A program made the translations under genes and the position numbers. A stretch of DNA of 37,820 bases from Magnetococcales bacterium DCbin2 (GTDB lineage Bacteria > Pseudomonadota > Magnetococcia > Magnetococcales > UBA8363), in contig PEAO01000017.1 of assembly GCA_002753615.1 (NCBI GenBank), forward strand, positions 1 through 37,820. The letters run 5' to 3'. The number at the start of each line of letters is the position of its first letter. Position 1 is the first letter of the stretch. Below the pieces are notes generated by a model. It saw only the letters and a program-made list of their open reading frames with translations, was not told where the DNA came from and did no database searches. This document shows positions 1-37,820 of this stretch, piece after piece.

Positions 1-1
1 G

Positions 2-640
2 CAAAAGGTGGTGGCCTTCCTGAAACGGATCCAGTACAACGCCGCGAAGGCCTATGCGCATCAGATTGAACGGGGTGAGGACTATCCCAATCTGAATCAG
101 GTGATTGCCATCACCATCACCGATTTTATTCTGTTTGAAGGGTTTGACCATTGTGTTTCACATCACGAGCCACGGGAGACGATCACGAATCGGCCTTATT
201 TGCACGATATTCTCCACGTTTTTATCGAGCTTCCCAAATTTTCAAAATCATTGGCGTCATTGGACGACATTCTTGACAAGTGGATCTACTTCATCAAATA
301 CGCCGGATCCCTGCATGAGGTGCCCGAGAAGCTGAATGTTGCCCCATTCCGCCATGCCTTTGAAATGGCCATGGTCGCCAATATGACGCATGAGGAATTA
401 ATACTGTATGATGATGCGGGTGTTGCCATTGCGGATGCACGTGGGGGGATTGAACTGGCGCGGCAGGAAGGGGAACAGATTGGCGAACAGAAAATCCTGA
501 CGCGGCTGTTGCAGCGTCGTTTTGGTGATGTACCGGAGTGGGTCAATCAAAAAATTGCCGAGGCGAAACCCGCCTCCTTGGAGGCATGGAGCCTGCGATT
601 TGTGGATGCCCGGTCTTTGGATGATGTGTTCGCGTGTTGA
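2..640 (+). CDS. Rpn family recombination-promoting nuclease / PD-(D/E)XK transposase-like protein, 5' truncated by window
   Basis: The reading frame is open from the first bases, so the gene starts outside the window and about 212 C-terminal residues are visible. The segment around VVAFLKRIQYNAAKAY followed by an I-x-I-x-I-T-D-F strand and a conserved HxxxExxxR-like stretch resembles the later half of the Rpn (RpnA/YhgA-like) nuclease domain. The tail (ILTRLLQRRFGDVPEW onward) matches the DUF4351 helical region usual at the C terminus of this family. Rpn proteins are DNA endonucleases that promote RecA-independent recombination and are often found in multiple copies with phage-defence or mobile genes. 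The catalytic PD-(D/E)XK residues would lie upstream and cannot be checked. The gene converges on the CHAD gene with only 33 bp between them. The family call is fairly safe; activity is unknown. Confidence 0.75.
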   Translation, partial: QKVVAFLKRIQYNAAKAYAHQIERGEDYPNLNQVIAITITDFILFEGFDHCVSHHEPRETITNRPYLHDILHVFIELPKFSKSLASLDDILDKWIYFIKYAGSLHEVPEKLNVAPFRHAFEMAMVANMTHEELILYDDAGVAIADARGGIELARQEGEQIGEQKILTRLLQRRFGDVPEWVNQKIAEAKPASLEAWSLRFVDARSLDDVFAC

Positions 641-673
641 TTGGCAACAATTTTCTGAATAATATCCGAAATA

Positions 674-1603
674 TCAAGACGCGCAACGCCATGGGGGTTG
701 GGTGGTGAGAAGTTGTGACCAATGGTGTGCCAAGCGTTTACGGGCATCATCATAGCCTTTGGCACGCCACCCCAATACCGCCCCAGAATAACGCCATACG
801 TCAGGATCGGTCACCCCTTCCAGGAGGGGATTGAGGATAGTGGGGAGGACGGCGACATCGTTCATCAAACCTAAAATGGTTTGGATCGCCTTGAGCTGAC
901 GGATGAAGGGTTTGAGTTTGTCTTCGGGGAACAGCGTGGAAAAAAAATCGGCGGTATAGCGCATTTTTTTACATGCAATGCGCAAGGCGTGTAACTGCGC
1001 GTCGGGCAGAGATGCCAAATCTTCAACAGGCAAGCGTAACCTTTCGAAGCGTTTATTGAAAGACTTGATGGCAAATCCTCGAACGCCCTGGGTCATTTTG
1101 AGGCGATCTTGAACGGGCATGTCTCCTTGAAACCATTGATGGCCTTCCAGCCAGCGGGAAAAATCTTCGACGAAGGTGTGGTAGCGGGGACTCTCCAGGG
1201 TGTTTTGAACCTCGGTGAAAAGTTGGCGGCGTCGATTTTTGGTTAATTCCAGCAGCACGGCCTCACCCTGGGTAAAAGGGGTCTTGCCGGCGATCGGGAT
1301 GAGGGATTCATTGATGAATACATCCAGGTCTCGCATCGGTCCCAGGGCGGAGGCGATCCAACGCATCTCCTCGGTCCATTGCGTCAGAATATCCTGCGGC
1401 ATCGCCTTGGAAAAAACCGATGCTGCCGCTCGCATACGCCGCAGGGCTACCCGTACTTGGTGAACCCCTTCGATGTCGGAATCGGCGCGGACCACCGGGA
1501 TAAAGGTCAGCATGGTGGCCAGATCATGCTGTACGATCAATCCAAAGGCATCGCCAACGCCGTGGCGGTTCATGAGTTGTACCTGCCCTTGATTGTTACG
1601 CAC
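674..1603 (-). CDS. CHAD domain protein (polyphosphate-associated)
   Basis: This 309-residue, all-helical protein is basic and shows the CHAD pattern: histidine plus arginines in VHQVRVALRRMRAA near residue 50, then LGPMRDLDV, and in the second repeat LHALRIACKKMRYTADFF. CHAD domains are conserved histidine alpha-helical domains that bind polyphosphate and go to polyphosphate granules. There is no fused CYTH domain, so this is a stand-alone CHAD protein. A GTG at 1603 preceded by GGGAGA at good spacing is the favoured start; an ATG at 1573 is possible and would remove ten residues. The divergently transcribed neighbour is a polyphosphate kinase 2, which supports a shared role in polyphosphate storage. 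That link is inferred from family knowledge and position. Confidence 0.85.
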   Translation of the reverse strand: MRNNQGQVQLMNRHGVGDAFGLIVQHDLATMLTFIPVVRADSDIEGVHQVRVALRRMRAAASVFSKAMPQDILTQWTEEMRWIASALGPMRDLDVFINESLIPIAGKTPFTQGEAVLLELTKNRRRQLFTEVQNTLESPRYHTFVEDFSRWLEGHQWFQGDMPVQDRLKMTQGVRGFAIKSFNKRFERLRLPVEDLASLPDAQLHALRIACKKMRYTADFFSTLFPEDKLKPFIRQLKAIQTILGLMNDVAVLPTILNPLLEGVTDPDVWRYSGAVLGWRAKGYDDARKRLAHHWSQLLTTQPPWRCAS

Positions 1604-1743
1604 GCGATTCTCCCGGTTTTTCTTCTAAAAACAGCAAGCAGAATTCCCGGGGAAATCCTAGTCCTTCCCCCAATGCCCTGTCTACCACCCTTGGTGCCTG
1701 GGATGTCAATGTCGTCCATTTTCGTAAGAAACGAAAAAACGTA

Positions 1744-1772
1744 TTGTGGTCAAAGGGGAAAAAGCCGATATT
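1744..1772 (+). promoter_or_regulatory. Putative sigma-70 promoter of ppk2
   Basis: TTGTGG and GATATT are separated by exactly 17 bp in the 255-bp divergent region between the CHAD gene and ppk2, giving an untranslated leader of about 80 nt. A small inverted repeat, TTTTCGT-AAGAA-ACGAAAA (1719-1737), lies just upstream and could be an operator. Both calls rest on pattern only. Confidence 0.35.
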
Positions 1773-1858
1773 GCCTGAAAAGAAGTTGTTTCGCTTATGG
1801 TTGCATCTGCGGTATCCAGTGGGGTTGCAAATCCAATTCTTCATGCGTGGAGTTTGTC

Positions 1859-2701
1859 ATGCCGGATAGAAAAGATAAATCTGGAAAGAGTGATCAAATT
1901 GTTCTTGGAGAAGGGAGTAAACAATCGCACCCTTCCGAAGCACCCAAAGTCAAAAAGATGGGAAATGATGAATATCTTGAAACCATGCAGAATCTGCACA
2001 TCGAGTTATTGAAGCTCCAAAATTGGGTCAAGGATGAACATCTTCGGGTTGTCGCCTTGTTTGAGGGGCGGGATGCCTCGGGCAAGGGGGGGACGATCAA
2101 ACGGTTTATTGAACATTTAAATCCTCGCGGTTGCCGGGTCGTCGCGTTGAACAAACCCACCGATGAAGAAAAAACACAGTGGTATTTTCAACGCTATGTG
2201 AAATACTTGCCCTCTGGGGGGGAGATTTGTTTCTTCGACCGTTCTTGGTACAACCGCTCTGGGGTTGAGCGGGTGATGAATTTTTGCAATCGTGACGAGG
2301 TACGCGAATTTTTACGCTCGGTTCCGCTGTTTGAGGAAATGTTGGTCAAGTCGGGCATCATTCTGTTCAAATTTTATTTTTCCGTCAGCAAGGAAGAGCA
2401 GTTTCGACGGTTTAAAAAACGGGAAGTAGACCCGCTCAAACAATGGAAGCTCAGCCCTGTGGACAAAGAGTCCCAATACAAATGGGATGATTATACCAAG
2501 GCCAAGGAAGACACGTTTTTTTATTCTTCCACGGAGACGTGTCCGTGGACCATCGTTAAGTCGGATGACAAAAAAAGGGCGCGGGTCAACAGTATCAAGT
2601 TTTTTCTGAGTTCCCTCGACTATGCGGGTAAACGCGATGATTTGCTGGATTATGACACGCGCATTGTCCGCACGGTTCAAGAGGAAATTGGGATCGACTG
2701 A
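1859..2701 (+). CDS. ppk2: Polyphosphate kinase 2 (PPK2 family)
   Basis: This 280-residue protein transfers phosphate between polyphosphate and nucleoside di- or monophosphates in the cytoplasm. It has the PPK2 P-loop fold: Walker A GRDASGKGG (residues 70-78), Walker B FFDRSWYNRSGVE (125-137) and the lid module KKREVDPLKQWKLSPVD (186-202). Its length fits single-domain PPK2, most like class I (ADP/GDP-phosphorylating), although class cannot be fixed by eye. The frame stays open far upstream, but the ATG at 1859 is chosen because a GGAG lies 7 bp before it and family homology begins shortly after; the first 33 residues are polar and variable. A hairpin at 2745 probably ends the transcript. The divergent CHAD gene makes a polyphosphate-handling pair. 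Confidence 0.93.
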   Translation: MPDRKDKSGKSDQIVLGEGSKQSHPSEAPKVKKMGNDEYLETMQNLHIELLKLQNWVKDEHLRVVALFEGRDASGKGGTIKRFIEHLNPRGCRVVALNKPTDEEKTQWYFQRYVKYLPSGGEICFFDRSWYNRSGVERVMNFCNRDEVREFLRSVPLFEEMLVKSGIILFKFYFSVSKEEQFRRFKKREVDPLKQWKLSPVDKESQYKWDDYTKAKEDTFFYSSTETCPWTIVKSDDKKRARVNSIKFFLSSLDYAGKRDDLLDYDTRIVRTVQEEIGID

Positions 2702-2744
2702 TCGGTATCGTTGGTTTTCAGGCCAGTCAGGGTATTGTGTGATG

Positions 2745-2774
2745 AACCCCTTCCCATGGGTGGGAGGGGGTTTT
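2745..2774 (+). terminator. Putative rho-independent terminator after ppk2
   Basis: A 12-bp stem (AACCCCTTCCCA pairing with TGGGAGGGGGTT, one G-U pair) with a TGGG loop runs into a short TTTT tract, 43 bp after the ppk2 stop and before rlmM. The T tract is short, so termination may be partial and rlmM may be read through. Confidence 0.5.
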
Positions 2775-2820
2775 CGCATTTTATCCACGATTGCCAATCA
2801 ACCCTCATCGGGGTAAGAAT

Positions 2821-3900
2821 ATGGACACTCCATTGCAATTGTTTGCCTTTTGTCGTGGTGGATTTGAGCAAGAGTGTCAGAATGAATTGGAAACGGTGCT
2901 GGAAAAAACAGGTATCGTCGTAAACCCCCGGACAACCCCAGGATTGGGATATTGCCTTTTAACGCCCAAAGAACGCCATGATGGTGATGGGATACTCCAA
3001 AAATTTTCTTTTCAAAATCTTATTTTTGCCCGTCATGTTGTGGCCGTCGATGAGGGTTTGCCACCGTTGACCACGAAAGATCGACTCAGCCCGTTGCGCC
3101 ATCGATTGCAGGGGTTATCCCAACGAGTTGGTCCGTTCTCGCAACTCTGGCTGGGTTGGCCGGATCATGAGGCCAGTCGGGTGTTAGCCCCGTTGTGCCG
3201 GACGTTGACGGGGCGTTTGGAAGCGATGTTGCGAGAGGATGGTGTCTGGGAATCGAAAGCGGGAGGGCCACGGGGGGAGGTGGTTTTTTTAACGGGAACG
3301 TCGGCACTGACGGGTTATTCTCTCCCTTTCAACAGTGCGCACTGGCCCATGGGGTTACCGCGACTGCGGATCCCCTCCAACGCCCCAAGCCGGTCCGCAT
3401 TGAAACTCGAAGAGGCTTTGCTGTGGTTTGCCAGCCAGGGGGGGACCAATAGGCCCGTCCTTCCCAGGCAAACTGCCGTGGATCTTGGAGCGGCTCCCGG
3501 AGGTTGGACTTGGGCCATGGTGCAGCGTGGTATTGCGGTGACGGCGGTTGATCGGGGACGGATGGCGGAACATGTGGCGGCTTCACCGTTGGTGCGTCAT
3601 GTGCGTGAAGATGGATTTCGTTTTCGACCCGATTTTAAACCCGATTGGCTGTTGTGTGATATCATCGACAAGCCCCGCAAGGTGGCTGATCTGGTTGCTC
3701 AGTGGGCCGACAATGGGTGGTGCCGCAATGCCATCTTCAACTTGAAGCTTCCCATGAAAAAACGTCGGGAAGAGGTGGCGTTGTGCCGCGACCGTATGAC
3801 GGAAACCCTCGTTGGGTCGGGGCGTCCCTTTCACTTGCGGTTTCGTCAGTTGTACCATGACCGTGAGGAGGTGACGGGCTTTCTGAAACTTGGAAAATAG
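2821..3900 (+). CDS. rlmM: 23S rRNA 2'-O-ribose methyltransferase RlmM
   Basis: The 359-residue product matches RlmM in length and order: an N-terminal THUMP-like region (residues 1-100), a linker and a C-terminal Rossmann-like SAM methyltransferase. The SAM-binding motif VDLGAAPGGWTWAM lies near residue 220, DWLLCDIIDKP near 278, and the lysine-bearing strand FNLKLPMKKRR near 305, giving the K-D-K-E type catalytic set. The family methylates C2498 of 23S rRNA (E. coli numbering), acting on the naked rRNA before the large subunit is assembled. The ATG at 2821 has GGGGTAAG just upstream and begins next to the conserved MDTPLQLFAFCRGGFE segment; a TTG at 2791 is open but less likely. Confidence 0.9.
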   Translation: MDTPLQLFAFCRGGFEQECQNELETVLEKTGIVVNPRTTPGLGYCLLTPKERHDGDGILQKFSFQNLIFARHVVAVDEGLPPLTTKDRLSPLRHRLQGLSQRVGPFSQLWLGWPDHEASRVLAPLCRTLTGRLEAMLREDGVWESKAGGPRGEVVFLTGTSALTGYSLPFNSAHWPMGLPRLRIPSNAPSRSALKLEEALLWFASQGGTNRPVLPRQTAVDLGAAPGGWTWAMVQRGIAVTAVDRGRMAEHVAASPLVRHVREDGFRFRPDFKPDWLLCDIIDKPRKVADLVAQWADNGWCRNAIFNLKLPMKKRREEVALCRDRMTETLVGSGRPFHLRFRQLYHDREEVTGFLKLGK

Positions 3901-4012
3901 TTGATTGGCGTGGAAGAAATATTGGATTGCAAGCGACGGAAAAATGCTCCAGTTGCGTTTAATGGTGCATGGGGTCAATCACGTCCCCATGATGGAAACG
4001 AGGAGAACGACC

Positions 4013-4456
4013 ATGAACGCAACGCGCATTGTGTCGATGTTCGGAAGTTTAGCGGTGATTATTCCGACAATAGGGTTGTCTCACCCCATGGACAGCAGAG
4101 TTAACTCAGGGGTTCGTCCTTGCCCGATAGGCTTCGATGCCAATCGCGACGGAAAGGTCACCAGGGATGAGGTTCGTGCTATCCGTTCTGACCACTTCGT
4201 TACCGCCGACCGTAATGGTGACGGCACTCTTACCGTCGATGAATATTCCGCTCTTCCCCACCAAGGTGCCATGATGGGTCGCGGTCGTATGCTGGCCAGA
4301 TTGGATGCGGACCATGATGGGCGTTTGTCAAAAACAGAATTTGCCAACTTTGTGCCGCCGCGTTTGGCAGCGATGGGGCTTGGGGAAAACGGTGTTGTTT
4401 CTTCCTCTGACACCTGGATGAGACACGGCTGGAGAGGTGGTATGTGGGCCCGATAA
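4013..4456 (+). CDS. Secreted EF-hand calcium-binding protein
   Basis: This is a 147-residue protein with an N-terminal hydrophobic signal-like segment (residues 5-23, ending near LSHP) and three EF-hand loops: DANRDGKVTRDE (42-53), DRNGDGTLTVDE (66-77) and DADHDGRLSKTE (98-109). All three keep acidic residues at positions 1 and 12 and Gly at 6. The ATG at 4013 follows a strong GAGGAGA site; an upstream in-frame ATG at 3905 would bury the signal peptide and is rejected. It is the first gene of an apparent operon with an ECF sigma factor 20 bp downstream. Small periplasmic EF-hand proteins of this kind are commonly found next to sigma/anti-sigma genes. Calcium or metal buffering in the periplasm is plausible but unproven. 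Confidence 0.85.
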   Translation: MNATRIVSMFGSLAVIIPTIGLSHPMDSRVNSGVRPCPIGFDANRDGKVTRDEVRAIRSDHFVTADRNGDGTLTVDEYSALPHQGAMMGRGRMLARLDADHDGRLSKTEFANFVPPRLAAMGLGENGVVSSSDTWMRHGWRGGMWAR

Positions 4457-4476
4457 CCCATGGGTGAGAAAATGGT

Positions 4477-5076
4477 ATGGCCCGACAAACCGTAGGCGTA
4501 GGTGCGATCCAGGCAGATGCTTCTGTTATGGCGAGGGTGGCTCAACAGGATGCGACTGTCTGGAGAGTGCTGGCAGATCAGCAGCTTGGTCGCGTTTTGT
4601 TACTGGCTAAACGAATGTTGGGCAACCATCATGAGGCGGAAGACGTTACCCAAGAGGCTTTTATTCGGCTTTGGCGTCAGGCTTCTCATTGGACTGGAGA
4701 GGCACGGATCAGCACTTGGTTGTATCGGGTAGTCCATAATTTGTGCATCGACCGTTTGCGTCGCCACCACGGTGGCTTGGAAGATGAAGAATCCATGGAA
4801 GAACCTGTGGAATCTTTGTTCGCACCGGCATGGGAATCGCCTTTGGTTCACCTTGAACAGTCGGAGCAGCGACAGATTCTTAACGAGGCCATGGCTCGCC
4901 TGCCGTTACGTCATCGTACTGCATTGGTACTGGTGTACGTGTTGGGTCTGCATAGTGCTGAGGCGGCCCTGGTCATGCGGATTGGCGAGGATGCTATGGC
5001 CTCTTTGTTGGTTCGAAGTCGTCGGCGTTTGCGATTATTGCTCACGCCATGGCGTGACGAATTGTTGGGAAAATGA
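4477..5076 (+). CDS. ECF-type RNA polymerase sigma factor
   Basis: The 199-residue product has sigma region 2 (about residues 30-97, including AKRMLGNHHEAEDVTQEAFIRLWR and the DNA-melting/-10 segment ISTWLYRVVHNLCIDRLRR) and region 4 (about 128-185, with ARLPLRHRTALVLVYVLGL and a helix-turn-helix), joined by an acidic linker. There is no region 1 or 3, so it is an extracytoplasmic-function sigma. The region 4 recognition helix is less canonical than usual (EAALVMRIGEDAMASLLVRSRRRLR). It is followed after one base by a small membrane protein and then by a CnrX-like sensor, an arrangement reminiscent of cnrYXH although the order differs. The start may be the ATG at 4477 or the out-of-frame-looking ATG five bases earlier; only 4477 is in frame. 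Confidence 0.9.
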   Translation: MARQTVGVGAIQADASVMARVAQQDATVWRVLADQQLGRVLLLAKRMLGNHHEAEDVTQEAFIRLWRQASHWTGEARISTWLYRVVHNLCIDRLRRHHGGLEDEESMEEPVESLFAPAWESPLVHLEQSEQRQILNEAMARLPLRHRTALVLVYVLGLHSAEAALVMRIGEDAMASLLVRSRRRLRLLLTPWRDELLGK

Positions 5077-5077
5077 C

Positions 5078-5401
5078 ATGACTTTACATCACCCCAAAAA
5101 GCCCGTTGAAACGCTCACGGACCAGGAAATGGACCAACTGTTGGCGGCACTGCCATTGGAGCTGCCCTCGGCGCGTCTCCGTGCGCATGTCTTGGATCTG
5201 GTGAAAGGTCCAGTGACACAAAAAGATCGCTGGTGGTGGCATTTTGGCATTCTGTGGCAACCGGCGACGATGTTGGCCGGGTCCGCGCTGTTTGGGCTTG
5301 GTTTGGGAACAGCGTGGCCTCTGGATCCTCCAGCCCCAACCCCGATCTGGGAGGAGGCGGCGTCTATCGTATTCGGACCGATTGATGAGGAATGGCCATG
5401 A
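5078..5401 (+). CDS. Small single-pass membrane protein, probable anti-sigma factor
   Basis: A 107-residue protein starts one base after the sigma factor stop (TGACATG), so translation is probably coupled. Residues 1-50 are cytoplasmic in type, with the segment LTDQEMDQLLAALPLELPSARLRAHVLD resembling the short helical region that zinc-less anti-sigma factors use to hold sigma. Residues 57-80 form one transmembrane helix, and a short acidic tail (WEEAASIVFGPIDEEWP) would be periplasmic. The protein is not recognised by family. Its size, topology and position next to an ECF sigma and a periplasmic sensor suggest the CnrY role: holding the sigma factor at the membrane until the sensor signals. 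That is inference from context. Confidence 0.6.
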   Translation: MTLHHPKKPVETLTDQEMDQLLAALPLELPSARLRAHVLDLVKGPVTQKDRWWWHFGILWQPATMLAGSALFGLGLGTAWPLDPPAPTPIWEEAASIVFGPIDEEWP

Positions 5402-5910
5402 TGCCCGATATGCAACGAACTTTACTGATCATTCTGTCTGTTTCTGTAGCCGTGAATTTTTTTTTGGGAGGATTGCTTTTTAAATTAAAACCAGGAAATG
5501 AGTCTGGAAAAGCCATGACTTCCACATCGGGAGGATCATTGATGATGGGGATCGGCATGATGCGGACAGAGGTGGCACAAAATCCTGAAGTCATCGAGAT
5601 TTGGAATCGCAGGGAGGCGACGGTCCATTCGGCCATGGCCGATTTGTATGTGGCCCAAGAGAAGGTTCATAATGCCCTCACGGCAGAACCATGGAGCAAG
5701 TTAGCCCTCACCGAGTCATTGGCTGAATTACGGAGGAATACCACGGTGTGCCAGGAAGTATGGCATCAAGCCCTGGTGGAAGTGGTTGCGGTACTGCCAC
5801 CCGAACAAAGGAAAAGGGGACAACTTGCGCTGACGCGAGGTCATGGCATGGGCCGTGGCATGGGCCGTGGTATGGGCATGGGAAGCCATACCGATCATCC
5901 GACTCCTTGA
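5392..5910 (+). CDS. Membrane-anchored periplasmic heavy-metal sensor, CnrX/Spy-like
   Basis: This 172-residue protein has an N-terminal anchor (about residues 9-31) followed by a helical periplasmic domain with a helix-turn-helix hairpin pattern (NRREATVHSAMADLYVAQEKVHNAL, then AELRRNTTVCQEVWHQALVEVV and LPPEQRKRGQ). The LPPEQR motif is typical of the CnrX/ZraP/Spy/CpxP (LTXXQ-like) superfamily. The tail is rich in Gly, Met and His (residues 149-166, a HGMGRGMGRGMGMG-type repeat), which could bind copper, silver or another soft metal. It overlaps the preceding gene by 10 bp (ATG at 5392; 5398 is an alternative). In CnrX-type systems, metal binding here releases the sigma factor from the anti-sigma protein. 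The metal cannot be told from sequence. Confidence 0.75.
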   Translation: MAMMPDMQRTLLIILSVSVAVNFFLGGLLFKLKPGNESGKAMTSTSGGSLMMGIGMMRTEVAQNPEVIEIWNRREATVHSAMADLYVAQEKVHNALTAEPWSKLALTESLAELRRNTTVCQEVWHQALVEVVAVLPPEQRKRGQLALTRGHGMGRGMGRGMGMGSHTDHPTP

Positions 5911-6137
5911 AGTATGTTGAAGCCCGTTGGTATGAGGCGATCTCTATTTTAAAATAATCAACACGGCGCAGGACTTCTTGATCTGGACCGCCTCCTGGGA
6001 AAAGACTTTCCATCTTCTTTACCGTTAAAAAGCTGTATCACTTCACCTTACTTTATAACCTTGTTCTGTTGCATGATCGGCCCTGGAAACGATGGCGACT
6101 GCGCATTCCTTCCCGCAGCGATTTGTTTTCAAAGGTT

Positions 6138-6271
6138 TCACCCCCCCTCTTGGGGTGACCATGCAGGACCGGCGGTCTTTCGATGGGGTTTCTCCAACCT
6201 CGGATCGCCGGTGGGCCGGATTTTAGGGATGATCGCCGTTCCCGCCCCTCACGGCGGTCATCCTCCGGCCC
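6138..6271. other. Structured gene-free region between convergent genes
   Basis: The 385 bp from 5911 to 6295 hold no convincing gene. Three inverted repeats lie in a row: TCACCCC/GGGGTGA (6138-6144 with 6152-6158), CCGGCGGTC/GATCGCCGG (6169-6177 with 6203-6211), and a long interrupted stem of GGGCCGGA/TCCGGCCC (6213-6220 with 6264-6271) enclosing ATGATCGCCG/CGGCGGTCAT (6229-6238 with 6252-6261). The second and third share the same complementary blocks, so alternative pairings are possible. No T tract follows on either strand, so a simple terminator is unlikely; a REP-like repeat or a non-coding RNA is possible. Confidence 0.5.
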
Positions 6272-6295
6272 AGTATGGACGTTTGTGATAACCCC

Positions 6296-6607
6296 TCATC
6301 CCCACCAGATACTTTGTCCATCGGGCCTGGGGTCGAATTCCAAAGGTTGGGTGCCGTCGGAGCGGTTTTCGCGCCCGTTTTGCGTCCGTTGCAACAGCTC
6401 CTGGCGGGCGAGATATTCGGCGATGGCGATGACCCATGCCTGTTTTTTTTCCGACAACCTGCCAGGTTCCGACTCTTTGAGCATTCCGGTCACCAAATCC
6501 AACGTGACCATGATCTCCCCTTTGAGCCAGATCGTCACCCGAACGGGAATTTTGCCGTCACAATGGACTTCATGACGGACAACGCCCGCAGCACGTGAGG
6601 TTTTCAT
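6296..6607 (-). CDS. Small conserved-looking protein of unknown function
   Basis: This 103-residue protein lies 19 bp downstream of yhbY and has a strong site (GGAGGGG, 7 bp before the ATG at 6607), so it is very probably translated. The first 75 residues look folded: a beta-rich start (VVRHEVHCDGKIPVRVTIWLKGEIMVTLDLVTGML) and a long helix (SEKKQAWVIAIAEYLARQELL). The C-terminal 25 residues are polar and probably disordered. There is no signal peptide or membrane segment. I do not recognise the family. Co-transcription with the ribosome-assembly gene yhbY is likely from spacing, but gives no clear functional hint. Confidence 0.6.
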   Translation of the reverse strand: MKTSRAAGVVRHEVHCDGKIPVRVTIWLKGEIMVTLDLVTGMLKESEPGRLSEKKQAWVIAIAEYLARQELLQRTQNGRENRSDGTQPLEFDPRPDGQSIWWG

Positions 6608-6626
6608 CAATCACCCCTCCGCAAAA

Positions 6627-6923
6627 TTAAGGCAAGCGAATCCGGCGTTTGGAAAGATCACGCTGGGGACGATAGAGGATGGCGATATGCCCGATGATTC
6701 CCGCGACGGCGGCATCGGATTGTTCCACAATCTGAGTGCATAAAGTTGTTTTCTCATCTTTGAATTCATTGAAACGGATTTTGATCAATTCGTGGACGTT
6801 CAACGCTTGTTCCACCTCCGCCATCACCGATTCCGTCACGCCGCTATGGCCGATCATGACCACGGGTTTAAGGGGATGTGCGAGGCCCCTGAGATATTTT
6901 CTTTGCGACGACGACAGATTCAT
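6627..6923 (-). CDS. yhbY: YhbY family RNA-binding protein (CRM domain)
   Basis: The 98-residue product is a single CRM domain. It shows the family start LSSSQRKYLRGLAHPLKPVVMIGHSGVTESV, the central HELIKIRFNEF and the C-terminal RPQRDLSKRRIRLP. The GxxG-type loop (GHSG, about residue 25) contacts RNA. YhbY binds pre-50S ribosomal particles and helps large-subunit assembly. The frame is open upstream to 6971, but the ATG at 6923 has a GGAG 5 bp before it and matches the usual family length. It sits at the head of a two-gene unit with the unknown gene ending at 6296. Confidence 0.9.
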   Translation of the reverse strand: MNLSSSQRKYLRGLAHPLKPVVMIGHSGVTESVMAEVEQALNVHELIKIRFNEFKDEKTTLCTQIVEQSDAAVAGIIGHIAILYRPQRDLSKRRIRLP

Positions 6924-6992
6924 TGCATCTCCATGGTGATCGTTTGGGATTGACCCGGAAACAATGGGCAACCACTGTATTGAAAGATGGCC

Positions 6993-8075
6993 TCAATCTT
7001 TGAGTTCTTCACGTATTTTAAGGATTTTATCAAGGTGGGATACAAAAGCATCTACCACCTGGGGGTCAAAATGGCTCCCCCTGTCTTTGACCAATAATGC
7101 CACCGCTTCTTCCACAGTCCACGATGTTTTGTAGGGTCGCGTGGAAACCAGGGCATCAAAAACATCGACTACCGCACAAATGCGACCCACCAGGGGGATG
7201 TCATGGCCTTTGAGTCCCTGGGGATACCCATTGCCATCCCAACGTTCATGGTGGGTCAACGCGATGGTGCGGGCCGTGATCAGCGGCTCCTCCTGAACAC
7301 CACCGAGAATTTCGGCCCCAATGCCAGGGTGTTTGCGTATTTGATCAAACTCCTGCTCAGTCAATCGACCCGGTTTGAGGAGAATGGCGTCGGGAATGCC
7401 AATTTTTCCCACATCATGCATGGCGGCAGCACTTTCAACACATTCACACATCAACGCATCGCCTCCCAAAACTTGGCATAACAGGCCAGCATAACGGCTC
7501 ATCCGAAGGACATGATTGCCCGTTTCATTATCCCGAAACTCTGCCGCCAATCCCAAACGATGGATCACCTCCATCTTGGCCCGCTGCAACTTGGTATTGG
7601 CATGTTCTAGTTTTTCGTTGGCTTCCTGCAATTGACGGGTACGCACACGAACTTGGTCTTCAAAACCTTTTTTAAGAAGATGGACCGTCAACAGATTGCA
7701 CACCCTGGGGATGACTTCCATGTGATCCAACGGCTTATTCAAGAAATCCAATGCCCCTGCGTTCAAAGCGGCATGGCGCACTTCACGATCGGTGACTGCG
7801 GTGATCATCAACACGGGCAGATAATGCACCTCTCCTTTGGCCGATCGTATGGCCTCCATCACTTCGATGCCGTTCATGTTGGGCATGTTATAATCCAATA
7901 AAACCAGGTCAAATTCCCCTTCAAGGTACAATCGAACACTTTCACGGGAATCGAAGGTGGTGGTGATATTTTTAAAGCCGGCTCGCTCCAAAATCATCCG
8001 CATCAACCGATTATTGGCCGGCTGATCATCCACAATCAGGATATGCGCCTCGGACAGCTCAACAGTGACGTGCAT
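6993..8075 (-). CDS. Response regulator with HD-GYP c-di-GMP phosphodiesterase output
   Basis: This 360-residue protein has an N-terminal receiver domain (residues 10-128: IVDDQ, phosphoacceptor D61 in LLDYNMP, K in NKPLD), a coiled-coil linker (about 140-170) and an HD-GYP domain with AAMHDVGKIGIPDAIL, HHERWDGNGYP and FDALVSTRPYK. All metal-binding histidines and the GYP triad are present, so c-di-GMP hydrolysis is expected. The ATG at 8075 is chosen (GGAGGG about 9 bp upstream); the frame runs back to 8132, inside the upstream kinase. It lies 16 bp after the hybrid kinase, which is its likely phosphodonor. The pair should lower c-di-GMP in response to the signal sensed by the kinase. Confidence 0.92.
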   Translation of the reverse strand: MHVTVELSEAHILIVDDQPANNRLMRMILERAGFKNITTTFDSRESVRLYLEGEFDLVLLDYNMPNMNGIEVMEAIRSAKGEVHYLPVLMITAVTDREVRHAALNAGALDFLNKPLDHMEVIPRVCNLLTVHLLKKGFEDQVRVRTRQLQEANEKLEHANTKLQRAKMEVIHRLGLAAEFRDNETGNHVLRMSRYAGLLCQVLGGDALMCECVESAAAMHDVGKIGIPDAILLKPGRLTEQEFDQIRKHPGIGAEILGGVQEEPLITARTIALTHHERWDGNGYPQGLKGHDIPLVGRICAVVDVFDALVSTRPYKTSWTVEEAVALLVKDRGSHFDPQVVDAFVSHLDKILKIREELKD

Positions 8076-8091
8076 ACGGGCCAACCCTCCA

Positions 8092-9549
8092 TCATCCCCC
8101 CAGGTGGTGACGAACCCTTGGGAGAAAATCATGTAGAATAAGTGGTTTTACGACAAAATCATCGGCTCCGAGCCGAAAAGCCCAATCTCTGGTCTCGGTT
8201 TTTTCATCTCCTGTGATTAAGATAACAGGAATTTTTCGCAACGTGTCGTCTTTTTTCAACAATCGTAGCAACTCCATACCGTCCATGTCGGGCATTTTAA
8301 CATCCGACAGGATTAAATGGGGCATTTCGCGTTCGACACGCGCCAAGGCTTCCGCGCCACTTTCCACTTCCAATACCTCAAGATCCATTTGGTTGAGTAC
8401 CGAGCGGACCATGAAACGATCCATCGGTTCGTCATCGACCAACATCACCCGAGGTTTGACATGGGGAAGACGGGCACAAAAAATCGACCCTTGGCCCGGC
8501 ACGCTACTGACCGTAAGCCAACCGCTGTGCGCTTCCATGATGTCGAAACTGAATGGTAGCCCAAATCCGGTTCCGGTTTCACCGGCGGTACCTGGAGTGG
8601 TTGTTTTTTCGGAAACATTGAACAGGCGTGGCAGGGTATCCGGTGGGATGCCCACCCCTTGATCACAGACTTCCAGAGCCGCGCCCCCTTCTTCGGGCTG
8701 ACGGATGAGGATGGTTTGGCCTGGCTGGCTGAACTTGATGGCGTTGGTCAGTAAATTTTGCACGACAGCTGCGAACAGGCTCATATCGGCATACATGCGC
8801 ACATCGTTGGGGATGTGATTATCGACGACAATTTGTTTTTCCCGGGCCAGGTGGACGACGCGCTGGATTACCGATTCGGTAAAAAATTTCAGATCAAAGA
8901 ATGTTTTATCCGGGATGATTTTTCCGGTTTTCAAGCGTCCGATGTTGAGAACCCCTTCGATCAATTCGATCAGGCTGCGTCCGGTGGCCATCATATCGTT
9001 GACCAGATCACGTTGGGAGGGTTGCATACTGCCATCGGGATCATCCAATAAAAATTCCATCAAGCCGACCATGGAGCTTAAGGGGGCACGAAGATCATGG
9101 GCGACCAGGGAGACAAATTTATCTTTTTGGCGATTGGCTTCCAAAGCGGCTTCTCGGGTTTGGCGCATGAGTTCTTCGCCATCTTCATTCAACCGTTTCC
9201 AGAAAGAGATGATCCGCAACGGCTCACCCGGATCACCCAGCACCTGTTGAACCGTGACTTCGACGGCCAATAAGGATTGATCTCTCCGCAACAGGTAGTA
9301 GCTTCCAACTTTTTTAGATTCCTGCTGGCGTTGATGCAAGCAAGGTTTGGCAACGTCGTTGGTGGCTATTTCCGATGAGGGTGCGCAACAAAAGCAACGC
9401 GATCCCGCAGGGGCCATAACCTCCTGGCGTCGCCAGCCCAGAAGTTCTTGGGCACGGGCATTGAACAACACGATGCCTCCCTTGGCATTCAATACGTAAA
9501 CGCCACAATCCAACGCATCGAGTATGGTTTGGAATCTGTGATCCAGCAT
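8092..9549 (-). CDS. Hybrid sensor histidine kinase (PAS-HisKA-HATPase-receiver)
   Basis: This 485-residue cytosolic kinase has no membrane segment. It has a PAS domain (residues 1-110), HisKA with H151 in FVSLVAHDLRAPLSSM, HATPase_c with the N box NLLTNAIKF (about 266) and DQGVGIPP (about 296), a degenerate Gly-rich box GTGFGLPFS, and a C-terminal receiver (368-485) with phosphoacceptor D416 in LSDVKMPDMDG and K468. The PAS domain carries a cysteine cluster (C52, C54, C55, C70), a pattern seen in some redox- or metal-sensing PAS proteins. Its HD-GYP partner lies 16 bp downstream. ATG at 9549 with AAGGTG upstream. Confidence 0.92.
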   Translation of the reverse strand: MLDHRFQTILDALDCGVYVLNAKGGIVLFNARAQELLGWRRQEVMAPAGSRCFCCAPSSEIATNDVAKPCLHQRQQESKKVGSYYLLRRDQSLLAVEVTVQQVLGDPGEPLRIISFWKRLNEDGEELMRQTREAALEANRQKDKFVSLVAHDLRAPLSSMVGLMEFLLDDPDGSMQPSQRDLVNDMMATGRSLIELIEGVLNIGRLKTGKIIPDKTFFDLKFFTESVIQRVVHLAREKQIVVDNHIPNDVRMYADMSLFAAVVQNLLTNAIKFSQPGQTILIRQPEEGGAALEVCDQGVGIPPDTLPRLFNVSEKTTTPGTAGETGTGFGLPFSFDIMEAHSGWLTVSSVPGQGSIFCARLPHVKPRVMLVDDEPMDRFMVRSVLNQMDLEVLEVESGAEALARVEREMPHLILSDVKMPDMDGMELLRLLKKDDTLRKIPVILITGDEKTETRDWAFRLGADDFVVKPLILHDFLPRVRHHLGG

Positions 9550-9759
9550 GTGTGCAGCACCTTGAATGAAAGACGTGTTTCTATTGGCATGAACCCGTTA
9601 TCTCCAGATTTTCCGACCTGGAAGCTTACCAGAATACCTGTCGCGGACTCCTCAGGCAATTTTCCTTGATTTACCGAAGTCACTTCAGGGAGCAGTGCTG
9701 GGGAGAACGCGGGCCAAGACGCCCGGCGATGGCATGGACATGGCGGTGATTGGTGCCGT

Positions 9760-10158
9760 TTATGGGTGTACTCCGCTCTTTTCGACCACCTCACCGGCCC
9801 AACGCCGCGCCTCCTCCATGATCGTCTCCGTCTCCTTCGGGGAGATCCCGATGAGATCCAGATCCTCGTAGCGTAAGAGAACGGCGAACGGGTTCAAGAG
9901 ACTGAAATGATCGGCAGCGAAGGGGAAGGGGAGTCTCTGATCCAGGATCCGGTCCACCAGTTCATCCAGGTTATGGGTGCGACGAAAGGTAATCCTATTG
10001 GCCAGCAAGACCGCTTTCAAACATTTTTCCACGGCTTGCTGAGCGTGGAAGCAGGCCATCTCGGCATCGATGCCGGGTTGATTCTTGATGGCGTGAAAAA
10101 CGGCCCGGTCCTGATCGGCCTTGCGCAACAGGCGACGCGCCTCATCCGAGGGAGTCAT
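9760..10158 (-). CDS. HEPN domain protein, putative HepT-type toxin
   Basis: The 132-residue helical protein matches the HEPN family (PF05168 type): an FHAQQAVEKCLKAVL helix near residue 37, RRTHNLDELVDRIL near 60, and a C-terminal helix EEARRWAGEVVEKSG. HEPN proteins paired with minimal nucleotidyltransferases act as RNase toxins, or are inactive relatives; here an R-x6-H arrangement is visible in RITFRRTH, but it is not at the usual C-terminal place, so catalytic status is uncertain. The ATG at 10158 follows GGGGAGGA and lies inside the end of the upstream MNT gene (17-bp overlap), showing tight coupling. Confidence 0.8.
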   Translation of the reverse strand: MTPSDEARRLLRKADQDRAVFHAIKNQPGIDAEMACFHAQQAVEKCLKAVLLANRITFRRTHNLDELVDRILDQRLPFPFAADHFSLLNPFAVLLRYEDLDLIGISPKETETIMEEARRWAGEVVEKSGVHP

Positions 10159-10462
10159 GGATGATCCTCCCCTCTTGCAATGCCCAATAAATGGCACCAC
10201 TGGAGTAAGTGCGACGTTCTTCCATTTCGGCGACGGAGCAAACCAGAAGATCCACGGGGATGCGCAAGGGGCGCAATAACTGTTGCAGGCGGGTTATCTC
10301 CCGCACCCGGTTTTCCACCGCCGGTTCCACCACCAATAGGTCCAGATCCGACTCTTCCCGGGCGTCGCCACGGGCGAAGGAACCAAAGAGGATGATGCGC
10401 GACGGCCCGATGGCTTCGGCCAGCAAGGTACCGATCTGCTGAATGTTTCGTTCGTCGATCAT
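10142..10462 (-). CDS. MNT-type minimal nucleotidyltransferase, putative antitoxin
   Basis: This 106-residue protein has the polymerase-beta nucleotidyltransferase core: G27-S28 in ILFGSFARGDA and the metal-binding D39 and D41 in ESDLDLLVV, the GSx10DxD pattern. MntA-type antitoxins neutralise HepT toxins by adding AMP to them. The third acidic residue would be the D in IPVDLLVCS, which is present, so activity is plausible. The ATG at 10462 has a GGAG 7 bp upstream; an in-frame start at 10495 is possible but lacks support. It is the first gene of the two-gene unit with the HEPN protein. Confidence 0.82.
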   Translation of the reverse strand: MIDERNIQQIGTLLAEAIGPSRIILFGSFARGDAREESDLDLLVVEPAVENRVREITRLQQLLRPLRIPVDLLVCSVAEMEERRTYSSGAIYWALQEGRIIHDSLG

Positions 10463-10577
10463 TACGTCTCCTCTCCATCGCACCGACACGGCCATGCCCG
10501 TCTTTCAAGTTTTAGAGTAATGCGGCACATGGTACCCCCAACAGCAGTATCCTATAGCACCTTCCGTGGCAAGCGGG

Positions 10578-10607
10578 CAGGGCAATTGTATTTGGAATCC
10601 CTTGACA
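10578..10607 (+). repeat. 30-bp dispersed repeat, copy 1
   Basis: CAGGGCAATTGTATTTGG followed by AATCCCTTGACA. The same motif occurs at 20435 and 37714 with one to two differences. Its last bases form a perfect TTGACA -35 hexamer. This copy lies between the MNT gene and the chemoreceptor and, unlike the other two, is not joined to a palindromic element. Confidence 0.75.
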
Positions 10608-10714
10608 GCCGAAGAAGGATTGCTTGTTCACGGAGAAAATGGATCCTTTCAATAAATTGGGCTATGATGGTGATCGTTAACTTTTTGATCGGTTAAGCAT
10701 ACTGACTACGGACA

Positions 10715-13513
10715 ATGATCATGAACTTTTTTGACCGTCTACCGCTGTTGGTTAAGACAGGTTTTGGTCTGGGCTTGGCAAGCTTGTTTTTTTTGCTGGC
10801 CTTGATTGGTTATGAAACTTCCGACGCTATCCACGACAATGCGATAACACAACAATTATCCCAAGGCCGTCAGTGGATTGTGGAACAGCAAAAGGCTTTG
10901 GAGGAGCAGCAGCGATTATTACAACGTCATGCTCAAGTTGTCGCGACTTTGAAGGAGGAGCTTGGGCGTTTGCGCCATGCGGCACCCCCTGCGAATGTTT
11001 CATCCACGCAGGAGACGGTTATTCGGACCGCAGAATCCAACTTCAAGGCTTTATTGGATCTGCAACAGGCACTTGCCGACGCATTGTCTTTGGATTCCGG
11101 TACCCTGTCCCAGCCCGACCAAGCCAAACATTTTATGGCGAGCCACGACCGATTGGCCACCAGTGCCCTGGCACTGTTACAAAAGATTCCGGGCAAGGAG
11201 ACCGATCTGTGGCGCAAGTCGGCCAAGGAATTAGAGCAGACTGCACGCGAAAGAAATGCGACGTTGGAACGGTTGCTCAAGGAAAAGGTCGCTTTTGCGA
11301 CCCGTTCCAAGAACGGCCCACCCCCAGAATATCCGACTGTTTCGACACCGATAGAATTGCAGCGCAATCATTTATTGAACAGTACCCTGGCCGATTTTGA
11401 ACGTGCTATGACGCGGTATGATCGGGACAAGATCCGTTGGCTGGTTGTTGAATTGCGGCGGACGGAAAAGGAATATCGTCTGCATTGGAAATCGCGGTTT
11501 CGTGATTATTTTTACCTCCTTTGGAAAAGATTGGAGTTGGCGATTGCAGACGCCGGTGAGGCGGCTCAGGAGATCAAAACCGCAAGCCTTCCCTATCGGG
11601 ATGCCTTTACCCAATTCATTGCGGAAAATCAGGCCAAACGGGGGGCCAAGGAACGGACCATCAACAGGCTGAATGCGACTGCCGAAAAACTGGAAGAGAC
11701 GATTTCCCAAAGGCGTGTTGAAGAGATTGGTTGGCTCTTTGCGCAACTCAAGGGGGCCGTTTTTTCTGGAGATGACAAAGCCTTCAAGGTGGTCATGAAG
11801 GATCTTCGGGCCAGGATTGACCAATCGGTGCTGCCGACGGCGGAAAAAAATCGTTTACAAGGGGCCTATGAGAAATTAGCGAATTCATTGAACACGTTGC
11901 CTTCGCCAGCCCAGACCAGCGTGGCTCCATCCCAAAAACCACCGATCCCCGAGGACCAAGCAGGCGATCCGGCGGAGAAAACGATCCAGACTTTGAGCCA
12001 TCTGGCCCAGTCCATGTCGCGACTGGACACTGTGATCCTTGCCAATTTTCCATTGAGTATCCGTACAAACTCTAAAAATGAATCTGTGACATCTCCGGTT
12101 CCATCCACACCTGTAGAGGCCAATCTGGATCGTGTATTGCCTTCCACACAGATACCATTGCCGGTTGTGGATATGCGTGTTTTTGAGTTATCCGACACCG
12201 TTGCACCCACATCTTCTAGGAGCCGCCTGTTTTTAATCTTGGCACTGATTGGTTTTCTGTCCGGTGTGATGGCGACCGTGGTTGCGGCGAAAAGTTTGGC
12301 CAAGGGGCCGAAACGATTGCTTCAACAACTCTTTGAAATCAGTTCAGAACACGGCAGGTCCAGCGGGACGGCCCGCATGGATGAATCGGGTGATATTTTT
12401 GGGCAGATCGGTCGTCAGATCACTATTCTTTTACAAGCGGCCAAGGCCATGGCTGCGGTCACGCCGTCTACCGAGGGGATGACGGGTCTACCGACCCACG
12501 AAACCGTGCCGGAAAACAGGGTGCCTGTGGCGTTGCAACCTGATGTATCGACTCGGCTTACCGAGGAGGCGACCGAACAGGTTCAAGCGATGGAAGCACG
12601 TTTGGAATTTATCGCGAGTGCGGTGGCGAAACTCTCTGACCATTGCCAACACATCGGTCCTAACGCCGAGACTCTCTTGGACAATTTGACCCATTCGTTG
12701 GCTTCCCTGGAGACTGCAAACACGCATTTATCGGCTATTGCCACCGTTGCGATTCAGTCGTCGTCGGGTTTGTCGCATCTCGGTTCATTGGTGGAGCATT
12801 CCAACACCCATATTGCGACGGCGGCGGATACGGCAGGATTTTTCCAAACGAGCCTGAGTGATGTTCGTTTGCTTTGTGAGGCGGCCAATGGTCAGGCGCA
12901 ATTAGCGGGAAAACTGGCCGATGCCAATCTTCAGATTATGCAACAGCTTGCGGTTTCTGCGACCGATATTCAGGCCATGGTATCGATGATCAACGATATT
13001 GCCGAGCAGACCAATATGTTGGCTCTCAATGCGGCCATTGAGGCGGCTGGGGCGGGGGATGCTGGGAAAGGGTTTGCGGTTGTTGCCAATGAGGTCAAGG
13101 ATTTGGCCCGTCAGACGGCGCATGTGACCCGTTTGATTTCCGACAAAGCCACGGATATTCAGGCGGATACTCAGGAAATGAAGAATCGCAGCGATCAGGT
13201 CAACGAAGCGATTGTTCAAATCAATCAATCGAGCAACCAGATTCTTGGGGCCATGGATATTCAGGGGGGAAATTTATTGGAGCTTTCGGATAACATGACT
13301 GCGATCACGGGCGAAGCCAGCGATGTGACCCGACAGGTTGCGGAGTCCATCCGTGGAATGACTGAAATTACGGGCAATGTTCATGATATTTTATCGAATC
13401 TGGCTGAGGTGACGCAAAGTTTGCAGGGGAGCCGGTCGGAACTGCATGAGATTGCTCAGGAGATTGCATTGGCTGAGAGGGAATTTGCGGAAGTTACGCC
13501 ATGGAAGAGATAA
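10715..13513 (+). CDS. Methyl-accepting chemotaxis protein with very large periplasmic domain
   Basis: The 932-residue receptor has TM1 at about 11-32 and TM2 at about 503-525, so about 470 residues face the periplasm. That part is helical and charged, with a proline-rich stretch at 396-420 and 460-485, and matches no ligand-binding family I recognise. The cytoplasmic half carries the signalling hairpin tip at about 757-800 ([39 protein letters not shown]), which contacts CheA and CheW. There is no obvious HAMP consensus and no C-terminal methylation pentapeptide. ATG at 10715 or 10721; the ribosome site is weak. Its end overlaps hslR by 13 bp. A taxis or surface-signalling role is expected, with unknown stimulus. 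Confidence 0.88.
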
Positions 13514-13875
13514 CCCGCATTGATCAATGGCTCTGGGCGGCCCGTTTTTTCAAAACCAGGGGTTTGGCTTCCGATGCGGTTGCGGGGGGGTTGGTGCATG
13601 TGAACGCGATGCGGGTGAAACCGGCCAAGACGGTCAAACTGGGAGATATTTTGCAGATACAGAGGGATCAGCAGTTCATGGTGGTCGTGATACGGGCGTT
13701 ACCTTGTCGCCGGGGACCGGCCAAGGAGGCGGTGCTGCTCTACGAGGAGACCCCGGAAAGTGTGGAGGAACGACAACGGATTCAGTCTCTTCCCACGGCG
13801 ACCATGATTCCGGTTTTGGGAGGACGGCCCACAAAAAAGAATCGGCGTACTTTGGACAAAATTCGGGAGTATTGA
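13501..13875 (+). CDS. hslR: Hsp15-like S4 domain RNA-binding protein
   Basis: The 124-residue protein begins with an S4 RNA-binding domain ([40 protein letters not shown]) followed by a basic tail with [17 protein letters not shown], the layout of Hsp15. Hsp15 binds 50S subunits carrying nascent chains after premature release and helps recycle them. The ATG at 13501 lies within the end of the chemoreceptor gene. The stop codon (13873-13875) falls inside the AT-rich left edge of palindromic element A, so the original C terminus may have been altered by that insertion. Confidence 0.88.
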
Positions 13876-14124
13876 ATAAAATAAATTAAATTATTAAAAG
13901 AAAAAAGGGGTCTGGGGGATTGCCCCCAGGGTTTTGACTTTGTTTTTGACTTTAAACAAAAAGGTTTCCATGCTCCGTTTTTGAATTTGTTTTTGACTTT
14001 ATTTAAATCCAAAAGCAAATTCAAAAACGGGAAAGGGAGCTTTTTTTTAAAGTCAAAACCCTGGGGGGCAACCCCCAGACCCCTTTTTTCTTTTGATAAT
14101 TTTATTGAATATCAACACACCCTA
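13871..14124. repeat. Palindromic MITE-like element A
   Basis: Left arm 13900-13936 (GGGGTCTGGGGG, ATTG, CCCCCAGGGTTTTGA) and right arm 14051-14090 are inverted copies; each arm alone also forms a CTGGGGG/CCCCCAG hairpin. The 110-bp centre is built of repeated TTTTGACTTTG/TTTTGAATTTG units and their complements. The right end closes with a terminal repeat reading inward TAGGGTGTGTTGATATTCAA; the matching left terminus is eroded or lost at the hslR stop. Confidence 0.8.
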
Positions 14125-14130
14125 ACGTAG

Positions 14131-14412
14131 TCAATGTGACGGGAACAGTTTGAGAATGGCGATGATGAACATGGCTTGGCCTGTTGCCACGCCAAACATC
14201 CATTTGATGGTCTCGGCCTTGGATTCGGCGATTTTGGCTTCAAGTTTGAGTTCAAGTTGCCGAATATCGCCCTTGGTAGCCAAGTCGGCAAGTTGAGTTT
14301 CCTGAGCTTCCTTGATGGTATCGGAAAGGGCTTCGGCCTGCAACTCATCAAAGCCTGCCGCCTTCAAACGTTTGATGGCGGTGTAGGTATCAAACGTTAT
14401 TGTCGTCACCAC
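14131..14412 (-). CDS. DUF1640/CCDC90-type coiled-coil membrane protein
   Basis: The 93-residue protein has the family start TITFDTYTAIKRLKAAGFDELQAEAL, a coiled coil (KEAQETQLADLATKGDIRQLELKLEAKIAESKAETIKW) and a C-terminal transmembrane helix (WMFGVATGQAMFIIAILKLF). This layout is shared with many small bacterial relatives of the mitochondrial MCUR1/CCDC90 proteins, whose bacterial role is unknown. The start is GTG at 14412 (or the next GTG), 5-8 bp after AGGAG. The gene is bracketed by a full palindromic element and by a half copy in the same orientation, so it may have been moved or captured with them. Confidence 0.85.
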   Translation of the reverse strand: MVTTITFDTYTAIKRLKAAGFDELQAEALSDTIKEAQETQLADLATKGDIRQLELKLEAKIAESKAETIKWMFGVATGQAMFIIAILKLFPSH

Positions 14413-14486
14413 TGTTCTCCTTCTCCACGAGACCGCAACCGGGATAACCGTACCACGAGACTTTCCCAAACAACAGATAAAATTCG

Positions 14487-14540
14487 GTCAGGGCAATTCC
14501 CCAGGCCCCTTTTTTCTTTTGATAATTTTATTGAATACCA
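14487..14540. repeat. Half copy of the palindromic element (right arm only)
   Basis: A degenerate arm (CAGGGCAATTCCCCAGG) leads into CCCCTTTTTTC and TTTTGATAATTTTATTGAATA. The 32 bp at 14506-14537 are identical to 14080-14111 in element A and in the same orientation, forming a direct repeat 426 bp apart around the DUF1640 gene. The outer terminal repeat is missing. Confidence 0.7.
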
Positions 14541-14600
14541 ATGCCCCCTCATGCCACCAAGAAAATAATCATTTTCCCAACACCCTGAATTCACATATCT

Positions 14601-15467
14601 TTACAAGCCCGACATCAACTCCAAGGCGCGTACTACAGCACCGATATCATCGCGTCCCCACCCCTGCGCCATGGCACTGTTAAAGCTTTCCCGCACCGCA
14701 CTGGTTGCCGGAAGAACTGTTCCCTGGCGACCCGCCTCATCCAGGATTAGGTTAAGATCCTTGAAGACCAGATCCAAGGGAAAATGGGGGGAAAAATCGC
14801 GCGCCAAGATGCTTTCCCCCTTCATTTTGAGCAAGGGGGCTGCCATCACACCCGATTGGATGACCTGCATCACCGCTTCCCCCTTAAGGCCAAGCTTTTG
14901 GGCAAATACGAGAGTTTCCGATAAACCATGAACCATGTTGGCCAACATCAGATTGATGGCTAGTTTCATTCGGGTTCCATCCCCCACAGCACCACAGTGC
15001 CAAATAACTTTGCCCATGGTTGTCATCAGAGGTCGGCACCGTTCCAAGACCTCAATATCACCACCCACCAGGAAAACCAATTGTCCCGTCTGTGCGGGAA
15101 TTTTAGAGCCGGAAACCGGTGCATCGAGGAACATTCCTCCCGCTTCGGTCACAGCCCGCGCCGCGTCCAGAGTGGTGTCTACGGCGACGGTGCTGGCGTT
15201 GATGATCACGCGACCGGAGAGATTTTTTTGAACAAGGGTGTGGATGATCTCCTTCAACGCCTCAGGGCCGGTGACCATGATGACAAGGGCTTGGGAATCT
15301 GCCAACAAATCGGCAGGATTTTGGGTAACCGGAATGTGATCCTCAGCAAAAGGATAACATTTTTCGGGGTTGCGATTGCAGACGCGGATGGTAAAACCAC
15401 CCTTGCGGGCGTTCCAGGCCATAGCTTGCCCCATGATCCCCAGGCCAATAAAACCAATTGTGTTCAT
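14601..15467 (-). CDS. NAD(P)-dependent beta-hydroxyacid dehydrogenase (3-hydroxyisobutyrate dehydrogenase / glyoxylate-succinic semialdehyde reductase family)
   Basis: The 288-residue enzyme has the N-terminal Rossmann motif IGFIGLGIMGQAMA (GLGIMG at 9-13), the substrate loop LDAPVSGSKIPAQTGQLVFL (about 114-133) and the catalytic lysine K168 in GTRMKLAINLML, followed by the all-helical C-terminal domain. These are diagnostic of the beta-hydroxyacid dehydrogenase family. The SGSK form of the substrate loop is closer to glyoxylate/succinic semialdehyde reductases than to 3-hydroxyisobutyrate dehydrogenases, but the substrate is not settled. N31/R32 after the second strand suggest NADPH use. 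ATG at 15467 is chosen over an upstream start at 15512 because the dinucleotide fold begins immediately. It is alone on its strand. Confidence 0.88.
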   Translation of the reverse strand: MNTIGFIGLGIMGQAMAWNARKGGFTIRVCNRNPEKCYPFAEDHIPVTQNPADLLADSQALVIMVTGPEALKEIIHTLVQKNLSGRVIINASTVAVDTTLDAARAVTEAGGMFLDAPVSGSKIPAQTGQLVFLVGGDIEVLERCRPLMTTMGKVIWHCGAVGDGTRMKLAINLMLANMVHGLSETLVFAQKLGLKGEAVMQVIQSGVMAAPLLKMKGESILARDFSPHFPLDLVFKDLNLILDEAGRQGTVLPATSAVRESFNSAMAQGWGRDDIGAVVRALELMSGL

Positions 15468-15626
15468 AAAGCCTATCCTCTCTTCAACGTTAAAACGATT
15501 GAAAGAAAACATTTTATGGCTTCGGAATAAAAATGGGGGGACAGATACCGAAATCCATACTGATGGGTAAGATTTTAATGTAAACTGAGAACATATTGGG
15601 GAAAAGATAACACAGGATTGTCAACT

Positions 15627-16691
15627 ATGGAAACCAACGAAACGGAAGAATCTGTTCAGCAGTTGCTTGAAGCGCAACTCATGGAGCTGCTCGATGATCC
15701 CGAAGTCAAAAATCTTTCCGTCCCTTGTGTCGATCTTTCCGAGGAATTGGGAAAAGCCGCAGATATTAAAAAACAAGCCATGCGCATGGTGGCCATCGCC
15801 TTGGAAGATGCCAGACTGGGGCGGCATCTGACCATCAGACCCATTCATGAAATCGCCCAACGGATGATGTCCTCCCTGCTCAATAACGATGACGCATTGC
15901 TGAATTTTAGTTTGATCAAACGGCGGAGTGATTATCTGTTCCAACACTCTGTCAACGTGGGGATTTTCATGATGGCCATGGCGCGATCATTGGGATATGG
16001 AGAGAACGTGGTCGTGGGAGCTGGGGTGGGGGGGATGATGCACGATGTGGGTATGGTTCGGATTCCCGAAAATATTTATAACAAGACCTCAAAATTGTCT
16101 GATTATGAACTTCGTCAAGTTCAAAAACATGTCGAATTGGGCTATCGATTATTGGTTCGTACCCCTGGAATACCCGAAGTTGCCTTGGTTATCGCAGGAA
16201 CACATCACTCCCGTCAAGATGGTTCCGGTTATTCTTTGAATACCAATCTAGATGCATTTTCCCAATTTCAGCCGTTGTCTGCCATCGTCGATATCTACGA
16301 TGCCATGACCTCTCCCCGGCCCTACCGCCGAGCCTGGGCTGCGACGAGTGCCTTGAAAAAAATTCATGATATGTCCAAGAAGCAGCAACTGGATCCTATC
16401 CTTGTTCATACGTTTATCCATCACATTGGCATCTACCCTTTGGGTTCACTGGTGCGACTTGAAAACCAACTTTTGGGCGTGGTTATCCAAACCAACCGCT
16501 CAAGCCTACTCCATCCCGTAGTGCGCTTGGTCATCAATGGCCGTGATGGCAAAAAAATTGAACCACGAGATGTCGATTTGCTGGAATGGAAAGATAAAGC
16601 GCAGGGCTATGTGATTATCGCCAGCGAACATCCTGAAGACTGGGGCATTGATCCTGTTTTGTTTTTACCGCACAGCGCGGTTTACTCTTGA
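15627..16691 (+). CDS. HD-GYP domain protein, probable c-di-GMP phosphodiesterase
   Basis: This 354-residue protein has an N-terminal helical region of about 110 residues with no receiver domain, an HD-GYP domain (MMHDVGMVRIP, HHSRQDGSGYS, YDAMTSPRPYRRA) and a C-terminal beta-rich extension (about 270-354; LENQLLGVVIQTNRSSLLHPVVRL) often seen in stand-alone HD-GYP proteins. The HD pair and the GSGY/RPYR motifs are kept. No membrane segment is seen. The ATG at 15627 follows AGGA at 9 bp. It converges on the histidine kinase gene with a 10-bp overlap of the ends. It probably adds a second c-di-GMP-lowering activity to the window. Confidence 0.88.
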   Translation: METNETEESVQQLLEAQLMELLDDPEVKNLSVPCVDLSEELGKAADIKKQAMRMVAIALEDARLGRHLTIRPIHEIAQRMMSSLLNNDDALLNFSLIKRRSDYLFQHSVNVGIFMMAMARSLGYGENVVVGAGVGGMMHDVGMVRIPENIYNKTSKLSDYELRQVQKHVELGYRLLVRTPGIPEVALVIAGTHHSRQDGSGYSLNTNLDAFSQFQPLSAIVDIYDAMTSPRPYRRAWAATSALKKIHDMSKKQQLDPILVHTFIHHIGIYPLGSLVRLENQLLGVVIQTNRSSLLHPVVRLVINGRDGKKIEPRDVDLLEWKDKAQGYVIIASEHPEDWGIDPVLFLPHSAVYS

Positions 16692-18013
16692 CGTGGGCGC
16701 TGCGGCAAGGGGAGAAGAATGGTAATGGTCGTCCCCGCCGTTTGTGAACTGGACATTGTAATGGAACCTTTCAGCGTTTCGGCAATGAGTTTGGCTGAGA
16801 ATGTCCCCAGGCCGGTGCCATATTTTTTTCCGTGGGTGATGAATTTTTGGAAAAAAGTCTCTTTGATTTGCGGCGCAACAGGTTGGGCATTATTGATCTG
16901 AATGCACGCATGGGATAACGTTGATGACAATGCTACCGTAATTGCCATACCGGCTTGCGATGCCTCGACGGCATTTTTAATCAGATTGGCCATCATGGAA
17001 TAGGCCAGCAATTCCTCGCCGAGAAATAGGAAACGGTCTCTTTTTTCCACAGGGCGACCATTGAGGGTGATGTTAACAATAATCTTCATTTTATTAATTT
17101 GCTGCGCAAGTTCTCTGAAAATATTGTTGATTACGGGAATCAAATCGATCATTTCCGCATTGAGTTGATAGGTTCCCTGTTCCATCTGGAACAGGTAGAG
17201 GGACAGGTTGATCATGTGCAGGGAGCGATAGCCACTGTTCAGTATGATCTCCAGGCCCTTACGCAGATCATCGTCCAAATCTTGACGTTCAAGAAGCATG
17301 TCGGCAAAACTGATGATGCCGGTCAGAGGGGTTTTCAAATCGTGCCGGGAGATATGTTCTACCGCAGCCCGCAAGCGATCCGCCGCCAACAATTCTTCGT
17401 TTTGCTTGGCAATCTGACGGGCATCTTCTTCCGCCTTGGAGGCCGCTTCCTTCAATCGAAGTTCCTGATCGAAGCGGATGATGGCACTGGTGAGGGTGCT
17501 GGAGATGGCGCGAAGGAAGGTGAATTCCTGTTCGTTGAAATGATGATTGGGCAACGGATAAAGGTTCAACACTCCCCAAATTTGTTCTTCCGTACCCAGC
17601 GGAATACAACAATCCCGGTGTTCACCCAGGGCTTGCTGTGGAATGACATGTTGTGCATTAAGACCATCGGTCACAATCATTTGGCGCGAAAGGGCTGCCT
17701 GACCACAATGACATTGACCCAGGCGGATGGTGTGACACAGTGCCAAATGTTCTGGAGTCAAGTTGACGTGGGCCGCCAGTTTCAGATGTTGATCTTGCTC
17801 ATGCCATAAGAAAATAGCCCCCATGTTTCGGATAGGCAACCAGGGGGTCGCTGTCAGGACGTAGATGACTTCATCGAGGTATTCCGCCAAAGTCAGCGGT
17901 TCCAGAGATAGTTGCAGCAACCGGATGATGATCACGTTGGCCTGTTGCACTGTAATCGTGCCGTCTGAAATACCACCGTCGTGGTCCGGTAAGTGTGCAT
18001 TTGGCGTTACCAT
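16682..18013 (-). CDS. GAF domain sensor histidine kinase
   Basis: The 443-residue cytosolic kinase has a GAF domain (about 45-183) with a cysteine set C93, C101, C103 and C135-C136, a HisKA domain with H224 in EHISRHDLKTPLTGI, and HATPase_c with the N box ANLIKNAVEAS (about 343) and G2 box KYGTGLGTFSAKLIAE (about 397). The cysteines and the HCGQAA loop resemble GAF domains in oxygen-, redox- or light-responsive kinases, but no ligand can be named. There is no receiver and no nearby cognate regulator. The frame runs open to 18193, but the ATG at 18013 has GAGG 6 bp upstream and the extension covers decayed repeat DNA. Confidence 0.87.
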   Translation of the reverse strand: MVTPNAHLPDHDGGISDGTITVQQANVIIIRLLQLSLEPLTLAEYLDEVIYVLTATPWLPIRNMGAIFLWHEQDQHLKLAAHVNLTPEHLALCHTIRLGQCHCGQAALSRQMIVTDGLNAQHVIPQQALGEHRDCCIPLGTEEQIWGVLNLYPLPNHHFNEQEFTFLRAISSTLTSAIIRFDQELRLKEAASKAEEDARQIAKQNEELLAADRLRAAVEHISRHDLKTPLTGIISFADMLLERQDLDDDLRKGLEIILNSGYRSLHMINLSLYLFQMEQGTYQLNAEMIDLIPVINNIFRELAQQINKMKIIVNITLNGRPVEKRDRFLFLGEELLAYSMMANLIKNAVEASQAGMAITVALSSTLSHACIQINNAQPVAPQIKETFFQKFITHGKKYGTGLGTFSAKLIAETLKGSITMSSSQTAGTTITILLPLPQRPRQE

Positions 18014-18140
18014 GTTGTGCCTCAAACCTCTGTTATTATTGTAGCGGCCCAGATTGATCCTTGTTTGGAGTTGTTTAACTCCATTAATAATAATTAAAAT
18101 AAAATATTCTGGGAATTTTTTCTCAAGGTGCTTTTTCAAA

Positions 18141-18205
18141 ATTAGTAAAGATCTCCGTACTCCGCTTGCGACCTTTGTTTTTGGTTTTAACAAAGAGATT
18201 CTTTT
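18141..18205. repeat. Decayed palindromic-element remnant
   Basis: The run AAAGATCTCCGTACTCCGC, then TTGCGACCTTTGTTTTTGG and TTTTAACAAAGAGATT resembles the centre of elements A and E (AAAGATTTCCATGCTCCGC, TTTTGACC, TTTGTTTTTGACTTT). No arms remain. The 264-bp gap 18014-18277 between the kinase and the acetyltransferase gene otherwise shows nothing I can name. Confidence 0.4.
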
Positions 18206-18277
18206 TCTCCAAACATGAGCTGTGGCTCGCCCGAGATGAGAACTTAAGCCAGAGGATCGATTCGGTGTGGTTGAAAC

Positions 18278-19096
18278 TTAGCTCGCCGCCGATGGGAATG
18301 TATTATGGGATGTTGGACACCTAGTGCCAATTCCTTGCATCCCATCCGATGATAAAAGTCCATAGGGGTTCGCTTGAAGAAAATCCCGTGTCAATTGATC
18401 TAGAAGGGACAAATTTAACAATCTTGATGGACGGTTATGTACATATACGGTCGGGAACATGGAACCTATGGAGTTCTCAATTTTTTTAAAACAATTTTTA
18501 TCTATGTTTGGTTTCCGAGCATAATACGGACATTCCAACGTTTGAACGCCACCTTCAAAACATACCTGGCGTTTCAAAGTTATCCACTCGCGATATGGTA
18601 CCCCGACCATGGCTTCCATATGATGGATATAAGTGGCTCCTTCGTCAAAATTGGTGCCAAGAAAGAGTAGATGGAAACCTCTATTCGCCATCCATTCAAA
18701 GGAACTTCCATGTCCAATGGAGAAGGCAGGGTTTACTTGGCCAATGAGTTCTTGAACAAGTGGTCCAAGACCAACATGGCTGTGTATGGGACAATGTGTA
18801 CGTACCGAATCAGGCAGGCTATGGATGTAAGCTGGTAATGAACCTGTTGAAGGAAATGGTGTATGCCTTCGGTTGAAAATATCATTTTCCCGAATGTCGA
18901 ATGTATAAGTTGGAAATAGGACGGTTCCGTTTGGTTGGATCTTGTCCAGAAGGCAGTTGGTAACCATACCAGCTCCACCCTCAATGTACCCAAAGGAGGC
19001 AAGGCGGCTGTGGACAATAACGTTCATGTTTTGGGTGAGGCCCAATTCATTAAGCAATGCGTCAAGGTCTTTGTAAGCGAATCGGGGAATGGGCAT
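18278..19096 (-). CDS. AAC(3)-family N-acetyltransferase
   Basis: The 272-residue protein has the antibiotic N-acetyltransferase fold pattern (PF02522): VIVHSRLASFGYIEGG near residue 27, FPTYTFD near 61, THCPIHSHVGLGP near 101 and HMEAMVGVPYR near 159. Members transfer an acetyl group from acetyl-CoA to an amino group. Some give gentamicin-class resistance, while many chromosomal relatives sit in polysaccharide or secondary-metabolite clusters. Here the neighbours (ACP, AMP ligase, DUF4910 protein) suggest acetylation of an amino sugar or aminoacyl group instead of drug resistance; this is inference. ATG at 19096 with an AGGA about 10 bp upstream. The base composition is visibly more AT-rich than the housekeeping genes around it. 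Confidence 0.88.
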   Translation of the reverse strand: MPIPRFAYKDLDALLNELGLTQNMNVIVHSRLASFGYIEGGAGMVTNCLLDKIQPNGTVLFPTYTFDIRENDIFNRRHTPFPSTGSLPAYIHSLPDSVRTHCPIHSHVGLGPLVQELIGQVNPAFSIGHGSSFEWMANRGFHLLFLGTNFDEGATYIHHMEAMVGVPYREWITLKRQVCFEGGVQTLECPYYARKPNIDKNCFKKIENSIGSMFPTVYVHNRPSRLLNLSLLDQLTRDFLQANPYGLLSSDGMQGIGTRCPTSHNTFPSAAS

Positions 19097-19361
19097 TCTC
19101 GCATGTCCTGCTCGTTAGATTATTAGCCTAAGAAGATAATATTAAGTGTTTATATCCGATCCATAGGTAACCGTTCAATCCCCCCTTTGAGGATATAGTT
19201 TTGACCCTCATTTTATACCACAGATTGCTGGTCGAGGCCATAAAATTATTGAAAGAATAAGGGGCTAATGGGTACCTGTTCAGATTCGTAAGCACCGAAC
19301 GAACCCCGTTTTCAAGGCGACTGGTTTTTTTCCAAATTTTTTTGAACGTTCCAGAGGAGAA

Positions 19362-19571
19362 GGCCTGAAAATCATCAACCGTGACTGCGTTTGGGACATC
19401 GCTGAAGACTTTTCGGAGGTAGGCGTAGGGTTTCAGACCGGAGGCTTTGGCAGTTTCGATGAGACTGTAGAGATTGGCTGATGCCTTGTTCGGCACTAAC
19501 CCAAAGCTACCACTGTCGAGGATGGCAAAGCCCTTATTCTCCGAAATGTCCAAAAAATGGGAAAAAAACAA
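19362..19571 (-). pseudogene. IS66-family transposase C-terminal remnant
   Basis: About 70 residues match the C-terminal domain of IS66 transposases: SGSFGLVPNKASANLYSL, then IETAKASGLKPYAYLRKVF and the Leu/Pro-rich continuation SDVPNAVTVDDFQAF. The catalytic DDE part is absent and the frame then runs into unrelated sequence ending at 19128. This shows that an insertion sequence once landed here and has decayed. Confidence 0.8.
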
Positions 19572-19657
19572 GAGGTCTTGAGAGCGGGGTTCCTTCGGCG
19601 CTTACGCAGCATGGACCCGCTGCCGCATTATCAAAAACTAGTCGAGCATCGCGTGTA

Positions 19658-20287
19658 TTATGTTTTTGGAAAGGGGGATGTAGGAGTCTGAATGTGCCGC
19701 AGGTCTCGGGTAAGCAAATAAATTTCTTGTCCTTTCTGGTCCTGATGCACGAAACCATGGCGGCGATAAAATGCCAAGGCGGCCAAGTTGTTGGCGTACA
19801 CATGCAAACTTAAATATTTCCAATCCGTCGCCGCTGAACTAAAATGGTTTAATAGTTGATCTGCCAGCCCTTGCCCCCGCCATAGTTTTCCGACAGCAAT
19901 ACGTGAAAGATAATAACTGCCTGCTGGTGCCTGGGAAAAATGGTGCCAAGAATGGCCCATCTTTTCATGAAGGGTCTTACGCTGTTCTGGGGTCAGTGTC
20001 TTCTGTAACGCTAACATGCTAAAAATTTGCCGGATTTTTGACTCTTCAGCCGGATAGGCGGTATAGACTCCTATGACCAACGCACCGTGTACCAGGGCGT
20101 AACCGTGTTCTAATTCATTGTTTTTTTTACACAATTGATCGGCAATACTGGAAAATAGAGTCAGCGTGGATATCCCAAACTGCTGGTAAAATTCCGGCAA
20201 TGATGCATAAATCAGTTGAGCTGCTTCAAGGCGCTGTTGCCGATCCAGGAGTGCAATGGGGGTTAATTCTGCCATGATAGGTTTCAT
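19658..20287 (-). CDS. GNAT family N-acetyltransferase
   Basis: The C-terminal half shows the GNAT core: motif A LSRIAVGKLWRGQGLADQLL with the acetyl-CoA pyrophosphate loop R-G-Q-G-L-A, and motif B YANNLAALAFYRRHGFV. The first 100 residues are helical and not recognised. The start is uncertain: the ATG at 20287 gives 209 residues with a weak site (GGAA), while a TTG at 20362 has a better GAGGTG and would give 234 residues. The substrate is unknown; GNAT enzymes acetylate small amines, proteins or sugars. It lies between the IS66 remnant and palindromic element B. Confidence 0.8.
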   Translation of the reverse strand: MKPIMAELTPIALLDRQQRLEAAQLIYASLPEFYQQFGISTLTLFSSIADQLCKKNNELEHGYALVHGALVIGVYTAYPAEESKIRQIFSMLALQKTLTPEQRKTLHEKMGHSWHHFSQAPAGSYYLSRIAVGKLWRGQGLADQLLNHFSSAATDWKYLSLHVYANNLAALAFYRRHGFVHQDQKGQEIYLLTRDLRHIQTPTSPFPKT

Positions 20288-20434
20288 CACTAGTTCCGTA
20301 TTCAAAGGAGGATATCCAGGCCCCGACCACGCTAATAATTCGGAGAAAGTCGCTGTTGCCAACCGGGTAACACCTCTTCTCCTTGATTGTACATGACAAC
20401 ATCATGCGAACTCCAGTGTGGGAACTACTTGCCT

Positions 20435-20464
20435 CAGGGCAATTGCATTTGGAATCCCTTGACA
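20435..20464 (+). repeat. 30-bp dispersed repeat, copy 2
   Basis: CAGGGCAATTGCATTTGG followed by AATCCCTTGACA. It directly abuts the TAGG terminus of element B, exactly as copy 3 abuts element F at 37745. Confidence 0.8.
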
Positions 20465-20926
20465 TTAGGACGTATTAATGTTCGATAGCTTGAGATACAC
20501 CCTAGAAAATTATTAAAAGAAAAAAGGGGTCTGGGGGATTGCCCCCAGGGTTTTGATTTTGTTTTTGATTTTCATGCGCCCCTTATCCCGAAGCATTTTT
20601 TTCGCGCTTTTTGTTCTTGCGAAAAAAATGCGCAGGGCGCACGCCTTCGCTTGATGTTTTTCGCGCCTTTTGCGAAAAATATCAAGCATAATGCACTGTT
20701 TTTACACCTTCAACATTGCACTGTGTTTGCCATATTTGCGCCAAAACCGCGAAAAAAGGCAAACCAAGGCGCGCGCCTGCGCATTTTTCCCTTTAAAAGA
20801 AAAGGCACGGGAAAAATGCTTCGGGATAAGGGGCGCGTGGAAAAGCAAAGTCAAAAACAAAGTCAAAACCCTGGGGGCAATCCCCCAGACCCCTTTTTTC
20901 TGTTAATAATTTATTCTTTCCGAGGC
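20465..20926. repeat. Palindromic element B with nested hairpins
   Basis: The left arm (20519-20560) and right arm (20846-20900) match the family. Inside lies a second long inverted repeat: ATGCGCCCCTTATCCCGAAG near 20574 pairs with CTTCGGGATAAGGGGCGCGT near 20819. Within that are smaller hairpins: GCATTTTTTTCGC/GCGAAAAAAATGC (20593-20632), CTTGATGTTTTTCGC/GCGAAAAATATCAAG (about 20650-20687) and GCATTTTTCCC/GGGAAAAATGC (20781-20819). The right terminal repeat is lost near 20926. Together with the neighbouring 30-bp copy it fills the 580-bp gap 20363-20943, which has no gene. Confidence 0.8.
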
Positions 20927-20943
20927 ATTTGGACGTGCCAATT

Positions 20944-21216
20944 TCAAATGCGATTGCCCTGCCACTTGCCTACTTTGCAATGAAAGGATCTAATCCCATT
21001 TGGTATTAATATTTTGAATATACGTTCGGGATCAAAATCATAATAACGAAAGAAAGATTCACGACTCAAACTTTCGTGGGTGTTGATATCAGGATATCCG
21101 TGTTGAACGGCAGTAACAACACGTCTAGTATCTGCCGAGCTGGTCCAAATCTCCGATAATAAGCCACATTGAGCGATGGTCTCGGCGATTTGGGCAGCTG
21201 GGCTACCATCGCCCAC
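20944..21216 (-). CDS. Truncated gene of unknown function, in frame with the ACP gene
   Basis: About 90 residues are readable. The start resembles a Rossmann-type nucleotide-binding strand and loop (ILVGDGSPAAQIAETIAQCG), slightly like the opening of formyltransferase-type or NeuD/PglD-type domains, but I cannot assign it. There is no clear ribosome site at the GTG (21216). The frame is continuous with the upstream ACP gene apart from its TAG stop at 21238-21240, so this could have been the next domain of a fused protein or a translationally coupled gene. The 3' end runs into element B (right edge about 20926), which probably cut it off. Likely non-functional. Confidence 0.4.
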   Translation of the reverse strand: MGDGSPAAQIAETIAQCGLLSEIWTSSADTRRVVTAVQHGYPDINTHESLSRESFFRYYDFDPERIFKILIPNGIRSFHCKVGKWQGNRI

Positions 21217-21237
21217 TAAAATGAATGTACCATGCGA

Positions 21238-21486
21238 CTAAGACGTGTGCTTCTTGAGGGCGGCAACAAGACCACCAAAGGTGGTGATATCCGCAGCCAC
21301 ACTGAGAGCTTCAAAATCGATTACAAGCCCAGTCTTTGTCTCGAACTCTTGTAACAGGTTGATCCAACCAAAGGAATCCATTATACCACTAATCAATAAA
21401 TCTGTATTATCATTCAATTTTTCTTTGTCATTACGGTCCAAAATCGACTCAAGAATCTGTAATAGTACCATTCGATGGTCAATCAT
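21238..21486 (-). CDS. Acyl/peptidyl carrier protein
   Basis: The 82-residue helical protein has the carrier-protein site LLISGIMDSFGWINLLQEFE, with Ser38 after Asp37 as the 4'-phosphopantetheine attachment point. Helices before and after fit the four-helix PCP/ACP fold. The ATG overlaps the stop of the AMP ligase gene by 4 bp (ATGA), so the two are coupled and the ligase is the probable loader. This is a DltA-DltC-like or stand-alone NRPS-like pair. It is too divergent to be the fatty-acid AcpP and no FAS genes lie near it. Confidence 0.88.
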   Translation of the reverse strand: MIDHRMVLLQILESILDRNDKEKLNDNTDLLISGIMDSFGWINLLQEFETKTGLVIDFEALSVAADITTFGGLVAALKKHTS

Positions 21487-22967
21487 AACGATCCAAGACT
21501 CCGCGCAATTTGGTTGATGGCCTGTACATCAATTTTATCAGATGAGGTTCGTGGTAAGGGGACCAGGGCTTGGAAATAAGTTGGTATGGCGTATAGGGGA
21601 AGAATTTCTCGGAGTTTTAAGATAAGGGACGAAACATTCAAAAGGGATGGCTCTACTTCAATGTAGCTCATAAGGCGTTCGCGAACAAATACCGTTACCG
21701 AAGGACAACGTAAAACGCTCCGTAGAGCCGCATCGATCTCATCCAATTCCAATCGATACCCATGAATCTTTACTTGCCTATCGGTTCGAGCCTGGAAATA
21801 CAGATCATTCCCAAACATTTTGCCCCAATCTCCAGTCCAATAAGCTGGCTGAGAAGTACCGTTTGGAAACAGGATATCGCGAAAAACAAGTTCCGATCTG
21901 GCAGGGTCACGCCAATATCCAGTAGCCAGTTGCGGACCCGTCAAAACAATTTCTCCCTCAATGGTATTTAACTGACCATCTTTAACGAGCCAAAGTCCCA
22001 TTCCAGGGATGGCATGTCCCAAGGAGACGGTTCTGTCTGCAACGTGATTACGCCAATTATCTTTCCTCAACGCTAACAAAGTCATGGATACTGTGGCTTC
22101 GGTCGGTCCGTATGTCTGATGAACGACCAGATCTGGATGGGCATTGAATATCGACTCAAGATGATGGGGGAAAAGAGGCTCGCCACAAAAACTCATAAGT
22201 CGTAACGATGTGAGATATTCGTGGCTGACTTGTCTCGTGGCTGACATCTGGTCCACAACGGATGGGACGCTGTTCCAAATTGTAAGACGGTGTTTTTTGA
22301 TGAATCCAGATGGCATCAACCTGTCAGTGTTCTGTGTCACTGGATATAAGGTGGCACCATAACAGAGAGACCCAAAGATATCCATCACGGAAAGATCGAA
22401 TCCTATGGACGGGTGTTGAGACCAACGATCCATATGAGTCGGGGCGACAAATTCTCCAATCCAAGCGACATAATGATCAAGTGCGTTACGACTAATCTCA
22501 ACTCCCTTGGGATCGCCCGTTGATCCAGAGGTAAAGATAACATAGGCCGACTTCTTCCACGAAGGAACGTCCGGTAACTCTTCAGAAGAGGTTGGCTCGG
22601 TTTCTGGAGACTCTATGAGATGTTTCTGGGAGCCAATCTTCAGACATTCCGCCCCGCCGATCACGATATCTGGGGAAAAAAGCTCTAAAATACTTTGGCG
22701 TTTTGCCGTAGGCAGACCAAGATTGACAGGACAGTAAACAGCACCCGCAAGGAGGGCACCAAACATAGCGGCGTAGGCATACGCCGATTGTTCCAAGTGG
22801 ATCAGCACCCGAGTCTGTCGGTCCTGTAGTTGTGGGATACTCGCAGCGATCCGAAAAGCCAAACTTCGAAGTGAAGAGTAGTCAGTACTCCTGGTTCCAG
22901 ATTCAACGACCGCCAAGTGTTCTGGAATCAAATCAGCGATGGAAAGAAACTTCTTGATCGTTAACAA
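21483..22967 (-). CDS. AMP-forming amino acid/acyl adenylation enzyme (NRPS A-domain/DltA-like)
   Basis: The 494-residue enzyme carries the adenylation motifs in order: GALLAGAVYCPVN (about 70), the P-loop YVIFTSGSTGDPKGVE (about 142), GFDLSVMDIFGSL, the YGPTEATVS motif (about 288), YWTGDWGKM (about 370), DRQVKIHGYRLELDEID (about 396) and the catalytic lysine in SSDKIDVQA near the end. It activates a carboxylate, probably an amino acid, as its AMP ester and loads it onto the downstream carrier protein. The substrate code cannot be read safely by eye. The start is a TTG at 22967, supported by GGAGGG 5 bp upstream. A promoter lies about 200 bp upstream. Confidence 0.92.
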   Translation of the reverse strand: MLTIKKFLSIADLIPEHLAVVESGTRSTDYSSLRSLAFRIAASIPQLQDRQTRVLIHLEQSAYAYAAMFGALLAGAVYCPVNLGLPTAKRQSILELFSPDIVIGGAECLKIGSQKHLIESPETEPTSSEELPDVPSWKKSAYVIFTSGSTGDPKGVEISRNALDHYVAWIGEFVAPTHMDRWSQHPSIGFDLSVMDIFGSLCYGATLYPVTQNTDRLMPSGFIKKHRLTIWNSVPSVVDQMSATRQVSHEYLTSLRLMSFCGEPLFPHHLESIFNAHPDLVVHQTYGPTEATVSMTLLALRKDNWRNHVADRTVSLGHAIPGMGLWLVKDGQLNTIEGEIVLTGPQLATGYWRDPARSELVFRDILFPNGTSQPAYWTGDWGKMFGNDLYFQARTDRQVKIHGYRLELDEIDAALRSVLRCPSVTVFVRERLMSYIEVEPSLLNVSSLILKLREILPLYAIPTYFQALVPLPRTSSDKIDVQAINQIARSLGSL

Positions 22968-23344
22968 GCCAACCCTCCAGAAGAATGACCTTTTCGTTAT
23001 TGGAAACGACTCCCTCCGAAGTCAAACGTCGTTTTCCCACGTAGAGAAAAAATTCGGCGAATAACGGAGAGAAATTTCTTCTATCCTACACACAGCCACC
23101 AAACCCCACAGCAAGAAAACTGTGGACCACCCTAAACTTGGGACGCCTCAACCAGCGATCCCCGAACTAAGTATACCATAGTTGAAGATTAATTGCAAGT
23201 TGATCAAAATTTGTTTGTACCCATTTTCTGCTCTTTGGTGAGCAGAATCCCATATTAGTTGACCTTCGATGGCGTTGCAAAACTGTAAAATCACGCATGA
23301 GAAACAATGTGTCAAACAAACCAAATTCAATGATGACCGTTTCT
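22968..23344. other. Gene-free leader and intergenic region upstream of the AMP ligase
   Basis: No gene is seen in these 377 bp. It holds a good minus-strand promoter (23170-23198), a 200-nt leader with a CCACAG/CTGTGG hairpin (23106-23125), and an 8-bp hairpin TTCTGCTC/GAGCAGAA (23226-23247) after the DUF4910 stop. No T tract follows the latter, so termination there is doubtful. Confidence 0.5.
23170..23198 (-). promoter_or_regulatory. Sigma-70 promoter for the AMP ligase-ACP genes
   Basis: On the minus strand TTGCAA (23193-23198) and TATACT (23170-23175) are spaced by 17 bp, close to consensus. Transcription would start near 23163, leaving a leader of nearly 200 nt before the TTG start codon. 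Confidence 0.6.
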
Positions 23345-24631
23345 CTACTCCAACAATTTTTTTAGAACCAGTACATCTACGATTTTTAAAAGATCCCACA
23401 TTGGAACTTGCAAACGTTGGGATAATTCCAACAAATCCATCTTCCCGTCGGACAGGGCCAGCAAATTGGAGATATGGCGGAAATACACTCCAAGAGTTTT
23501 CACGCCGCCGACATCCGGTCGGAGACCTCTTGAACCTAAAAATGGTTCGCAAGTGATGGAATTCCGATAAACCCGATTCCCTTCCAGGCAGACGATACAA
23601 AGGCGCAGGGCATCATAGCCCCCAAACAGACCCTCAGGAGAGATCACTGTCAAGTCATCCCTCGACGTATGATACTCAGGAAATTCGCCAAATCGGGTCC
23701 TCATCAACAAAGCAACGGGAAGGTTGACTTTGGGGCTGCAAAATTGCCGCTCATCGCTTCCGCGATGCTCCTGGAAATTGCGCACCAAATAATTGGGATC
23801 AATTTGACCGAGAACATGTTGAATGACGCGATCAACAAGAGTATCCCCTTGTCTGGATGATAAATAGGTATAATTCCGATTGTCGCCAACGCACGTAACG
23901 ACAAATCCGGCAATGACGTTTCTTTGGAGATGGTCCAAGTTTCGGCTTAAATAAAGAATCGCTCCGATTGTCTCCGGGATGAAAATAATACGATATGTAT
24001 ATCTCCTGGAGGTTAGCCCCGTAAGCCATTTTCCCAAAAATGTCGTAACAGATGGACCCGATATTTCATTATTTCCCATGGAAGGATGGCATATATAGGT
24101 CGAAAGAAGTATTTCCTGGTCGGTTTCCCCAGGTAATATTAATTCACCAAAAGTCATATGTCCCGGCTCCAGCGTACTCTCAATAACAACCTGATAGTCT
24201 CCCTCCTTCAGTGTATTACGCTGCTTGTCAGACAAACAAAAACCCCACCGTTCAACATAATAGGATGTTCTGTATGGAATGGCTTCTGGATCATCCGGCA
24301 AAGAATATAGATGCTCCTGCAATGCCTCAAGACCCATTTTTTCCCGGATAGGAACGGAATAGGACATGACATGAAGGTTGTTTTCTTTAAAATCTATAAT
24401 TTTTTTACCATCGGGATCTATGACATAAGCATCGGAGATGTTCCACTCCTTGGGAACGATCCAGTCAAAACACGGCGTACCCGTTGGAACTTCGATAATG
24501 TTAAGTTCGGGAATGATCCGCTTGATGATATTAAGAGTGTGACGTACACCGTTTCCCGTAATGCTGCGGCATATGGGAAATAATTCCTTAGCCAGTTCAT
24601 AGATCTCTGTTCCAATAGCGTTTTCATTCAT
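23345..24631 (-). CDS. DUF4910/COG4310 aminopeptidase-like protein of polysaccharide biosynthesis clusters
   Basis: The 428-residue protein starts with IYELAKELFPICRSITGNGVR, the usual opening of this family, has an inserted beta domain, and shows zinc-peptidase-like motifs: STYICHPSMGNNEISGPSV (about 192), FIPETIGA (about 228), EHRGSDERQFCSP (about 305) and FGEFPEYHTSRDDL (about 330). A C-terminal winged-helix region (DLLELSQRLQVPMWDLLKIVDVL) follows. Relatives carry an M28-like metallopeptidase fold and are found in O-antigen and flagellin-glycan clusters, with unknown reaction. ATG at 24631 with AGGTG upstream. Element C begins only 17 bp upstream of the start, so its original promoter has probably been displaced. 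Confidence 0.88.
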   Translation of the reverse strand: MNENAIGTEIYELAKELFPICRSITGNGVRHTLNIIKRIIPELNIIEVPTGTPCFDWIVPKEWNISDAYVIDPDGKKIIDFKENNLHVMSYSVPIREKMGLEALQEHLYSLPDDPEAIPYRTSYYVERWGFCLSDKQRNTLKEGDYQVVIESTLEPGHMTFGELILPGETDQEILLSTYICHPSMGNNEISGPSVTTFLGKWLTGLTSRRYTYRIIFIPETIGAILYLSRNLDHLQRNVIAGFVVTCVGDNRNYTYLSSRQGDTLVDRVIQHVLGQIDPNYLVRNFQEHRGSDERQFCSPKVNLPVALLMRTRFGEFPEYHTSRDDLTVISPEGLFGGYDALRLCIVCLEGNRVYRNSITCEPFLGSRGLRPDVGGVKTLGVYFRHISNLLALSDGKMDLLELSQRLQVPMWDLLKIVDVLVLKKLLE

Positions 24632-24647
24632 ACCTGAACACCTAAAC

Positions 24648-24964
24648 TAGGGCGTGTTGACATTAAATAAAATTATTAAAATAAAAAATGGGTCTGGGGG
24701 ATTGCCCCCAGGGTTTTGATTTTGTTTCTGAATTTAAACAAAAAGGTTTCCATGCTTAAGCTTTTGACCTTGCTTTTGAATTTAAACAAAAATATTTCCA
24801 AATTTAGGCTTTTGATTTAAAGTCAAAAACAAATTCAAAAGCAAGAAATTGAAGCTTTTGATTTAAAGTCAAAACCCTGGGGAAAGAATTCCCCAGCCCC
24901 CTTCTTTCTTTTCAATAGTTCTTAGGAGGGGTGTCAATAAATTATTGAATGTCAACACGTCCTA
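24648..24964. repeat. Palindromic MITE-like element C with intact terminal repeats
   Basis: The ends are inverted: TAGGGCGTGTTGACATTAAA at 24648 and, reading inward from 24964, TAGGACGTGTTGACATTCAA. TA bounds both ends, as for a TA target duplication. The left arm (24680-24720) has the CTGGGGG/CCCCCAG hairpin; the right arm has diverged to CCCTGGGGAAAGAATTCCCCAG. The interior repeats TTTTGAATTTAAACAAA-type units in both orientations. It fills the gap 24632-25011, which holds no gene. Confidence 0.85.
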
Positions 24965-25011
24965 TTTTCCATTGTATGAGACGCACATCCAGTCTAATGT
25001 TCCCCTTCCAT

Positions 25012-28000
25012 TCAGTCAACCGAGAAGTCGCCGGTTTTTTTGTTCCCATTCCACCAATTGCCATGGGCAGGATGAAAAGACCGTGGTGGACGTTTTCCAC
25101 CTTTCCCAATGAATGTCAAATAAATCAATGGCATAAGAAATAGCGTCAGCAAGGTTGAAAAGGAGAGTCCCCAAACGATGGCGGTGGCGACCGGACCCCA
25201 CAGGAGTGAAGATCCTCCCATCCCGACGGCCAGGGAGAAAAGCCCGGCTACGGTGGTGAAGGAGGTAACCAGGATGGGGACAAGACGCCGACGGGCAGCA
25301 AAAAACATGGCATGGAGGGGCGTCATCCCCTGTTTGCGGCGATCATTGGCCGCTGAGATGAGAACAATGGAGGCGTTGACGGCAATCCCAACCAAAGCGA
25401 CGACCCCATAGAGACTGTAAAGACTCAAAGGGTGTCCCGCAAGAAACAATCCGAGGACGACTCCGGTAAAGGCCATGGGGACAGTCAGGAGAATCATGAA
25501 GGGCTGAAAATAGCTGCCAAACTGGGTGCCTAAAATCATATACATCATCCCAATGCCAAACAAAAACAAGACCGCAATGGCATCCAACGCTTCGGTGATA
25601 TCGTCCAAGATTCCCGAAAAATCAAGATCAATCCCTGGGAAATCCTGATGAATCTTTTCCCATTCCTCCTTTAATTGGGCATTGGCCTCCACGGTATCCA
25701 TTTTCTTTTTATCCAGGTCCGCTTCCACCGTAATGGAACGGCGAAAATTATAATGGCGAATCGCCTCCGGCCCTCGTTGTGATTGATGATGGACAAGATC
25801 CCGTAAGCGAATCGCCTGGCCATCACCGACGGTGAGCAAGGTATCAAGCACCTGGGCGATTTCGGCACCCTTTCCATAATCTGGCAAAACTCTGACTTCT
25901 GTTTTTTCTCCCTGATGCTGGAAATGTGCAGAAATTTCTCCGTTGCCAAGTAGCTGCACCAGTCTGGGAAGATTGGCCGGGGAAAATCCAGCCCGGTGCA
26001 TCGCCGCATCATCGGCTGTCAGCGAAAGTTCAACGCTCCCTTCCACATAATCGTCCGTGATATCACTGGCAGCGGGCATGGATTTTAAAATCCCCTTGAC
26101 CGCTTGCGCTGCACGTTGAATCTGTTCCAAATCATCGCCACGCACTTTCACACTGACCGGACGTGTGATGGGCGGTCCCCCCGACAAGGTGAAAAACGAA
26201 ACACTTTCCGGCCCCCCAATTTTTTCAGTCACCGGGCGCATGGCATCGATGATGACGGAGATTTCTCTGCGCTTGCTGCGCTCCGGGGTCAGACTGACCA
26301 TGATTTGCCCAAAACGGTCACCAAAAAAAGGTTTGGTATCGGTCATCATCTGCCCGGCATAGGCCACCGTGGTTTGAATTTCGTTGCGTTCTACAACCTT
26401 GAGTGCTTCCAATTCGATGGCGCGTACCGTTTCCATCGTCCGTGCCAAAGGGGTTCCCGTAGGCATTTTAATGTTGATGTAAAACAATGGCATGGGATCG
26501 GCGGCAAAAAAATCGGTCCTGACCATACCGGATGCGACGATCCCCACAGCCAACACCATGGGCAAAATCGCAAATATAAAAGATAGTTTCGGATACCTCA
26601 GAACCTTGATCAAGGTTCGTGCATAAATCGTTCTTAATCCTGTCAACATCCGTTTTCGCCACCGCTCCATGTGCCCCATGGTATTGCTCTTGAGTCTCAT
26701 GGCGACGATATGGGCAGGCAACATCCAAAAAGCCTCCACCAAACTGATGAACAAGGCGGAGGTCACCACCAAGGGAATCACCCGCATAAACTTCCCCAAG
26801 ATGCCCGGCAGCAACATGAGCGGTAAAAAGGCGGCTACCGTCGTAAGGACCGATGTGGTCACCGGAACAGCGATCTCCTTGAGGGCGGCGATGCTCGCCT
26901 CAAGGGCGGAGTAACCCTTTTCCACATAATCATGAATCGATTCCACCACCACCACGGCATCATCCACCAACATCCCCAGGGCGATGACGACACCCAAAAG
27001 GACCATAACGTTCAAAGAGTGACCCAAACTGTATAACAGGGCAAAAAGACCCGCCAACGCAAAAGGGATACCCAAACTCAACAAGATGGCAATGCGCCAA
27101 CCAAAAAAAAGCCAAACGGTGACCAGGACCAGAAACAATCCCAGTATGGCGTTGCTTTCCATGACACTCAGGGCTTGACGAACCGTGTGGGTTTGATCGT
27201 CGGCCAACAGGGGGGTGACCCCGGTTTTATCTGACAATGTTCGTTGCTGTGCCAGATAGTCCCGAATTTCATCGGTCAGGTCCAGAGAGTTGATACCGGG
27301 GCGTTTGGTCACCGTCAGCAAAATCGACGGTTGACCCTGAAACTGGACGATATCCTTGGCTTTTTGGCGGTCGCGCACCACATCGGCCACCTGCCCCAGG
27401 GATAGCTCACCCCCTGGGATTGGAATCCTCATGGCCGCAATTTTTTCTGGATCGGCGGTTGCCCCTTCCATCCGAAATAACCAGTTGCCCCAGCCATGGA
27501 CGATGGCCCCCCCAGAGATATCCTTGAGGCGTGACCCTGCCAGATCGGCCAACTGAGTCGGAAGCAATCCAAACTGTTGGAGTTTTTCAGGATGAAACCG
27601 GATCTGGAGTTCGGGATCGCGTAACCCCAAGGCAAAAACGGTGTCCACCCCCGTGATCCGTTCCAAATCGCGTTTGATACGACGCCCGTTTTGTCGCAAA
27701 TTTTCATCATCCGCCTGACCTTGAACGGCAACCATCACCGTTGGCCAACCGTTGGCACTGGTAATCTCAAGAATTACCGGATCGATCACATCTTCTGGTA
27801 ACTCAGGGAGTTTATTGGCAATTTCACGGCGAAGATCATTCACACGCCGATCAAAAGTATGATCATCCATATCCTCAAAGCGGACCAGAATGTCTGCGGA
27901 ACCTTCTTGACTGCTGGATATGGCAAAACGAACATCGGGAATCTTCTGGATGGCATCCTCCAAAGGATCGGTCACCATTTTTTCAACATCCGTCGCCGAC

Positions 28001-28155
28001 CCCCCCGGCAAAATAGTGACTATGCTGATCCAATTAAAATTCATATCTGGATCCTGTTGCCGGGGCATCAGTCCATAAGCGAGAAACCCGGTGACAATCA
28101 CCAGAGCGAACGTTAAATTGGCAAAAACATGATTCGAAAGGATCAAGCGGATCAT
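25012..28155 (-). CDS. RND-family inner-membrane efflux transporter (HAE-1/AcrB-like)
   Basis: The 1047-residue protein has the RND duplication: TM1 at about 10-30, a periplasmic porter domain, TM2-6, TM7, a second porter domain and TM8-12. The proton-relay pair D397-D398 is in ALGMLVDDAVVVVES in TM4, and the family opening IRLILSNHVFANLTFALVIV is clear. It would export drugs, detergents or metabolites by proton exchange as a trimer. The ATG at 28155 overlaps the stop of the membrane-fusion protein gene by 4 bp, so the pair is coupled; no outer-membrane channel gene or TetR regulator is adjacent. The frame is open for 79 more codons upstream, inside the partner gene, and that part is rejected. 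Confidence 0.93.
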   Translation of the reverse strand: MIRLILSNHVFANLTFALVIVTGFLAYGLMPRQQDPDMNFNWISIVTILPGGSATDVEKMVTDPLEDAIQKIPDVRFAISSSQEGSADILVRFEDMDDHTFDRRVNDLRREIANKLPELPEDVIDPVILEITSANGWPTVMVAVQGQADDENLRQNGRRIKRDLERITGVDTVFALGLRDPELQIRFHPEKLQQFGLLPTQLADLAGSRLKDISGGAIVHGWGNWLFRMEGATADPEKIAAMRIPIPGGELSLGQVADVVRDRQKAKDIVQFQGQPSILLTVTKRPGINSLDLTDEIRDYLAQQRTLSDKTGVTPLLADDQTHTVRQALSVMESNAILGLFLVLVTVWLFFGWRIAILLSLGIPFALAGLFALLYSLGHSLNVMVLLGVVIALGMLVDDAVVVVESIHDYVEKGYSALEASIAALKEIAVPVTTSVLTTVAAFLPLMLLPGILGKFMRVIPLVVTSALFISLVEAFWMLPAHIVAMRLKSNTMGHMERWRKRMLTGLRTIYARTLIKVLRYPKLSFIFAILPMVLAVGIVASGMVRTDFFAADPMPLFYINIKMPTGTPLARTMETVRAIELEALKVVERNEIQTTVAYAGQMMTDTKPFFGDRFGQIMVSLTPERSKRREISVIIDAMRPVTEKIGGPESVSFFTLSGGPPITRPVSVKVRGDDLEQIQRAAQAVKGILKSMPAASDITDDYVEGSVELSLTADDAAMHRAGFSPANLPRLVQLLGNGEISAHFQHQGEKTEVRVLPDYGKGAEIAQVLDTLLTVGDGQAIRLRDLVHHQSQRGPEAIRHYNFRRSITVEADLDKKKMDTVEANAQLKEEWEKIHQDFPGIDLDFSGILDDITEALDAIAVLFLFGIGMMYMILGTQFGSYFQPFMILLTVPMAFTGVVLGLFLAGHPLSLYSLYGVVALVGIAVNASIVLISAANDRRKQGMTPLHAMFFAARRRLVPILVTSFTTVAGLFSLAVGMGGSSLLWGPVATAIVWGLSFSTLLTLFLMPLIYLTFIGKGGKRPPRSFHPAHGNWWNGNKKTGDFSVD

Positions 28156-29222
28156 GGCGTTAAACCATCGGCGGCAGATAGCGTGAGGGCATCCCCCTCT
28201 TTGAGAGATTGGCGTCCATTCACGATGATCGTGTGGGATGGATCGGCAAACGGCCAGGGGGTTCGGTTTCCTTCGATGGCTTGTGGAAGGGGTAGAAAAA
28301 CCGCCTTGTTGTCGCGGACGGTGAAAACACCCATGACTCCCTCTCGCTTGACCAAAATCCAGGCGGGAAGGTGGGGACGGGCATCCTGCCATTGTAAGCG
28401 ACCAGCCGATCCTGGAACCGGAGGGGCGTTGGTAAAGAGCAATCGCACCTCACGGGCACCGGTGGTGGTGGATTCCAGCGGGATGACTGTTTTTAATGTG
28501 ACATCATGGAATTGATCCTGATGTTGAAAACGCCATTTGCGGGCCGATTGCATCCGTGCCACCGCCTCTCCCGCCACCTGGGCCGATAGTTCAACGTGGA
28601 CCGTATCGACCAGGCGCAACACGGGGGTTCCCGGTGTCACCCAGGCACCCAATTGTCCCATCCTTTCCACCACAATGCCTGCAAAGGGGGCCGACACATC
28701 CGTTTTGGCCAAACGGATACGGACCTCTTCCAACCGTTTTTTTTGTTGCTGAACCCTGGCTTTGAGTACCCTGACATCGGTTTGTGCGCTATCGAGACGT
28801 TCGCGACTGGCTTGATGACTCGATTGCAGGGTGACGACCCGATCAAGCTGCTGTTGCGCCAGATGGAGTTGTCCTTCTAATATCTCCAACCCCGCCTCTT
28901 CCTGGCCGCTCTGAAGTCGATGGGACCAATCATCGATGGCGACAAGGTGCTGGTCCTTCACAACCCGTTCCCCAACATCCACCCATAATCGGCTGATGAT
29001 CCCTGAAACCTCCGCCGACAGCAGGGTATCGTTGATGCTGATGGCCCGCGCTTGCGCCTCTTCCCAGGGGTGAGAGAGCAGCGTTGCTACGGGGGTTACT
29101 GAAACTTTGACGATCTCTGACGCCAAAGCATTGGCGGACCAGACGATGAAACCTGCAAGTGTGATAAAAATGATTCGAACCATGCGATACCCCGAACGAT
29201 TCTCATGACTGGGTTGCATCAC
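28152..29222 (-). CDS. RND efflux membrane-fusion protein (HlyD/AcrA-like)
   Basis: The 356-residue periplasmic adaptor has a signal peptide ending near SANALASE, a lipoyl half-motif (AEVSGIISRLWVDVGERVVKDQHLVAID), a helical hairpin (about 105-170), the second lipoyl half (KTDVSAPFAGIVVERMGQLGAWVTPGTPVLRLVD) and a beta-barrel/membrane-proximal region. There is no lipobox cysteine. It links the RND pump to an outer-membrane channel encoded elsewhere. Start candidates are GTG 29222 (AGGAGG 10 bp upstream), ATG 29219 and ATG 29183; the last gives the cleanest signal peptide, the first the best ribosome site. Confidence 0.9.
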   Translation of the reverse strand: MMQPSHENRSGYRMVRIIFITLAGFIVWSANALASEIVKVSVTPVATLLSHPWEEAQARAISINDTLLSAEVSGIISRLWVDVGERVVKDQHLVAIDDWSHRLQSGQEEAGLEILEGQLHLAQQQLDRVVTLQSSHQASRERLDSAQTDVRVLKARVQQQKKRLEEVRIRLAKTDVSAPFAGIVVERMGQLGAWVTPGTPVLRLVDTVHVELSAQVAGEAVARMQSARKWRFQHQDQFHDVTLKTVIPLESTTTGAREVRLLFTNAPPVPGSAGRLQWQDARPHLPAWILVKREGVMGVFTVRDNKAVFLPLPQAIEGNRTPWPFADPSHTIIVNGRQSLKEGDALTLSAADGLTP

Positions 29223-29606
29223 GTCGTTCGAGCCTCCTAAACGGTGTAAATAAAGTCAATAACATATTTTTCTCTCACACTCCAATCACCCGTTCCCTGG
29301 AATGAAACCAAGCCATACTCCATTTTTAACGATACCCTATCCCTTTTGGGGATTGAAAATGATCTCCTGGCACGCCCATTGAAAGGGAGAGGGACAGTAG
29401 GATTTCATGGCATTGGATGGGATGCGTTTGACGCGCAAGAACCTTTCGGGTCGTCGATGAAGGAAGCGGCTGTTCACCTGGGTGGGCACCACTTCTTGAA
29501 GCGTGATGGACCCGAAGTGCGTCGCTGTTCCGAGAAACGAAGCCGTGTGTGTGGACAAGAACCGGGATGATGTATTGATCAACAGTGTTACCAAGTGGAG
29601 TGATGA
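29223..29606. other. Gene-free stretch between the efflux operon and a small ORF
   Basis: Open frames exist on both strands in these 384 bp but have no ribosome site, no family-like motifs and unnatural composition. It should hold the promoter of the efflux operon, but I see no clear -35/-10 pair. Confidence 0.4.
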
Positions 29607-29699
29607 ATGGATAATATGATGTTTCTGGCGGTTGGGTTAGTCCTTTATTTCGCAATTTTAACATGGTTGTTATTCCGAGCTGCCAGACCCGGTAGTTGA
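29607..29699 (+). CDS. Putative 30-residue single-pass membrane protein
   Basis: The product is 30 residues: a short polar start (MDNMM), one strong transmembrane helix (FLAVGLVLYFAILTWLLF) and a basic end RAARPGS, which predicts the C terminus in the cytoplasm. A GGAG lies 6 bp before the ATG (GGAGTGATGAATG). It resembles in layout the small accessory subunits of membrane complexes (KdpF, CydX, CcoQ type), but no parent complex is encoded next to it. It faces away from the RND operon. Real translation is likely from the ribosome site and composition, but unproven. Confidence 0.5.
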   Translation: MDNMMFLAVGLVLYFAILTWLLFRAARPGS

Positions 29700-29732
29700 G
29701 TGGAAACAAACCCCATCCGTTCCAGATGTGGC

Positions 29733-29750
29733 GGGGGGAATTCTCCCCCC
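29733..29750 (+). terminator. Hairpin after the small membrane protein gene
   Basis: GGGGGGA-ATTC-TCCCCCC forms a 7-bp stem 33 bp after the stop codon. Only TGTCTG follows, so it is a weak rho-independent candidate. Confidence 0.3.
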
Positions 29751-29769
29751 TGTCTGATGAGAATGGCAC

Positions 29770-30035
29770 TAGGGCGCGTTGACGTTCGGTAGCCAATTGA
29801 CACCCTCCAGAAAATGATTGAAAGAAAAAAGGGGTCTGGGGGATTGCCCCCAGGGTTTTGACTTTGCTTTTGACTTTAAATAAAAAGCTTCATCCTTCGC
29901 TTTTGACCTTTTTCTGACTTTGCTTTTGAATTTAAACAACGTCATATAAGAAAGGTCAAAAACAAAGTCAAAAGCTTAAGCGTGGAAACCTTTTTGTTTA
30001 AAGTCAAAATCAAAACCCTGGGGGCAATCCCCCCC
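29770..30035. repeat. Palindromic MITE-like element D
   Basis: The left terminus TAGGGCGCGTTGACGTTCGG is followed by the family arm (29824-29862). The centre repeats TTTTGACTTTG/TTTGACTTTAAA units, with AAGCTTCATCCTTCGC and AAGCTTAAGCGTGG facing each other. The right arm (30012-30035) ends abruptly in CCCCCCCGTCTC, 14 bp before the ftsK stop, so the right terminal repeat is missing. It lies at the 3' end of the ftsK transcript and could act as its terminator. Confidence 0.8.
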
Positions 30036-30048
30036 GTCTCATCGGCGT

Positions 30049-33000
30049 TCAATCTTCTTGCTGACCTGGACTCAACACTTCCCGTTTTCCAGCGGTATTG
30101 GAAGGGGTGACCAAACCATCCATTTCCATCCGTTCAACAATGCGTGCCGCACGATTATAGCCGATCTTAAAGTGACGCTGCACCATACTGGTGGAAACTT
30201 TCCTGGCCCTGACGACCAAAGCCACCGCTTGATCGTACAAAGGATCATAGTCATCGGCGGCGTCTGCATCAGACAGGCCACCACCCAATGCAGGATCCTC
30301 ATCACCCTGTTGGGCACTGGCATGTTTCATCACCGCCATATCATATTTGGGTGATCCACAGGTGGTCTTGAGAAATTTCACCAGTTTATGGACTTCGTTG
30401 TCGGTAACCAGGGGAGCATGAATCCGTTTCAGATGCGATGTCCCCGGTGGCAGATACAAACCATCACCCATCCCCAAAAGCCGCTCGGCCCCCATAGCAT
30501 CCAGAATGGTCCGTGAATCAATTTTTGAGGAAACCTGAAAGGCCAGACGGGTGGGAAAATTGGCCTTGATCAATCCGGTGATCACATCCACCGATGGACG
30601 TTGGGTCGCAATGATCAAATGCAAACCCGCTGCACGGGCCATCTGCGCCAAACGGGCGATGGCCGGTTCCACCTCTTTTCCCACCTGAATCATCAAATCG
30701 GCCAATTCGTCGATCACGATGACAATCAAGGGTTTGGGCTTGAGGGGTATCGGCTCTTCCTGCTCCACCGGTGCCCCGGTTTCAGGATCAAAACCAATCT
30801 TGACCCGGCGTGTTGGCCGTTCTCCCGTCTCCAGACATTGCAGCATTTTACGGTTAAAACTGTCCAGACTGCGCACCCCCACTTCCGACATCAGACGGTA
30901 ACGCTCCTCCATTTCCAATACCGCCCATTTGAGCAGATTGGCCGCCTTATGCACATCGGTGACTACGGGTGCCAACAAGTGGGGAATCCCTTCATAGATG
31001 GAAAGCTCCAACATTTTGGGATCGACCATGAGGAAACGGACCTGATCGGGTCTGGCACTGAACAGGATGGAACAGATCATGGCATTGAGTGCCACCGATT
31101 TTCCCGAACCCGTGGTCCCGGCCACCAACAGATGGGGCATCTTGGCCAGATTGGCGACCACGGGATTGCCGGTGATATCGGAACCCAGAGCCACAGCCAG
31201 TGGATGCGCGGTCCGAATAAACTGTTCGGACTCCAAAACTTCTCGCAAATAAACGGTGCTTCTGGTTTGGTTCGGGACTTCGACACCGATGACGTTCTTC
31301 CCAGGAATGTTGCCGACCACACGGACCGACGGAGAGAGGATGGATCGGGCAAGATCATCGGAAATGGAAATCACTTTGGCGGCCCGCAACCCTGGGGCTG
31401 GGTCAAATTCAAACGTAGTCACTACCGGACCCGGAAGGACATTGGTAATTTGACCCTTGATTTTAAAATCGGCCAGCTTTAATTCCAATAAACGGGCCTG
31501 CTGCGTCAGATATTCCCGATCAATCACACTCTCCCCGACCGTGGGTTTTTCCAACAGATCCATGGGGGGTAACAGGGTGATGGAATCTTGATCTTCATCG
31601 GTGGATTCCAACGATGGACTGGTGATGGGGACAGACCAAGTTGGACTCTCCTCGTCGTCGGCATCCTGGGTCATGGAAAGATCTTCATCAGGCTTTGGCA
31701 AAGAAAAATCCGATTCCTGATCGTCAAACTCTTCGGAATCATCGGTCACGTCTAAAACATCATCTCGGATATCCTCTGGGGCATCCTCTGGGGTATCCAA
31801 AACAGGTTGCCTAAAGGTATCCAGACGCGATGCCGAGAACGGGGTCAGATCCGGTTGTGGCAAAACCGAACGATCAAATGCATCGGAGGAAACACCCTCG
31901 AAAGGATTGTTTGGAACGGTTCTATCTTCATCAGGCATTGTCTTTCGTTTCAACGCAAGTGCTGCGGCAATCCAGGATCCCGATTCGGGTGCCGTCGTTT
32001 TTTGCACATCAGGGGGCACATCGGATGACACAACGGATGGTTGCGCGATGAAATCATCGTCAAGCTCCTCCTCTCCCTCTTCAAACGATACGTCCCTGGA
32101 GTCACGGAATGTTGCAGGATCTTCGACACGCAAAGAATCATTTTCGATATCATCATGGACCATGGTATCAGAAAATCGGGCCATTTCCTCATCGTCATCC
32201 ATGGCAGGCTCATAACGTCCCTGGGTGACGGCGGCAGCGACCCCATCCTGTCCCATGGGAGCAAGCCAGTCGGGTTGTGCAACCTTCTTTTCGGGACGCT
32301 TTAAAAGTGCAGAAACCTTGTCCACCGAACCAAAGACCAACCCGGCGACGGGAGCCAAAAATTTTCTCGGTCCCAAATGGGGTACCGAAACCGTCTGTTC
32401 CGTGGAACGATCATAATCATCTGAATCATCCACGGGAACGGGTTCGGGATCCGGTTTTTGGAGAGAGAAGTCTTGTTGTGGCGCAGAGTCTTCCGCATTC
32501 AAGGCAGGGAATGATTCTTCTTCCCTGATGGCACGAAAGGGGATGGCAGGTTCCTCGGCGGCATTGCGGTCACGAAAACGAAACACCGGAACATCGGCGA
32601 CTTTCCCATCGAAAACATGGGAGGGAAGATCCTCATGGCTCATGCCATTGCGCCCCCCCGCCGAGGGGATGTCCAAGTCTTCTTCTCTGTGGGAACGAAA
32701 AACGATCAGACTTGCCAGGGCCTTGATACCATCTTTCAACCAGATGAACGTACCAACCAAAGAAAACCGGGTCAAAATCATGAGAGAGAGCAACGCCAGA
32801 GTCAAGAGCAACAGCATGGCCCCCCAGCGACCCAGGGTTTGATTGAGTGCCTTGGTCACCACCATTCCGGTCAAACCGCCAGGGCCTGCCGGCATGTGGG
32901 AGACCATATCCCCCTGGAACATAACCGATAAAATGGTCGTAACCGCAGCCAACATGGGAAGCGTGCCGATTTGTTCCCAATGGAGACCCGAGGGTGTTCG

Positions 33001-33297
33001 ACGCATGAGGAAATAGGCGGTCAATCCCATGAAAATGGGGATCCACGCCGAAGAATAACCAAACAATTGGAGCAGAAAATCGGCTAGATAAGCCCCGGCG
33101 ATGCCACCCAGATTGCTGATATGATCCATCCCGGTGTTATTGAATGATGGATCTTGACTGTTATAGGAAAAAAGCGATAGGGCCAGATAGGCGGTGACGC
33201 CGACCAATAACAGGGCAATCCCCTCCCGAAGAACGGCCAAGCGCAGCTCTTTATTCTTTTGATCCAGTTCCTTGGATTTATTTTTTTTTCGTGGCAT
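30049..33297 (-). CDS. ftsK: DNA translocase FtsK
   Basis: The 1082-residue protein has an N-terminal membrane domain (four to five helices, about 24-195), a long acidic, Pro/Asp-rich linker (about 200-590), a RecA-like motor with Walker [15 protein letters not shown] (GTTGSGKS at 727-734) and Walker [14 protein letters not shown] (about 858), and a C-terminal gamma winged-helix domain (about 1015-1075; [20 protein letters not shown], then [15 protein letters not shown]) that reads KOPS sites. It pumps DNA at the septum and activates XerCD at dif. The ATG at 33297 has AGGAT 7 bp upstream and lies 8 bp after rnj, so it is probably in the tat-rnj operon. Confidence 0.95.
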
Positions 33298-33305
33298 GAC
33301 GAATC

Positions 33306-34982
33306 CTACATTTCCATGACCAGAGGAATCACCGCTGGCCTGCGGCCCAGCTTTTTCTTGAAAAATCGACGCACCGCCCGTTGAGCCAGATCCTTAGCCC
33401 CCACCTCTTCATCCTCGGTGAAATCCATCCCTTTGGGTCCAAGATGCAGTGCTGCTTCGACCGCCTCTTTGGCCTGTTCTAAAAGATCCCGATGATCTTC
33501 TTCATAGAGGACCCCTCGGGTCAGGAGTTCAGGGCGTTGCAGAATCGTTCCCGATATTTTATCCACGACCAACACCACAACCACCAATCCATCTTCCGAG
33601 AGGTGTTTTCGGTCTCTCAGGACGATATCGCCCACATCACCCACCCCTTTACCATCGACGAAAACGCGCCCGGCAGGGACTGGATCGCCCAGGGTGATGG
33701 AATCGGCGGTGATGATGACACGAGTCCCGTTTTCGGCTACCACGGAATTTTCCAGGGCAACCCCCATGTGACTGGCCAAGTGACGATGACTTTGCAGATG
33801 CCGGATTTCACCATGGATGGGGATAAAAAATTTGGGACGGGTCAACGCCAACATCAGCTTGAGATCTTCCTGGGGGGCATGGCCGGAGACATGAATTTGC
33901 GGCAGATTCGACTCATGGATCACCTCAGCACCAGAACGGAACATGCGGTTGACCAGGCTCCAGATGGTTTGTTCATTGCCGGGGATAAACCGTGAGGAGA
34001 GGACAACCATGTCACCGGGTTGAATCTTGATTTCCCGATGGTCCCCTGCGGCGATGCGTGACAGGGAAGAATTGGGTTCACCCTGGCTCCCCGACGAAAT
34101 AACGGCAATCTCTTTGCGCGGAAGATGGGGAAAAGATCGCATGTCGAGGAGAACTCCATCGGGTATGCGCAAAAAGCCGAGGGATCTGGCGACTTCAATA
34201 TTATTTTGCATGGAGCGACCGCTGATGATAACCCTGCGGTTTTCCCGTTGCGCGGCGTCGATAATTTGCTGGATACGTTGAATATTGGAGGCAAAAGTGG
34301 CGACGATGATCAATTCCTGTGCCCTGGCGAATACCTTGGCGAGGGCACCGGCCACCACACTTTCCGAGGTGGTCGATCCTTGACGATTGATATTGGTCGA
34401 GTCCGATAACAACGCCAGTACACCGTTTTCGCCATAACGCGCCAAGGAATAAAGATCGGTGGGTCGATTGTCTACCGGGGTATGATCAATTTTAAAATCG
34501 CCCGTATGGATGATGGTCCCCAAAGGGATCTTGATGGCCAAAGCAGCCGAATCGACGATGGAATGGGAAACTTGGATGAAACAGACGTTGAAGGGACCGA
34601 CCTGGAACGGTTGCCGATTGCCGACCTCAATCATTGTCGCCTTTTCCAACAGGCCATGTTCGCGAAATTTATTTTTTAGAATGCCCAGCGTCATGGCACT
34701 GCCGTAGATCGGCCCTTCCACGTTTGGCCAAATATAGGGCATGGCCCCCAAGTGGTCTTCATGGCCGTGGGTCAAGATGAACCCCACGACACGATCACGG
34801 TTTTCGTTCAGAAACGTGGCATCTGGAATGATGACATCGACCCCTGGGGTATCACTACCGGGGAATGTCAGACCACAATCCACGACCAGCAGTTTATCGT
34901 CATACCCATACACCATCAGGTTCATGCCGATTTCGCCAAGTCCCCCCAGTGGGATAACCTCCAATGGTCCGTTGGTAGCCAT
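33306..34982 (-). CDS. rnj: Ribonuclease J (metallo-beta-lactamase, beta-CASP)
   Basis: The 558-residue enzyme opens with [17 protein letters not shown] and has the zinc motif [10 protein letters not shown] (71-80), the second histidine region [20 protein letters not shown] (about 160), the beta-CASP motifs ([26 protein letters not shown]) and [15 protein letters not shown], followed by the RNase J-specific C-terminal domain. It has 5'-to-3' exo- and endoribonuclease activity in mRNA decay and rRNA maturation. The ATG at 34982 has AGGAGG about 10 bp upstream. It lies between tatC and ftsK, within a few bases of each, so one long transcript is likely. Confidence 0.94.
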
Positions 34983-34985
34983 CCG

Positions 34986-35741
34986 TCACTCTTCCTCCTG
35001 GGTTTCAGCCACGGCCTTCCCCTTTTCCAGGTATCGACCGAACAGAATGGAAATTTCGTACAAGATTAAAATGGGGATGGCGAGCATGATTTGCGAAATC
35101 GGGTCGGGGGGGGTCAGTACGCCACCCACGACAAAAGCGACGATGACAAAATATTTCCGTTTGGCTACCAGCGATGCCGTACTGACGGCCCCGATCTTAA
35201 TCAGCAACAAAATCACCACCGGTAGTTCAAAGACCAGTCCAAAGCCAAAAATCATCGTCATGGCTAGGCTCAGGTATTCTTTCAGGGAGGGGAGTGCCTC
35301 GATGGAAGGGGTCGTAAAGCTCAGGAAAAATTTGAACGCCAAAGGAAATACGAATTCATAGGACAGGGCACCCCCAGTGAAAAACAACACCGGAGTCAGA
35401 ACCAGGAATGGAAAGAAAAACTTCTTTTCGTGCTGATAAAGTCCTGGGGCGACAAACAGCCATATCTGCGACAAAATCACCGGCATGGCCAAGAACAGTC
35501 CTGCATAAAATGAAACTTTCATATACGTAAAAAAAGCTTCATGTAGTCCAGTATAGATCATTTTGGCATCAGGACCGAGGACTTCTCGCAAGGGGGCGAC
35601 TAAAAAGGCGAATACCTGGTCGGCATAGGCATAACAAATGAGAAATCCGACCAAGATCGACAGCACCGAGTTGGCGATGCGTCGCCGCAGTTCGATCAAG
35701 TGGTCGAGTAGGGGGGTCTTGTCGTCAAATTCTTGGGTCAT
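34986..35741 (-). CDS. tatC: Sec-independent protein translocase TatC
   Basis: The 251-residue protein has six transmembrane segments and the family signatures: LLDHLIELRRRIANS near the N terminus, FAFLVAPL, the P48-type LPVILSQIWLFVAPGLY, and FGLVFELPVVILLL in the second half. TatC, with TatB, recognises twin-arginine signal peptides of folded exported proteins in the inner membrane. The ATG overlaps the tatB stop by 4 bp, and the ribosome site is poor, so translation is probably coupled. Confidence 0.96.
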   Translation of the reverse strand: MTQEFDDKTPLLDHLIELRRRIANSVLSILVGFLICYAYADQVFAFLVAPLREVLGPDAKMIYTGLHEAFFTYMKVSFYAGLFLAMPVILSQIWLFVAPGLYQHEKKFFFPFLVLTPVLFFTGGALSYEFVFPLAFKFFLSFTTPSIEALPSLKEYLSLAMTMIFGFGLVFELPVVILLLIKIGAVSTASLVAKRKYFVIVAFVVGGVLTPPDPISQIMLAIPILILYEISILFGRYLEKGKAVAETQEEE

Positions 35742-36052
35742 GGCAGGGGGGATGAACCGGGCTTGTTGTCATGGGACTGGGGGGACGATTGGGGCTGATG
35801 AGCGACATCATCACCCACGGTACCCTCCGTTCGCGGTGAAACCGGACTGTCAGAGTGGGAGGGTGGTTTTGAGGAATGCCGCTGTTCAAATTCCTCAAGA
35901 TTGATGCTGTTACGGACATCGGCCACAATACGGCGTACCTGACGTAACGTTTTGGCAAGCGTTCTGGCAACCTCTGGAAGGTTTTCCGGCCCGATCACGA
36001 GCAAGGCGACGATGATGATTACAAAAATTTCTATCCATCCCAAACCCAGCAT
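35738..36052 (-). CDS. tatB: Sec-independent protein translocase TatB
   Basis: The 104-residue protein begins MLGLGWIEIFVIIIVALLVIGPENLPEVARTL in family fashion: a short N-terminal transmembrane helix, the hinge GPENLP (a GPERLP variant) and an amphipathic helix (VRRIVADVRNSINLEEFE). The tail is polar and rich in Ser, Pro and His. TatB partners TatC in the receptor complex. It follows tatA by about 30 bp. Confidence 0.94.
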   Translation of the reverse strand: MLGLGWIEIFVIIIVALLVIGPENLPEVARTLAKTLRQVRRIVADVRNSINLEEFEQRHSSKPPSHSDSPVSPRTEGTVGDDVAHQPQSSPQSHDNKPGSSPLP

Positions 36053-36082
36053 GGTTTAACTCCATCGCAAATAACAACCGTG

Positions 36083-36295
36083 TCAGGTATTTTCTTTCCT
36101 GGGGGTGGAATCATTATCCAAAGTTTTTGTTTGTGTAATACTATCAACCACTTCATCCTTCTCGACCATGGCATCTTTAAAGCTTTTAACCCCTTTCCCC
36201 AAATCTTTCATAACCTTGGGTAATTTCCCGGCACCAAAAACAACAAGGACGATTACCAGAATAATGATCAATTCCGAAGTGCCCAATCCGAACAT
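36083..36295 (-). CDS. tatA: Sec-independent protein translocase TatA
   Basis: The 70-residue protein has a short N-terminal helix ([20 protein letters not shown]) ending in the F-G-x-G-K-L-P hinge, an amphipathic helix ([16 protein letters not shown]) and a polar tail. TatA forms the pore-like assembly of the Tat system. The ATG at 36295 is preceded by AAGGAG at 10 bp; a TTG at 36304 is too close to that site. It is the first gene of the tatABC-rnj-ftsK run. Confidence 0.94.
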
Positions 36296-36381
36296 GTTCG
36301 TCAATCTCCTTGCACATTGGCACTACCTGTTGGCAGCATGGCACCGGTCAATCCGAACCCGGCAGGTTTGTAAACCGCACA

Positions 36382-36461
36382 AGATTACAATAATGCCGTT
36401 GGGGACGCAAACCCAGCGCGAATAAAAATGGAATTATAGGCGCATTTTTGCGGGATGAAGG
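36382..36461 (-). promoter_or_regulatory. Candidate promoters for the tat-rnj-ftsK operon
   Basis: Two minus-strand candidates lie upstream of tatA. A perfect TATAAT (36433-36438) has a poor -35 (CCTTCA at 36456-36461, 17-bp spacer). Nearer the gene, TTGCGT (36405-36410) and TAATCT (36382-36387) are spaced by 17 bp. Either or both could drive the operon. Confidence 0.4.
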
Positions 36462-36482
36462 AGATCATTGCCGTTTGCGACA

Positions 36483-36749
36483 TAACCGTTCAGACTTCCC
36501 CCTTAAAATTATTGAAAGAAAAAAGGGGTCTGGGGGATTGCCCCCAGGGTTTTGATTTTGTTTTTGAATTTAAATAAAAAGATTTCCATGCTCCGCTTTT
36601 GACCTTGTTTTTGACTTTGTTTAAATTCAAGAGCAAATTCAAAAGCGAAGAATGAAGCTTTTTGTCTAAAATCAAAACCCTGGGGAAAGAATTCCTAGAG
36701 ACCCCTTCTTTCTTTTCAATAGTTTTTTAGGAGGGGGTCTGAACGGTTA
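36483..36749. repeat. Palindromic MITE-like element E, different terminal repeats
   Basis: A perfect 13-bp terminal inverted repeat, TAACCGTTCAGAC, bounds the element, with TA at both outer edges. The left arm (36517-36556) is the family consensus and the right arm is the AAGAATTCC variant also seen in element C, as is the shared edge CTTCTTTCTTTTCAATAGTT. The interior keeps TTTTGAATTT, GATTTCCATGCTCCGC and their complements. It lies between the tatA promoter region and fpg, which face away from each other; no gene is interrupted. Confidence 0.85.
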
Positions 36750-36786
36750 CGTTACGCTTGCGACAGCTTTTTGACTGGGAGTGTGT

Positions 36787-37611
36787 ATGCCTGAACTGCC
36801 CGAAGTAGAGACCATTCGTCAAGGTTTATCCCACCGCTTGGTACAACACGTTTGCACGGGGGTTGTCATACGGCGCACCGATTTACGTTGGCCGATCCCG
36901 GAAAAAATGCTTGTTGAATCGCTTCCTGGCAATCGGATCGTCGCGGTTGGTCGGCGCGCCAAGTATTTGCTTCTTGAAACCTTGGCGGGGACAGTGATCT
37001 TTCATTTGGGGATGAGTGGGGTCTTGCGTGTCGTTCCCGCCGATTCTCAGGTACAGCAGCATGATCATGTGGATTTTCAACTGGATGATGGGCATTGTCT
37101 TCGTTTGACCGATCCCAGACGTTTCGGGGCGGTTTTATGGGGTGGTTTGAACCCTTTGGATCATCCGGCACTGGCCAAGCTTGGACCCGAACCGTTGGAA
37201 GAGACGTTTGATGGTTCCGTCCTCTACGCGATGATTCGTGGACGCAGAAGGGCCATCAAGACGTTGTTGATGGATGGTCGTGTGATCTCCGGCATTGGAA
37301 ATATCTATGCGGTGGAATCGTTATTCATGGCCCGCATCCATCCCGCTTGTCCTGGGGAAAGGTTGACGGTCCAGGAGTGTTACCGTTTGGTTGCCGCCAT
37401 CAAGGATCGCTTGGCTGCGGCCATTGCCCAGGGTGGTACAACCTTGCGTGATTTTCTCAACAGTGACGGTAAACCGGGATATTTTCAACAATCTTTGCAG
37501 ATGTATGGTAGAGATGGCCAGCCCTGCCAAGTCTGTTCCCACACCATTGCCTCTTTGCGCATGGGTGGTCGTTCCAGCCCTTTTTGTCCAACATGTCAGA
37601 CCGTACCCTAA
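36787..37611 (+). CDS. mutM: Formamidopyrimidine-DNA glycosylase (Fpg/MutM)
   Basis: The 274-residue enzyme removes 8-oxoguanine and FapyG from DNA and nicks the abasic site. After Met removal Pro1 is the nucleophile (PELPEVETIRQGL), so the ATG at 36787 must be the start, not the in-frame GTG at 36781; GGGAG lies 5 bp upstream. Further marks are the catalytic lysine in VGRRAKYLLLE (about 56), HLGMSGVLRV, the helix-two-turn-helix SGIGNIYAVESLF (about 165) and the C-terminal zinc finger with four cysteines (CQVCSHT and CPTCQ). Length is normal. It is monocistronic and downstream of element E. Confidence 0.96.
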   Translation: MPELPEVETIRQGLSHRLVQHVCTGVVIRRTDLRWPIPEKMLVESLPGNRIVAVGRRAKYLLLETLAGTVIFHLGMSGVLRVVPADSQVQQHDHVDFQLDDGHCLRLTDPRRFGAVLWGGLNPLDHPALAKLGPEPLEETFDGSVLYAMIRGRRRAIKTLLMDGRVISGIGNIYAVESLFMARIHPACPGERLTVQECYRLVAAIKDRLAAAIAQGGTTLRDFLNSDGKPGYFQQSLQMYGRDGQPCQVCSHTIASLRMGGRSSPFCPTCQTVP

Positions 37612-37713
37612 GAGGATTACTGGTTCAGGGATGGGTGCAATGTTATGATCTACCGTGAGTTATGATCACCAGTCTGACTTATCTATCGTAATCGATCAAA
37701 TGGTGGATGGCCC

Positions 37714-37744
37714 CAGGGCAATTGCATTTGGAATCCTTTGACAT
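37714..37744 (+). repeat. 30-bp dispersed repeat, copy 3
   Basis: CAGGGCAATTGCATTTGG followed by AATCCTTTGACAT, directly abutting element F. The gap 37612-37713 before it shows nothing I can name apart from two copies of GTTATGATC. Confidence 0.8.
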
Positions 37745-37820
37745 TAGGCCGTGTTGGTATCCGATAACTTGAGACACACCCTAGAAAATTATTAAAAGAA
37801 AAAAGGGGTCTGGGGGATTG
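37745..37820. repeat. Palindromic element F, left end only (cut by window edge)
   Basis: TAGGCCGTGTTGGTATCCG, an internal GAGACACACCCTAG and the family arm opening AAAAAAGGGGTCTGGGGG continue to the last base. It matches element B almost base for base from its terminus onward. The rest lies outside the window. Confidence 0.75.

Follow-up and report, generated by a model that had tools for sequence, protein, structure and literature searches.

The window, by which we mean the whole stretch of 37,820 nucleotides analysed here, carries copies of a repeat that lie outside genes and whose core is a mostly palindromic centre set between a pair of inverted arms, both of them 7-bp G/C hairpins with an outward T-tract; the flanking ends we call shells. 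Element A (13876–14122), which starts directly 3′ of the stop codon of the gene at 13501–13875 (+), has a core with a type I centre, arms at 13907–13937 (+) and 14053–14083 (−), an unrecognised left shell and an IS5-type right end (14108–14122) followed by TA. Element B (20435–20961) combines two arms (left at 20526, +; right 20863–20893, −) and a type II centre with an ISAs1-type shell, whose left end contains a nested IS5-type end as well and outside which stands a 10-bp repeat, CTACTTGCCT / CCACTTGCCT; an ORF of 110 aa (20651–20983) in a mechanical ORF list overlaps it. Element C (24650–24962) has an IS5-type shell at both ends, a type I centre, arm A on the left (24689, +), arm B on the right, and TA at 24648–24649 and 24963–24964. 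Element D (29772–30040) has an IS5-type left end, a left arm at 29831 (+), a degenerate right arm (30010–30040, −, 5 mismatches) and an unrecognised right shell. Element E (36482–36750) has an IS66-like shell at both ends, a type I centre, arm A on the left (36525, +) and arm B on the right, and is flanked by TTTGCGAC on the left and by TTGCGAC 7 nt past its right end. Element F (37714–37820, +) has an ISAs1-type left end with a nested IS5-type end and a left arm from 37805, where the contig end cuts the copy. Both D and E are missing from the orthologous sites of the sister genome G004, with ∼63 other bases in place of D.

Besides these, there are a half copy at 14491–14534 (−), made of a single decayed arm with a T-tract, and a remnant resembling centre type I at 18147–18193, both of which the earlier note had named, and a remnant absent from its list at 19167–19266, in which GTAACCGTTCA is an IS66-like end and AAAATTATTGAAAGAATAAGGGG the edge of a core. 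A core-less ISAs1-type end at 10578–10600 (+), upstream of a chemotaxis-receptor-like gene, is a possible IS remnant. The arm positions given in that note were borne out by arm mapping and by a fuzzy hairpin pattern, nearly palindromic and therefore scoring every arm on both strands, which matched the window 18 times (2 by chance) against a mean of 4.7 and a maximum of 13 in 100 shuffles. Its further description needs amending in several places: a second arm type, GGGGTCTGGGGAATTCTTTCCCCAGGG, replaces the common one on the right side of C and E; the centre, thought to be built of TTTTGACTTTG-like units, is mostly a different palindrome in B; terminal inverted repeats bounded by TA, claimed for C and E, hold for C, whereas in E the TA belongs to a GTAACC-type terminus (ATAACC); and the ISAs1-type ends of B and of the contig-end copy (20435, 20961, 37714) had been overlooked.

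Folding recovers the proposed 7-bp hairpin in the arm, CTGGGGG-ATTG-CCCCCAG, as well as the pairing of arm with arm: element E folds into a single hairpin of 256 nt (−118 kcal/mol, z −10.5). In both directions the G/C hairpin is followed by a T-tract, as in an intrinsic bidirectional terminator, with signals on both arm strands; when the long stem does not form, a 5-nt spacer (ACCCC) stands between the small hairpin and the outer T-tract. The scanned stretch contains 34 terminator-like sites, against 24.6 in shuffles. The core resembles a bidirectional transcription terminator and, on these predicted folds, may act as one in the cell.

A search of the whole genome and its relatives, as the earlier note had proposed, returned 260 arms in the window's genome (G000, only 78% complete) and 12–250 in each of seven congeners, all of one genus of the Magnetococcales (magnetic cocci), and one stray arm in total among the 92 other relatives searched; in viral contigs, where the exact arm was looked for, none was found. 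In Rfam, 19 matches with E ≤0.5 were all to long-hairpin families, and none attained its gathering score. A literature search found no description of this repeat family, nor of one core in several shells, which is not proof of absence. Many contigs terminate within an element, which may partly explain the fragmentation of the genomes of this genus.

Three kinds of shell were recognised, namely IS5-type (TA flanks), ISAs1-type (∼10-bp duplication) and IS66-like (8-bp duplication); a further end type, TTCTACTTTGTCACATTC, falls outside these classes. For a sample of 166 G000 and G004 arms, chosen at ≤4/31 mismatches and thus by a selection that favours arm likeness, identity between recognised shell classes is 0.97–1.0 in the arm, 0.93–0.96 at positions −11 to 0, 0.70–0.77 at −22 to −11 and 0.19–0.29 further out, with the exception of IS66-like against the long IS5-type class (0.57 at −30 to −22). 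Likeness across shells stops 22 nt outside the arm; within-class identity beyond −22 is also low (0.26–0.59, ungapped) because shell lengths differ. In a looser-flank survey of 102 elements, 32 of the 45 with both ends typed have the same type on both sides (expected 16.5; maximum 29 in 10,000 shuffles). A set of 101 two-arm elements flanked on each side by ≥100 nt (41 G000 loci, 37 G004 stretches and 23 named loci, single arms and contig-end copies left out) divides into 33 with like ends, 40 with one or unlike ends and 28 with no recognised shell, a shell standing on one side only in 27; the unlike-ended class includes three copies (L092, L095, L120) whose second end, of a type T3 assigned to none of the three kinds, was scored as a weak IS5-type match, and one (L238:8821) in which, by inspection, IS66-like ends are outermost on both sides and the IS5-type end is nested. 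Erosion of shells would explain the copies in which they are one-sided or not recognised.

The end types were assigned through transposase matches. G004 encodes an intact ISAs1 (L300; NF033564, E 2.9e-121) with identical 22-bp ends and a 10-bp duplication, ACTGGTTTTG, and the congener G005 an IS5 with a broken transposase (L305; NF033580, E 1.8e-48 across stops), the same ends and TA on both sides, so that a transposase-bearing element with matching ends, as called for by the earlier note, exists for these two types; for IS66 there is only a remnant with a variant end. This C-terminal remnant (L290; PF03050, 46 bits, above the cut-off; NF033517, 2e-25, 90 bits, below the cut-off of 180) is followed by an exact IS66-like end, and it is the variant GTAACTGCCCAGGTACC that adjoins an IS66 remnant. 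The commoner GTAACCGTTCAGAC end, assigned by likeness to this variant, is probably IS66-like too, judging from its GTAAC start and 8-bp duplication. IS66 elements typically have GTAA ends and 8-bp duplications and ISAs1 elements CAGGG ends, and TA is typical of an IS5 subgroup. No arm was found in the L300 ISAs1, the L305 IS5 or the IS66 remnant (≥10 mismatches), and the interior of the repeat does not appear to derive from any of these; a parent-derived interior is not demanded by every MITE definition. G000 and G004 yielded neither a full-length IS66 transposase nor a PF13586 IS5 transposase, and some shells may therefore now be stranded.

Two of the three shell kinds show target duplications. 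Five of seven ISAs1-type copies match at ≥8/10 positions and 6 of 17 IS66-like copies at ≥7/8, each mean lying above all 5,000 permutations; in the other 11 IS66-like copies, element E included, a clear in-register duplication was not found. TA stands on both sides of 5/9 IS5-type copies; since almost every flank has A as its last base, this is indistinguishable from shuffling (p 0.59). The 13 unlike-ended copies average 1.77/8 matching positions against 1.98 permuted; this lack of duplications is as expected of recombinants. Empty sites in relatives, another expectation of the earlier note, were found, cleanly in L176 against L234, with an 8-bp duplication (accgaaga / acctaaga), and less cleanly elsewhere. 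The sister genome has no arm in 12 of 26 site comparisons, so turnover is fast, and ends are typed more often where the sister is without an arm (17/24) than at shared sites (11/28; p 0.03, although some sites enter twice, once per genome, and the two members of one ‘shared’ pair are separate insertions). Two orthologous sites (L174, L206:16996) have shell-like edges but no core, and L256 and L152, apparently the same IS5-type insertion site, have different centres.

With gene calls from a home-made gene caller, the 96 gaps containing elements are convergent in 33, tandem in 57 and divergent in 6 cases, against 95, 566 and 187 of the 848 other gaps of ≥60 nt (chi-square p 1.4e-10), corresponding to odds ratios of 4.2 for convergent (enriched) and 0.24 for divergent gaps (depleted). 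Between tandem genes the element lies nearer the upstream stop than the downstream start in 37 of 57 pairs (p 0.004). Such enrichment and depletion fit a bidirectional terminator and favour the role in transcript ends that the earlier note had offered as an alternative, but the same bias would also be expected from selection against insertion into promoters, or from insertion tolerance.

That note's first proposal, a non-autonomous, TA-targeting family of IS630/Tc1-like behaviour, stands as regards MITE-like, non-autonomous palindromes and the TA of element C, and fails as regards a single IS630/Tc1-like family, there being at least three end types. A single MITE family moved by such a transposase would account for element C and for the TA that flanks 5/9 of the copies whose two ends are both IS5-type, but not for duplications of 8 bp around IS66-like shells or of 10 bp around ISAs1-type ones, and it is the IS5-family element of a congener that has the TA-flanked ends; we give it almost no credence. 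The IS630 transposase domain (PF13358) has no match in G000 or G004, and nine IS630-type loci of other congeners yielded only scattered single end-like matches (3–4 mismatches) and no pair. For the family taken as a whole, the other end types rule out an IS630/Tc1 reading. Scarcely better placed is the view that a RAYT (Y1 transposase) copies a REP/BIME-type repeat, with arms as REPs and shells as chance neighbours: the copies are extragenic, palindromic and numerous, with inverted pairs of short hairpins, and arm-less shell-like ends lie near one Y1_Tnp remnant (L140), but arms lie near 0/11 Y1_Tnp loci in the genus (some flanks being short at contig ends) and duplications fall outside the shells, which leaves the REP/BIME alternative of the earlier note, in its RAYT form, unsupported.

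We consider instead, with a probability of roughly three in four, that this is a modular, chimeric MITE-type family in which one terminator-like core sits between ends belonging to unrelated transposons and is moved by transposases acting in trans. The same core is enclosed by IS5-type, ISAs1-type and IS66-like terminal inverted repeats, three kinds at the least, and each shelled unit would move whole through a transposase recognising its ends; recombination or template switching would swap shells where arms are almost identical, and so yield unlike-ended copies without duplications; the core would be tolerated, or kept, for stopping transcription in both directions; and after insertion shells would decay while arms persist. 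That the core repeatedly swaps its terminal repeats in this way and owes its spread to several unrelated transposases one after another, its centre being exchanged likewise (L256/L152), we put forward tentatively, at somewhat less than even odds. A core that is itself an independent mobile unit, entering existing MITEs, IS remnants and plain intergenic DNA, might be suspected from its presence in L228/L096 and absence from the shared shell in L174, and from the 28/101 copies without a recognised shell; it is improbable, since no shell-less copy has a clean empty site in 26 comparisons, duplication at the arm boundary was not seen, the right side of L168:4603 retains IS5-type and IS66-like remnants, both truncated, and L176/L234 records the insertion of a complete shelled unit in a single step. 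Less improbable, yet still unlikely, is that the copies are chiefly bidirectional terminators owned by the host and under selection, their transposon ends being incidental aids of past dispersal. The convergent enrichment (4.2), the divergent depletion (0.24), the tandem bias to the upstream stop and the terminator-like signals on both arm strands speak for it; fast turnover (sister without arm in 12/26) speaks against it, and insertion tolerance predicts the same bias. The host-terminator and modular-MITE explanations are not mutually exclusive.

Small transposons are usually classed by their ends and taken as shrunken copies of one parent. Under the modular reading one cargo has apparently been spread by several unrelated transposases, so that the cargo, not the ends, defines the family, which makes it a natural test case for whether a terminator renders insertion tolerable to the host and for how shells are exchanged. 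A classical MITE family normally has one terminal-repeat type. The elements described here share with MITEs derived from IS5, IS66 and ISAs1 their shortness, extragenic location, high copy number, target duplications and the ends of a transposase-bearing element, and differ in that an identical interior occurs in several unrelated terminal-repeat types. Like REPs and BIMEs they are extragenic and palindromic and form inverted pairs, but no arm-bearing Y1 transposase locus was found and the duplications lie outside large shells. SPRITE, BOX and RUP of Streptococcus pneumoniae are extragenic and mutually inserting, SPRITE being terminator-like; there, distinct families are clustered, whereas here one core lies within different shells (PMC10969869). 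Copies of QMITE2 of Coxiella burnetii that lose their ends come to look like REPs, and a single end type is described for it, against several here (PMC10969869). TIMEs are mosaic non-autonomous Tn3-type elements with module exchange, like the elements here; in TIME and TIME-RES one end type is kept and the core varies, whereas in the present family the core is constant and the ends vary (PMC4133298).

The arm GGGGTCTGGGGGATTGCCCCCAGGGTTTTGA occurs 260 times (at most 3 mismatches) in the 3.36-Mb, 78% complete draft genome to which the window belongs (G000, contig C16), and the reversed-arm control gives no occurrence there in the same search. Seven genomes of the same genus contain 12, 199, 60, 250, 15, 101 and 52 arms, and one of the other 92 relatives searched holds a single arm, with 3 mismatches; among the matches listed, those named records that contain the exact arm are metagenome bins of Magnetococcales. 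Contig ends in G000 are frequent arm sites (26 of the 100 listed places begin ≤300 bases from a contig start) and the window's own end falls inside an arm; the assembly was probably broken by the repeat.

Read inward, an element consists of a shell of roughly 15–90 nt, the stretch AAAATTATT(A/G)AAAG-AAAAAA, an arm with its 7-bp hairpin and a centre (median 116 nt, 5–95% range 59–326), followed by the reverse of the same. In some copies one arm is replaced by a second type with the loop AATTCTTT, which has 14 matches in G000, 20 in the sister genome G004, its nearest relative, 19 in a further congener (G007) and none in the other five genomes searched. Centres, assigned by motif, are of type I in 84 of 102 cases and of a second palindromic type, as in window element B, in 7. 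Whole elements fold back, with a median z of −13.9 over 41 two-ended copies, a rough value given 12 dinucleotide shuffles per copy. DCbin4 centres with a further palindrome resembling CCCCCACAGGGGGTTTGGGGGACGAAGTCCCCC, nested in the core, lie at L088:4449-5032, L130:2170-2397, L133:1836-1995 and L101:4120-4274.

Across 166 non-redundant arms from the two sisters, chosen at ≤4 mismatches, which itself raises likeness in the arm, and compared without gaps, identity between recognised shell classes is 0.97–1.0 in the arm but 0.19–0.29 outside position −22, and in this ungapped comparison identity outside −22 is also low within classes (0.26–0.59). The exception between classes is the likeness of the IS66-like to the long-form IS5-type shell at −30 to −22 (0.57), which suggests that one of these sequences derived from the other. 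In the two sisters the recognised ends are of three types, GGGCGTGTTGACATT, GTAACCGTTCAGAC and CAGGGCAATCGCATTTG, lying outside 62/117 and 51/112 arms as compared with 1/117 and 1/112 for shuffled flanks; other species carry variants of the second (GTAACTATTCAGCACC and GTAACTGCCCAGGTACC) and an extra type, TTCTACTTTGTCACATTC, outside the three named kinds. When the 101 two-arm elements are sorted by their ends, both are IS66-like in 17, IS5-type in 9 and ISAs1-type in 7; a further 13 have unlike ends, 27 a single recognised end and 28 none. In the end survey, same-type pairs exceed expectation (32/45 against 16.5). IS5-type ends are found nested inside ISAs1-type or IS66-like ones, which suggests a greater age for the IS5-type shell.

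Direct repeats outside like-ended copies average 7.7 of 10 positions for the ISAs1-type (3.4 permuted) and 4.4 of 8 for the IS66-like (2.4 permuted), both exceeding all 5,000 permutations. TA stands at both flanks of 5/9 IS5-type copies, a proportion that permutation does not separate from chance (p 0.59), because nearly all these flanks end in A. Unlike-ended copies show no duplication (1.8/8 against 2.0 permuted). Each kind of shell acts like the terminus of its own transposon.

Transposase-bearing partners were found in G004 and in the congener G005. G004 has an intact ISAs1 element of 1,416 bp, whose ends match the ISAs1-type shell exactly and which is flanked by the 10-bp duplication ACTGGTTTTG; it also has an IS66 transposase reduced to its C-terminal part, after which comes an exact copy of the variant end GTAACTGCCCAGGTACC. 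G005 has an 846-bp IS5 element that carries the IS5-type ends, is flanked by TA at each end and has a broken transposase. Single IS5-type ends, exact or with one mismatch, occur at the further IS5 loci L303 and L304. The commoner GTAACCGTTCAGAC end was found on no transposase-bearing element, and searches of the two sisters turned up neither a PF13586 IS5 transposase nor a full-length IS66 transposase. The arm is absent from all three partners, so the core is not simply what remains of their interior. Ends also occur without a core: a lone ISAs1-type end at window 10578-10600, just upstream of a chemotaxis-receptor-like gene; ISAs1 remnants in G000 comprising an end and the transposase start (DDE_Tnp_1_assoc; L159:9034-9432) or an end alone (L168:9085); a palindrome of <60 bp made of two IS5-type ends only, GGACGTGTTGACATTC...GAATGTCAACACG (L173:18156, minus strand); and, in G005, armless ends of the IS66-like and TTCTACTTTGTCACATTC types close to a broken Y1_Tnp gene (L140:2632 and 2982).

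Of 103 copies with enough flank in the sisters, 26 can be paired with a colinear site from the opposite pool, where the arm is absent in 12 and present in 14 (several sites being counted from both sides). The IS66-like insertion at L176:3516 is clean, with accgaaga on each side against a single acctaaga in G004; window element E is absent at the matching G004 site, and D is replaced there by ~63 other bases. At one site the sisters bear separate IS66-like insertions <20 bp apart. Against L174, L228 (the same copy as L096) reveals an IS5-type shell kept without core in G000; against the core at L238:14115 in G004, G000 has edges resembling the IS66-like shell around 382 bp (L206:16996-17379) with no match elsewhere in the sequences compared; and L256 and L152, apparently at the same target, share IS5-type shell and arms around different centres. 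Through such differences, shell, arm and centre look like exchangeable parts. Window 18013-25105 (~7 kb, with elements B and C in it) has no counterpart at the matching place in G004, where ~65 bases separate the flanking matches.

Genes were called by a simple method (1,947 genes, 81% coding), and 2/146 copies lie inside one of them. The 96 copies with both neighbours called fall between convergent (33), tandem (57) and divergent (6) pairs, whereas the 848 remaining gaps of ≥60 nt divide into 95, 566 and 187 (p 1.4e-10; orthologous sites of the sisters are counted twice in both groups), and in tandem pairs the upstream stop is closer than the downstream start for 37/57 copies (p 0.004). Each side is predicted to be terminator-like owing to its outward T-tract, and the orientation bias fits such a terminator but also a simple avoidance of promoters.

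Most likely, the core is cargo that passes from one kind of end to another, each kind being recognised by its own transposase provided in trans. Its near-identical arms would allow recombination between copies, yielding unlike ends without duplications, and shell erosion would leave arm-only copies; the latter idea is weakly supported by the typing of 17/24 ends at sister-absent sites against 11/28 at shared sites (p 0.03). A single interior within the ends of several IS families was not found in those portions of the literature that were searched; the kinds of element already known are MITEs, SPRITE and REP elements.
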